This document shows positions 1 to 48,201 of a DNA stretch of 48,201 nt, in pieces. Origin of the DNA: an uncultured Pyrinomonadaceae bacterium (lineage in GTDB: Bacteria; Acidobacteriota; Blastocatellia; Pyrinomonadales; Pyrinomonadaceae); the NCBI GenBank assembly GCA_902805935.1, contig CADCUR010000297.1, positions 1 through 48,201 of the forward strand, written 5' to 3'. The position numbers were made by a program, and so were the translations under genes. Below the pieces are notes generated by a model, which ran no database searches, had not been told where the DNA came from, and worked only from the letters and a program-made list of their open reading frames with translations. Numbering within the stretch: position 1 is the first letter of the stretch; the number at the start of each line of letters is the position of its first letter.

Positions 1-39
1 TTCGCCGAAAAACTTTCGGGGAATTTTCGGGCAAACTAA
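1..39 (+). CDS. C-terminal end of an upstream gene (partial)
   Basis: Frame 1 is open from the window edge and reads FAEKLSGNFRAN before a TAA at 37-39. A hairpin terminator follows 11 bases later, which supports this being the real end of a plus-strand gene. Twelve residues are too few to name the product. Confidence 0.35.
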   Translation, partial: FAEKLSGNFRAN

Positions 40-49
40 AATAACTGGC

Positions 50-80
50 GCATTCGATTCACGAATCGAATGCTTTTTCG
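50..80 (+). terminator. Rho-independent terminator
   Basis: A 9-bp stem (GCATTCGAT at 50-58 with ATCGAATGC at 65-73) closes a six-base loop and is followed by TTTTT at 74-78. It ends transcription of the partial gene at the window edge and separates it from trmFO. Confidence 0.75.
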
Positions 81-96
81 TTTTTGGCAAAAAGGT

Positions 97-125
97 TTGA
101 CAGCGGCAATCTGATTTCACAATTT
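97..125 (+). promoter_or_regulatory. Possible sigma-70 promoter of trmFO
   Basis: A perfect -35 box TTGACA lies at 97-102. A weak -10 (CAATTT at 120-125, 17-bp spacing) follows, about 20 bases before the trmFO start. The -35 is good and the -10 is poor, so this is tentative. Confidence 0.35.
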
Positions 126-147
126 ATCACTCAGCCGTTACGATTAA

Positions 148-1491
148 ATGAATATGAGGGAAATAAATGTCATCGGTGGCGGGCTTGCGGGAGTCGAAGC
201 GGCGTGGCAGGCGGCGGAAACCGGAGCGCGGGTCAAACTTTACGAGATGCGCCCCGTGCAGCAGACGCCCGCGCACCGCACCGACCAACTGGCGGAAATC
301 GTTTGCTCAAATTCTTTGAAATCCGACGAAGCGGGAAGCGCGCCGTATCTGTTAAAGGAAGAACTGCGGCGCGGCAACTCCCTGGTAATGCGAGCCGCTG
401 AAGCGACGCGCGTTCCGGCGGGCGCGGCTCTCGCCGTTGATCGTGGAAAATTTTCGGAATTTATCACCGCAGAAATCGAGCGGCATCCGAATATCGCGCT
501 TGTTCGAGAAGAAATCAAAACGATTCCGCGAAATGAAATCACGATTATCGCCACCGGACCGCTGACCAGCGACGCTTTAACGCTGGAGATAATGAAGCTA
601 ACGGGCGATGACCAGCTTTATTTTTATGACGCGATTGCGCCGATTGTCGCGGCTGACTCGATTGATATGACGGTGGCTTTTAAAGCCGCACGTTACGGCA
701 AAGGCGGCGACGATTACGTTAATTGTCCATTCGACCGAGAGCAATACGAAACGTTTTACAACGCGCTCGTCGAAGCTAAATCAGTTCCGCTCAAAAGATT
801 TGAAGAGACGCACTGGTTCGAGGCGTGTCTGCCGATTGAGGAATTAGCCCGGCGCGGCGTTGACACTTTGCGGTTCGGCTGTATGAAGCCGAAAGGCTTG
901 CCGCTGCCCGCGACGGGACGCGAGCCTTACGCCGCCGTGCAATTGCGGCAGGAAGATTTGATGGCGGACGCATTTTCGCTCGTCGGTTTTCAAAATCATC
1001 TGCGTTACGGCGAGCAGGAACGAGTTTTGCGCCTTATTCCCGGACTCGAACAAGCTGAATTTTTGCAGTTCGGGCAAATTCATCGCAACACTTTTATCAA
1101 TTCGCCGCAGATTCTGACGGAAACTTTGCAAACAAAAAAACAGCCGAATTTATTTTTCGCCGGACAAATCACCGGCGTCGAAGGCTACGTCGAATCGGTC
1201 GGCACGGGTTGGCTCGCCGGATTAAACGCGGCGAGAATTCTGCGCGGCGAAAATTTAATCGCCGCGCCGACGAGTTCGGCAATCGGCGCGCTGTGCCGCT
1301 ACGTTTCAAATGTCGAGACGAAAAACTTCCAGCCCGTTAATATCACATTCGGTTTGCTTGCGCCGGTTTCGGAAGAACTCCGCAGGAAATATCGCAACAA
1401 ACGCGAACGGCATAACGTTCAAGTCGAACTCGCGCTTAAGGATTGGGACGAATGGCTGAATAGCCTTAAAGAAATTGCTGTTTCTGCTTGA
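148..1491 (+). CDS. trmFO: Methylenetetrahydrofolate-tRNA-(uracil-54) methyltransferase TrmFO
   Basis: TrmFO makes ribothymidine-54 in the T-loop of tRNAs, using methylenetetrahydrofolate and FAD in the cytoplasm. The 447-aa product has the family's usual length. An FAD-binding GGGLAG lies at residues 10-15. The conserved CSNSLKSDE segment holds C53, which matches a cysteine known to matter in the Bacillus enzyme. A second conserved cysteine, C245, lies in FGCMKPKG. The C-terminus carries the GVEGYVES flavin motif. ATG at 148 is used here; ATG at 154 is equally possible. It stands alone between a terminator and a broken transporter gene. Confidence 0.95.
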   Translation: MNMREINVIGGGLAGVEAAWQAAETGARVKLYEMRPVQQTPAHRTDQLAEIVCSNSLKSDEAGSAPYLLKEELRRGNSLVMRAAEATRVPAGAALAVDRGKFSEFITAEIERHPNIALVREEIKTIPRNEITIIATGPLTSDALTLEIMKLTGDDQLYFYDAIAPIVAADSIDMTVAFKAARYGKGGDDYVNCPFDREQYETFYNALVEAKSVPLKRFEETHWFEACLPIEELARRGVDTLRFGCMKPKGLPLPATGREPYAAVQLRQEDLMADAFSLVGFQNHLRYGEQERVLRLIPGLEQAEFLQFGQIHRNTFINSPQILTETLQTKKQPNLFFAGQITGVEGYVESVGTGWLAGLNAARILRGENLIAAPTSSAIGALCRYVSNVETKNFQPVNITFGLLAPVSEELRRKYRNKRERHNVQVELALKDWDEWLNSLKEIAVSA

Positions 1492-1496
1492 AATTT

Positions 1497-1629
1497 ATGA
1501 TATTTCACGGCTTTCCGAGTTTGTCCGAATTACTCTGGATATTTGTCAAAGGGCTGGTTATCTATTGCCTTTCATTTTAGGCGGTTTGGCAATTTACGAT
1601 CTGAGAAAAAAGAAAAACGCGAAGGATGT
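1497..1629 (+). pseudogene. Possible frameshifted small membrane protein
   Basis: An ATG at 1497 opens a short hydrophobic frame that stops after 27 codons. An overlapping frame then reads LPFILGGLAIYDLRKKKN and ends at a TGA that overlaps the ATG of the next (TauE-like) reading frame. That stop/start overlap resembles a real operon junction, so this may be a small membrane protein split by an indel. I do not recognise a family, and it may be spurious. Confidence 0.25.
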
Positions 1630-2099
1630 TTGAGTCAATTGAAATTTTAATCGTTCTCGCAATCTTTGTCGTGGCGATTCTTTACTCGTCGGTCGGACAC
1701 GACTGCGCGTCGGATTATCTGGCGGTGATGGCTTTGCTCGCCGTTACGCCCGGCACGTCACGTCCGGCGGCTCTGGTCCTGATTTCTTCGTCGCCTCAAT
1801 CGCCTTCATACAGTTTTATCGCGCCGGACATTTCGATTAGAAAGTTTTTCTGCCGTTCGCGGCGGCTTCGATTCCGATGGCTTTCGTCGGCGGAATGATT
1901 CAGCTACCGATGCGGGACTTTTGGAAGTTACGCGCAGGTTGCGCAATTGCCGACAGTTGTTTGGTTTTGGATCGGCGCGGCGATCATCGGCGGAATTATC
2001 GGCTCGACCTTGAGAAGTTTCCGTTTTAATTCGCTGACGCTGCGGCGCGTTTTAGCCGTCGGTCTGCTGCTCGCAGGCGCGAAGTTGATTTTCGCGTAA
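1626..2099 (+). pseudogene. Degraded TauE/SafE-family sulfite exporter-like permease
   Basis: Three successive frames give one recognisable protein. Frame one begins MFESIEILIVLAIFVVAILY with a YSSVGH motif, and continues LAVMALLAVTPGTSRPAALVL. A second frame reads FLPFAAASIPMAFVGGMIQL from about 1849. A third reads PTVVWFWIGAAIIGGIIGST from about 1955 to the TAA at 2097-2099. The pieces match the start, the middle and the end of TauE/SafE membrane permeases, which are normally about 240-260 aa. Only about 157 codons remain, so there are at least two frameshifts and an internal deletion. Members move organosulfonates, sulfite or sulfur oxyanions. This copy is not expected to work, unless the indels are sequencing errors. 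Confidence 0.8.
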
Positions 2100-2106
2100 A
2101 ACAAAA

Positions 2107-2134
2107 AAGCCTGAGTTTGCCAACTCAGGCTTTA
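2107..2134. terminator. Bidirectional terminator hairpin
   Basis: A perfect 11-bp inverted repeat, AAGCCTGAGTT at 2107-2117 and AACTCAGGCTT at 2122-2132, closes a TGCC loop. A-rich sequence lies on the left. It sits between convergent reading frames, so it can serve both. Confidence 0.75.
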
Positions 2135-2159
2135 CAAGCAATCTCTTTAGTAAAAGATT

Positions 2160-2741
2160 TTAGAAGGGAAGCGGGAACGGAATTCTGTCGCGCCAGTCGC
2201 CGTTATTGCTGCCTTGCCGATTGCGGCGATTGTTGCGGTTGCGGCGGTTGTTATTGTCATAATTATAAGCGTTCGCCAAAACATTCAAATCTTGCTGAAT
2301 TCTATACCAATCATTTTGAATGTTACCGTTCAATCGAGCGCGCGAAAGAACGCGGTCGAGTTGATTTCCCAATTGCAAAACGCGCTGCGCTTCGTCGTAA
2401 CTTCTGTCGTAATCGCCGCGATTGTCGTATGCGTCGTCGAGATTTTGAGTCGCGTTCGCAAAATCTTTGGCTAACTGATTGAGCCGGTCTTCGCGGTTGC
2501 GGTCGTCGTAACGACTATTATCGAGTTCGCGGTCGAGCCGCCGCTCGAATTGATTGCTGCGATTCTTCAAATTTTTGACAGTCGCCTGCAAATTGCGATT
2601 GTAGCTACCGTTATTGCGGCGGTTATTGCGATAATCATCGTCATCGCGGTCATTGCGCCATTGCGCCGAAGCGACGGCGGGCAAACTTAAAACCAGGAGA
2701 GTGAATGCGAAAACACCGATTAAATTTCTAAAACGATTCAT
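2160..2741 (-). CDS. Secreted Asn/Arg/Asp-rich protein of unknown function
   Basis: This 193-aa protein has a clear signal peptide: a basic start MNRFR, a hydrophobic core and a cleavage-like ASAQ near residue 26. The mature part opens with an R/N/D-rich tract and then has charged, probably helical segments with repeated Asn, Asp, Arg and Leu. It ends in another N/R tract and DRIPFPLPF. No catalytic motif is visible. The ATG is preceded by AAGGAGAAACTCTT, a good ribosome-binding site that fixes the start. Short secreted proteins of this kind recur in Acidobacteriota (from memory, unverified). Its role is unknown; a periplasmic structural or metal/polyanion-binding role is only a guess. Confidence 0.75.
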   Translation of the reverse strand: MNRFRNLIGVFAFTLLVLSLPAVASAQWRNDRDDDDYRNNRRNNGSYNRNLQATVKNLKNRSNQFERRLDRELDNSRYDDRNREDRLNQLAKDFANATQNLDDAYDNRGDYDRSYDEAQRVLQLGNQLDRVLSRARLNGNIQNDWYRIQQDLNVLANAYNYDNNNRRNRNNRRNRQGSNNGDWRDRIPFPLPF

Positions 2742-2870
2742 AAGAGTTTCTCCTTAATCCAAAAATAATTCTTGACGCAACGCTTGTTCTAATTTTAGGC
2801 TTTTTCCACCGAGCGTCGCCTGTTCTTGTGTTTAGCAATGACTGTGCCAATTGATTGAAAGACGGCTTCA

Positions 2871-2909
2871 AAATATAAAAGTCCAGCTTTTTGCGAGACT
2901 TTTATATTT
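2871..2909. terminator. 13-bp inverted repeat
   Basis: AAATATAAAAGTC at 2871-2883 pairs perfectly with GACTTTTATATTT at 2897-2909 around a 13-base loop. It could end transcription of the minus-strand remnants that lie beyond it, but the stem is AT-rich and has no run of Us. Confidence 0.35.
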
Positions 2910-3018
2910 GCGCGCCGAAGACGCAATTTGACGAATGAACGATGTCGGTTGCCCGATGTTCCAAATGGTTAGAAAGAACCGCGTTTGCGTAACGGTAAAA
3001 TCGTCGCCGTCTGCCGAC

Positions 3019-3170
3019 TTACAAACCGCTGATGCGCGTAATGCGTCCGGGAAAAATCTCGGTGATTAACAAATCGCCCGTCGGCGGATGCAGCGCCATA
3101 CTCGTCGGCGACCACGCGATTTGTCTTAAAAGTGCTGTCCGGTTCTTCGGAAAACACGACGGCTTTCGGG
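3019..3170 (-). pseudogene. C-terminal remnant of a secreted beta-propeller-type protein
   Basis: On the minus strand one frame reads WSPTSMALHPPTGDLLITEI then FPGRITRISGL and a stop at 3021-3019. A segment of the form 'HPPTGDLL(I/V)TE..PGRI.R(I/V)' is typical of NHL, sorbosone-dehydrogenase or ScyD-like propeller blades of secreted proteins. Nothing upstream in this frame makes a full gene, so only the last 40-50 codons remain. The family assignment is by motif impression only. Confidence 0.4.
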
Positions 3171-3187
3171 CGCGCCCGCCGAATATA

Positions 3188-3248
3188 AATGCGGAGTGAT
3201 GAATGCGGAATAATGAATAAAACCAATTGATTCCGCATTAATCATTGC
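3188..3248. repeat. Heptamer-phased inverted repeat
   Basis: 7-nt-phased units (CGGAGTG, ATGAATG, CGGAATA, ATGAATA) are followed, after a short centre, by units in the opposite orientation (TTGATTC, CGCATTA, ATCATTG). AATGCGGAAT pairs exactly with ATTCCGCATT. It lies between two gene remnants. The architecture matches the other heptamer arrays in this window. Confidence 0.6.
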
Positions 3249-3250
3249 CT

Positions 3251-3630
3251 CTACCCGCCGGGCGGAACAGCCGAAACTCCGTCCCAAAACTGCGCGAGGA
3301 TTTGCCCGTTTGAACTGGTAAGCGCGTATAAAGTGGTGTTTGACGGGCGGAAAACCGAAATGTCGAGTTTGCCGTCGCCGTCCCAATCGCCAAAGACCGG
3401 ACGGTCGCCAGCATTCGTCTGCGCGTTAAACGGGACGCCGAACTTCGTCACCGTGTAATTTGCGCTTCCGGTTTGCAGAACCCACCACGTTCCGGCGATG
3501 TCGCACGTCCGATTTGAATTGCACGCGCCGTAATTAACGGCGATGTCGGCGCGATTGTCGCCCAGAGCAATCGCCGAACAGAAATAAAAGTTTTTTGCGT
3601 AATTTGTCGAATGTTTCGTGTTTTCATTTT
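3251..3630 (-). pseudogene. C-terminal remnant of an FG-GAP/VCBS-repeat secreted protein
   Basis: The open minus-strand frame reads GDNRADIAVNYG, then FGDWDGDGKLDISVFRPSN, and ends with SAVPPGG and TAG at 3253-3251. The DxDGDGxxDISVFRPS core is the calcium-binding loop of FG-GAP/VCBS propeller repeats. The same repeat type is intact in the 931-aa gene near 43 kb. The frame is open upstream only to about 3640 and has no in-frame ATG. An ATG near 3630 lies in another frame. About 125 codons remain, with one degenerate and one good repeat and no signal peptide, so this is the 3' end of a lost gene. Confidence 0.65.
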
Positions 3631-3639
3631 GTCTCCATA

Positions 3640-3905
3640 TTTAAATTATTTAAAGCACACGGCGGCTGCCGTCGCACATCCGGCTCTGAGCAACCTGTTA
3701 TTGGCATCGAAAATATCGGAACGTCATTATCATCGCGCTGACCGGCGACAAAAGTCCTTGTAAATTTCTTGGAAAAGTCTTGGAATCTTTTGCCAAAAAA
3801 CAGTCTTCCTTTCGAGCCTAATCATTGCCTTCAAACATTAACGCGACGCGAAAGCAAAAAAAGGCTGAATAATTTTTCGGGCAAATTTTTATCTGCCGGA
3901 AAATA
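3640..3905. other. Gap with no gene seen
   Basis: I see no coding frame with convincing protein character in this stretch. It holds imperfect direct copies of a TCTTGGAA-like motif (about 3768-3788) and AT-rich sequence leading to the sigma-gene promoter. Confidence 0.4.
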
Positions 3906-3907
3906 AA

Positions 3908-3937
3908 TTGACTTGAGACGCTGAACAGGCATATTCT
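3908..3937 (+). promoter_or_regulatory. Sigma-70-type promoter of the sigma-factor remnant
   Basis: TTGACT at 3908-3913 and TATTCT at 3932-3937 are 18 bp apart, about 24 bases upstream of the ATG at 3961. This makes ATG 3961, not an upstream TTG at 3937, the start of the following reading frame. Confidence 0.5.
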
Positions 3938-3960
3938 TGTTAGCAAAAAGCGCGGAAAAT

Positions 3961-4164
3961 ATGGAACAGCCTCTCGAAAAATCACCGGAAATAACGCGGA
4001 TGCTGCAAGAATGGAGCGGCGGCAACCGCGATGCTCTGGACACGCTTTTGCCGGTTGTTTATGCGGAACTGCGCCGCCAAGCCTCCGGCTACCTGCACCG
4101 CGAACGCGCCGGGCATACTTTGCAGACGACCGCGCTGATTCACGAAACGTATCTGAAATTATAA
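3961..4164 (+). pseudogene. ECF sigma factor, N-terminal fragment
   Basis: The 67-codon frame begins MEQPLEKSPEITRMLQEW and ends RAGHTLQTTALIHETYLKL before TAA. The 'LLPVVYAELRR', 'HTLQTTALIHE' and 'YLKL' segments match region 2 of the acidobacterial-type ECF sigma factors (TIGR02999 group), which are about 185-195 aa. The -10-binding remainder of region 2 and all of region 4 are missing, so it cannot act as a sigma factor. The stop is followed at once by a TPR-protein fragment, which suggests a deletion joining two once-adjacent genes. Confidence 0.75.
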
Positions 4165-4165
4165 G

Positions 4166-4722
4166 GGACGACATAACGAAGCCATCGCCGAAGGCAGACT
4201 GGCAAGAGACTCGACCCGCTTACGCTGATTACCAACGCGCTCGAAGGACAATTTTTATTTTACGCCGGGCGCGAGACCGAAGCATTTGCCAAATATCAAA
4301 AAACGCTGGAGATCGAGCCGAACTTTTGGGTCGCGCATAACGGCTTGGGGCGCGTCTATATTCGTCAGGAACGATATGCGGAGGCTGTCGCCGTGTTGAC
4401 CAGAGCCGCAGAGTTATCCGGCGGCAGCAGCGAGCCGATTACGCAATTAGGTTACGCGCTGGCAAAATCGGGAAACCGCGAAAAGGCACAAGCCACGCTC
4501 GAAGAATTAAAATCCGCGGCAAAGGAAAAATATGTTCCGGTATATAGTTTTGCGATGATTTACAACGGTTTGGGCGAGCGGGAAGAAGCGTTAAATTATT
4601 TAGAAAAATCTTTCGACGAGCGCGAAGTGCAAATATCATTTATCAAAATTGACACGCGCCGGGACGAATTTCGCGTCGAACCGCGCTTTAGCGAAATCGT
4701 CAAACTAATGCATCTGGAATAG
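4166..4722 (+). pseudogene. TPR C-terminal fragment of a Ser/Thr kinase-TPR protein
   Basis: A frame beginning GRHNEAIAEGRLARD breaks near 4207 and resumes as LDPLTLITNALEGQFLFYAG in the next frame, running to TAG at 4720-4722. It contains TPR motifs such as NFWVAHNGLGRVYIRQERYA and GYALAKSGNREKAQATLEEL. It ends with the REVQISFIKIDTRRDEFR and PRFSEIVKLMHLE pattern, which I associate with C-termini of acidobacterial Ser/Thr kinase-TPR proteins. The kinase domain and the first TPRs are absent, and one base appears to be lost near 4207. A start inside the last frame (for example TTG 4345) could still yield a soluble TPR peptide. Confidence 0.7.
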
Positions 4723-4735
4723 TTGAAAAACAAAA

Positions 4736-5434
4736 ATGAAAATAGCCCTAATTGGTTACGGCGCGATGGGCAAACTCATCCGAACTTTAGCCGAAAATAA
4801 AACGCACGAAATTGCGGTCATCATTGACGAAGCTGACGCCAATTTGCGGGCGGAAAGATTGGCGGAAAAATTGAAGGACGCGCAGGCAGCAATTGATTTT
4901 TCGACAGCCGAAGCCGTCAAAAGAAATGTCGAAGCGTGTTTAATTGCAAACATCCCGCTAGTCGAGGGAACAACCGGTTGGAACGACGAAAAAGAATCAA
5001 TTAAAGATTTGGTAGAAGAAAAAAACGGCGCGTTCGTTTTCGGCGCGAATTTTTCAATCGGCGTGAATTTGTTTTATAAAATCGCGGATTACGCTTCAAA
5101 TCTTTTCGCAAAATTTGAAGATTACGAAGCGTTCATCGAAGAGCAGCATCACTCGCGCAAACGAGACCAGCCTTCCGGCACGGCTTTGAAATTAAAAGAA
5201 ATCGTGGCGAAAAACATCGAAAAGAATTTCAGCGTCTCGGCGACGCGCGCCGGACATATTCCGGGAACGCACCGCCTCGGTTTTGACGGCGCGGCTGATC
5301 AAATACTGCTCGAACACGCGGCGCGCTCGCGCGAGGGTTTCGCGTCGGGTGCAATTTTAGCGGCGGAATGGATTCGCGGCAAAAAAGGTTTTTATGAATT
5401 TGCGGAAGTGATGGACGAGATTTTGAAAAAGTAA
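4736..5434 (+). CDS. dapB: 4-hydroxy-tetrahydrodipicolinate reductase DapB
   Basis: DapB reduces 4-hydroxy-tetrahydrodipicolinate to tetrahydrodipicolinate with NAD(P)H, the second dedicated step of diaminopimelate/lysine synthesis. The Rossmann motif GYGAMGK lies at residues 7-13. The catalytic segment EEQHHSRKRDQPSGTA begins at 135, with H138/H139 and K142. At 232 aa it is slightly shorter than the usual 240-270, and the early part between the Rossmann loop and DFSTAEAV is compact, as in Bacteroidetes-like forms. It starts 13 bases after the kinase fragment. dapA follows after an oppositely oriented lipoprotein gene. Confidence 0.95.
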   Translation: MKIALIGYGAMGKLIRTLAENKTHEIAVIIDEADANLRAERLAEKLKDAQAAIDFSTAEAVKRNVEACLIANIPLVEGTTGWNDEKESIKDLVEEKNGAFVFGANFSIGVNLFYKIADYASNLFAKFEDYEAFIEEQHHSRKRDQPSGTALKLKEIVAKNIEKNFSVSATRAGHIPGTHRLGFDGAADQILLEHAARSREGFASGAILAAEWIRGKKGFYEFAEVMDEILKK

Positions 5435-5435
5435 T

Positions 5436-6041
5436 TTAGCGGGTTTTATCAATGAACTCCGAAGGGTCAATCCAACCGTGTTTTTCGTCAGCGTAACCGT
5501 TTCCGGTTTGATTCCAGACCGGGCATTTCATCCAACGAATTTCAAAATGCAGATGACACGGGTAGCGTCCGTTCGCACCGCCCATTGTCCCGATTAGCTC
5601 GCGCTTTTCGACCGCACCTTCGGTTCGCGTAATCGTTTCAAGATGTCCGTAAAGACTTTGAATTTTCGTGCCGTCCGAGGCGGTGTGTTCGATGATGACG
5701 ACATTTCCCCAACCCGCGCCCGCGTCTTTGGCAAAACTTATCTGTCCGCTCGCTGCCGCGTAAATCGGCTCGCCGCAATCGGTATTGCCGCCCGTCGTTT
5801 TATTCCAATCTTCGCCCAGATGACGGTTCTCGCCGAAATCCTGCGCATTATACCACCAATCCCACCAATCATTTTTTTCAGTAACGTAATCTTTTTCGCC
5901 GACAGGGTAAGCAAAACTCTTCGCCGAAAATTTGTTGAGCAGATGCGCGGGAATTTCTTTATTTGAGTTTTTCTCTGAGGCGCAAGCCGAAGAAAAGATT
6001 AAAAGAGCCGAGAAACTTAATAAAAAAGTAGTTGTTCGCAT
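5436..6041 (-). CDS. M23-family metallopeptidase lipoprotein
   Basis: The 201-aa protein begins with a lipoprotein signal whose lipobox FSSAC places the lipidated Cys at residue 20, so it is probably membrane-anchored and periplasmic. The LytM/M23 zinc site is complete: H74 and D78 in NRHLGEDW, H133 in YGHLE, and H163/H165 in CHLHFE. It is a peptidoglycan endopeptidase, or an activator of one. It is transcribed against dapB, with one base between the two stops, and divergently from dapA. Placement among diaminopimelate genes fits a cell-wall theme but may be chance. Confidence 0.88.
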   Translation of the reverse strand: MRTTTFLLSFSALLIFSSACASEKNSNKEIPAHLLNKFSAKSFAYPVGEKDYVTEKNDWWDWWYNAQDFGENRHLGEDWNKTTGGNTDCGEPIYAAASGQISFAKDAGAGWGNVVIIEHTASDGTKIQSLYGHLETITRTEGAVEKRELIGTMGGANGRYPCHLHFEIRWMKCPVWNQTGNGYADEKHGWIDPSEFIDKTR

Positions 6042-6060
6042 AAATATTTGCCGCAGATCT

Positions 6061-6089
6061 TTGAGTCAGCGCAATTATGAATTTATACT
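6061..6089 (+). promoter_or_regulatory. Sigma-70 promoter of the dapA operon
   Basis: TTGAGT at 6061-6066 and TATACT at 6084-6089 are 17 bp apart, about 48 bases before the dapA start. Both boxes are five of six to consensus and the spacing is ideal. Confidence 0.65.
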
Positions 6090-6136
6090 TCTAAATTGGT
6101 CAACACAAAAGTTTTTTGGGTGCGAGGCGGTAAATT

Positions 6137-7036
6137 ATGACAATGCGAATTGATTGGCTGCGCGGCTGCGCAACCGCGCTGGTCACGCCGTTTCACAAAG
6201 ACGGTTCGATTGACGACGATTGTTTTAAATCTCTGGTCGAACGCCAGATAAAAAACGGCGTGAAAATTTTGATTCCGTGCGGCACGACGGGCGAATCGGT
6301 CACGATGTCGGAGGCGGAAAAAATTCACGTCATCCGAATGACCGTTGAAGTTGCGCATAAATTGAAAGCCAAAGTCATCGCCGGAACGGGCAGCAACAAC
6401 ACGGCGGCGACGATTGATTTTACCCGGCGCGCGCGCGAACTCGGCGCGGACGGCGCGCTCGTCGTCGCGCCGTATTACAACCGACCGACGCAGGACGGAA
6501 TCTTCGCGCACTTTTCGGAAATCGCCAAATCGGTCAAGAAATTTCCGCTGATGCTTTACAATGTGCCGGGCAGAACTTGCTCGAACATCTCCGCCGAAAC
6601 AACTTTGAAATTGGCGAACGAGTTTGAAAACATCGCGGCGACCAAAGAAGCGTCGGGGAACTTTTCGCAGATTATGGAAATTCTCCAAAAGCGTCCGAAA
6701 AATTTTCGAGTCTTCTCCGGCGACGACGCGACGACTCTGCCTTTAATCGCGGTCGGCGCGGACGGTCTGGTTTCGGTCTGCGCGAACGAAATTCCGAAGG
6801 AAACCGCTGCGATGGTCGAAAGGGCTTTGAGCGGCGCGTGGACTTCCGCCAGACGAATTCATTACAAAATTCTGCCGCTGATGGAAGCGAATTTCATCGA
6901 AGCCTCGCCCGCGCCGTGCAAATTCGTAATGCAGGAAATGAATCTTTTAGAAGAAAATCTGCGCCTTCCACTCGTTCCCGTAACCGAGCCGACGCGTCTG
7001 AAACTGCGCGGAATTACAAAGGAGCTGGAAAAATAA
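6137..7036 (+). CDS. dapA: 4-hydroxy-tetrahydrodipicolinate synthase DapA
   Basis: DapA condenses pyruvate with aspartate-4-semialdehyde, the first step of the diaminopimelate/lysine branch. The 299-aa TIM barrel has the Schiff-base lysine K170 in AATKEASGN and the catalytic tyrosine Y141 in LYNVPGRT. It also has the GTTGES substrate-binding loop near residue 48. ATG 6137 is chosen; ATG 6143 is two codons later and cannot be excluded. It heads a run of plus-strand genes (P1 peptidase, membrane protein, dapD, toxin-antitoxin, aminotransferase) separated by very short gaps or overlaps. Confidence 0.95.
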   Translation: MTMRIDWLRGCATALVTPFHKDGSIDDDCFKSLVERQIKNGVKILIPCGTTGESVTMSEAEKIHVIRMTVEVAHKLKAKVIAGTGSNNTAATIDFTRRARELGADGALVVAPYYNRPTQDGIFAHFSEIAKSVKKFPLMLYNVPGRTCSNISAETTLKLANEFENIAATKEASGNFSQIMEILQKRPKNFRVFSGDDATTLPLIAVGADGLVSVCANEIPKETAAMVERALSGAWTSARRIHYKILPLMEANFIEASPAPCKFVMQEMNLLEENLRLPLVPVTEPTRLKLRGITKELEK

Positions 7037-7042
7037 TTTTTT

Positions 7043-8236
7043 ATGAAAAAAACGCTTTTCGCTTTTCTGCTGTTTTCCTTTTTGTGGTCGTTTGTCGCCG
7101 CGCAAACAAAACCGCGAGCCAGAGATTTAGGCATTCCCTTCGACGGCGCGAGTGGACAATACAATGCTATAACCGATGTCAAAGGCGTCGAAGTCGGCTA
7201 CGCGACTTTGATTTCCGGCGACGGCAAAACCGCGATTCGCACCGGGGTTACGGCGATTCTGCCGCAGGGGAAAAATTTTCAGGGAAGAGTTTTCGCCGCC
7301 TGGCACGCGCTGAACGGCAACGGCGAGATGACCGGCACAGCTTGGATCGAAGAATCTGGCGGACTCGGCTCGCCCGTGCTGATTACCAACACGCACAGCG
7401 TCGGCGCGGTGCGCGACGCGGTAATTGAATGGGGCGTGAGAAAAAGCAGCGGCGGCAATTATTCGGGCGATTTGAGTTTGCCGGTCGTTGCCGAAACTTA
7501 CGACGGTTTTTTGAACGACATTAACGGTTTTCACGTCAAAAAAGAACACGTTTTTCAGGCTTTGGATGCGGCGAAAACCGGCGCGATTGCAGAGGGCAAT
7601 GTCGGCGGCGGAACGGGAATGGTTGCGCATCGTTTTAAAGGCGGAACAGGAACTGCTTCGCGCGTTTTGGAAGCAAAACTCGGCGGCTACACCGTCGGCG
7701 TTCTCGTGCAGGCGAATTACGGAATCAGGCAGTTTTTTTCGGTCGCAGGAGTTCCGGTCGGAAGGGAAATAACCGATTTGCTGCCGTCAGTCGGAAAGGA
7801 AACGGCTAATCTTTTATCGTTTGAAAGAAAAATCGGCGACGAAGGACAAGGCTCGATTATCGTCGTCATAGCGACGGATGCGCCGCTTTTGCCCCATCAA
7901 TTAAAACGGCTCGCGCAGCGAGCCTCGCTCGGCATCGGCAACGTCGGCGGGCGCGGCGAAAATTCGTCGGGCGATATTTTCATCGCCTTCTCGACCGCCA
8001 ACGCAAGCGAGGCGAGCAAAGACGACGGCACATCAAATTTGACGATGCTGCCGAACGAACGAATCAATCCGCTATTCTGGGCGACGGCGCAGGCGACTGA
8101 AGAAGCGATTTTGAACGCGATGGTCGCGGCGGAAACGATGAAAGGCTTGAACGGCAACACGGTTTTCGCGCTGCCGCACGACAGATTAAAAGCGGTTTTG
8201 AAAAAGTATAATCGGTTGCAGGAAGGAAAGAAGTAA
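7043..8236 (+). CDS. P1-family (DmpA/BapA-like) N-terminal nucleophile aminopeptidase, exported
   Basis: The 397-aa product begins with a signal peptide (MKKTLFAFLLFSFLWSF, cleavage near VAAQ). It has the family landmarks NAITDVKGVEVGY, TNTHSVGAVRDA and EGNVGGGTGM. The ENSSGDIFIAFSTAN segment holds the nucleophile serine (S308 or S309), whose autocleavage gives the alpha and beta chains. P1 enzymes release N-terminal residues, including D-Ala or beta-amino acids. The natural substrate is unknown here. It lies six bases after dapA and is probably co-transcribed, so a link to peptidoglycan peptide turnover is a fair inference. Confidence 0.9.
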   Translation: MKKTLFAFLLFSFLWSFVAAQTKPRARDLGIPFDGASGQYNAITDVKGVEVGYATLISGDGKTAIRTGVTAILPQGKNFQGRVFAAWHALNGNGEMTGTAWIEESGGLGSPVLITNTHSVGAVRDAVIEWGVRKSSGGNYSGDLSLPVVAETYDGFLNDINGFHVKKEHVFQALDAAKTGAIAEGNVGGGTGMVAHRFKGGTGTASRVLEAKLGGYTVGVLVQANYGIRQFFSVAGVPVGREITDLLPSVGKETANLLSFERKIGDEGQGSIIVVIATDAPLLPHQLKRLAQRASLGIGNVGGRGENSSGDIFIAFSTANASEASKDDGTSNLTMLPNERINPLFWATAQATEEAILNAMVAAETMKGLNGNTVFALPHDRLKAVLKKYNRLQEGKK

Positions 8237-8259
8237 TAAATTTAGAGTCCGCAAAACGA

Positions 8260-8640
8260 GTGTATGATATTGTCAGGAATATTTGGTATATGATTTTAGA
8301 TTTTACGGGTGTCGGAATACTTCTCGGCTTTTTGGCAACAGCAATAATGCTTTTGTTTTATAGCATTTTAGTATTTTTATTTTGTTTATTAAAAAAGAGG
8401 CAAAACTCCAAAGCTTTACCTGAACAAAACGCATATAAATTTGCGAGAGCGGCACTAATCTTTTTTGCGATTAATGTTGCCGGTTTCGCGTTATCTTTTT
8501 TAATTGTCCCCGGTATTCCATACAGCATTAAGAAATTTTTAGATGGATTTATGTTTTTAGGTTGGCTTCCTGCCAATCTGCTTGCCGTTTATTTAACCGC
8601 ACCAGTAATTCAAAGAAAAATACAAGCAATCAAAATATGA
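8260..8640 (+). CDS. Small integral membrane protein of unknown function
   Basis: This 126-aa protein has three or four hydrophobic segments, at roughly residues 14-44, 65-87 and 98-117, with a Lys/Arg/Gln-rich loop near 45-58. ATG 8260 or the in-frame ATG at 8290 could start it. No motif is recognised. Its stop overlaps the dapD start (ATGA at 8637-8640), so it is translated in the dap operon. Its base composition is clearly more AT-rich than dapA and dapD, which may mean a recent acquisition or just a membrane-protein bias. Confidence 0.6.
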   Translation: MYDIVRNIWYMILDFTGVGILLGFLATAIMLLFYSILVFLFCLLKKRQNSKALPEQNAYKFARAALIFFAINVAGFALSFLIVPGIPYSIKKFLDGFMFLGWLPANLLAVYLTAPVIQRKIQAIKI

Positions 8641-9467
8641 CTTTGCAAGAGAAAATCGAACAATTATTTGAAAAATCGGAATTCGACGCGTCTGACCGCG
8701 AAGCTTTTAATGACTTCAAAACCGAATTGCGAACGGGCAGAATTCGCGCGGCGGAACGAGACGAATATGGAATGTGGCAAACCAACGCTTGGGTGAAACA
8801 GGGAATTCTCCTCGGTTTCAAAATGGGCGAAATCGTCACGATGTCGTTCAGCGGCGAAACTTTACAGTTTTTCGACAAGAATACTTATCCGCTGCGCCCG
8901 ATGAATCTCGACGACAAAATCCGCATCGTTCCCGGCGGTTCGGCAATCCGCGACGGCTCGTTTGTCGGCGAAAACGTCGTGCTGATGCCGCCGTGTTACG
9001 TGAATGTCGGAGCGTATGTTGACGAAGGCACGATGATTGACAGCCACGCGCTCGTCGGCAGCTGCGCGCAAATCGGCAAGCGCGTTCACATTTCGGCGGC
9101 GGCGCAAATCGGCGGCGTGCTTGAACCGATTAACGCCAATCCCGTGATCATCGAGGACGATTGTTTAATCGGCGGTAATACGGGCGTTTACGAAGGCGTG
9201 ATTGTGCGCGAAAAGTCGGTCTTGGCTTCGGGCGTGATTTTGACGCGCTCGACTCCGTTATTCGATTTAGTCAAAGGCGAGATTTACAAAGCGGACGGCG
9301 ACAAACCGCTCGAAGTACCAAAGGGCGCGGTCGTCGTGCAAGGCGCGCGGGCGGTGACGAGCGGTTTCGGCAAGGAAAACGGACTTTCGATTTACGCGCC
9401 GATTATCGTCAAATACCGCGACGAGCGAACCGACGCGGCGACGCTGTTGGAAGATTATTTGAGATGA
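8637..9467 (+). CDS. dapD: Tetrahydrodipicolinate N-succinyltransferase DapD
   Basis: DapD transfers succinyl from succinyl-CoA to tetrahydrodipicolinate, so this organism uses the succinylase variant of the diaminopimelate pathway. The 276-aa protein starts MTLQEKIEQLFEKSE, the usual N-terminal helical domain. It continues with left-handed beta-helix hexapeptides (VVLMPPCYVNVGAYVDEGTM, HISAAAQIGG). The ATG overlaps the upstream stop as ATGA, which fixes the start; longer in-frame extensions into the previous gene are not real. Confidence 0.95.
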   Translation: MTLQEKIEQLFEKSEFDASDREAFNDFKTELRTGRIRAAERDEYGMWQTNAWVKQGILLGFKMGEIVTMSFSGETLQFFDKNTYPLRPMNLDDKIRIVPGGSAIRDGSFVGENVVLMPPCYVNVGAYVDEGTMIDSHALVGSCAQIGKRVHISAAAQIGGVLEPINANPVIIEDDCLIGGNTGVYEGVIVREKSVLASGVILTRSTPLFDLVKGEIYKADGDKPLEVPKGAVVVQGARAVTSGFGKENGLSIYAPIIVKYRDERTDAATLLEDYLR

Positions 9468-9487
9468 TTTTCGTGTATAATTCGGAT

Positions 9488-9706
9488 ATGAATACTGAAG
9501 TTTTACAAATCAGCGTTGACGATTTACGCCGGATGGTTGATGAAATGGTGGTGGAAAAATTGGCTGGTCTATTCAAAGATGCGGAAGCCGATTTAGAATT
9601 TACCGACGAATTAAAAGAGCGGCTTTTTCGGCAAACAAAAGAAATCGAAAACGGCGAGCGCGGCGAATCGCTGGAAGATGTCGCGGCGCGTTTAGAGTTA
9701 AACTAA
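9488..9706 (+). CDS. Antitoxin-like protein of a RelE/ParE-type pair
   Basis: The 72-aa acidic protein (MNTEVLQISVDDLRRMVDEM) is mostly helical. It is placed one base before a RelE/ParE-like reading frame, the usual antitoxin-toxin order. ATG 9488 is preferred over an upstream ATG at 9464, which would overlap dapD. The N-terminus may bind DNA and the C-terminus the toxin, but no named antitoxin domain is certain. It lies between dapD and the aminotransferase gene. Confidence 0.6.
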   Translation: MNTEVLQISVDDLRRMVDEMVVEKLAGLFKDAEADLEFTDELKERLFRQTKEIENGERGESLEDVAARLELN

Positions 9707-9969
9707 ATGTATCGAATTCGTTTTTTGAGGGAAACCGTCCGCGATTTAGAAAAACTTGATAAAACAATTGCCCGTCGAATCGTCAAAAAGATAAACAGAC
9801 TGGTGGAAAATGCAGAAACAACCAAGCCGAAGGGATAAGAAACGAGCTTGCCGGTTTCGCCAAACTCCGCGAAGGCGATTTTCGGATTATCTATGAAATG
9901 ATACACGCAGAAGAAATTATAATTATCCATTTTACCGGACATCGCAGCGAAGTTTATAAAAACAAATGA
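9707..9969 (+). pseudogene. RelE/ParE-like toxin, frameshifted
   Basis: The first frame reads MYRIRFLRETVRDLEKLDKT and continues through ARRIVKKINRLVEN to a stop after KPKG near 9838. One base out of phase the protein continues as RNELAGFAKLREGDFRIIYE and ends HFTGHRSEVYKNK with TGA at 9967-9969. Together this is a complete RelE/ParE fold of about 87 residues with the usual 'KL..GDFRIIY' core. The length, 263 bases, is one short of a multiple of three, so a single-base deletion breaks it. The restored stop would overlap the next ATG (ATGA at 9966). Confidence 0.75.
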
Positions 9970-11120
9970 ACGCCACGAAAGAAAAAATGCAATTACAATT
10001 ACCGCGCCGTTTGCAGGGCGTTGCTCCGACTTTGATCAGGCAGATTTTTGAACGCGCTCTGCCCGAAAGCATCAACTTCGGTTTGGGCGAGCCGGATTTG
10101 CCGACGCCGCAATTTATGCGCGAAGCGGCGGCGCGAATCGCTCTGGAAGAACAAAACGGCTACACGAATCACGCCGGACTGCTGCCGCTGCGCGAGAAAA
10201 TCGCGGAACAATATCCGCACCTAAAACTACAGCCGAATCAAATTTGCGTTACCGTCGGCTCGCAAGAGGCGATGACCGCGGCGTTTATGGCAATCGTGGA
10301 CGACGGCGACGAAGTTTTGATTCCGAATCCTTCGTTTCCGGCGTATGAAAACTGCGTCAAGATTTCCGGCGGCGAGCCGGTCTTTTATCGTCTTCCGGCG
10401 GAAAAGGATTTCGCCTTTGACATCGAAGAATTCAAACAGAAAATTACATCGAAAACAAAAGTTGCGGTCGTCATTTCTCCGTCGAATCCGACTGGGAAAA
10501 TTTTCACGCCCGAAGATTTGGGGCAGATTAGCGAAGTTTTGCAAGACACGGGAATTTATTTAATCTCCGACGAAATATACAGCGATTTATATTTCACGCC
10601 CGACGCGCCGCGTTCGGCTTCGGAGTTTTACGAGCGAACGATTATTGTTTCCGGGTTGTCGAAATCTTTAAGTATGACCGGCTGGCGGTTGGGCTGGGTG
10701 GCGAGTTCGCAAACCGATGTCGTCAAAGCCGCGCTTACTCTGCACGGCTTTCTCGCGGTTTGCACCTCGACGATTTCGCAAAAAGCCTCGTTGCTCGGCT
10801 GGACAAAAGAGGCTGAAGAGTCGAAACGCGACGCGCGCGAGATTTATAAAAGGCGCGGCGAATTTTTGATTGATTTAATGCAAAAAGAATTAGGTTTGCG
10901 CGGCACCGCACCCGAAGGCGCGTTTTATACGATGGTTGACGTGCGGCATTTGGGCGACGATTTGGCGCTGGCTGAAAAGTTTTTGCAAAATCGCGTGATC
11001 ACCGTTCCCGGCGCCGCGTTCGGCACGGAAGCCAAAGGTTTTCTGCGCGTCTCGTTTTGCAACACTGAAGAACGTATGACGGAAGGCGTGCGGCGAATGA
11101 AGGAAGCCTTGGAGAAATAA
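9966..11120 (+). CDS. Class I/II PLP-dependent aminotransferase (possible DapC)
   Basis: The 384-aa fold-type I aminotransferase has the PLP lysine K233 in SGLSKSLSMTGWRLGW, the SPSNPTG loop and an N-terminal GLGEPDLPTP. The position after dapD suggests the succinyl-diaminopimelate aminotransferase step (DapC), which is otherwise missing here. Sequence alone cannot exclude an aspartate or broad-specificity aminotransferase. ATG 9966 overlaps the toxin stop; ATG 9990 is an alternative. A strong terminator follows. Confidence 0.85.
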   Translation: MNATKEKMQLQLPRRLQGVAPTLIRQIFERALPESINFGLGEPDLPTPQFMREAAARIALEEQNGYTNHAGLLPLREKIAEQYPHLKLQPNQICVTVGSQEAMTAAFMAIVDDGDEVLIPNPSFPAYENCVKISGGEPVFYRLPAEKDFAFDIEEFKQKITSKTKVAVVISPSNPTGKIFTPEDLGQISEVLQDTGIYLISDEIYSDLYFTPDAPRSASEFYERTIIVSGLSKSLSMTGWRLGWVASSQTDVVKAALTLHGFLAVCTSTISQKASLLGWTKEAEESKRDAREIYKRRGEFLIDLMQKELGLRGTAPEGAFYTMVDVRHLGDDLALAEKFLQNRVITVPGAAFGTEAKGFLRVSFCNTEERMTEGVRRMKEALEK

Positions 11121-11171
11121 GTTTACGCTATCTGCCGCAGGCGAAGAGTCGGCAAGTTCCAAAGCCTAAAA

Positions 11172-11215
11172 GAAAAGCGCGGTCGTTAAAGATGAAACCG
11201 CGCTTTTCTTTTTTC
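11172..11215 (+). terminator. Terminator of the dapA operon
   Basis: GAAAAGCGCGGT at 11172-11183 pairs with ACCGCGCTTTTC at 11197-11208 (12 bp), followed by a T-rich run to 11214. asd therefore probably has its own start of transcription. Confidence 0.85.
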
Positions 11216-11245
11216 TGCGGTGCGGGTTAAACTTTTTTCTTTATT

Positions 11246-12289
11246 ATGAGCAGAAAATATCGTGTCGGAATCTTAGGCGCGACCGGAACGGTCGGGCAAA
11301 GGTTCGTTCAATTATTGGAAAATCATCCGCAGTTTGAGATCACCGCGCTCGCCGCCTCAGACCGTTCGGCGGGCAAGCCATACGCGCAAGCCTGCGCCTG
11401 GAAGCTCGCCGGCGCGATGCCCGCATACGTCAAGGAAATCATTGTCGAGGCGATTGCGCCGCCGCTCGATTGCGATCTTGTTTTCTCGAGCCTCCCGACC
11501 GGCGTGGCGCGCGAAACCGAAGAAGCGTTCGCTCGCGCAGGCTTCCCGGTCATCAGCAATTCGTCGGCGTATCGGATGGACGAAGACGTGCCGCTCTTGA
11601 TTCCCGAAATCAATCAGGAGCATCTCGCCCTTATCGAAATTCAACAGCGAAGACGCGGATTCGGCAAAGGGTTTATCATTACGAATCCGAATTGCGCGGT
11701 CGTTTCCTTCGCGCCGCCGCTCGCCGCGCTCGACCGGCGATTCGGCGTCGAATCGGTTTTCGTGACCACCTTGCAGGCGATTTCCGGCGCGGGTTATCCG
11801 GGCGTTTCCTCGTTCGACATTACCGACAACGTGCTGCCGTATATCGCGGGCGAAGAGCCGAAAGTGGAAACCGAAGCGCAGAAAATTTTGGGACGATTCA
11901 CGGGCGAGGCGATTGAGAAAGCGGATTTTACCGTTAGCGCGCAATGTTTTCGCGTGGACGTTCTGGACGGACACACGGCTTCGGTGCGCGTAAAGCTCAG
12001 GAAATCTTCGACGCTCGAAGACGTTTTCGCGGCGATGGAAACATTTCCGTCGCTCAAACTACACTCGTCGCCGAAAAGTTTTATAGACGTTTGCGACGAG
12101 CCTTCGCGCCCGCAGCCGCGACTTGACCGCGACAATGGCGAGGGGATGACAATCACCGTCGGCAGAGTTTTCCCCGACAACATTTTCGATTATCGTTTCG
12201 TCGCGCTTTCGCACAACACGGTGCGCGGCGCGGCGGGCGCGGCGATTTTGAACGCGGAACTGCTGATTGATAAAGGTTTTTTCAAGTGA
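11246..12289 (+). CDS. asd: Aspartate-semialdehyde dehydrogenase, archaeal/fungal-type
   Basis: It reduces aspartyl-4-phosphate to aspartate-4-semialdehyde with NADPH, feeding dapA. The 347-aa protein has GATGTVGQ near residue 10 and the active-site cysteine C150 in TNPNCAVVSF. Further conserved segments are SGAGYPGVSSFDITDN and LSHNTVRGAAGAAILNAE. The C-terminal domain (VSAQCFRVDVLDGHTASV) resembles the archaeal/fungal subfamily rather than the E. coli type. The stop TGA at 12287-12289 lies inside the first unit of a heptamer array that leads into the next gene. Confidence 0.93.
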   Translation: MSRKYRVGILGATGTVGQRFVQLLENHPQFEITALAASDRSAGKPYAQACAWKLAGAMPAYVKEIIVEAIAPPLDCDLVFSSLPTGVARETEEAFARAGFPVISNSSAYRMDEDVPLLIPEINQEHLALIEIQQRRRGFGKGFIITNPNCAVVSFAPPLAALDRRFGVESVFVTTLQAISGAGYPGVSSFDITDNVLPYIAGEEPKVETEAQKILGRFTGEAIEKADFTVSAQCFRVDVLDGHTASVRVKLRKSSTLEDVFAAMETFPSLKLHSSPKSFIDVCDEPSRPQPRLDRDNGEGMTITVGRVFPDNIFDYRFVALSHNTVRGAAGAAILNAELLIDKGFFK

Positions 12290-12348
12290 AAAGCGCAAAG
12301 TGAAAGATGAAAATTTTTCGCTTTCCGCTTTTCACTTTTCACTTTGAT
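12286..12348. repeat. Heptamer array, inverted pair (asd-perM gap)
   Basis: Exact 7-nt phase: GTGAAAA 12286, GCGCAAA 12293, GTGAAAG 12300, ATGAAAA 12307, then TTTTTCG 12314, CTTTCCG 12321, CTTTTCA 12328 and 12335, CTTTGAT 12342. The right half is the reverse complement type of the left, so RNA would fold into a long hairpin. It contains the asd stop and reaches the probable perM start. Confidence 0.8.
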
Positions 12349-13464
12349 ATGACTTCTATAGAAACTTCTCAAGCCTCCTTCGCCAAACGAGCGCTGATAA
12401 ACATCAGCCTCGTGCTGCTCGTGCTGCTGCTGGCATTCGTTTTGTTTTACGTCTTTGACGTGATTTTATTGCTGTTCGGCGCGATTTTAGTGGCGATTTT
12501 TCTGCACGGTCTGGCAAACATCTCGCGTCGTTACCTGCATTTGTCCGAAGGCAAATCGGTTTTGCTGGTTTCGGCTATTTTGGTCGCGGCGCTGGCATTG
12601 GCAGTTTACTTGCTTGCGCCGTCGGTCGCCGAACAAGTCAGAAATCTGCGCGATGAACTGCCGCGGTCGCTCGAAAACGTCAGCCAGTATCTTTCCAATT
12701 ACAGTTGGGGCAGATTGATTCTCGAACAAATGCCGAGCAACGCCGAGATGATCGAAAAGGTCAACAATTCAAACGTTCTGTCGCGCGTCGGGAATTTCTT
12801 TTCCTCGACGCTCGGCGCGCTGACGAATATCGCGCTGATGCTTCTGCTGTCAATTTACCTGGCGAGCGAGCCGAAAACTTATATCAAAGGTTTTACGAAA
12901 CTTTTCCCGCAGGAACGACGAAAACGAGTGCGCGAGATTTTGTATGAAATCGGCGAGACGCTTTCGTGGTGGCTGATCGGCAAAGGCGCTTCGATGCTTT
13001 TTATCGGGCTGCTGACGTGGATCGGACTTTATTTTATCGGCGTTCCGCTCGCGCTCACGCTCGGTTTAATCGCCGGACTTTTGTCTTTCATTCCAAATTT
13101 CGGTCCGATTCTGTCAGCCGTTCCCGCAATTCTTTTAGCGTTTATTGACAGTCCGACGAGCGCTTTATATACGCTCGCGCTGTTTGTCGGCGTGCAGCTT
13201 ATCGAATCGAATCTGGTGACGCCGTTGATCGAGCGGCGAACGGTCGAGCTGCCGCCGGTCTTAACGATTGTTTCGCAGCTCGCGCTGACGATTTTATTCG
13301 GCGCGGTCGGGTTGATCTTAGCGACGCCGATTCTGGCGGTCGTGATGGTCCTTGTGCAGACGCTTTACATACAGGATGTGTTAGGCGATGAGCCGGAAAA
13401 TATGCCGGAAGACAACGCGGCGGAAAATAAAGACGAAGTTTTACCGACCGGTTCGCGGGCATAA
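12349..13464 (+). CDS. AI-2E family (PerM/TqsA-like) membrane permease
   Basis: The product of about 371 aa has paired N-terminal membrane segments, a soluble region around residues 90-160, and a C-terminal membrane bundle. That bundle has the family's conserved GVPLALTLGLIAGLLSFIPN and GPILSAVPA segments. Members export small molecules such as AI-2, or act as cation antiporters; the substrate is unknown. ATG 12349 is chosen because an upstream in-frame ATG at 12307 would translate the heptamer array (KIFRFPLFTFHFD). It is preceded closely by asd. Confidence 0.85.
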   Translation: MTSIETSQASFAKRALINISLVLLVLLLAFVLFYVFDVILLLFGAILVAIFLHGLANISRRYLHLSEGKSVLLVSAILVAALALAVYLLAPSVAEQVRNLRDELPRSLENVSQYLSNYSWGRLILEQMPSNAEMIEKVNNSNVLSRVGNFFSSTLGALTNIALMLLLSIYLASEPKTYIKGFTKLFPQERRKRVREILYEIGETLSWWLIGKGASMLFIGLLTWIGLYFIGVPLALTLGLIAGLLSFIPNFGPILSAVPAILLAFIDSPTSALYTLALFVGVQLIESNLVTPLIERRTVELPPVLTIVSQLALTILFGAVGLILATPILAVVMVLVQTLYIQDVLGDEPENMPEDNAAENKDEVLPTGSRA

Positions 13465-13505
13465 ACGCCCCGTTTCTCGCAAATTGGTTTTTTACACAGT
13501 TGAAT

Positions 13506-13569
13506 GCAGAAACACGCGCGAAGTAGTGTGTTTACAGTTTAGACACACTTACTTCGCGCGTGTTTCTGC
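13506..13569. repeat. Long inverted repeat upstream of purB
   Basis: GCAGAAACACGCGCGAAGTA at 13506-13525 is perfectly repeated in inverse at 13550-13569. A further GTGTGT/ACACAC pair sits inside, with one unpaired T. The stem is at least 26 bp with an 11-base loop. No T-run follows, so it may be a terminator, a mobile palindromic element or a structured leader of purB, whose ATG is 22 bases downstream. Confidence 0.85.
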
Positions 13570-13591
13570 AAAAGATTGAGTTTAGTAATTT

Positions 13592-14884
13592 ATGATTGAA
13601 CGCTACACGCTGCCGGAAATGGGCGCGATTTGGTCGCCGGAAAATAAATTTCAGAAATGGCTCGACGTGGAAATCGCCGTTTGCGAAGTTCACTTTGAGG
13701 ACGGAATTATTCCGGCGGACGCGCTTCGTGAGATAAAATCGAAAGCCGCGTTCACAATCGAGCGCATCAGCGAAATCGAAAAAACGACTGACCACGACGT
13801 GATCGCTTTTACGACGAATTTGGCGGAAAACATCGGCGCGGCGGCGCGCTTCGTGCATTACGGTTTAACTTCGTCGGATGTCGTGGACACGGCGAACGCG
13901 CTTTTATTAAAAGAATCGTGCGGTATTCTTTTGCAGAAGGTTGACGCGCTTTTGGAGGTGTTAAAGCGTCGCGCGTTTGAATTCAAAGACACGCCGCAAA
14001 TCGGGCGAACGCACGGCATTCACGCCGAACCGACAAGTTTCGGAATGACATTCGCGCTCTGGTTCGCCGAGATGCAGCGAAACAAAACGCGATTGGAGCG
14101 AGCGAAGGAAACCGTTTCGGTCGGGAAAATTTCCGGCGCGGTCGGCGCTTTCGCTCATCTCGACCCGGATGTCGAGGAAAGAGTTTGCGAAAAACTCGGC
14201 TTGCAATTCGCTCCGGTTTCGACCCAAGTGATTCAGCGCGACCGCTATGCCGAATACCTCTCGACGCTGGCGATTATCGCGTCGAGTCTGGAGAAATTCG
14301 CGCTTCAAGTTCGCCACTGGCAACGAACGGAAGTCAGAGAAGCGCAGGAAAAATTCAAAGTCGGGCAGAAAGGCTCGTCGGCGATGCCGCACAAACGCAA
14401 TCCGATTTTGTCCGAGCGAATCTGCGGAATGGCGCGCACCGTTCGCGCCAATTCAATTGTCGGTCTGGAAAACGTCGCGCTCTGGCACGAGCGCGATATT
14501 TCGCACAGCTCCGCCGAAAGAATAGTTTTGCCCGATTCGTCGTCGGCTTTGGATTATATTTTGGCGAAAACCGCGTCTTTGCTCGACGGCTTGGTGGTTT
14601 ACCCGGAGAATATGCTGAAAAACTTAAATGCCACGCGCGGTTTGATCTTCAGCGGACAACTGCTTCTAGCGCTGACGCAAAAAGGCGTTTCGCGCGAAGA
14701 CGCATACGTTTTAGCGCAGCGAAACGCGATGCGTGTTTGGGACGAAGGCGGCGAGTTTCGTGATTTGGTCGCGGCGGACAAAGATATTACGGACAAGCTA
14801 TCCGCCGAAGAAATCCAACGGATTTTCTCTTACGAACATTACCTGCGAAATGTCGGCAAAGTTTTTGCGCGGGTTTTTGATTAA
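13592..14884 (+). CDS. purB: Adenylosuccinate lyase PurB
   Basis: PurB cleaves SAICAR and adenylosuccinate, releasing fumarate, in purine synthesis. The 430-aa protein has the usual length of the bacterial short form. It carries the fumarase/aspartase superfamily signature SSAMPHKRNP at 262-271, with catalytic serine at S262/S263. It also has TSSDVVDTANAL and QIGRTHGIHAEPTSFG, which holds the catalytic histidine. It starts MIERYTLPEMGAIWS, typical for the family. A terminator follows directly. Confidence 0.96.
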   Translation: MIERYTLPEMGAIWSPENKFQKWLDVEIAVCEVHFEDGIIPADALREIKSKAAFTIERISEIEKTTDHDVIAFTTNLAENIGAAARFVHYGLTSSDVVDTANALLLKESCGILLQKVDALLEVLKRRAFEFKDTPQIGRTHGIHAEPTSFGMTFALWFAEMQRNKTRLERAKETVSVGKISGAVGAFAHLDPDVEERVCEKLGLQFAPVSTQVIQRDRYAEYLSTLAIIASSLEKFALQVRHWQRTEVREAQEKFKVGQKGSSAMPHKRNPILSERICGMARTVRANSIVGLENVALWHERDISHSSAERIVLPDSSSALDYILAKTASLLDGLVVYPENMLKNLNATRGLIFSGQLLLALTQKGVSREDAYVLAQRNAMRVWDEGGEFRDLVAADKDITDKLSAEEIQRIFSYEHYLRNVGKVFARVFD

Positions 14885-14922
14885 ATAAAAAGCGAGAGCC
14901 GAAACTCTCGTTTTTTATTTTA
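14884..14922. terminator. Bidirectional terminator between purB and the DUF4870 gene
   Basis: CGAGAG at 14893-14898 pairs with CTCTCG at 14905-14910 around CCGAAA. The flanks AAATAAAAA and TTTTTTATTT extend the pairing. It serves the convergent genes on both sides. Confidence 0.85.
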
Positions 14923-14934
14923 GATTAAATCGAA

Positions 14935-15330
14935 TTAGTTTGACCATTTATCAGCCAGATCGCCGATAACGGGAAGTTTGAAAATTTGTCCCTGATAGGC
15001 TTTAATGGCGCAGAAAACGACGGCAGCCAGCATTGCCAAGCCGAAAATCATATAAAGCAAGCCGCCCAAACCCGATAACAAACCCGACCGAGCAGCAGCG
15101 GCGGCGCCGAAAACCATTCCGAAAATTAGACCGGCTATTAATCCGGCAGCCGACAATAAAATTGACTGCATTGCGTGAAAACGCGGCAGCTTGTTGGTTT
15201 TGTCAGTAACCAGCACGATGATGCTGTAAATTAAACCGAGGGCGCAAATTATATTTCCCAGATAACAAATTAACGCCCCGACATTGTTGTCCAAACCGAG
15301 CGCGGTTTTTCCGCCTGACATATTTTGCAT
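14935..15330 (-). CDS. DUF4870-type small membrane protein
   Basis: The 131-aa protein has three or four membrane segments. It has the DUF4870/Tic20-like pattern in which LDNNVGALICYLGNI opens the first helix pair and LPRFHAMQSILLSAAG opens the second. An Ala/Gly-rich stretch at about 65-90 is unusual. A good ribosome-binding site (AAAGGAGA) lies upstream of the ATG at 15330. Function is unknown. It is divergent from purS. Confidence 0.75.
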   Translation of the reverse strand: MQNMSGGKTALGLDNNVGALICYLGNIICALGLIYSIIVLVTDKTNKLPRFHAMQSILLSAAGLIAGLIFGMVFGAAAAARSGLLSGLGGLLYMIFGLAMLAAVVFCAIKAYQGQIFKLPVIGDLADKWSN

Positions 15331-15470
15331 AATTTTTTAATCTCCTTTTAAAATTAAAACTTGAATTTGGAAGGCTGAAAATCAATTTACAAAGAATCTA
15401 ACACAAAGCCGTTGCTTAAAACAAGATTTTGCGCGAAGATTTTAACTATTGTTAACGGAGAAAACAGCAA

Positions 15471-15716
15471 ATGAAAGCAAAAGTTTATGTAACTCTAAAA
15501 CCGAGCGTGCTTGACCCGCAGGGCAAGGCGATTCATCATTCGGTCGAGCTGCTCGGCTACGAACAAATCGAAGACGTGCGGCAGGGAAAGTATTTTGAAA
15601 TCGCGCTCGGCGCGAATGTGTCGGAAATTGACGCGCAGCAAACCGCCGAACGAATTGCGAAAAATGTGCTGGCAAATCCGGTTATCGAGGATTATCGCGT
15701 TGAAATTGGTTCTTAG
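15471..15716 (+). CDS. purS: Phosphoribosylformylglycinamidine synthase subunit PurS
   Basis: PurS (81 aa) is the small dimeric subunit that joins PurQ and PurL in the FGAM synthase of Gram-positive-type purine synthesis. It starts MKAKVYVTLKPSVLDPQGKA. It has the conserved pattern HSVELLGYEQIEDVRQGKYF and ends with IEDYRVEI. purQ follows after a heptamer array of about 100 bases. No purL is present in this window. Confidence 0.93.
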   Translation: MKAKVYVTLKPSVLDPQGKAIHHSVELLGYEQIEDVRQGKYFEIALGANVSEIDAQQTAERIAKNVLANPVIEDYRVEIGS

Positions 15717-15822
15717 CCGTTCGTCCTTTGTCCTTTGCTGGTTGAGCGGAAGATTCGACTTTAGCTAAAGATTGACGAACGACAAGGGACGAACGACGAA
15801 CGACAAAGGACGAACGACTAAT
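15717..15822. repeat. Heptamer array, inverted pair (purS-purQ gap)
   Basis: Left arm: GTCCTTT at 15723 and 15730. Right arm, exact 7-nt phase over seven units: GACGAAC 15774, GACAAGG 15781, GACGAAC 15788 and 15795, GACAAAG 15802, GACGAAC 15809, GACTAAT 15816. The arms are mutually inverted. The array fills the whole gap from the purS stop to two bases before the purQ ATG. Confidence 0.85.
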
Positions 15823-15824
15823 TT

Positions 15825-16526
15825 ATGAAATTCGGAGTAATAGTTTTTCCCGGTTCAAACTGCGACCATGACGCTTACCACGTTCTATCGAAGCACGTCG
15901 GGCAGCCGGTTGATTTTGTCTGGCACAAGCAGACGGATTTGAGCGGCTACGACGCGCTGATAGTTCCGGGCGGATTTTCCTACGGTGATTATCTGCGCGC
16001 CGGAGCGCTTGCCAAATTCTCGCCCGTGATGAAGTCGGTCAAAGATTTTGCGGCGGCGGGCAAATTCGTCTTTGGCGTGTGCAACGGTTTTCAGATTCTC
16101 TGCGAAGCCGGATTGCTGCCCGGCGCGCTGATGCGAAACAAAGATTTGCATTTCGTCTGCCGGCACGTCAACGTCCGCGTCGAAAACGGCGCAACGCCTT
16201 TTACGAGCGAACTCGAACAGGGCGAAGTTTTGTCAATTCCGGTTGCACACGCCGAAGGCAACTACGTTTGCGACGATGCGACTTTGGCGGAACTCGAAAA
16301 CAATAATCAAATCGTCTTTCGCTATTGCGACGAAAACGGAGAAACGACGACCGAAGCCAATCCAAACGGCTCGCTCTCGAACATCGCGGGCATCTCGAAT
16401 CGGGAAGGAAATGTTTTGGGAATGATGCCGCACCCGGAACGCGCCTGCGAGGAACTTTTGGGGTCAAACGACGGGCGCGATATTTTTCGTTCGCTGACAA
16501 AAGCCATCGAGAAGTCGGAAAGTTAA
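15825..16526 (+). CDS. purQ: Phosphoribosylformylglycinamidine synthase subunit PurQ
   Basis: PurQ is the glutaminase subunit of FGAM synthase and passes ammonia to PurL. The 233-aa class I glutamine amidotransferase has the nucleophile C86 in [12 protein letters not shown]. Its His/Glu partners lie in [12 protein letters not shown] near the C-terminus, and the N-terminus reads [11 protein letters not shown]. It follows purS in the same direction. Confidence 0.95.
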
Positions 16527-16533
16527 GGTTTTT

Positions 16534-16595
16534 CCAAAGCCCAAAAGCCTTCAAGAGTCCAGAGTTCAAAGTCGAAACCGCTCGGACTTCGAACT
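16534..16595. repeat. Heptamer array between convergent purQ and GHMP kinase genes
   Basis: Continuous 7-nt phase: CCAAAGC 16534, CCAAAAG 16541, then AGAGTCC 16554, AGAGTTC 16561, AAAGTCG 16568, AAACCGC 16575, TCGGACT 16582, TCGAACT 16589. The last two units are inverse copies of the AGAGTTC/AAAGTCG type. It ends against the stop codon of the minus-strand gene. Confidence 0.75.
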
Positions 16596-17602
16596 TAGAT
16601 TTCTTTCACCGTCAAACCTTGCTCGCTCAATTTCCATTGCAGAACTTCTGCGTCCGGCTCTGCGGCTAAGGCTCGCTCGACGTTCGATTTTTCTCCGTCT
16701 TCGCAGAAAAAAGCGATGCAGCCGCCGCCGCCCGCGCCGCAGACTTTGGCGGCAATCGCGCCGTTTGCCAACGCTGTTTCAATCAGCGTATCCATTTGCG
16801 GCGTGGTGATATTCGGCGAAAGTTTTTTTCGGCGCGGATAAGCGGCACGCAAAACTTCGCCGACTCGCGTCCAGTCGTTTTCGAGCAGCGCCGCGCGCAT
16901 ATCTCTCGACGTATCGCGGATGCCTTCAAAAATGGCGAACGTCTCGACATCGCCGTCAATGTGGCGTTTGGTGATTTCCCAATTGTTCGTCCCCGAATTG
17001 CGCGGCTCGCCCGTGTAGCAGACGACGATTCTTTCCTCTAAAGTTTTCACGTCAACCGTCAATGCCTCGCGCTCGATTCCGTCGGGGCGAAAATGGATGC
17101 ACGCCGCGCCGCCGTATTGCGCCGAATAATAATCCTGAAAGCCGGTCGGAACTTTGATGACCTGACATTCGACGTTCGCCGCGATGCGTATGAAATTTTC
17201 TTCCGCGTAACGATCCCCGACTAATTTATTGAGCGCGCCGATGCAGGCGATGTTCAAAGTCGAAGAACCGGCGAGTCCTGCGCCCGCCGGAGCTTCCGAT
17301 TCGGTCGTCATATTGAAGCCGGTTTCGGGATTGAAAAAATAAATTAACTTGGCGAGCAACTCCAGCCGCGGCTCGTTGTAAAGGCTGCCGATTTCCCCCA
17401 AAGAAGTTTCAAACCGCACGTCGCGGTCAACGGATTCGAGAACGATGCGGTCGTCGTCCCGCGTTTCGATACGGCATTTCGCCATTAAATCAACGGCGAA
17501 ATTGACGGTTGACGCGCCTTCGTGAAAAAGAAAAAGCGGCGGAATATCAATAGTTCCGCCCGCTAAATCAACTCTCGTCGGAGCGGATGATTCGATTATC
17601 AT
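16595..17602 (-). CDS. GHMP-family sugar kinase (HddA-like)
   Basis: The 335-aa kinase has the GHMP N-terminal substrate segment APTRVDLAGGTIDIPPL at 7-23. The phosphate-binding loop PAGAGLAGSS lies at 105-114, and the C-terminal motif VCGAGGGGCIAFF near 287. The SAPTRVDLAGGTxD start is typical of D-glycero-D-manno-heptose-7-phosphate and fucose/galactose-type kinases, so a sugar-phosphate substrate for envelope glycans is likely but not proven. No heptose neighbours are present. It is convergent with purQ. Confidence 0.8.
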   Translation of the reverse strand: MIIESSAPTRVDLAGGTIDIPPLFLFHEGASTVNFAVDLMAKCRIETRDDDRIVLESVDRDVRFETSLGEIGSLYNEPRLELLAKLIYFFNPETGFNMTTESEAPAGAGLAGSSTLNIACIGALNKLVGDRYAEENFIRIAANVECQVIKVPTGFQDYYSAQYGGAACIHFRPDGIEREALTVDVKTLEERIVVCYTGEPRNSGTNNWEITKRHIDGDVETFAIFEGIRDTSRDMRAALLENDWTRVGEVLRAAYPRRKKLSPNITTPQMDTLIETALANGAIAAKVCGAGGGGCIAFFCEDGEKSNVERALAAEPDAEVLQWKLSEQGLTVKEI

Positions 17603-17620
17603 AAAATCTCAGGTCTTTGT

Positions 17621-17661
17621 TTTTGGTATTTAGTTTTAGTATTTAGTTTTTGGTTTCTGTT
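17621..17661. repeat. Heptamer-phased repeat upstream of the GHMP kinase
   Basis: TTTTGGT 17621, ATTTAGT 17628, TTTAGT 17635 (one base short), ATTTAGT 17641, TTTTGGT 17648, TTCTGTT 17655. Unit sequences resemble those of the array at 35.8 kb. No inverted partner is seen here. Confidence 0.65.
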
Positions 17662-17691
17662 GATGTGCGATTGTTTTTCTTTTGTCAATTA

Positions 17692-18465
17692 TTAACCGCC
17701 GATGTATTTGCTTTCTTCCGTATCCGCGTCCGCGCGTCTTCGCGTCTTCGCATCAGTCTTTTTCTCCGTGTCTCCGCGTCTCCGCTTCTCTTTGATTTCC
17801 TCGCGTTCCGGCGAAGTCGTCAGGTGCAGCCGCTCTTCGATGTTGTGCAGCTTTTCTTCGATTTTATGAATCGTTTCGGGATTCGGATTCGCTTCCTCGA
17901 CTTTCTCCGACAAATAATAACGCTCGACGACATAGAAAATAATGATGCCGAACAAAACAATAAAGAAAAGCCAGATGCCGACTTGTTTGAAATCGCCGAT
18001 GATATTGGTAATCGCGCCGCTGAAAAAATAACCGACGCCCGCCAGCACAAGCGCCCAAATCGCGCAGCTAATCACGTCGAGAATAATGAAACGCAGGTAA
18101 GGCATTTTGCCGATGCCGTAAAAAACGCACATCGCCGCCCGGATTCCGTAAATATACTTTGAAATGATAATCGCAAAGCTGCCGAATTTATCAATCAGAC
18201 GCTCGATGCGCGGACGCGCTATTTCATAAAAGCGGTAATCCTTGATGGTTTTCCGAAAAAGCCGTCCGATAAAATAGGCGACATTATCGCCGACGATGCC
18301 GCCGAACATTCCCGCCAGAAAAACCTTCAGAAAACTGTATGAGCCGAAAAAATTGCTATGCGCCATCACGCCCGACAACAGCAAAGTTATATCGCCTTCG
18401 ACCGTGCAAAGCGCGAAGACGGCGTAAATTCCGTATTGCTCGATGATTTCGGTGATGTGTTCCAT
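17692..18465 (-). CDS. DedA-family membrane protein
   Basis: The 257-aa protein has the VTT/DedA-domain pattern: an acidic residue in ALCTVEGDITLLLSG near 18-32, then GGIVGDNVAYFIGRLFRK, and a conserved FGSFAIIISKYIYGIRAAM followed by the C-terminal helices. Members are implicated in undecaprenyl-phosphate or phospholipid flipping. After the last membrane helix comes a Glu/Asn-rich tail (residues about 180-215). The final 40 residues (KEKRRRGDTEKKTDAKTRRR and on) are translated from an 8-nt repeat array, so the original C-terminus was probably shorter. Confidence 0.88.
   Translation of the reverse strand: MEHITEIIEQYGIYAVFALCTVEGDITLLLSGVMAHSNFFGSYSFLKVFLAGMFGGIVGDNVAYFIGRLFRKTIKDYRFYEIARPRIERLIDKFGSFAIIISKYIYGIRAAMCVFYGIGKMPYLRFIILDVISCAIWALVLAGVGYFFSGAITNIIGDFKQVGIWLFFIVLFGIIIFYVVERYYLSEKVEEANPNPETIHKIEEKLHNIEERLHLTTSPEREEIKEKRRRGDTEKKTDAKTRRRADADTEESKYIGG
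17700..17790. repeat. 8-nt-period repeat inside the 3' end of the DedA gene
   Basis: CGCGTCTT is repeated at 17733 and 17741. CTCCGTGT 17764, CTCCGCGT 17772 and CTCCGCTT 17780 form a second block. The period is 8 rather than 7 and both blocks point the same way. It is read in frame as the charged C-terminal tail of the DedA protein. Confidence 0.75.
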
Positions 18466-18581
18466 TGGTGAAAGAATTCGTAAAGCGTTCCGGTGTCGCT
18501 TTCAAAGATTAACCGTCAACTAACCTTTCAGTCAAACGATTTGTTATTTTGATTTTCAATTTTATATTTCGTGAGGTTTGT

Positions 18582-18610
18582 TTGACTCTTTCGGGGCAAG
18601 CATCTAAAAT
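18582..18610 (+). promoter_or_regulatory. Sigma-70 promoter of the ROK gene
   Basis: TTGACT at 18582-18587 and TAAAAT at 18605-18610 with an ideal 17-bp spacer, 48 bases before the ATG at 18658. Confidence 0.7.
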
Positions 18611-18657
18611 CGCGTTAGTTTCTTGCCTAAACGATTAACGATAAAAATTTAAGAGCG

Positions 18658-19587
18658 ATGAGCCAAAGCAATCTGAACACGGAAAAACTGGTTGGTGTTG
18701 AAGTTTCAAAAGCGGCGTTCAAAGCCGTCTGTTTTGACCAGAGCGGCAGCGTCACCGATTCGCTGCGCTATAAAATAGACCGTTCAAACCCGACGCTCCC
18801 GCAGCTCGTTAATTTTTTGAACGAAGCGAAAAAACGATTCGGCGGCGGCGAGCGAATCGGAATTGCCGTTCCCGGACTCGTGCATCACGAAACAAGGCGC
18901 ATCACTTACTCGACTTATATTCCCGAACACGAAGCGATAAATTTTGCGAGCGAACTCGAAGCCGCCACCGGTTTGAAAATCACGATTGAAAACGACGCGA
19001 ACGCCGCTGCTTACGGCGAGTATCGTTTGGGCGCCGGACGCGGCAGCCGTGATTTGTTTTACGTGATGCTCGGCACGGGCGTCGGCGGCGCGTTTATTTT
19101 CGACGGGAAAATCTGGCGCGGAGCATCGGGTTTCGCCGGAGAATTTGGACAAGTCGCCATCAATTCCGAAGGAATGAAACTCGAAGACGTCGCCTCGAAC
19201 GTCAACATCGTGCGGCGCACGCGCAACCGTTTTCAGCAGGACAGCACTTCGTCTCTCGGAAAACTCGATGAAGATGAAATCAGAATCGCCGGCATCGTTA
19301 GCGAAGCCCGCGACGGCGACGATTTCGCCCGCCTGATGCTCGACCGAACGGGAATCTACGTCGGGACGGCGATTGCCGGCGTGATAAATCTTTTGAATAT
19401 CGAGCGCATCGTCATCAGCGGTCAAATCGTCGAAGCTGACAGAATCGTTCTCGACGCAATCGTTCGGCGCGCGCGCGAGCTGACGTTTCCGCCGTCTTTT
19501 GAAGCCACGCAGATTGTCGCCAGTCGTCTCGGCGATAACGCCTCAGCCATCGGCGCCGGTCTGCTTTCGGCAGAATCGGGGCGCTGA
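18658..19587 (+). CDS. ROK-family protein with altered ATP and zinc motifs
   Basis: The 309-aa protein has the ROK/hexokinase-like fold. The catalytic aspartate D113 lies in IENDANAAAYGE, and GTGVGG lies at 139-144. Two hallmarks are absent. The phosphate-1 motif DxGGT is replaced by VEVSKAAF at 14-21. The zinc site fails because the usual GEIGH is GEFGQ (Q165) and no CxCGxxGCxE follows. It may be a divergent glucokinase, or a sugar-responsive protein without kinase activity. No DNA-binding helix-turn-helix precedes the fold. It has its own promoter and stands alone before the respiratory operon. Confidence 0.8.
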   Translation: MSQSNLNTEKLVGVEVSKAAFKAVCFDQSGSVTDSLRYKIDRSNPTLPQLVNFLNEAKKRFGGGERIGIAVPGLVHHETRRITYSTYIPEHEAINFASELEAATGLKITIENDANAAAYGEYRLGAGRGSRDLFYVMLGTGVGGAFIFDGKIWRGASGFAGEFGQVAINSEGMKLEDVASNVNIVRRTRNRFQQDSTSSLGKLDEDEIRIAGIVSEARDGDDFARLMLDRTGIYVGTAIAGVINLLNIERIVISGQIVEADRIVLDAIVRRARELTFPPSFEATQIVASRLGDNASAIGAGLLSAESGR

Positions 19588-19930
19588 TTTTTTATAACCG
19601 ATTTACAACTGATACTGTCATCCGTCATACTGTTCGGCTTTACGAAAATCTCGGATAATTGTCTGCCGGTCAACAGCGCCGATTTTGTTTCAGATTGAAA
19701 AGTTTAATCAGTCTAATCAGCTAAACTTATTTAGTGAAAACTTGCACAAAGTCCGAAAACAAATTATTTTTAGAGTAGAATTTGCGGAAATTGCAAGATT
19801 CTGTAAAATCGAAATTAGATTTTGCATTCGGGTCTTAACAAACAAAAATCGGGTTTTTCAAAGCGTGCTTAGATTCATCAGGAGTCTAGGAAACGGCGAA
19901 CCGTAAATTACCGAATTTAAGAAATATAAA
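19588..19930. other. Leader region of the respiratory operon
   Basis: No coding frame with protein character is seen in this 343-base gap. It is AT-rich. A possible promoter is TTGCAC at 19742-19747 with TATTTT at 19765-19770 (17-bp spacer), which would leave an untranslated leader of about 150 bases before actA. Several similar AT-rich boxes occur, so the start site is not certain. Confidence 0.35.
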
Positions 19931-20590
19931 ATGGCACAAGTTTTTCATCGAGCAGCAAATAACGTCGCAAAAATAAGCATCGTCGTGGCGGTGGTTTTGG
20001 CGGCGGCGGCGGGGTTTGTTTACACGCAGCTTGCCAGGTCGAGCTACCTGACCGGACAACACGTGGAAAAGCAGCAGCCGGTTCAGTTCAGCCATAAGCA
20101 TCACTCAGGCGACGACGGAATTGACTGCCGGTATTGTCACACGGCGGTTGAAACGTCGTATTCGGCGGGCATTCCGCCGACGCAGACGTGCATGAACTGC
20201 CACTCACAAATCTGGTCGGACAGCCCGTATTTGGAACCGGTGCGCGCCAGTTGGCGCGAGAACAAACCGATTGAATGGGAAAGAGTTCACGACCTCCCCG
20301 AATACGCCTATTTCAACCACAGCATTCACATCGCCAAAGGCGTCGGCTGCTCGACCTGTCACGGACAGATTGACAATATGCCCGCCGTTTGGCAGGAACA
20401 CACTCTGCAGATGGAATGGTGTCTGCAGTGTCACCGCGAGCCGGAAAAATTCATTCGCCCGCAGTCGGAGATTTACAATATTCAGTGGAACGATTCGGAA
20501 TTGTCGGACGAACAAAGACTGCAGTTGAAAGCCGATTACAAAATCAGAAGTCAGGAAATGTTGACGAGTTGTTCAACTTGTCATAGATAG
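19931..20590 (+). CDS. actA: Alternative complex III subunit ActA, pentaheme cytochrome c
   Basis: ActA is the multiheme electron-carrying subunit of alternative complex III, a quinol:cytochrome c/oxidase oxidoreductase. The 219-aa protein has an N-terminal membrane anchor (residues 14-34) and five CxxCH heme sites: CRYCH at 66-70, CMNCH at 87-91, then CSTCH, CLQCH and a final CSTCH close to the C-terminus. FSHKHH at 53 supplies a distal ligand. It heads the operon and is followed 15 bases later by actB. Confidence 0.93.
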   Translation: MAQVFHRAANNVAKISIVVAVVLAAAAGFVYTQLARSSYLTGQHVEKQQPVQFSHKHHSGDDGIDCRYCHTAVETSYSAGIPPTQTCMNCHSQIWSDSPYLEPVRASWRENKPIEWERVHDLPEYAYFNHSIHIAKGVGCSTCHGQIDNMPAVWQEHTLQMEWCLQCHREPEKFIRPQSEIYNIQWNDSELSDEQRLQLKADYKIRSQEMLTSCSTCHR

Positions 20591-20605
20591 TTTGAATTAA
20601 AAATT

Positions 20606-23600
20606 ATGCCGAGCGGTAAAAACAGCAAAACTAATTTTGCATTATTGCGAGACAAAATTCTGCAAAAAAGCGGAAAAGATTATTGGCGCAGCGTCGAGGA
20701 ATTTGCTGACGCGCCGGAGTTCGAAGAATTCGTCAAGAACGAATATCCGCAACACGCCGAAGAGTGGGAAGACGGGTTGAGCCGTCGCAACTTTATTAAA
20801 GTGATGGGCGCGTCCATGGCGTTTGCCGGACTTTCCGGCTGCGTCATTCAGCCCGCCGAAAAAATCATTCCGTATGTTTCGCAGCCAGAAGAAATCGTCC
20901 CCGGAAAACCGCTTTTTTACGCGACGGCGATGACGCTCGGCGGCGAAGCGACCGGACTTCTGGTGAGATCGAACGAAGGTCGTCCGATAAAAATTGAGGG
21001 CAATCCCGACCATCCGCAGAGTCTCGGCGCGACTGACGTGCGGGCGCAAGCGGCGCTGCTGGAGATGTATGACCCGGACCGTTCGCAGGAAATTCTGCGA
21101 CGCGGCGATCCGGCGACGTGGCAGAATTTTATGACGGAAGTCCGCGCGCGCGTTGACGAAAATCGCGTGGACGGCGGCGCGGGCGTGCGGTTTTTGAGCG
21201 AGACGATTACGTCGCCGACGCTTGTCGCCCAGATGCGGCAGATTCTCGCCGAGATGCCGAACGCGCGCTGGTATCAATACGAGCCGATTAATGGCGACAA
21301 CGCGATGGCGGGCGCGAAGATGGCTTTCGACACTCCGGCAAAAGCGATTTACAAATTCGATCAGGCGACCAGAATCTTGTCGCTCGACAAAGATATTTTT
21401 TCGGATTTTAACGTTCGCTACACGAAAGATTACAACCAAAGCCGACGTTACGGAGAAGATAAAAAAGACATCAATCGGCTTTACACGATTGAGACAACGA
21501 TGACCTTGACCGGCGCGAAAGCCGACCACCGGCTCGCCGTCAAACCGAGCCAGATGCCGGAAATCGCAAAGGCAATCGCGGCGGCTTTGGGCGTGGCGGG
21601 CGCGACTTCGACTTATACGGAAAACGCCGAGTGGATTCAGGCGATGGCGCGCGACCTGCAGGCGAATCGCGGACGTTCAATCGTCGTGGCGGGCGATAAT
21701 CAATCGCCGATAGTTCACGCGCTTGCGGCGATGATGAATCAAACGCTCGGCAACGTCGGCACAACCGTCACATACGTCGAGCCGTTTCAGCCGTTCGCCG
21801 ACGTTTCGCAGATTGACCAGCTTCGCTCCCTCATTCAGGAAATTGATAACGGCGCGGTGAAAATGCTCGTCATTATCGGCGGCAACCCGGCTTATAATAC
21901 GCCCGCCGATTTGCGGCTCGATATTAATCGTTTCAGGGTTGACGCCGAAGATCAGGAAGGCAGAAAAGTTCCGCTGCGCGTTCACCTGGGACTTTACCAA
22001 AACGAAACCGCCGAGATTTGTCACTGGCATATTCCCGAGAAGCATTATCTCGAATCGTGGGGCGACGCGCGCGCTTACGACGGTACGGTTTCTATAATTC
22101 AGCCGATTATTCAGCCGCTCTACGACGGCAAAAGCGCGAACGAACTGGCGCAGCTTTTCTTCCGCGAAAATTACGATAAAAGAGATTACGACATCATCAA
22201 GGAAAACTGGCAGCGCCAAGGCTTCGCCAACGCCTCGCCGCGCGCGATGGCGACGACAGCTGTGGCGACAGGCAATCAAGCGCAAACGAATAATCAAGCG
22301 CAAAATAATCAAGGTCAGCAAACCACTAACCGGGTTATGATGAGCAACGAGCAGCCGCGCACGCCGAGCGGAGCGCAAAATCAAAGTGCGGCGACGAGCG
22401 CAACGACGCCGACGATGCCGAATTCGCCGCAGAGTCGAAACGCAAATCCGGCAGGCGGCGACACCAATCCGGTGGCAGGCGCGTTTGAGGACAACTGGCG
22501 CAGAGCCGTTCATAACGGTTTAGTTCCGAATTCGGCAGCGACGGCGAAAACGGTTTCGGCGAGCGGCGCGTTTATGAATCAACCGACCGCGCCCGCAACG
22601 GGCGGCGATTTGGAAATTTCGATTCGCCCCGATCCGAGCGTTTACGACGGGCGTTTTGCCAATAACGGCTGGCTGCAGGAATTGCCGAATCCGCTGACGA
22701 AAATCACTTGGGACAACGTCGCGCTCGTCAGCCCGAACACGGCGAAAAGATTGGGCGTTAACCAGGATGTCAAGGAAGAAGAATACAGCGGCGGTTCGTT
22801 GGGGACGACGTTCGTCAATACGAAAGGCGGCAATTTATTTTCCGATTTGGTGACGCTGAAAATGAACGGCGCGGAAGTCGGCAAACCCGTTCCGATGTGG
22901 ATTGCGCCCGGTCAGCCGGACGATGTGATTACGATTTATCTCGGTTACGGACGCACACGCGCCGGACGCATCGGCACGGATTTGGGTTACAACGCTTACA
23001 ATGTTCAGCGCTCCGACCAGATGTGGAGCGGCGCGGGCGAAATAGGGAAAACCGGCGAGCAGCGCACGATTGCTTCGACGCAAATCCATTTCAATATGGA
23101 AGGGCGCGACATTTTGCGCGTCTGGGATTTGGAGGACTTTAACCAACATCCCGATAAGGGACACCAGCACGATCATTACGCGGATTCGATGTATCCGCGT
23201 TACGAATACACGGGCAACAAGTGGGGAATGACGGTTGACTTGAATGCTTGCGTCGGCTGCAACGCCTGCGTGATTGCGTGTCAGGCGGAAAACAACATTC
23301 CGGTCGTCGGCAAAGAACAAGTCGAGCGCAGCCGCGAGATGCACTGGATGCGAATTGACACTTATTACAGCGGCGAGGTTGAAAACCCAGACGGACCGCA
23401 TTTCCAGCCGATGTTGTGTCAGCATTGCGAACTCGCGCCGTGCGAGCCGGTTTGTCCGGTTCACGCGACGGTTCACAGCGCCGAAGGTTTGAACGATATG
23501 GTTTATAACCGCTGCGTCGGCACGCGCTACTGCTCGAACAACTGTCCGTATAAAGTCAGACGATTTAATTTTTTGCTTTATCAGGACTGGGACACGCCGC

Positions 23601-24001
23601 AGTATAAATTGATGCGCAACCCGGAAGTAACGGTTCGCAGTCGCGGCGTGATGGAAAAATGCACGTATTGCACGCAGCGCATCGCTTACGCTCGCATCGA
23701 AGCGGAAAAAGATGACCGTCCAATCCGCGATGGCGAAATTTTAACGGCGTGCCAATCGGTTTGCCCGGCAGACGCGATCGTCTTCGGCGATTTGAACGAC
23801 GGCAGCAGTCAGGTATCGAAACTTAAAAAAGACCCGCGCAATTACAACGTGTTGAATGATTTGAACACGCAGCCGCGCACGACTTATCTGGCGAGTTTGA
23901 AAAATCAAAACAAGGAAATGCCCGATTACCGACCGCCGGTGGACAAAGGAAAAACGGAACACAAAACGGGCGAACAGCCGGCAGGCGACATCAACCATTA
24001 G
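20606..24001 (+). CDS. actB: Alternative complex III subunit ActB (molybdopterin-like/FeS fusion)
   Basis: ActB fuses a molybdopterin-oxidoreductase-like domain, known to lack the cofactor in this family, to an iron-sulfur domain. The 1131-aa protein has a Tat-type start (SRRNFIKVMGASMAFAGLSG near residue 53). The first FeS motif is C882-C885-C888-C892. Further sets are CQHCELAPCEPVCP, CVGTRYCSNNCP and CTYC...CQSVCPADA, consistent with three [4Fe-4S] and one [3Fe-4S] cluster. Residues about 545-628 form a Gln/Asn/Thr/Pro-rich low-complexity insert between the two halves. It faces the periplasm and passes electrons to ActA/ActE. Confidence 0.95.
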   Translation: MPSGKNSKTNFALLRDKILQKSGKDYWRSVEEFADAPEFEEFVKNEYPQHAEEWEDGLSRRNFIKVMGASMAFAGLSGCVIQPAEKIIPYVSQPEEIVPGKPLFYATAMTLGGEATGLLVRSNEGRPIKIEGNPDHPQSLGATDVRAQAALLEMYDPDRSQEILRRGDPATWQNFMTEVRARVDENRVDGGAGVRFLSETITSPTLVAQMRQILAEMPNARWYQYEPINGDNAMAGAKMAFDTPAKAIYKFDQATRILSLDKDIFSDFNVRYTKDYNQSRRYGEDKKDINRLYTIETTMTLTGAKADHRLAVKPSQMPEIAKAIAAALGVAGATSTYTENAEWIQAMARDLQANRGRSIVVAGDNQSPIVHALAAMMNQTLGNVGTTVTYVEPFQPFADVSQIDQLRSLIQEIDNGAVKMLVIIGGNPAYNTPADLRLDINRFRVDAEDQEGRKVPLRVHLGLYQNETAEICHWHIPEKHYLESWGDARAYDGTVSIIQPIIQPLYDGKSANELAQLFFRENYDKRDYDIIKENWQRQGFANASPRAMATTAVATGNQAQTNNQAQNNQGQQTTNRVMMSNEQPRTPSGAQNQSAATSATTPTMPNSPQSRNANPAGGDTNPVAGAFEDNWRRAVHNGLVPNSAATAKTVSASGAFMNQPTAPATGGDLEISIRPDPSVYDGRFANNGWLQELPNPLTKITWDNVALVSPNTAKRLGVNQDVKEEEYSGGSLGTTFVNTKGGNLFSDLVTLKMNGAEVGKPVPMWIAPGQPDDVITIYLGYGRTRAGRIGTDLGYNAYNVQRSDQMWSGAGEIGKTGEQRTIASTQIHFNMEGRDILRVWDLEDFNQHPDKGHQHDHYADSMYPRYEYTGNKWGMTVDLNACVGCNACVIACQAENNIPVVGKEQVERSREMHWMRIDTYYSGEVENPDGPHFQPMLCQHCELAPCEPVCPVHATVHSAEGLNDMVYNRCVGTRYCSNNCPYKVRRFNFLLYQDWDTPQYKLMRNPEVTVRSRGVMEKCTYCTQRIAYARIEAEKDDRPIRDGEILTACQSVCPADAIVFGDLNDGSSQVSKLKKDPRNYNVLNDLNTQPRTTYLASLKNQNKEMPDYRPPVDKGKTEHKTGEQPAGDINH

Positions 24002-24008
24002 GAAGAAG

Positions 24009-24046
24009 AGTTTCAAATTTCGGGTTTTTGATTAAAACCTGAAACT
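24009..24046. repeat. Imperfect hairpin between actB and actC
   Basis: AGTTTCA at 24009-24015 pairs with TGAAACT at 24040-24046, and GGTTTT with AAAACC inside. The spacing is close to 7-nt phased, so it may be a worn heptamer array. It may attenuate or protect the operon mRNA. Confidence 0.4.
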
Positions 24047-24055
24047 TAAAGAGAT

Positions 24056-25579
<1,524 letters not shown>

Positions 25580-25599
25580 ATTTTTGTAGAATTAAGTTT

Positions 25600-25684
25600 G
25601 CAGTCAACCGCTGTCTGTCCGCAGTCGGTAAATAAGGGCAACTCACCCGTGTCAAACTGATTGCCAGCCGGCGCGGTTGATTGC
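25600..25684. repeat. Inverted repeat between actC and actD
   Basis: GCAGTCAACCGC at 25600-25611 is inversely repeated, with one mismatch, as GCGGTTGATTGC at 25673-25684. The 61-base centre has no coding character. It ends 12 bases before the actD ATG. Confidence 0.55.
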
Positions 25685-25696
25685 AGAGCAAAAGTT

Positions 25697-26230
25697 ATGA
25701 AGGAAAACATTTACGGATTGTTAGCCGAATTCGATACGCCGACCCAACTCGTCGCGGCGGCGGAAAAAGTTCGTGACGCCGGTTATAAAAGAACCGACGC
25801 TTTTTCGCCGTTCCCGATTCACGAGATTGACGAAGCGCTCGGCATCAAGCGTTCGATTTTGCCGTTTATGGTTTTGGGCGGCGGCATCGTCGGGCTGGCG
25901 TCGGGCATCGCTCTGCAGTGGTTCGTTCACGTTTACGATTACCCGATTATCGTCGGCGGTCGCCCGTATTTCAGCTTGCCGTCGTTCATTCCGCCGAGTT
26001 ACGAATTGACGATTTTGCTCGCGGCGTTCACCGCCGTCTTCGGAATGATTCTGCTGAACGGTTTGCCGCAGCCGTATCATCCGGTTTTCAACGTGCCTCG
26101 TTTCGCGCTGGCGACGCGCGAGAAATTCTTTTTATTGATTGAGCGCCGCGACCCGAAATTCGATTACGGCGAAACCAGAAGTTTTATGCAGAGTTTGAAC
26201 GCGCAGGAGGTTTTTGATGTTGAAGAGTAA
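25697..26230 (+). CDS. actD: Alternative complex III subunit ActD (DUF3341)
   Basis: ActD is a membrane subunit of about 177 aa with a cytoplasmic N-terminal domain. It starts MKENIYGLLAEFDTPTQLVA and continues DAGYKRTDAFSPFPIHEIDE, the standard DUF3341 pattern. Two helices follow (FMVLGGGIVGLASGIALQWF; ELTILLAAFTAVFGMILLNG), and then the conserved RFFLLIERRDPKFDYGET-like end (here KFFLLIERRDPKFD). ATG 25697 is the family start; an upstream TTG is not needed. Its end overlaps the actE reading frame by 14 bases. Confidence 0.93.
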   Translation: MKENIYGLLAEFDTPTQLVAAAEKVRDAGYKRTDAFSPFPIHEIDEALGIKRSILPFMVLGGGIVGLASGIALQWFVHVYDYPIIVGGRPYFSLPSFIPPSYELTILLAAFTAVFGMILLNGLPQPYHPVFNVPRFALATREKFFLLIERRDPKFDYGETRSFMQSLNAQEVFDVEE

Positions 26231-27017
26231 GTCCAAACTCCAAAATCCAAAATCCAAAGTCCAAGAGTTGATTTCCAATCTGGGGCTTGGGATTTGGGAC
26301 GTGAGACTGTTTTTACTGGCTACCTTCTGTTTGTTCGCCGTCGGTTGCCGTTACGATATGCAAGACCAGCCGCGTTATAAGGCGCACAAGAAAAGCGATT
26401 TTTTCGCTGACGGGAAAGCGATGAGAGAATTGCCCGAAGGAACTGTGCCGCGCGGATTTTTGCGCGAAGACAAAGCATTTTTTCAGGGCAAAACTGAAGG
26501 CGGACAAAATGCGGCAGCAACGGCGCCGAATCCGGCGGCAACGCCCGCAACCGATTCTTCGGGCAATACTTTGGTCACGGATTTCACCGGCTTGGTCAGC
26601 GAGTTTCCCTTGCCGGTAACGGAACAATTAGTTAATCGCGGCGAGCAGCGTTACAACGTTTTCTGCATCGTCTGTCACGGACCGGTCGGCAACGGCGACG
26701 GTATGATTGTTCGGCGCGGATTTTCCAAACCGCCGACATATAACGACGACCGTCTGCGAAACGCTCCCGTGGGACATTTTTATAACGTCATTACCAACGG
26801 GCAGGGCAAAATGAACAGCTACGCTTCGCAAATTCCGCCCGCCGACCGCTGGGCAATCGTCGCCTATATTCGAGCTTTGCAAATCAGTCAGAATCCGAAC
26901 GGAAATATGCAAATGAACTCAGCTAACTCGGCGAATGCGAACGCGCCGACACCGATAATGAATAATGCGAATCCGGCAACGACGAATAACGCCAATGTTT
27001 CGGGAGGCGCGCGGTAA
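26217..27017 (+). CDS. actE: Alternative complex III subunit ActE, monoheme cytochrome c lipoprotein
   Basis: ActE is the mobile-like monoheme cytochrome of the complex. The heme site is CIVCHGPVGNGDG, and the distal Met is probably in GQGKMNSYASQIPPADRW. A lipobox LFAVGC, followed by RYDMQDQPRYK, marks the mature start. ATG 26217 gives 266 aa, but its first 28 residues (KSKSKLQNPKSKVQEL and on) are a translated heptamer array. A GTG at 26301 would start exactly at VRLFLLATFCLFAVGC, a normal lipoprotein signal, and is a strong alternative. A T/A/N-rich linker lies at about 95-125, and the C-terminus is an Asn/Ala-rich tail. Confidence 0.9.
   Translation: MLKSKSKLQNPKSKVQELISNLGLGIWDVRLFLLATFCLFAVGCRYDMQDQPRYKAHKKSDFFADGKAMRELPEGTVPRGFLREDKAFFQGKTEGGQNAAATAPNPAATPATDSSGNTLVTDFTGLVSEFPLPVTEQLVNRGEQRYNVFCIVCHGPVGNGDGMIVRRGFSKPPTYNDDRLRNAPVGHFYNVITNGQGKMNSYASQIPPADRWAIVAYIRALQISQNPNGNMQMNSANSANANAPTPIMNNANPATTNNANVSGGAR
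26231..26300. repeat. Heptamer array, inverted pair (actD-actE junction)
   Basis: Exact 7-nt phase: GTCCAAA 26231, CTCCAAA 26238, ATCCAAA 26245 and 26252, GTCCAAG 26259; then inverted TTGGGAT 26287 and TTGGGAC 26294. It begins right after the actD stop and ends right before a possible GTG start of actE at 26301. Confidence 0.85.
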
Positions 27018-28235
27018 ATGATTAGAGATTTGAACTTTGAGGCGCCCGCCGAAATTAATCGTTGGCGCACATTGGCACTCGGCATCGGCGGCATTCTTTC
27101 GATTGTGATTTTGGTCGTCGCGTTGATTTTTCCCGAACAGCGTGAAGACGCGCTGCGGGCGTGGCTGTTGGGTTTCATCTTCTGGGCGGGCATCGGCATC
27201 GGCGGTCTCGGCATTTTGATTTTGCAGTATTTGACCGGCGGCGCGTGGGGTGTTGTGATTCGTCGCCTTGCCGAAGCCGCGTCGCGCACCTTGCCGATTA
27301 TCGCGCTGCTTTTTGTGCCGGTCGCGCTCGGTATGACATACATCTACGAGTGGACGCATCTGCTGCACACGGGCGATAAAATTGTCGAATGGAAAAAACC
27401 GTATTTGACAATTGAATGGTGGCTGATTCGCTCGGTTTTATATTTCGTTTTGTGGGGCATAATGGCTGCGCTGCTCAATCGTTGGTCGGCGCGTCAAGAC
27501 CAAGCGACGAACGCCGAAGAAGCGACGAAGATGCTCACCGATGCGTCGAAGTTTTCCGGTCCGACGATGGTTTTCTATGTTCTTGTCGTCAGCTTCGCCG
27601 CGATTGATTGGGTGATGACGCTCGATCCGCACTGGTTTTCGACGATTTGGGGATTGCTGTTTGCGGTCGGCTGGGCACTCAGTTTCTTTTGTTTCGCGGT
27701 GACAATTTGGGCGGCGCTCGCCGATAAAGAACCGTATAGCCGCATTCTCGGCAAACGCCATTTTCACGATGTCGGCAAATTGATGCTCGCGCTCGTGATG
27801 GTTTGGGCGTATTTTAATTTCTCGCAATTTCTGATTATCTGGTCGGGAAATCTGCCTGAAGAAACGCGCTGGTATTTGACGAGAATGGAAGGCACTTGGG
27901 GCATCATCGGGATTTTGCTAATCGTGCTGCACTTCGCGTTTCCGTTTCTCGTACTGCTCAACCGCGATGTCAAACGCAACAACAAATGGTTGGCAGCGGT
28001 GGCGGTTTTTATTTTAGTTTTGCGCGTCGTGGATATGTTTTATCTAATCGGTCCCAGTCCGCGCACGAGCGGTCACGGCGGCGGTTTTCATATCAGTATC
28101 TGGGATTTTATCGCGCCGTTCGCCGTCGGCGGAATTTGGCTTTGGTATTTCTTTGGCGAACTCGTGAAGCGTCCGCTGCTGCCGGTTAACGACCCGTTTT
28201 TAGAGAGCGCGATTGAACACGGAAAAGGTCATTAG
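27018..28235 (+). CDS. actF: Alternative complex III subunit ActF (NrfD-like membrane protein)
   Basis: ActF is the second large membrane subunit, paralogous to ActC in fold, at 405 aa with about ten helices. Conserved stretches include GFIFWAGIGIGGLGILILQY, LMLALVMVWAYFNFSQFLII and WSGNLPEETRWYLTR. It starts on the ATG immediately after the actE stop, so translation is coupled. It probably stabilises the complex and helps contact the oxidase. Confidence 0.93.
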   Translation: MIRDLNFEAPAEINRWRTLALGIGGILSIVILVVALIFPEQREDALRAWLLGFIFWAGIGIGGLGILILQYLTGGAWGVVIRRLAEAASRTLPIIALLFVPVALGMTYIYEWTHLLHTGDKIVEWKKPYLTIEWWLIRSVLYFVLWGIMAALLNRWSARQDQATNAEEATKMLTDASKFSGPTMVFYVLVVSFAAIDWVMTLDPHWFSTIWGLLFAVGWALSFFCFAVTIWAALADKEPYSRILGKRHFHDVGKLMLALVMVWAYFNFSQFLIIWSGNLPEETRWYLTRMEGTWGIIGILLIVLHFAFPFLVLLNRDVKRNNKWLAAVAVFILVLRVVDMFYLIGPSPRTSGHGGGFHISIWDFIAPFAVGGIWLWYFFGELVKRPLLPVNDPFLESAIEHGKGH

Positions 28236-28282
28236 ATACCAATGAATTTCACATTACGAGATTTAATATCCGCTTTGATTCG

Positions 28283-28314
28283 TAATTGTTAGTTCATAAT
28301 TCATAATTAGTTAT
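28283..28314. repeat. Heptamer array before the orf180 start
   Basis: Exact 7-nt phase: TAATTGT 28283, TAGTTCA 28290, TAATTCA 28297, TAATTAG 28304, running into the ATG at 28315. A looser partner lies upstream (about 28240-28280). Confidence 0.65.
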
Positions 28315-28857
28315 ATGGAACCGAAACACGAAAGAACATTTGTAGATTACGACCGCACATACGAGACGAATCTGATAGGTTTGCGCGGCATCATTTATTT
28401 TGGAATCGGTTTGTTTCTTTTGATTGTTATCACTTTCGGCTTGATGTTTTTCCTGCAAAACGTGATGGAAGACCAGGCGAAAGAATCGAAAGACGAGACG
28501 AACCCGATGATGATGACCGACCGCGAACGGCTGCCGCCCGAACCGCGTCTGCAAGCCGCGCCCGGATTCGGTGTCGAAAGCGAGCAGGGCGGTCGCATCA
28601 ATATGGAACTTCGCGCGCCGCAATCCGAATATTGGGAACTCGAACGGCAGTGGGAAAGACAGTGGGCGGACGGACAAAGGGATCCGAAAACCGGAACGGT
28701 TATCACGCTGCCGATTGACGAAGCGAAACGCAAACTTCTGCAGGAGGAGAGCGCTCAGGCGCCCGTCAGCGAGCAATCGCAAAATTCATTGGAAGAATCG
28801 CGTCGGCTGCCTTCGTATTCGAGCGTTGGAAGAACGGCGAGCGATGTACGTCGGTAA
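28315..28857 (+). CDS. Single-pass membrane protein of the ACIII-oxidase operon, unknown function
   Basis: The 180-aa protein has a charged cytoplasmic N-terminus (MEPKHERTFVDYDRTYETN), one membrane helix at about residues 24-46, and a hydrophilic periplasmic part. That part is rich in Glu, Gln, Arg and Trp (ELERQWERQWADGQRD; PIDEAKRKLLQEE). No heme or metal motif is visible. Its place between actF and sco suggests an assembly factor or accessory subunit linking the quinol complex to the oxidase. That is inference; I do not recognise the family by name. Confidence 0.7.
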   Translation: MEPKHERTFVDYDRTYETNLIGLRGIIYFGIGLFLLIVITFGLMFFLQNVMEDQAKESKDETNPMMMTDRERLPPEPRLQAAPGFGVESEQGGRINMELRAPQSEYWELERQWERQWADGQRDPKTGTVITLPIDEAKRKLLQEESAQAPVSEQSQNSLEESRRLPSYSSVGRTASDVRR

Positions 28858-28923
28858 AAGATGAGGGCTACGAGTAAATAAAAAATTCTCGGATTAAAAC
28901 ATTTACTTTACAGTTGAAATTTT

Positions 28924-29838
28924 ATGAGAAAAAGTTCAGTCATTTCAGTAGTTTTGAAACTGAAACTTTTATTGAGTTTGACGGTTTTACTGCTGGCGAC
29001 GAATGTTTCGGCGCAAAAATCCGAACATTATAATTCGCCGCTTTACGCGCCGAAGAAATACGATCCGTCGCAGCCGGGAACAAGCACCGGTTTGCCGGCA
29101 GCTTTAAAGTCGGTCGGTATCGAACAAAAATTAGATGCGCAATTGCCGCTCGATGCCGAATTCAAAAACGAAAGCGGCGAGATCGTTAAACTCGGCGATT
29201 ATTTCGGCAAGGGCAGACCCGTCGTTCTGGCGCTGGTTTATTATGAATGCCCGATGCTTTGTAATGAAGTTTTGAACGGTTTGACCGGAAGTTTGAAAGG
29301 AATTTCATTTGAAGCGGGTAAAGAATTTGATGTTTTAGCGATCAGTTTCGACGCGCGCGAAAACGATAAGCCGGAACTGGCGAAGAATAAAAAAGCGAGC
29401 TATTTGAACAGATACGGGCGCGGCAGCGCGGCGGAAAACGGCTGGCATTTTCTGACCGGAACGCAAAGCGAGATTGATCGAGTAACCGAAGCCGTCGGAT
29501 TCAATTACGAATACGACGAGGCGACCGAGCAATTCGCCCACGCGGGCGGCGTAATGATTATCACGCCCGACGGAAAAACGTCGCGTTATATTTACGGCAT
29601 TGATTACGCGCCGAAAGATTTGAAATTCGCCCTGATGGATTCGGCGGAAGGCAAAATCGGCAATCCGGTCGAGCAGCTTTATCTGTATTGTTTTCATTAT
29701 AATCCGGCGACGGGCAAATACGGTTTGGCGATTTTAAGCGTTTTGCGTTTGATGGCAATCGCCACCGTTTTAGGTTTGGGCGGAATGGTGTTTATTTTTT
29801 GGCGCCGCGACAAAAGCAAATCCGCCCTACTGAAATAG
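28924..29838 (+). CDS. sco: SCO1/SenC copper chaperone for CuA assembly
   Basis: Sco proteins deliver copper to, or keep reduced the cysteines of, the CuA site in oxidase subunit II. The 304-aa protein has a signal peptide (residues 1-30), the copper motif C109-x3-C113 in YYECPMLCNEV, and the third ligand H206 in EQFAHAGGVMI. The thioredoxin-like fold is complete. A C-terminal membrane helix (about 270-295) is an unusual second anchor. It directly precedes coxB, its expected client. Confidence 0.92.
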   Translation: MRKSSVISVVLKLKLLLSLTVLLLATNVSAQKSEHYNSPLYAPKKYDPSQPGTSTGLPAALKSVGIEQKLDAQLPLDAEFKNESGEIVKLGDYFGKGRPVVLALVYYECPMLCNEVLNGLTGSLKGISFEAGKEFDVLAISFDARENDKPELAKNKKASYLNRYGRGSAAENGWHFLTGTQSEIDRVTEAVGFNYEYDEATEQFAHAGGVMIITPDGKTSRYIYGIDYAPKDLKFALMDSAEGKIGNPVEQLYLYCFHYNPATGKYGLAILSVLRLMAIATVLGLGGMVFIFWRRDKSKSALLK

Positions 29839-29852
29839 GTTTGTTAACGATT

Positions 29853-30986
29853 ATGCAAGAGAATTCTTGGGTTTCAATATTTCCCGAACAGGCTTCGACT
29901 TTCGCTTGGGAAGTGGACGTCTTATATTTTTATTTAATCGCCATCACCGTGTTTTTCACGGTCGGCATCATCGCGGTAATTTTCTTTTTCTTCGTCAAAT
30001 ATCGTGAAAAAGAAAAGTTTGCCACCGGAGAGGAAATTCACGGCTCGATTGCGCTTGAAACAGTCTGGTCAATTATTCCGTTCGTGATTTCGATGACGAT
30101 TTTCCTTGGCGGCGCGATTATCTATTTTAATCAGTATCGTCCGCCCGCCGACACGACGGAAATTTACGTGGTCGGAAAACAATGGATGTGGAAAATGCAG
30201 CACGGAACCGGGCAACGCGAAATCAACGAACTGCACGTTCCGGTCGGGCGCAAAATCAAATTGACGATGACGACCGAAGACGTGCTGCACGATTTTTACG
30301 TTCCGGCGTTCAGGACGAAAATGGACGTGGTTCCCGGACGCTACACGACGTTGTGGTTCGAGGCGACCAAGCCCGGAAAATATCATCTGTTCTGCGCCGA
30401 ATACTGCGGATTGAATCATTCGGGAATGGGCGGTTACGTTTACGTGATGGAGCAGCGCGATTTCGACAATTGGCTGGCGGGCAGCGTTTCCGGTCAAACG
30501 CCTGTGCAAGCCGGACAAGATTTGTTTCAGAACAAACTCGGCTGCGCGTCGTGTCACGCCGCCGGGCAAAATCAGCGCGGCGCTCCCGTTGAGGGAATTT
30601 ACGGCGAAGAGATTAAACTGGCGAACGGGCAAACCGTGATCGCCGACGACGAGTATATTCGCAATTCGATTTTGAATCCGCAGTCGCAAATCGTCGAAGG
30701 TTATCAGCCGATTATGCCGACTTTCAAAGGTCAGGTGACGGAAGAACAGCTCGTCTCGCTCGTCGCCTATATCAAATCTTTGAGCGGCGCGGGCGGCAGC
30801 AGTCAAACCGGTTCGGGTTCGAGTTCGGGCGGCGCGGCGACCGGCGGCGCAGGCACATCGGGCGGCAGCGATGCGAATTCGAGCGGGTTGATTCCGCGGC
30901 GCGCCGACCGCGGCGACACAAACAGTATGGGCAGCAATCCGAACGCGCCGAAGCCGATGTCCGAGCCGTCGAACCGGCAGCCGTAA
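29853..30986 (+). CDS. coxB: Cytochrome c oxidase subunit II with fused cytochrome c (caa3-type)
   Basis: Subunit II accepts electrons and carries CuA. The 377-aa protein has two membrane helices (about 24-48 and 72-92). A full CuA set follows: H146, C181, E183, C185, H189 and M192 in CAEYCGLNHSGMGG. A fused cytochrome c domain has C231-C234-H235. A Gly/Ser-rich flexible tail (about 310-345) follows. ATG 29853 is chosen; a longer frame would overlap sco. The fusion means the alternative complex III can pass electrons straight to the oxidase. Confidence 0.95.
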   Translation: MQENSWVSIFPEQASTFAWEVDVLYFYLIAITVFFTVGIIAVIFFFFVKYREKEKFATGEEIHGSIALETVWSIIPFVISMTIFLGGAIIYFNQYRPPADTTEIYVVGKQWMWKMQHGTGQREINELHVPVGRKIKLTMTTEDVLHDFYVPAFRTKMDVVPGRYTTLWFEATKPGKYHLFCAEYCGLNHSGMGGYVYVMEQRDFDNWLAGSVSGQTPVQAGQDLFQNKLGCASCHAAGQNQRGAPVEGIYGEEIKLANGQTVIADDEYIRNSILNPQSQIVEGYQPIMPTFKGQVTEEQLVSLVAYIKSLSGAGGSSQTGSGSSSGGAATGGAGTSGGSDANSSGLIPRRADRGDTNSMGSNPNAPKPMSEPSNRQP

Positions 30987-31031
30987 CGAGGGAATTTTTA
31001 CAAGCAGGGAAATAAAGTTAAAATAAAGTTT

Positions 31032-32705
31032 ATGCAAAACGTAGATGCAATCAATGTCGGAAATATCAAGGAAGAGCCGCGGGTAAATTATTTGACCAAT
31101 GGTTTTACGCTCAAGTCGTGGCTTTTGACGAAAGACCATAAGCGGATTGCGATTCTCTATCTCGTGACGGTTTCCGCCTTTTTCGCACTCGGCGGAGCTT
31201 ACGCCTCTTTAATTCGCCTTGAACTTTTGACTCCGGCGAGCGATTTATTGCAGTCGCAGACTTACAACAAAGTGTTCACGCACCACGGAATCATTATGGT
31301 TTTCTTCTTTTTGATTCCGTCAATTCCGGCGATTTTGGGCAACTTTTTGATTCCGATTATGATCGGAGCGAAAGATTTGGCGTTTCCGCGAATCAATCTT
31401 CTGAGCTGGTATTTTTATATGGCGGGCGGCGCGCTGACGCTTTACGCGCTTTTGCGCGGCGGCGTTGACACAGGCTGGACTTTTTACACGCCTTACTCGA
31501 CGACGTTCTCCAACGGCTACGTAATGGCGGTCGGTCTGGGAATTTTCATCAACGGCTTTTCCTCGATTCTGACGGGCTTGAATTTTATCGTCACCGTTCA
31601 CACGATGCGCGCTCCCGGTATGACGTGGTTTCGTCTGCCGCTGTTCGTCTGGTCGCATTATGCGACGAGCTTGGTCATGATTTTGGGAACGCCCGTCATT
31701 GCGATTACGATTCTGCTGATGGCGCTCGAACGGCTGGCGAGAATCGGAATTTTCGATCCGGCAATCGGCGGCGACCCGATTCTGTTTCAGCATCTGTTTT
31801 GGTTCTATTCGCATCCGGCGGTTTACATTATGATTTTGCCCGGATTCGGCGTAATTTCGGAATTAATCTCCAACTTCTCGCGCAAAAAGATTTTCGGTTA
31901 CGAATTCATCGCGTTTTCCTCGATTGCGATTGCCGTGTTCGGCTTTCTCGTCTGGGGACATCATATGTTCGTCAGCGGGCAGTCAATTTACGCCGGATTG
32001 GTTTTCTCGTTCCTGACGATGGTCGTCGCTATTCCATCGGCGATTAAAGTTTTCAACTGGGCGGCGACGCTCTACAAAGGTCAGATTTCGTATGACACGC
32101 CGATGCTCTACGCTTTGTTTTTCATCGGCTTGTTTTTGATCGGCGGCTTGACCGGCTTGTTTCTCGGCGCGATGGGTCTGGTCGTTCACCTGACCGACAC
32201 TTATTTCGTCGTCGCGCATTTTCATTACGTAATGGTCGGCGGGCAAGTGCTGGCATATTTGGGCGGCTTGCATTATTGGTGGTCGAAAATTACCGGCAAA
32301 ATGTATTCGGAATTCTGGAGCAAAATCGCGGCGATTATCGTTTTCGTCGGCTTCAATCTGACGTTTTTCCCGCAGTTTATTTTAGGCTATTTGGGAATGC
32401 CGCGCCGTTACGCTTCGTATCCTGATGAATTTCAAGTGCTGAATATCTTCTCGACGGCGGGCGCGTCAATTCTCGCCATCGGCTTGATTCTGCCGCTGAT
32501 TTATTTAACGTATTCGATTTTCTTCGGCGCGAAAGCACCGGCGAATCCGTGGATGCTGCCGGGACTCGAATGGCGCACCGCCTCGCCGCCGCCGACGGAA
32601 AACTTTGAAGAAACGCCGATTGTCACTTGGGAAGCCTACGAGTTCGGCGAAGAAAGCGGCTTGGATTTGGAAGACGCGAGAAATAGGAATAAGGTTTTAG
32701 TTTAG
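31032..32705 (+). CDS. coxA: Cytochrome c oxidase subunit I, A2-type
   Basis: The catalytic subunit holds the low-spin heme and the heme-CuB centre and pumps protons. The 557-aa protein has about 12 helices. Ligands are in [10 protein letters not shown] (H84/H85 region), H261 and Y265 in [10 protein letters not shown] (cross-linked His-Tyr), H310/H311 in WGHHMF, and H396/H398 in HFHYVMVGG. At the position of the A1-type D-channel glutamate (HPEVY) there is Ala263, preceded by Y259-S260. That YSHP pattern defines A2-type oxidases such as those of Rhodothermus and Thermus. Confidence 0.96.
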
Positions 32706-32716
32706 TAATTAGTCAA

Positions 32717-32807
32717 TTGTCTTTCGTCATTTGTCCTTCGTTTCGTTTAGGCGAATCTCGAATCTCTCCTAACGAGGCGAAGGACAAAGGACAAAGGACG
32801 AAGAACA
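32717..32807. repeat. Heptamer array, inverted pair (coxA-coxC gap)
   Basis: Exact 7-nt phase: TTGTCTT 32717, TCGTCAT 32724, TTGTCCT 32731, TCGTTTC 32738; then inverted AAGGACA 32780 and 32787, AAGGACG 32794, AAGAACA 32801. It fills the gap between the coxA stop and the coxC ATG. A spurious upstream start would translate it. Confidence 0.85.
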
Positions 32808-32809
32808 GT

Positions 32810-33763
32810 ATGGCAACACACGCAGACGCTTTGCACGACCATCATTATCACGCGCCCGGACTTCAGCATCAGTTTGAAGATATGGGACAGCAGCAGGAAT
32901 CCGCTTCGATTGGGATGTGGATGTTTCTCGTCCAAGAAATCATGTTCTTCGGCGGGATGTTCACCGTTTATCTGGTTTTCCGCTCGAAATATCCGATGGC
33001 GTTTGCGGCGGGCAGTAATCACCTCGACGCATTCTGGGGCGGTCTAAACACGCTCGTGCTGATTGTCAGCAGTTTGACGATGGCTTTGGCGGTGCGTTAT
33101 GCGCAGCTCGGCAAGCGAAATTTACAGGTCATCTTTATCATCCTGACGATGATCTTCGGCACGGTGTTTTTGGGTGTCAAAGCCATCGAATATACAAAGA
33201 AGTATAAAGAGGGAATCGTTCCGGTGGCGGGTTTGAATATGCGAACGGCGAAAACCGCCAGCACGCATCCGGGCGGCAGAGAACTTTCAACCCGCACCGG
33301 CGACACGCAAGATCCACGTGAATCGCTGAACACCGGAGTCAGCGAATCGAACACGCACGAAACGGGCGAACACAGTTATTATAATCCGACCGGCACTTTT
33401 GTCTGGACGGACGCTTCGCTCGCTGCTCAAGCGCAACAGGGCGGCTATCTGACCGACAGCGAAAAAATCGGTTACTTTTCCAACGGCGAATTGAACGCCA
33501 ATAAATTCCGCGATAAAGTTCGCATCTTCTTTTGGATTTATTTCGTCATGACCGGACTTCACGCCTTGCATATGATTATCGGTTTGGGCGTGATGGCGTG
33601 GCTTTTATGGAAGGCGTGGATGGGAACTTTTTCCGCCGCTTATTATTCGCCCGTGGAAATGTCCGGTCTTTACTGGCACTTTGTTGACATCGTTTGGATT
33701 TTTCTATTCCCGCTGCTCTATCTTTTAGGCAGACATTTTCTGCACGGCGGCGCGGGACATTAG
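32810..33763 (+). CDS. coxC: Cytochrome c oxidase subunit III with a hydrophilic insert
   Basis: Subunit III stabilises subunit I and its proton uptake. The 317-aa protein starts [20 protein letters not shown] (His-rich). It has the family helices [40 protein letters not shown] and, near the end, [20 protein letters not shown]. Between residues about 130 and 232 a hydrophilic segment rich in Thr, Ser, Gly and Glu separates two helices; most relatives have a short loop there. ATG 32810 is chosen over an upstream start that would read through the heptamer array. Confidence 0.92.
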
Positions 33764-33808
33764 GCAATTGCGACTTTGTATTTTTAGTTTTGGGTTGAAA
33801 GAATAGTT

Positions 33809-34165
33809 ATGGCAGAAAGGATTAAAACAGCTACCGAATCGGAAAGTCATCATCACGAAGAGCATCACATCGTTCCGCTCATTTATTATTTTGGAGTTTT
33901 CGGGGTTTTGGTCGTCGGCACCATTTTGACGTATTATGCCGCTTTGGTTGATTTAGATTGGATTTTTCCAGGCGCGAACACGTTGCTCGCACTGCTCATC
34001 GCCTTTTTCAAGATGGGTTGCGTCGTGCTGATCTTTATGCACGTTTGGTGGAGCTCGCGCTTAATTTGGCTGACGGCAATTGCCGGATTTTTCTGGCTGG
34101 CGATTATGTTCGCCTTTACGATGCAGGATTATTTGACGCGCGGCGCGGGGGTTTTCACTGGCTAA
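33809..34165 (+). CDS. coxD: Cytochrome c oxidase subunit IV (CtaF-like)
   Basis: The small membrane subunit (118 aa) has a His/Glu-rich N-terminus (ESHHHEEHHIVPLIYYFG) and three helices. It has the conserved NTLLALLIAFFKMGCVVLIF and MHVWWSS pattern of prokaryotic subunit IV. It ends the respiratory operon. Its stop codon TAA (34163-34165) lies inside a perfect 50-bp palindrome. Confidence 0.9.
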   Translation: MAERIKTATESESHHHEEHHIVPLIYYFGVFGVLVVGTILTYYAALVDLDWIFPGANTLLALLIAFFKMGCVVLIFMHVWWSSRLIWLTAIAGFFWLAIMFAFTMQDYLTRGAGVFTG

Positions 34166-34205
34166 TTATGAAGCTCAAAATTTTGAGCTTCATAATTAGC
34201 CAGTG
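34156..34205. repeat. Perfect 50-bp palindrome over the coxD stop
   Basis: The 25 bases 34156-34180 (beginning CACTGGCTAATT) are the exact reverse complement of 34181-34205, with no loop. The last three codons and the stop of coxD are in the left arm. It could act as a strong RNA stem ending the operon, or be a fold-back duplication. Confidence 0.9.
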
Positions 34206-34241
34206 TTTCTGATGCAGTAATTTCAAAAACAGCGAAACGAG

Positions 34242-34303
34242 TTAATAAAAAATAAAGAACGGAAGATGGTAAAAAATATCTTCCGTTCTTTATTTTTTAT
34301 TAA
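34242..34303. terminator. Bidirectional terminator, 26-bp stem
   Basis: Bases 34242-34267 are the exact inverse of 34278-34303 around a 10-base loop. The stem core (AAAGAACGGAAGAT / ATCTTCCGTTCTTT) is flanked by runs of A and T on both sides. It separates the convergent coxD and peptidyl-prolyl isomerase genes. Confidence 0.88.
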
Positions 34304-34315
34304 ACGATTAAAAAT

Positions 34316-35743
34316 TTACTTCTTTTTCGGCGCGGGTTTCGGCTGCGGTTTTTCAGCAGGCAACTCTTCATCTTCCATTCCTTCGGGCATCTGCATCGGC
34401 ATTTGCTGCTGCATCATTTGTTGCTGCATCTGTTTTATGTCGTCTTCGGAAGGTTTCGGAATTTCAAAATCTTCCGGCACTTCGACCGGATTATTTGCCA
34501 CAATTTCGTCAAGAATTTTCTTTTGTTTTTCTTCTTCGAGCGTGCTTTTCACCATATCGTTAATCGGCATTTCGCGTCCCATCGGATTGCTCGGGTCTTT
34601 CTTTGTCGTCGTAATCAGGATATGGCGCACGTCATAAGTTTCCGCCGGTTCTCCGCTCGCCGGATCGGTTGCCGTTTCTTTCTTTTCGAGTTTGATGATG
34701 TGATAACCATAAGGCGTTTCGACGAGATTTTCGGCGATTTGTCCGGGTTCTAACGCCAGCGCCGCCTGTTCAAAAGCCGGAACCATTTTGCCCTTCGTCA
34801 CCGCTTCGTAAAGTCCGCCTTTGCCTTTGGTTCCTGGGTCTTGACTCACTTCGTCGGCTAACTTGGCAAAATCTTCGCCCGCTTTGGCGCGGCTTAAAAT
34901 CTGTTCGGCAGTCGCCCGCTTTTCGGTCGTGCTGTATTCGGGATGTTCGACGATATATTGTTTGACATCTTCGTCGGTGACTTTGACTTTTTCGACCAGA
35001 TTTTTGCTCGCGTAACGGCTGGCTAAAAACTGGGCTTGCTGTAGTTTGATTTGCAATTCGAGATTGCGGTTAAACTCTTCGCCCAATTCGTTTCGTTTGG
35101 CGTTTGCTTCCGCTTCGTAAATCTTGATTTTCGCGTAATCGTCCTTCGCCTGTTTGAGTTCGTCTTCGGTCAAGGTTTTATCTTCGGGAAATCGTCCGGT
35201 TTCTTTGGCGAGCGCGATTTTGGTGTCGAGAAACTGCTGAAACTCCATTTGACGACGCGCCGTTTCATCGCCCAAACCGATTTTATGCAGAAAACCTTGC
35301 ACGCCGGTCGGTTCGCCTCCCGGCGCTTCGCCCCAAAACTGTTTCACCTGCTCTTCAGTGATAAAGCTGAACGGCGGCATCTCGCCTTTACCTTCGTTGA
35401 TGTGTTTATCATAAAGGCTGGCAGTCACAATCGCGCGCGTGCTTTCGAGTTCTCGTTTAACAATTTCGTCGTTCGCCAGACCTTCTTTTCTGGCTTGACC
35501 CGCGACTGCAAGAAGCTGCCGGATATTTTCGGCTATTTTCTTTTTCGCCTCCGGGTTCGCCGACAATTGCTGAAGCTGCATCGGGTTGGCGTCCGCCAGC
35601 AAAACCGACATATCTTCTCGAGTCAAGCGATTCAAAGATTCGTCGCCGTGATGACCGCCGACCTTTGTTTTCCAAAGCACCAAACCGGCGCCGATGGCTA
35701 AAATTACGGCGATGACCGCCACACCTTTGGTTAAATTACTCAA
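34316..35743 (-). CDS. Membrane-anchored parvulin-type peptidyl-prolyl isomerase
   Basis: The 475-aa protein has an N-terminal membrane anchor (residues 5-24), a long helical SurA/PrsA-like chaperone region, and one parvulin domain at about 272-350. That domain includes EQILSRAKAGEDFAKLADEV, DPGTKGKGGLYEAV and GYHIIKLEKKE. A second DVRHILITTTKK segment follows, then a Met/Gln- and Pro/Lys-rich tail. It probably folds exported proteins. The start is a TTG at 35743, chosen because GAGAGG lies at the right distance upstream and no ATG fits. Confidence 0.85.
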   Translation of the reverse strand: MSNLTKGVAVIAVILAIGAGLVLWKTKVGGHHGDESLNRLTREDMSVLLADANPMQLQQLSANPEAKKKIAENIRQLLAVAGQARKEGLANDEIVKRELESTRAIVTASLYDKHINEGKGEMPPFSFITEEQVKQFWGEAPGGEPTGVQGFLHKIGLGDETARRQMEFQQFLDTKIALAKETGRFPEDKTLTEDELKQAKDDYAKIKIYEAEANAKRNELGEEFNRNLELQIKLQQAQFLASRYASKNLVEKVKVTDEDVKQYIVEHPEYSTTEKRATAEQILSRAKAGEDFAKLADEVSQDPGTKGKGGLYEAVTKGKMVPAFEQAALALEPGQIAENLVETPYGYHIIKLEKKETATDPASGEPAETYDVRHILITTTKKDPSNPMGREMPINDMVKSTLEEEKQKKILDEIVANNPVEVPEDFEIPKPSEDDIKQMQQQMMQQQMPMQMPEGMEDEELPAEKPQPKPAPKKK

Positions 35744-35794
35744 TGTATTAAATCCTCTCTTCTAATAATTTCGATTTTGTAAAGGAGTTCTTGG

Positions 35795-35875
35795 TTTTTA
35801 GTCTTTAGTTTTTGGCATTTGTTTGATTAGCTTAAATTGTCTGATTGAATCGAAGACTAAAAACCAAAAACTAAA
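35795..35875. repeat. Heptamer array, inverted pair (mce-PPIase gap)
   Basis: Left arm: TTTTTAG 35795, TCTTTAG 35802, TTTTTGG 35809. Right arm: GACTAAA 35855, AACCAAA 35862, AACTAAA 35869. Each arm is in exact 7-nt phase and the arms are mutually inverted. The array ends a few bases from the mce stop. Confidence 0.85.
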
Positions 35876-35878
35876 TTT

Positions 35879-36277
35879 CTATTTATTTTCCTGTATCAGT
35901 TCCAGCAAAACTCCGCCTGCCGAAGACGGGTGGACGAATGCAACAAGGCATCCTTCGGCTCCGATGCGTGGCTGCTCGTCTATTAAACGCGCGCCGTTCG
36001 CTTTTAGTTTCGCCAAACTCTCTTCAATATTTTCGACTTCGACCGCGATATGATGAATGCCGCCGCCGCGTTTTTCGACGAATTTCGCAATCGGTGAATC
36101 TTCGCTTGTCGCCTCAAGCAATTCAATGCGCGTCTCGCCAATCGGCAGCATCGCCACGCGCACCTTTTGTTCGGCGACTTCTTCGGCGTGAACGTTCTCC
36201 AAACCGAGCGCGTCCTGCCAAAATTTTAACGCTTCGTCAATTCCTTTGGTCGCAATGCCCAAATGACTAATTTTCAT
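35879..36277 (-). CDS. mce: Methylmalonyl-CoA epimerase
   Basis: The enzyme interconverts (R)- and (S)-methylmalonyl-CoA in propionate metabolism. The 132-aa glyoxalase/VOC-fold protein starts MKISHLGIATKGIDEALKFW, with metal ligand H5. It has GGGIHHIAVEVENIEESL and ends GVLLELIQE, the usual metal-Glu strand. The start overlaps the meaB stop (ATGA), so the two genes are translationally coupled. The mutase itself is not in the window. Confidence 0.93.
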   Translation of the reverse strand: MKISHLGIATKGIDEALKFWQDALGLENVHAEEVAEQKVRVAMLPIGETRIELLEATSEDSPIAKFVEKRGGGIHHIAVEVENIEESLAKLKANGARLIDEQPRIGAEGCLVAFVHPSSAGGVLLELIQENK

Positions 36278-37218
36278 ATTGAATTTAACATGTCTTCAAC
36301 CGCCGAGTAAGGGTCGCGTTTTTTCTCTGCTACTTCTAATGCCAATTTTTCCAGCCTGTCGCTTGCGCCATTAACCTTTAGAGTTTTTACTAGCAAAGTT
36401 TCCCGCAAAAGTTCCAGCAGCCGCCAACGAGCAATCGCTTGTTTTCTATTCAAACCAGATTCGCCCGTTTTTTGAAAATCGTTGTAGCTTTCGATGGCTT
36501 TTGCCAAATCTTCGATGCCTTTGTTTTCCGTCGCTACGGTTTTGACAATCGGCGAATTCCAAAAATCGGGACGATGCGCCAAACTCAATAACGCTTCGAG
36601 TTCTTTTTCCGTTCGCAGAACGCCTTCGCGGTCGGCTTTGTTGATGACGAAAACGTCGCCGATTTCCATAATGCCGGCTTTTATCGCTTGAATGTCGTCG
36701 CCCATTCCGGGAACTAAAACGACGACCGAAACGTCAGCCGTTTTGACGATTTCCACTTCGTCCTGTCCGACGCCGACCGTCTCGACGATTATTTTTTCAA
36801 ATCCTGCCGCGTCTAAAATCGCTACGGCGTCAACCGTCGCCCGCGCCAGACCGCCGAGATTGCCGCGCGTCGCCATCGAGCGGATAAAGACGTTTTTATC
36901 GAGTCCGAGCGTCTGCATTCGGATTCTATCGCCCAAAATCGCGCCGCCGGAAAACGGACTTGACGGGTCAACGCAGATGATTCCGATTCGTTCGCCTCGG
37001 TCGCGGTAGAAAAGCGCGAGTTTGTCAACGAGCGAGGATTTGCCCGCACCGGGCGAACCCGTGATGCCGATGACCAGCGCATTTCCCGTTTTTGGAAAAA
37101 CTTCCTTCATTAATGCCGCCGCGCCGTTTGCTCCGCTCTCGACTTTCGTAATTGCGCGGGCGACGGCGCGCGGTTCGCCGTTCAAGAGTCTTTCAGTCAA
37201 ACTTTGTTCGGAGGGCAT
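36274..37218 (-). CDS. meaB: Methylmalonyl-CoA mutase-associated GTPase MeaB
   Basis: MeaB is a G3E-family GTPase that protects and reloads the B12-dependent methylmalonyl-CoA mutase. The 314-aa protein has a Walker A loop GSPGAGKSS at 54-62. It has the DPSSPFSGGAILGDRIRM segment, the VETVGVGQDE switch region and the NKADR base-specificity motif. It is first in a two-gene unit with mce. Confidence 0.95.
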   Translation of the reverse strand: MPSEQSLTERLLNGEPRAVARAITKVESGANGAAALMKEVFPKTGNALVIGITGSPGAGKSSLVDKLALFYRDRGERIGIICVDPSSPFSGGAILGDRIRMQTLGLDKNVFIRSMATRGNLGGLARATVDAVAILDAAGFEKIIVETVGVGQDEVEIVKTADVSVVVLVPGMGDDIQAIKAGIMEIGDVFVINKADREGVLRTEKELEALLSLAHRPDFWNSPIVKTVATENKGIEDLAKAIESYNDFQKTGESGLNRKQAIARWRLLELLRETLLVKTLKVNGASDRLEKLALEVAEKKRDPYSAVEDMLNSI

Positions 37219-37501
37219 AAGCTAATAATTTTCTCATCTTTTTAATTATTTGCCAAAGCACAAACCGGGATTTGCTAATTTTCGATACAATCTCGATGCT
37301 TTCTTTTGGTACATCGAGGAGTTTTATTTGAACGGGCAGTAATTCTGCGGAAAACATTAAAGATAGCTCGCCCCTTGTAAATACAAGCCGCAAAATACGG
37401 CTGCCGGTAAAAAATCGTTCCGCGGTTACGCAAGTTGGCACAATCCTTGCTTTTACGGTAATCCGACTCTTGCTCTTACAAAAATTCAAGGAGATTCAAA
37501 T
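37219..37501. other. Divergent intergenic region (meaB / secreted protein)
   Basis: No gene is seen in this 283-base gap. It must hold promoters for both directions, but I find no clean pair of boxes. A good ribosome-binding site, AAGGAGA, lies just before the ATG at 37502. Confidence 0.3.
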
Positions 37502-38107
37502 ATGACCGGACAAATTAAACATTCCGCCTGCAAAAGTTTTTTGTTGCTTGTTATCTGTTTAGTTTTTTCTTCGAGTGCGCTGGCGGTCGGCAAAAATAAT
37601 CATTTGCTGATTACAGAAAATTTATCGAAGAAATTGCAAGCTGATTTGGCTGAAAGTAATGTGGCGGTTAAATTGAACAGCGTTGAAGAACACGAAATTT
37701 CCGGCAGCGAAATCGAACTCAAAGGCAGCGCGATTTGTCTTTTAACTGAACGGAGCAGTCAATTGCCGCTTGAATTTGAAATAAAAGTCAATCCGACGAA
37801 TCAAAACGTTCTGCACGTAAAATATAATTTCGTCGAAGCCATTGCCGACATTTACGAGCCGACCTCAAGCGAAGAAATTCTGATGAAAGAATTGATGGCG
37901 AAAATCAGCCGCGATTATAAAACCGAAAATATCGTTATCGCTATTGATGCATTTGAGAAGGTTGCGGGAGCAAACGACGCAAACAAGTTTTTAGGCGTCG
38001 GTGAAGTTAGAATCGGCGATATGGTCTGGAATAAAATTAAGTTTGATGTCGTGCTTGACGCGCAAACCCGCAAGGCAAATCGAGTAGTTTACCGAGTCGA
38101 AAAATAA
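37502..38107 (+). CDS. Exported protein of unknown function
   Basis: The 201-aa protein has a signal peptide (hydrophobic core SFLLLVICLVFSSSA, cleavage near ALAV). The mature part looks alpha/beta and has no recognised catalytic or metal motif. It contains the charged segment EEHEISGSEIELKG and repeated beta-like stretches (EFEIKVNPTNQNVLHVKYNF). It stands alone, with a strong ribosome-binding site upstream and a terminator behind. I do not recognise the family. Confidence 0.7.
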   Translation: MTGQIKHSACKSFLLLVICLVFSSSALAVGKNNHLLITENLSKKLQADLAESNVAVKLNSVEEHEISGSEIELKGSAICLLTERSSQLPLEFEIKVNPTNQNVLHVKYNFVEAIADIYEPTSSEEILMKELMAKISRDYKTENIVIAIDAFEKVAGANDANKFLGVGEVRIGDMVWNKIKFDVVLDAQTRKANRVVYRVEK

Positions 38108-38126
38108 ATTAAAAATTTCAATGAAG

Positions 38127-38162
38127 AAAAAAGGCGGGCTTAGGAAAGGCTCGCCTTTTTCG
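38127..38162 (+). terminator. Rho-independent terminator
   Basis: AAAAAAGGCGGGC and GCTCGCCTTTTT form a 12-bp stem with one mismatch around TTAGGAAAG, ending in a T-run at 38156-38160. It lies 20 bases after the stop of the exported protein. Confidence 0.8.
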
Positions 38163-38277
38163 GCTAAACGCCTTTAGCTGAATCTAAGCGTTATTGGCGA
38201 TTCGAGTGTTGTCGTATAACAATCAGTCAGTATAAAAATCGGGGTTAGTTAAATTTACAAAATCCAGGATTTTCGAA

Positions 38278-38314
38278 AATCAAAAAGGCGACCCGAAGAT
38301 CGCCCTTTTGATTC
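38278..38314 (-). terminator. Terminator of the 704-aa secreted protein gene
   Basis: AATCAAAAAGGCGA at 38278-38291 pairs with TCGCCCTTTTGATT downstream, with one mismatch, around an eight-base loop. It lies 20 bases beyond the stop of the minus-strand gene. Confidence 0.7.
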
Positions 38315-38333
38315 ACACCGATAAGTCTAAACA

Positions 38334-40448
38334 CTATGGTTCCGCCACAAAGTTCACGTCCGTCAGGTTATTACTAATCTGCAATGTTTGAGGCGTAAAT
38401 CTGTAGCGTTTTGAAATGGCTCTCATTGTATATGTTCCGCCCGCCGCGACATCATAAAAACGATAAAAACCGAATGAGTTTGTCGTCGCCAGGCGCACAT
38501 TGCCATTCGAGTCGGTAATCGTCACGCGCGCACCAGCCACTCCTCGACCGGTTGATGTCGTGACGCGACCGGATACCGATACGGTTGCGGACGGACTGCT
38601 GCCCGGAGCCTGAACTTGAACGGTGATCGGATTGCCTGTTTTAAAGAATCCGATCGTTGCGTTCGCGGTTTGCGGCGGACTACTAGAATCGAAACGGAAA
38701 TTATACATCGTTCCCCAACGAATAGCGTTGGCGTTCGGGTTTTGAGCAAGGGTCTCCGAACTCCAAGTCATCGCGCTGCCGGTCTGCGCTTGAGTCCAGG
38801 GCGCGTTGCTAAATCCAGCGCTTCCTACTGTTCCGTCGGCTGCCGAACCGGGATGCTGCGGCGGCGCGTAGAATCCGATGTTGCTCAAAGTAACGCTGGC
38901 TCCGACAGGCACGCCGAAAGATTGAATCGCGCGATCAATGTTTTGGTTATAGACGGCATACTCGTAATGCCAAACTCCGGGCGACGGATTCGTCACTTTG
39001 TAAGCGACCAATCCAATGCCGTCGTTTCCGGTATCCGGTCTGATTTCGACAAGCGTCGCTCCCGTCCAGGCATTGATAGCGGCTCTGGTTCGCACCGTCG
39101 AGCCGACCGGCGAGAAGGTAAAAGGGCTGCCCGTTCCCACGACATTATACCTGCGGTACGAAACGTTGTTATACATATTACACTGGGTCGGATTCGCCTG
39201 ACACCAAGCGTATTCGTGCGGCGTAACATACTGTCCCTCGGCGTAGTAAGTAGCACCGGAATTCAAAGTCGTATTCAAGTCGCTAATCTCCGTCAAAATT
39301 CTATGCGACGGTCCCGTGTGCGAGTGTCCGGCGTGATTATTCGGCGGCGTCGCCGAATCGCCGCGCGGATAAGCGCCGCTGAAAGGGTTTATCCAAGCGC
39401 GCGAACCCAGATTCGGTCCGGCATTCAGACTGGCTGAATAAGGATCGGAACACCCTGAGCCGAGTCTGCTGCCGCCGACTCCGTTACAGCCGAGACCGCA
39501 AAGATTCTGGGTCAATGCCGTGAACGCGTGTTTGACGCTCGATTGACCGATTTGTTCAAAGCGTTCGTCGTTCGCCGCGCCGCCGCTCATTCGATAAAGG
39601 TTTTGCGGAATCACCGGATGGTCGTTATTCGGCAAAGCAAACCAATTCAGATCAACCGTGCCGAAGTTGCAGGAATCGGTTCCTAAGGCAAGTCCGACTT
39701 GCGTTCCGCTGCTGCTGCCGAACTGCGCCAAGCCGTTCACGTCCCCGACTACTACATCCGGTCCCGGAACAGTTCCGGGTTGTGGACTATCAGCAGCCGG
39801 CAGAGTATCCGATACGACTGCGCCGTCAACGATGCGCGAAACTTCAATCGGGCGCATCGTTGCGCTGACAGAAATTTGTCCGACGATAGAGCCGACTTCA
39901 GACGCTCGTCCAAGTTCGGCGGCAAACTGTTCCGACATCAAAAGCCTTCCCATTTGGATGCTGAACAAACGTTCGTTCAAGTCATAACCGTATTCGTGAC
40001 CTTCAACATTGAAGAAGACAAATCCCGTTTCTTTGTCCCGAATGACAAACTCATACGGTTCGCCGTATGCAGTTTTCTCAAAAACGAGCCTTTGAAGCGA
40101 GGAGTTCAATTTTGCGGGGAGAGCGGCGGAATTTCGAGAAACGAGTCCCATCGAGCCGGGCAGCGTCCCGCGTAGTTCACCGTTAAAAGCGACGACCGTA
40201 AAAAAAGAATCGCGCTCTACATCAAAACGCAATGCGCTCGGCAGCGAGCCTTTCGCGCCAAAGCCAACTCCATTGAGCCGATTCAAATCCAAGTCCATTG
40301 CGACGTTTCCATTCGCCGCGATCATTTTTTCAAGAGTTCCGGTGTTTCTTTCCTGAACTTTTGGGCTGACCCCGGTGAATAAATAACCCGGACCGTTATT
40401 GACGAACATATTAAACGACAGCAAAACGACAAGAATTGTATTAAACAT
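38334..40448 (-). CDS. Large secreted protein with C-terminal carboxypeptidase-regulatory-like domain
   Basis: The 704-aa protein has a short signal peptide (MFNTILVVLLSFNMFVNN). A first region (about 20-200) is unassigned. A central cysteine-containing region of about 245-590 includes CNFGTVDLNWFALPNNDHPV, FEQIGQSSVKHAFTALTQN and SGCSDPYSASLN. I have the impression this 'EQIG.S..KHAF.AL' pattern recurs in secreted proteins of other environmental bacteria, function unknown. The last 80 residues (VSGRVTTSTGRGVAGARVTI) are an Ig-like CarboxypepD_reg domain. It is divergent from the ferredoxin-TPR gene. Confidence 0.75.
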   Translation of the reverse strand: MFNTILVVLLSFNMFVNNGPGYLFTGVSPKVQERNTGTLEKMIAANGNVAMDLDLNRLNGVGFGAKGSLPSALRFDVERDSFFTVVAFNGELRGTLPGSMGLVSRNSAALPAKLNSSLQRLVFEKTAYGEPYEFVIRDKETGFVFFNVEGHEYGYDLNERLFSIQMGRLLMSEQFAAELGRASEVGSIVGQISVSATMRPIEVSRIVDGAVVSDTLPAADSPQPGTVPGPDVVVGDVNGLAQFGSSSGTQVGLALGTDSCNFGTVDLNWFALPNNDHPVIPQNLYRMSGGAANDERFEQIGQSSVKHAFTALTQNLCGLGCNGVGGSRLGSGCSDPYSASLNAGPNLGSRAWINPFSGAYPRGDSATPPNNHAGHSHTGPSHRILTEISDLNTTLNSGATYYAEGQYVTPHEYAWCQANPTQCNMYNNVSYRRYNVVGTGSPFTFSPVGSTVRTRAAINAWTGATLVEIRPDTGNDGIGLVAYKVTNPSPGVWHYEYAVYNQNIDRAIQSFGVPVGASVTLSNIGFYAPPQHPGSAADGTVGSAGFSNAPWTQAQTGSAMTWSSETLAQNPNANAIRWGTMYNFRFDSSSPPQTANATIGFFKTGNPITVQVQAPGSSPSATVSVSGRVTTSTGRGVAGARVTITDSNGNVRLATTNSFGFYRFYDVAAGGTYTMRAISKRYRFTPQTLQISNNLTDVNFVAEP

Positions 40449-40528
40449 AATTTTGAACCTTAGCTACTTGGGGCTGTAGAAAGTGGTAAACTCTAATTTG
40501 TATCGGTTAGATAGATTTTGACTTTAAT

Positions 40529-40557
40529 TTTATACACTTTTTAGGTGTTTTAATCAA
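40529..40557 (-). promoter_or_regulatory. Sigma-70 promoter of the 704-aa protein gene
   Basis: Read on the minus strand, TTGATT (40557-40552) and TATAAA (40534-40529) are exactly 17 bp apart. They are 80 bases upstream of the ATG at 40448. Confidence 0.65.
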
Positions 40558-40563
40558 GTCGGT

Positions 40564-40569
40564 TATAAT
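40564..40569 (+). promoter_or_regulatory. Possible -10 box of the ferredoxin-TPR gene
   Basis: A perfect TATAAT lies 42 bases before the ATG at 40612. The matching -35 position (40541-40546, TTAGGT) is weak, so an activator may be needed. Confidence 0.4.
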
Positions 40570-40611
40570 GAATCATGCGCCGACATCTCTGCGCGAAACC
40601 GAAATTAGTTT

Positions 40612-42498
40612 ATGAAAAGCGGTTGTGAAAGCCAAAAAGCAAATAAACGGCGGTCAATCGAGCTGCCTGTCCTAAAAAATTCGCCGAGCCAAAAAGACGG
40701 CATCGCCCATTCACGTGCGAGCCGCTGGCGGGCGGCGGCTCTTATCACTCTGACCCTGATGATGATCGCGCACGTCATTCAATGGCGGCTCATGGGACAG
40801 ACGATTTCGCCGATTGAGCCTTCTGAGGCGATGCACACGTTGCAGCGCGGTGCGGTCAACGCCGGGTTTATCTTTTTTTCGCTGGCGATTTTGGCGACGC
40901 TCATTTTCGGGCGTTTCGTCTGCGGCTGGGGCTGTCACATCGTCGCGCTGCAAGATTTTTGCGCCTGGCTGCTCAAGAAAATGGGTCTTACGCCGAAGCC
41001 TTTTCGCTCCCGGCTGCTAATCTTCACGCCGCTCATCGTCGCGCTGTATATGTTCGTTTACCCGACGGTTTACAGATACTTCGCCAAGCCGAAGAACGAG
41101 CCGCTGATTCCGCAGTTCACCAATCATCTGGTGACCACCGAATTCTGGGCGACTTTTCCGTCGGTCGCCGTCGCCATTCCTTTTCTTTTCGTCTGCGGAT
41201 TTATGACCGTCTATTTCTTGGGGCAAAAAGGTTTCTGCACCTACGCCTGTCCTTACGGCGGCTTTTTCAGCGTCGCCGATAAATTTGCGCCCGGCAGGAT
41301 TCGCGTGACCGATGCCTGCAACCAGTGCGGACATTGCACGGCGGTTTGCACTTCAAATGTTCTGGTTCACGCCGAGGTCAACAAATACGGAATGGTCGTG
41401 GATCAAGGCTGTATGAAGTGTATGGATTGCGTCAGCGTCTGCCCGACCGACGCTTTGTATTTCGGTTTCGGAAAGCCTTTGATAAAAGTGCCGGAAGCGA
41501 TTAAGAAAAACTATTCGTTGACCTGGGGCGAAGAAATTGCGGCGGCGTTCGTGTTTCTGGCGAGCTTTTTAGCCGTCTGGGATGTTTATCAACTCGTCCC
41601 GATGCTGATGGCGCTCGGAATCGCCACGGTCACGATGTTTCTCGCAATGAGAACGTGGCGGTTAATTCGAGCTAAAGATTTGTCTTTCTACCGTTATAAC
41701 TTGAAATCGGCAGGCGCGATTAAAAAGGCGGGCTGGTTATTTCTGAGTTTCGCCGTCGTATGGATCAGTTTGAACGCCCACAGCGGCTGGGTGCGCTACC
41801 ACGAATCCGCCGGAGCGCGCCACTTTGAAAATATACGAATTCCCGACGAACTCGCTCTGGCGCGGACGAATCCAGCTCAATGGCTCAGTCCGAGCGACCG
41901 GCAGAACGTCGCCGACGGGAAAAAACATTTCGCTGCCGCGTCGAATCTGGGTTTGTTTGTCAACAAAGAGGCTTTATCCAAGTTCGCGTGGGTTGAATAC
42001 TTGTCGGGCAACACAGAGCAAGCCGTCGAATTGCTCGATTCAGCCGCCGCGCATCAGCATGGACAAGGGAAAGCCCTGAGCCTCTATTACCGCGGCGCGA
42101 TTTTGAACCGTACGGGGCGTTACGATGAAGCGCTAGCGAATCTCGAAGGTGCTTTAGCGGAGCGTGGCGATTTAATTCTCGCTCGTGAGGAACGAGGCGA
42201 ATCGCTCTGGCAGCTCGGACGCCGACAAGAAGCCGCCGCCGCCTGGAGCGATGCCGTCAGAAGCAATCCCAATCTTCCTTTAACGAATAACTTTCTCGCC
42301 GGCGCAGCCGCGTCGCTCGGACAATCCGAAACTGCCGCCGCGTATGAAAAACAAGCCGACCGATTGACTCCCGCCGATCCGTTTTTTCACTGGATGCTCG
42401 GTCTTCGTCTGCAAAAGGTCGGGATGAACCAGCTTGCCGAAAAACACTTCGGGCGAGCCATTCAACTTAACCCTCAATTCAGAACGCGCCGGTTATAA
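40612..42498 (+). CDS. NapH/CcoG-like polyferredoxin membrane protein fused to TPR repeats
   Basis: The 628-aa protein has membrane helices at about 40-60, 85-105, 133-153 and 185-205. It has a CGWGC motif (C104, C108) typical of NapH/RdxA and FCTYACP (C209, C213). Two [4Fe-4S] motifs follow: C236-C239-C242-C246 and C267-C270-C273-C277. More helices lie at about 305-360 and 370-395. From about residue 440 to the end come at least four TPR units (for example YYRGAILNRTGRYDEALANL). It may pass electrons across the membrane to a periplasmic redox partner while the TPRs hold a client. The partner is not known. Confidence 0.8.
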   Translation: MKSGCESQKANKRRSIELPVLKNSPSQKDGIAHSRASRWRAAALITLTLMMIAHVIQWRLMGQTISPIEPSEAMHTLQRGAVNAGFIFFSLAILATLIFGRFVCGWGCHIVALQDFCAWLLKKMGLTPKPFRSRLLIFTPLIVALYMFVYPTVYRYFAKPKNEPLIPQFTNHLVTTEFWATFPSVAVAIPFLFVCGFMTVYFLGQKGFCTYACPYGGFFSVADKFAPGRIRVTDACNQCGHCTAVCTSNVLVHAEVNKYGMVVDQGCMKCMDCVSVCPTDALYFGFGKPLIKVPEAIKKNYSLTWGEEIAAAFVFLASFLAVWDVYQLVPMLMALGIATVTMFLAMRTWRLIRAKDLSFYRYNLKSAGAIKKAGWLFLSFAVVWISLNAHSGWVRYHESAGARHFENIRIPDELALARTNPAQWLSPSDRQNVADGKKHFAAASNLGLFVNKEALSKFAWVEYLSGNTEQAVELLDSAAAHQHGQGKALSLYYRGAILNRTGRYDEALANLEGALAERGDLILAREERGESLWQLGRRQEAAAAWSDAVRSNPNLPLTNNFLAGAAASLGQSETAAAYEKQADRLTPADPFFHWMLGLRLQKVGMNQLAEKHFGRAIQLNPQFRTRRL

Positions 42499-42519
42499 AA
42501 TCCGAAACTTGCCCAAAGC

Positions 42520-42558
42520 GAAAAGCGCCATTACGTTGGTAACGTAATGGCGCTTTTC
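42520..42558. terminator. Bidirectional terminator, perfect 18-bp stem
   Basis: GAAAAGCGCCATTACGTT at 42520-42537 and its exact inverse at 42541-42558 enclose GGT. It lies between convergent genes, with the AAAA/TTTT ends suiting either direction. Confidence 0.88.
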
Positions 42559-42577
42559 CCTCATGATGCCTAACTGC

Positions 42578-45373
42578 TTAGGGAACAAACGCCCCTGGGG
42601 CGGGCAAATCTTGAGTGATGCCCCACTGCTGCGCGCGAAATGAATTGCTGCCGCTTTGCAATATATACCAATTGCCTTCTGCCGGGCGAAATACCGCGAA
42701 ATCTGATTTGCCGTCGCCGTCGTAATCGCCGGGCGCAGGCAAGTCGGTCGAGGCGCCGAACTGCGCTGCGCTGAATCCGCCGTCGCCGCTGCGCAGATAA
42801 TACCAAGTGCCGCTTGACGGTCGGAAGACGGCGACATCCGCGCGTCCGTCGCCGTCATAATCGCCGATGACGGGTTTATCATTCGCCGCCCCGAACGAGA
42901 TGCCGGTAAAGCCTGCCGTGCTTCTCAACAGATACCACGTTCCGCCTCGGTAAACGGCAACATCGGTCTTGCCGTCGCCGTCATAATCTGCCGCTACGGG
43001 GTTATCGCCCGGCGTGCCGAATTGGATGCCGGTGAATCCGTCGCGGCTTCTTTGGATATACCAGGCGCCCGTAGATTGGCGGAACACGGCGACATCGGCT
43101 CGACCGTCGCCGTCGTAATCGCCCGGCTGCGGTTTATCGCCCGTTTGTCCGAATTGGGCAGCGGCGAAACCGTCGCGGCTTCTGAGCAGATACCAGGCGC
43201 CGGCGCGGAACACGGCAATATCGGCTTTGCCGTCGCCGTCGTAATCGGCAGGAGCAATCTGGTCGCCCGTCTGACCAAAAGCGGCGGAAGTCAAAGCGCC
43301 GTTCGAGCTGTTCGAGATATACCAGCCGCCGTTTGCCGGGCGAAACACCGAAACGTCGGTTTTGCCGTCGCCGTCAAAGTCGGCGTGCGTGCGGTTGGCA
43401 GCCGAAGCCGTGCCGAAAATCGTAAAGCGAAACGCTTGCGAGACGGCGAATCCGCTTGCCGCGCCCGCGTCCATAACATACCAGCGACCGTAAAAAGTTT
43501 GACCGACCAGAGCCGGATTGTTCGGAATCGCCAGAGAAACCGAACCGAAGCCATTGCCGGTGCCGGAAAGATTAACGGCGAGGCGGGCGAATGAACCCGT
43601 TGCGGGAATCACCGCGCCGACTCCGGGGTCGTTTGAATCAATCACTAAAACAGCCTGAGCATTTCCCAAAGCTGATGAGACGCCGACGGTGAAGCTCGGA
43701 TTGCCGAGAATCGGCGGCTCGATTGCCGTCACTTTCGGCACGATGCCGTTTGTTCCGGCGCGTCCGGTTCCGATTATCTGGGGAACACGCGTTGATTCCG
43801 AATAAAGCTGCGGACGGTCAAAAGGCGGCAGTTCGGCGGCGACGCGCGAGTCGGTCATCGGGCGTTTCATAAACGCCACCAAATCCGATTTCTGCTCATT
43901 ACTTAAATTAAGCGGACGAACGCGCGGGTCTTTATTCGGCGCGTTGAAATCGCCGCCGCGATTGTAGAATTCGACGACTTCTTCGAGCGTCTGAAAACGT
44001 CCGTTGTGCATATACGGGGCGCGCAGCTCGACGTTGCGCAAAGTCGGCGTTTTGAATCTGCCGTTATCGTTAGCGTTTCCGGTAAAGGCTCCGCGACCTC
44101 TGTCTTCAGATTGCGGGCGAACGCCGATGTTATGAAAGTTTTGATCCGAAAGCAGCGGACCGCCGTGACAAAAGCTGCAATTAACTTGGACGAAAACCTC
44201 GCGTCCGCGATCTTCCTGAGCCGTCAGCGGCTCGATCGCCGAAGCGTATCTGTCGAGCGGGGCGCGGTCGGTAAATAATGCGCGTTCGTGCGTGGCTATC
44301 GCCATTGCAATTCGCGCCGGAGTAACTTCGGGTGTGCCGAAAGCCTCCTCAAACAGCTCCGGGTAAGTGCGCTCGTTGATCCATTCGGCGAGCGACGGCG
44401 GGATGTTCGCGGCGAGCGCGAGCGGTTTCGCCGAGGCAATCTGATTCGCCACCTGCGTCCAATTTCGGTCGCCGTGTCCCATTTCTCCCGAATTGATAGG
44501 CGGAAATAAAATCTGGCTTTCGTAAGATGCCCAGTCAGGCAGCAGAACCTGATTGGTCAGCGGGTCTCGAAATGTATTTGACGCCCGACCATCCCAGAAC
44601 GAGCCATTAAAAGCTAAACCGGCATTCAAATACGACGGAGCTTTTCTCGGCGTAACCTGTTCATTAAATCCGAAAGAATTTGATGGCGAATAAGTGCCGT
44701 CGAGATTGTTGAGCGGAACGCCGGGCGAACCGAAAACGTCGTCCGGCGTGTTAAAAACATTGTCAAAGCCCGGGTTTCTTGAGCGCGCGTTATTGACGAT
44801 GGTTCGCGGGTCCGAGCCGCCCGCCGCCGGACGATGACAGGTGCCGCACGAAACCGTCAGCGTCGAAGACATCTGCTCGTCCCAGAAAAGAGTTTTGCCT
44901 AAACTGGCTTTGGCTGCCGTGACCGGATTTCCGGCGGGCGCGGGTGGCGGAGATAATGGAGAAAAAATTTGCGATTGAAAGTTTCCGACGGCGCGCAAGC
45001 CCTGATCGGCGTTGCTCAAATTGCTGTTTGACCCGTTGTTTTCAGCGCGCACCCAATAAAAATACGTTTGATTGGGAACAGCCGTCGCATCGAAAAAATA
45101 ATTGGCGGCGGTCACTCCTATTTCGGCGGCGGATGATGGGGCGCTGTCGGTGCTGCGGAAAACCCGGTAAAGATTTGCTCCGCGCACCGTATTCCACATA
45201 ACGCTGACTTTATCTGCATAATCTCCATCCGAAGCCGAAACTCCGGTTGGAGGAGGCGTCGCGCTTCCGGCAGAATTTTTGCCGGCTGAAGACGCCGCGA
45301 ACCACCGCTGACCGAAAAAGGTCAACGCAAACAAAATAAAGAATAAAGAAACGAACAGTTTTAGGTGCCGCAT
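42578..45373 (-). CDS. Secreted FN3 / di-heme cytochrome c peroxidase / FG-GAP fusion protein
   Basis: The 931-aa protein has a signal anchor (residues 8-25) and then a fibronectin-III-like domain at about 40-125 (KVSVMWNTVRGANLYRVFRS). A MauG/CcpA-type di-heme domain at about 140-520 has heme sites C176-C179-H180 and CSFCHGG near 397. It also has the family's APSYLNAGLAFNGSFWDGRA and TPTLRNVELRAPYMHNGRF. An unassigned beta domain (540-650) follows. From about 660 to the end there are six or seven FG-GAP/VCBS repeats of DYDGDGKTDVAVFR type. Peroxidase or protein-oxidising activity is expected at the cell surface. Confidence 0.85.
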   Translation of the reverse strand: MRHLKLFVSLFFILFALTFFGQRWFAASSAGKNSAGSATPPPTGVSASDGDYADKVSVMWNTVRGANLYRVFRSTDSAPSSAAEIGVTAANYFFDATAVPNQTYFYWVRAENNGSNSNLSNADQGLRAVGNFQSQIFSPLSPPPAPAGNPVTAAKASLGKTLFWDEQMSSTLTVSCGTCHRPAAGGSDPRTIVNNARSRNPGFDNVFNTPDDVFGSPGVPLNNLDGTYSPSNSFGFNEQVTPRKAPSYLNAGLAFNGSFWDGRASNTFRDPLTNQVLLPDWASYESQILFPPINSGEMGHGDRNWTQVANQIASAKPLALAANIPPSLAEWINERTYPELFEEAFGTPEVTPARIAMAIATHERALFTDRAPLDRYASAIEPLTAQEDRGREVFVQVNCSFCHGGPLLSDQNFHNIGVRPQSEDRGRGAFTGNANDNGRFKTPTLRNVELRAPYMHNGRFQTLEEVVEFYNRGGDFNAPNKDPRVRPLNLSNEQKSDLVAFMKRPMTDSRVAAELPPFDRPQLYSESTRVPQIIGTGRAGTNGIVPKVTAIEPPILGNPSFTVGVSSALGNAQAVLVIDSNDPGVGAVIPATGSFARLAVNLSGTGNGFGSVSLAIPNNPALVGQTFYGRWYVMDAGAASGFAVSQAFRFTIFGTASAANRTHADFDGDGKTDVSVFRPANGGWYISNSSNGALTSAAFGQTGDQIAPADYDGDGKADIAVFRAGAWYLLRSRDGFAAAQFGQTGDKPQPGDYDGDGRADVAVFRQSTGAWYIQRSRDGFTGIQFGTPGDNPVAADYDGDGKTDVAVYRGGTWYLLRSTAGFTGISFGAANDKPVIGDYDGDGRADVAVFRPSSGTWYYLRSGDGGFSAAQFGASTDLPAPGDYDGDGKSDFAVFRPAEGNWYILQSGSNSFRAQQWGITQDLPAPGAFVP

Positions 45374-45486
45374 TCAATTAAAGCTTATGGACAAAGTGTT
45401 ACCCTACAAATTAATTTTCTAAAACAATCTTTAAAATGATAACACGCATATCCTTAAACAGCGGCTGAGTTCGCGATCCATAAAGA

Positions 45487-47460
45487 TCAAAGCGTCGGTT
45501 GCCTCAGGATTTCAGCTAAGGCTTGCAATCGGGCTGAGTCTGCTGCATTCTTCATCAGACTAAAGCTCTTCTCCAACGACGGCGCAAGGCTTTTAAGTTT
45601 TTCGACCCCTTTTCGATTCAGTTGTGAACTCTCCGCTCTTTGAAGGGCTTTACGCAGGACTGCGATTCGGCTGGAAGGCAAGGCTTGAGAACGCTCCAGC
45701 TGATCAACATACGCCTTTGCTACGATTAACCCTCGGGACCACTCAATTTTCTCTTGGTTCTGCACATTCAGTTCGACCAAGCGAACAGTTTTTGCTGCAT
45801 CAATCTCGTTTTGAGTAAGATTCGGCGTGGGTGTAAGCTCAAGGATGTCTAGTCCGCGAGCAATCTCTGACGAGTAAATGTGACCGTTATACCAATAAGC
45901 AGACCAGCTACCGCCGAGAATGAGCGTTTTCGGGTCAATCGGTCCCCGATCGAAATAAGCGATCTCAACCGGACGGTCCGGGTCAGTGAAGTCCATAACC
46001 GAGATGCCCCCCTGATACCAAGCCTGAACCTTGATGTCGCGTCCGGGAACCGGGATGAGTGAGCCGTTGTGTGCAACACAGTTCTCGCTATCTCCCTGCG
46101 CCGCCGGCAACTTGTAGTAGCTTGCAAAACTCAGTTTGTTATCAGTTAGGCGAAAAATCGCATTTGCTCCCCATTTGTTCGGATCGTTAACGCGGCAGCG
46201 CGCGCCTAGTCCGCCACCCCACTCATCGGTGAACACGACCTTTTTACCGTCATTCGAGAAAGAGGCTGAGTGCCAGTATGAGTAGTTCGGGTCGTTTACC
46301 GCGTCAATGCGCTTCGGATTAGCCGGATCTTTGATGTCCAGGAGAATGCCGTTACCAGAGCAAGCGCCCGCCGCCAACCCAATCGCCGAATACACGGTTA
46401 TGTCGTGACACTGATCGGTGTCGGTAGGCTTTGGCTGGTCATGCGAGCCGCCGCTATTCAGAGCGTTGATGACGCCGGTGCGCGAGTCCATAAACACTCG
46501 GGGGCTGGACACGATCTTGGCATCCTGAGGCGTCTTGACCGGAACCTTGATAACTTCAATGCGAAAGAGCGCCGTATTCGGGTCTTTTGCCGGCAGCTCG
46601 CCCGAACAGCCAGCCAGCTCTTCGCTTTGACGGACAAACGAGGTGCCGGAAACGTATATATAAACGTTGTTCTTATCGTTCGGATCGGTAACAAGTGTGT
46701 GCGTGTGCGATCCGCGGCACGTTTGAACCGCAGCCACCTGTTTCGGATTTGTGATGTCGCTGATATCAAAGATTCGTACGCCGCGGAAACGATCCTTTGA
46801 CGCTGCGGGCAGTCCCGGCGTGGTCTGTGGCGGGAATCCATCGGCACTGCAATCCAATCTGCCATTGGGCATCTCCACCGACATAAACATTAGATTCTTG
46901 TAAACGGATATGTCGCCCTGACCGCCCGGACAGACTATAGAGGTCAGCAGACGGGTCTTCACCGGATCCGATACGTCGTAGATGTTGACCCCGTAAAAAT
47001 TACCCTGAAACAGGTGATTACCCTGAAACGCCAGGTCGGAATTTGCAAAACCGAGTCCGGCAAGCACCAATTTGAGTGGGGGCGGAATCTGTGTCGGGTT
47101 GCCCATCCCGAGTTGAGTGATCGCCTTGTCAACTTTCGGATCGGCGGGGTTTTCAGTGCCGAGTTGAAAAGCGTTCGGCTTTTTAAGCAGCGTCAGATGC
47201 CTGATGCCCATCGCTATTTGACCCGCGTCATACAATCCGGGCGTCAATCTGGCGCGCGGGTCATTAGCATCGGAGCCTGTCATTCCGGCTGGTAATGGCG
47301 GCGCCGGCTGTGGGGCGAACGGATTGCCGGCGTCCTGGTTAGCCGCTTTCGGTTCAGGAGTCGGCGACGGCAAGGCAGTTTGCGCCAGCGTCGCGGCTGC
47401 AAAACACGAACACAAAAATAGGAAAACTGTCAGTAAACGGAATGTGTGTACACGATACAT
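45487..47460 (-). CDS. Secreted LVIVD-repeat beta-propeller protein
   Basis: The 657-aa protein has a signal peptide (MYRVHTFRLLTVFLFLCSCF, cleavage near TLAQ) and a Pro-rich linker. A large propeller carries LVIVD-like repeats such as NFYGVNIYDVSDPVKTRLL, GVRIFDISDITNPKQVAAVQ and GGISVMDFTDPDRPVEIAYF. The last 130 residues are helical (RLVELNVQNQEKIEWSRGL). ATG 47460, with GAGGAGA upstream, is preferred over a longer frame that overlaps the previous gene. No enzyme motif is seen. It follows the DUF305 gene by ten bases and is co-transcribed with it. Confidence 0.82.
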   Translation of the reverse strand: MYRVHTFRLLTVFLFLCSCFAAATLAQTALPSPTPEPKAANQDAGNPFAPQPAPPLPAGMTGSDANDPRARLTPGLYDAGQIAMGIRHLTLLKKPNAFQLGTENPADPKVDKAITQLGMGNPTQIPPPLKLVLAGLGFANSDLAFQGNHLFQGNFYGVNIYDVSDPVKTRLLTSIVCPGGQGDISVYKNLMFMSVEMPNGRLDCSADGFPPQTTPGLPAASKDRFRGVRIFDISDITNPKQVAAVQTCRGSHTHTLVTDPNDKNNVYIYVSGTSFVRQSEELAGCSGELPAKDPNTALFRIEVIKVPVKTPQDAKIVSSPRVFMDSRTGVINALNSGGSHDQPKPTDTDQCHDITVYSAIGLAAGACSGNGILLDIKDPANPKRIDAVNDPNYSYWHSASFSNDGKKVVFTDEWGGGLGARCRVNDPNKWGANAIFRLTDNKLSFASYYKLPAAQGDSENCVAHNGSLIPVPGRDIKVQAWYQGGISVMDFTDPDRPVEIAYFDRGPIDPKTLILGGSWSAYWYNGHIYSSEIARGLDILELTPTPNLTQNEIDAAKTVRLVELNVQNQEKIEWSRGLIVAKAYVDQLERSQALPSSRIAVLRKALQRAESSQLNRKGVEKLKSLAPSLEKSFSLMKNAADSARLQALAEILRQPTL

Positions 47461-47470
47461 TTTCTCTCCT

Positions 47471-48178
47471 CTATTGGTTTTCACCCAATATGGTTTGCAT
47501 AATCCTGATTTCAGCGCGCTGGCTGCTGTCAACATCCGTTGCGAAATTAAACAGTTCAGCATCCTGCCCGGCGCCGTATGTCTCGAACAAATCCTTTACC
47601 ATCGTCAACGCACCTTTGTGGTGCTGGATCATTCCGGTCAAAAACAGACGATCGAATTCCGAACCCTTTGCTTTTACTAAAGCGTTCATTTGCTTCGCGG
47701 TCAGCATTCCGGGCATGAGCATCGGTTGGCTCGACGTATCCGTGCTGGACATGTTCATATTTTGATGCGCGTAGTCGCCAGACGTTTTAGACATCGGCAT
47801 CGTTGCCGATTCGCCGCGTGCCTCGAGCCACCGCTTCATAAAATTCATCTCTTCAGCCTGCGAGTGGCTGATCCTGGCGCCGAGCAAGCGAATCTCTCGG
47901 TTCTGAGTGCGCGACTCGATTAGCGCCGCCATCTCGACCGCTTGCGCGTGGTGCATAATCATTCCCTGTATGAACTCCACATCTTTCGTTGAGCGGGGCG
48001 GGAGTTTCGCTCTCGTCGAGGGCGGCAGTGTTCGAGTCGGTTGTCCCGGAGCGCCAGGTTGCACCACAACCGGCGGCGCCTTAGAACCAGCCTGCTGCGC
48101 GCAGACTGGCAGCGATAAGAAGCATACGAATGCGGCGGCTACCATAAGCCCGCTTCGCGACGATACAATACTGATCAT
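47471..48178 (-). CDS. Exported DUF305 protein, Met/His-rich
   Basis: The 235-aa protein has a signal peptide (to about residue 27, PVCAQQ), a Pro-rich linker (35-62) and two DUF305 four-helix halves. Each half has a His-His pair: H76/H77 in QGMIMHHAQAVEMA and H186/H187 in TGMIQHHKGALTMV. Residues 127-158 between them are Met-rich (MPMSK, NMNMSS, MLMPGM). DUF305 folds like ferritin-type bundles; some members are tied to copper or other metals. Copper binding is my inference from the Met and His residues. ATG 48178 or ATG 48145 could be the start; the promoter lies outside the window. Confidence 0.85.
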   Translation of the reverse strand: MISIVSSRSGLMVAAAFVCFLSLPVCAQQAGSKAPPVVVQPGAPGQPTRTLPPSTRAKLPPRSTKDVEFIQGMIMHHAQAVEMAALIESRTQNREIRLLGARISHSQAEEMNFMKRWLEARGESATMPMSKTSGDYAHQNMNMSSTDTSSQPMLMPGMLTAKQMNALVKAKGSEFDRLFLTGMIQHHKGALTMVKDLFETYGAGQDAELFNFATDVDSSQRAEIRIMQTILGENQ

Positions 48179-48201
48179 TGAGAGCAGCTTAAGCCCTGCA
48201 A

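What the first reader, a model, noticed from the sequence alone, without database searches (positions are those of the whole stretch)
12286..35875. Family of site-specific 7-nt-period arrays with shared inverted architecture
At least nine sites carry runs of exactly 7-nt phase: 3188, 12286, 15717, 16534, 17621, 26231, 28283, 32717 and 35795. An 8-nt relative lies at 17700. Most have a left arm of 2-5 units, a short centre and a right arm of inverse-complement units. The unit differs at each site (CTTTTCA, GACGAAC, TCCAAAA, AAGGACA, TTTTTAG and so on), but period and layout are the same. This points to a process that makes such arrays locally, rather than to copies of one element. They resemble heptanucleotide STRR repeats known in heterocystous cyanobacteria. 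They fill almost the whole gap between neighbouring genes and could tune mRNA folding or decay between cistrons.
Basis: partly seen in the sequence, partly recalled or inferred. Interest (0 to 1): 0.85.

Follow-up and report, generated by a model that had tools for sequence, protein, structure and literature searches.

The report
Swappable seven-base-repeat hairpins between genes
Many gene boundaries in this bacterium and its relatives carry a hairpin whose two arms are copies of a roughly 31-base module built on a seven-base rhythm, and related species often keep a hairpin at the same boundary but with a different module, which points to a small, little-described kind of moving DNA.

Summary
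Lag 7 is the dominant short periodicity of intergenic DNA (own sample: 72 segments; 0, 0, 11, 5 at lags 5, 6, 8, 9; 0 in one shuffle). All nine sites pass a lag-7 shuffle test (P<=0.03, uncorrected); seven of nine pass a hairpin test.

'Made locally' is mostly not borne out. The copied unit is a module of about 31 nt (4.5 heptads) with preferred ends, usually laid as an inverted pair around a locus-specific centre. One module with a fixed order of unlike heptads recurs at unrelated loci in several genera. The TTTTGGA hairpin occurs in records of seven named phyla. Orientation is nearly fixed (107 same, 9 reversed outside that family).

At orthologous gaps relatives often keep a hairpin but with another word. 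Arrays also sit in frame inside enzymes.

Best reading: REPIN-like mobile palindromes, but without REP tags or a RAYT link; mobiliser unknown. RNA-level selection on pairing was not detected. Nearest published case: the Nostoc trnL P6b stem (PMC4476775).

The parts
3180..3255 (.). weak heptad hairpin (GATGAATGCGGAATAATGAAT / ATTCCGCATTAATCATT)
   Evidence: lag-7 score 6, P 0.03; hairpin score 13, P 0.00
12284..12345 (.). heptad hairpin, GTGAAAA / TTTTCAC word, arms 12284-12308 and 12313-12337, array 12315-12345; between a semialdehyde dehydrogenase gene and an AI-2E-family transporter gene
   Evidence: Pfam
15713..15821 (.). heptad hairpin, GTCCTTT / GACGAAC-GACAAAG words, filling the purS-purQ gap; arms 15713-15735 and 15799-15821
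   Evidence: Pfam PurS and GATase_5 on either side
16527..16594 (.). weak heptad stretch in a convergent gap
   Evidence: lag-7 P 0.013, hairpin P 0.03
17619..17656 (.). single array (TTTTGGT/ATTTAGT, mixed 6-7 nt steps) between a GHMP kinase gene and a VTT-domain gene; no significant hairpin
   Evidence: gap of -5 to -7 in G002, G003, G006
26232..26299 (.). heptad array TCCAAAA (26232-26264) with partial right arm (TTGGGATTTGGGA); arms 26246-26270 and 26276-26299; after the actD gene
   Evidence: Pfam ActD
28278..28308 (.). heptad array TTCATAA without significant hairpin; orthologous gap has other words in G001, G003, G006
32719..32799 (.). heptad hairpin GTCCTTT / AAAGGAC between COX1-type and COX3-type genes; arms 32719-32754 and 32765-32799
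   Evidence: Pfam; G007 and G002 have other words in this gap
35791..35875 (.). heptad hairpin TTTTTAG / CTAAAAA, left arm about 35791-35815, right arm about 35855-35875
   Evidence: read from the sequence; lag-7 score 8 and hairpin score 18, no shuffle as high
17714..17790 (.). 8-nt relative: TCTTCGCG and TCTCCGCG arrays, inside the end of a predicted ORF (17692-18465, -)

Best explanation
These are dispersed palindromic elements whose arms are copies of modules of about 31 nt (roughly 4.5 units of 7 nt). A module is usually present as an inverted pair around a short centre that belongs to the locus; sometimes it stands alone or opposite an unrelated module. The modules are copied between loci and lineages as whole units rather than grown at each site by slippage; they settle at gene ends and, in frame, inside genes; and at an occupied boundary one module pair is later exchanged for another. 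Shown: period, module length, preferred end phase, orientation, recurrence at unrelated loci, variable centres, different words at orthologous gaps, arrays inside coding genes. Inferred: that the moving unit is the module pair, carried by a trans-acting activity on DNA hairpins as proposed for REPINs; that existing hairpins are preferred landing sites; that hairpin-templated correction keeps the arms matched. The enzyme is unknown; tests of the obvious candidate, Y1/RAYT transposases, gave no support.
For: Array length has a mode at 31-33 nt (85 of 319 genus arrays; 32 of 319 are longer than 33). Start phase agrees across loci for a given word in 72 of 83 arrays against a simulated mean of 60 and maximum of 69. 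Orientation: 107 same, 9 reversed outside the TTTTGGA family; TTTTGGA 17 matches at 15 places in 10 of 162 class genomes, reversed layout 0 of 162, the reversed pattern being 2 nt longer per arm. Unit order mirrored between arms in 61 of 79. The ordered module AATTACGAATTTCAAATTACGAATTACGAAT at unrelated loci in several genera: 20 elements read, 12 with perfect stems, loops and flanks at chance identity (0.31, 0.28, 0.29). Different words at orthologous gaps. Coding arrays in HutI at a shared site with different words in two species, absent in five.
Against: No mobiliser found: no REP foot tag above chance, no arrays near Y1 genes beyond background (2 of 20 against 416 of 2000), Y1 count against module count not significant. 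No clean pre- and post-insertion pair with a target duplication was found; in HutI the net change is 30 nt without visible duplication. Sites co-occur at orthologous gaps only twice as often as by permutation (10 against 4.7, P 0.02), so re-use of sites is moderate. Words shared with other phyla beyond TTTTGGA are mostly not above chance. At one locus taken as an arm exchange, the two arm pairs still agree at 21 of 30 and 19 of 28 positions, so divergence there cannot be excluded. In G003/G004 one of four word changes is a single base per unit, which gradual change could give. The 20 elements were chosen mainly because both exact arms had matched.
Confidence: 0.55

Rival explanations
1. Local slippage plus template switching: replication slippage grows 7-nt arrays at each site and strand switching at the resulting quasi-palindromes copies one arm into the other, so that no element moves.
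For: Heptanucleotide repeats are said to be the commonest long-unit class in bacterial genomes, with a polymerase-slippage explanation (Mrazek 2007 as summarised in the introduction of PMC4679880, section read; the original is not held). Arms are homogenised within an element yet can differ by one base per unit (G004). Mirrored order of units fits template switching. Neutral mismatch pattern fits a DNA-level process.
Against: Preferred length of 31-33 nt and phase-locked ends; nearly fixed orientation; the same order of unlike heptads at unrelated loci in several genera; whole-word differences between sister species at flanks 81-93% identical.
Confidence: 0.22
2. Two-ended addition at breaks: a telomerase- or reverse-transcriptase-like activity extends both 3' ends of a break with about 31 nt of a heptad template before joining, which gives inverted arms, single arrays and two-word pairs.
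For: Polarity of neighbouring arrays with unrelated words in the genus: G-type left and C-type right 11, reversed 2, both G-type 2 (P 0.02). Single arrays next to starts are C-type in 14 of 16 and next to stops G-type in 8 of 10.
Against: In loci of other phyla the polarity is not seen (GC 5, CG 4, CC 4, GG 1, other 3); pooled GC 16 to CG 6, P 0.05. The GTCCTTT family breaks the G-type rule. The type definition was made after seeing the families. Some 20 or more words per genome would need as many templates. No enzyme or template RNA was searched for.
Confidence: 0.08
3. Selected RNA structures: the hairpins are kept by selection as transcribed elements (terminator, RNase barrier, translational insulator), so that sequence changes but pairing stays.
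For: 66 of 81 hairpins in co-directional gaps begin within 21 nt of the upstream stop codon; divergent gaps are depleted (6 of 103 hairpins against 105 of 656 gaps, P 0.004). Hairpins co-occur at orthologous gaps more than expected.
Against: No excess of G.U over A.C mismatches in the sense strand (90 to 87). Arrays also sit inside genes. Avoidance of promoters alone can explain the deficit in divergent gaps. No Rfam family matches in the window.
Confidence: 0.12

Closest known systems
Nostoc / Calothrix trnL (tRNA-Leu UAA) intron P6b stem, Class I TDNGATT and Class II NNTGAGT (PMC4476775; passages and section 18 read)
   Same: A stem built on 7-nt motifs on both sides, replaced as a whole by another 7-nt motif with the structure kept; Class I fits the TTTTGGA/TTTTAGA word seen here; the authors consider a mobile element.
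   Different: Described at one locus inside an intron; no module length, genome-wide dispersal or coding insertion is described in the parts read.
[quoted passage not shown] PMC3733652, abstract and outline read)
   Same: Two inverted, highly conserved short sequences around a less conserved spacer; located downstream of genes and between unidirectional or convergent ORFs; also inside genes.
   Different: Arms here are heptad-periodic and about 31 nt, carry no GTAG/CGTC tag above chance and do not cluster at Y1 genes; many module families per genome.
TAACTGA direct repeats of Beggiatoaceae, Cyanobacteria and Bacteroidetes (PMC4679880; abstract, introduction and two further sections read)
   Same: 7-nt direct repeats between genes, often next to start codons, in scattered phyla; the same word occurs here in G007.
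   Different: There one word and almost only direct repeats (169 direct sets, one indirect); here many words and mostly inverted pairs.
G-rich heptamers of Xanthomonas and Nostoc (PMC4692102, passages read)
   Same: Variable heptameric units in intergenic DNA; inverted cases mentioned.
   Different: Read by its authors as quadruplex formers; most words here are not G-rich.
Rickettsia palindromic elements (recalled; only a search listing seen)
   Same: Palindromic insertions tolerated in frame inside proteins as well as between genes (recalled).
   Different: Longer and not heptad-built (recalled).

Membership tests
Heptanucleotide tandem repeats (STRR / long SSR class) | Direct repeats of a 7-nt unit in excess over other lags and over shuffled DNA | tested here: met
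Heptanucleotide tandem repeats (STRR / long SSR class) | Copy number varies by whole units through slippage | tested here: inconclusive
   Length mode at 31-33 nt and phase-locked ends argue against a free choice of unit number, but a lesser peak at 24-25 nt (one unit fewer) exists; no strain-level data
Nostoc trnL P6b type stems | Stem arms built on one 7-nt motif, replaced as a whole at a fixed site | tested here: met
   not met at the G003/G004 hairpin L087:3501, which is conserved
REP / REPIN | Inverted pair of conserved short sequences around a variable spacer | tested here: met
REP / REPIN | GTAG or CGTC tag at the foot of the stem | tested here: not met
   GTAG 7 of 118, CGTC 10 of 118 against 19 and 81 of 640 random places; TTACGAA elements 2 of 20 GTAG
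REP / REPIN | Elements flank a Y1 / RAYT gene | tested here: not met
   Lag-7 array within 600 bp of 2 of 20 Y1 domains against 416 of 2000 random windows
MITE with target duplication | Direct target duplication at the insertion | tested here: inconclusive
   None visible in the HutI filled/empty comparison; flanks about 80% identical, few clean empty sites
Known structured RNA family | Match to an Rfam model at gathering score | tested here: not met
   0 matches in the window

The most novel reading that the evidence does not exclude
A separate class of mobile DNA whose moving unit is a roughly 31-nt, 7-nt-periodic module laid down as an inverted pair around a stretch of host DNA. Each genome carries a library of such modules, exchanged at fixed gene boundaries by an unknown enzyme, in many phyla; the cyanobacterial STRRs, TAACTGA repeats and P6b stems would be single views of it.
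Probability: 0.35. Interest if true: 0.87.

Novelty: new variant of a known kind. Interest (0 to 1): 0.66.

Why it matters
Heptad repeats have been reported piecemeal, with polymerase slippage as the usual explanation (PMC4679880 introduction, read). The data here add a module length, preferred ends, nearly fixed orientation, inverted pairing and different modules at conserved boundaries, which slippage alone does not predict. That makes the origin of the repeats directly testable by strain comparison and by a search for an enzyme. It also offers one explanation for in-frame repeat peptides such as KSKIQNPKSKI in conserved enzymes. Searches of the held open-access library listed no paper that describes this combination; only the best rows of most of them were shown, and most subscription journals are not in that library.

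Tried and rejected
Directional editing between arms was considered after the repeated A.C mismatch in G004; the arm-to-arm mismatch table shows no strong asymmetry (A.C 160, C.A 116, G.T 155, T.G 104), so it was dropped. Two-ended addition at breaks rests on a polarity that holds in the genus but not in other-phylum loci and is kept only as a rival. RAYT mobilisation failed two tests and was not significant in a third (37 of 139 Y1-positive genomes carry the module pattern against 2 of 23, P 0.07; Spearman 0.15, P 0.06). A virus as carrier: the TTACGAA 30-mer has 0 matches in viral contigs, the TTTTGGA 32-mer 17 stretches, not followed. L171 was first noted as another genus (notes context); it is the same DNA as G002 and is not counted as independent. 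Sharing of words with other phyla beyond TTTTGGA was above chance in one of seven groups (Nitrospira MAG, P 0.007). One search failed by a script error and was repeated. Searches showed only two and three HutI orthologs because minus-strand loci were not turned; one search shows seven.
Full report
What was checked. The nine sites of the finding were scored for 7-nt self-match and for the best stem, each against dinucleotide shuffles of its own region. All nine pass the lag-7 test at P 0.03 or better, uncorrected. Seven of nine pass the hairpin test. Strong on both are 12286, 15717, 26231, 32717 and 35795. The 8-nt array at 17714-17790 is real but lies inside the end of a predicted ORF.

Is 7 special? 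In the window plus 20 contig stretches taken without regard to content (264 kb, 45.8 kb intergenic by a simple codon-bias gene caller of my own), lag 7 gave 16 intergenic segments, lags 2-6 none, lag 8 three, lags 9 and 10 none; shuffles gave 0 at lag 7. In 1.49 Mb from eight congeneric genomes the own-genome intergenic counts were lag 7: 72, lag 8: 11, lag 9: 5, lag 10: 3, with 45 and 15 at the harmonics 14 and 21 and 10 at lag 16. Twenty of the own stretches there had been chosen because one word occurred on them. G001, G002, G003, G006, G007 and G008 show the same peak; the 11 kb read of G005 do not. In DNA called coding, lag 7 is also raised (own 21, against 2, 14, 8, 13, 1 at lags 5, 6, 8, 9, 10).

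Anatomy. Of 214 array clusters 135 lie in a strong stem. Among 111 stems of score 14 or more the median arm is 30 nt, centre 18 nt, total 82 nt. For 81 in co-directional gaps, 66 start within 21 nt of the upstream stop codon and 46 end within 21 nt of the next start; 15 lie far from the stop. Divergent gaps are depleted (6 of 103 hairpins against 105 of 656 gaps, P 0.004), convergent gaps are not. The order of variant heptads is mirrored between arms: identity 0.87 in true order against 0.76 shuffled, true order best in 61 of 79.

The module. Array length has a mode at 31-33 nt in the genus (85 of 319); 32 of 319 are longer than 33. In loci of other genomes, most from other phyla or genera, 68 of 170 perfect arrays have 31-33 nt; these loci were selected by a TTTTGGA pattern and the count is not deduplicated. 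For words with at least three arrays of 29-34 nt the start phase agrees across loci in 72 of 83, against a simulated mean of 60 and maximum of 69 (the TTTTGGA word left out). Each word has a nearly fixed orientation relative to the centre: 107 same, 9 reversed outside the TTTTGGA family. For TTTTGGA, 17 matches at 15 places in 10 of 162 class genomes and none of 162 in the reversed layout, the reversed pattern being 2 nt longer per arm. One module with a fixed order of unlike heptads, AATTACGAATTTCAAATTACGAATTACGAAT, recurs: a pattern that allows its order variants hits 39 of 162 genomes with 2 control hits, and printed rows show the exact order in four genera. In the loci in hand that order has 48 contexts, against 7, 2 and 1 with the odd heptad at another place and 8 without it; part of these loci were fetched because both exact arms had matched. 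Twenty elements read in full, from three genera, have 12 perfect stems and loops of 8-24 nt; mean ungapped identity between elements is 0.31 for loops and 0.28 and 0.29 for flanks.

Different words at fixed boundaries. In the purS-purQ gap the own genome has GTCCTTT-type heptads, G003 and G006 AAGTGGT-type, G001 GGTGAAT-type, G005 and G007 none. Across the window's orthologous gaps (95 instances: 17 hairpin, 10 array only, 68 neither) hairpins coincide in 10 genome pairs against 4.7 by permutation (P 0.02). Words agree fully in 1 pair, at 6 of 7 positions in 2, and less in 7. In the sister species G003 and G004 (flanks 81-93% identical at these sites) one intergenic hairpin is conserved with small changes and four gaps have changed word, one by a single base per unit; at one, a remnant of the G004-type arm is left outside the G003 hairpin. 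Four further gaps, chosen for a TTACGAA hairpin in G002, show other words in most congeners read; G007 and G008 carry the same module at one of the four gaps each, and G001 degraded relatives of it at two. At one locus the centre agrees at 57 of 64 aligned positions while the arms agree at 21 of 30 and 19 of 28; G003 has about 24 nt more in the centre. At the cinA gap (gene named by recall from its sequence) G007, G008 and G004 share the arms, not the loops; the left arm of G004 is short.

Empty sites and coding arrays. The GHMP kinase and VTT-domain genes adjoin or overlap in G002, G003 and G006; G008 and G001 carry 31-nt arrays of different words between them (in G001 another array lies 57 nt further), and the own genome an 89-nt spacer. 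Arrays also lie in frame in enzymes. In imidazolonepropionase the own array is a 10-residue insertion against the solved enzyme 2bb0. Among seven congeners a heptad array is seen at that site in two, with different words, and in none of the other five; a second site carries three different words in three of seven.

Reach. Titles name Acidobacteria, Chloroflexi, cyanobacteria (Nostoc, Trichocoleus, Oculatellaceae), a Nitrospira MAG, Hydrogenedentes, Calditrichaeota and Phycisphaerae. Many are MAGs, so single records may be mis-binned; Nostoc sp. WHI and Trichocoleus sp. FACHB-40 are not labelled MAG.

How it may work. Recurrence of an ordered module at unrelated loci argues for copying of whole units. 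Inverted pairs with locus-specific centres resemble REPINs, but the REP foot tag and a link to Y1/RAYT genes are missing, and the correlation with Y1 genes is not significant. RNA-level selection is not seen in the mismatch types (90 G.U against 87 A.C). A break-extension model fits the polarity of unrelated module pairs in the genus (11 to 2) but not elsewhere (5 to 4).

Verdict. Its claim of local manufacture is mostly not upheld; the claim of kinship with cyanobacterial heptad repeats is. The finding is ranked as a new variant of known heptad repeats and palindromic mobile DNA, with a bolder reading left open.

Noticed in passing
window 13503-13573: A palindromic repeat of about 70 bp (acgcgcgaagtagtgtgtttac...) with many partial matches in the genus; a second, non-heptad dispersed palindrome family.
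   Followed up: no
window 17714-17790: 8-nt arrays TCTTCGCG / TCTCCGCG; lag 8 and lag 16 are also mildly raised genome-wide.
   Followed up: partly
orthologous gaps of window 20591-20605, 13465-13591 and 28858-28953 in G007 and G002: Hairpins with longer repeat steps (ACAGAGAA-, CACAGATAAGCACA- and CAGGGATAA-like arms, about 8-10 nt by eye), so periods other than 7 may belong to the same kind.
   Followed up: no
window 42821-43247: Long tandem repeats of about 126-132 nt inside a large predicted ORF.
   Followed up: no
GTCCTTT-family hairpins, own genome and G008 (L091, L097, L101, L103 and others): Several centres carry TCGA within a TCGAGATTT-like stretch, which might be a conserved loop; seen by eye, not tested against chance.
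   Followed up: no
L419-L435 (viral contigs): The TTTTGGA 32-mer occurs in 17 stretches of IMG/VR contigs; whether these are true viruses was not checked.
   Followed up: no
L099, L095, L117, L118, L079, L087 and others: Repeat peptides encoded by heptads (KSKIQNPKSKI, EVQSSKFKVQ, ELRITNYELR) inside conserved enzymes such as RluD-, RsmI-, LarC- and TruB-like proteins (names by recall except TruB).
   Followed up: partly
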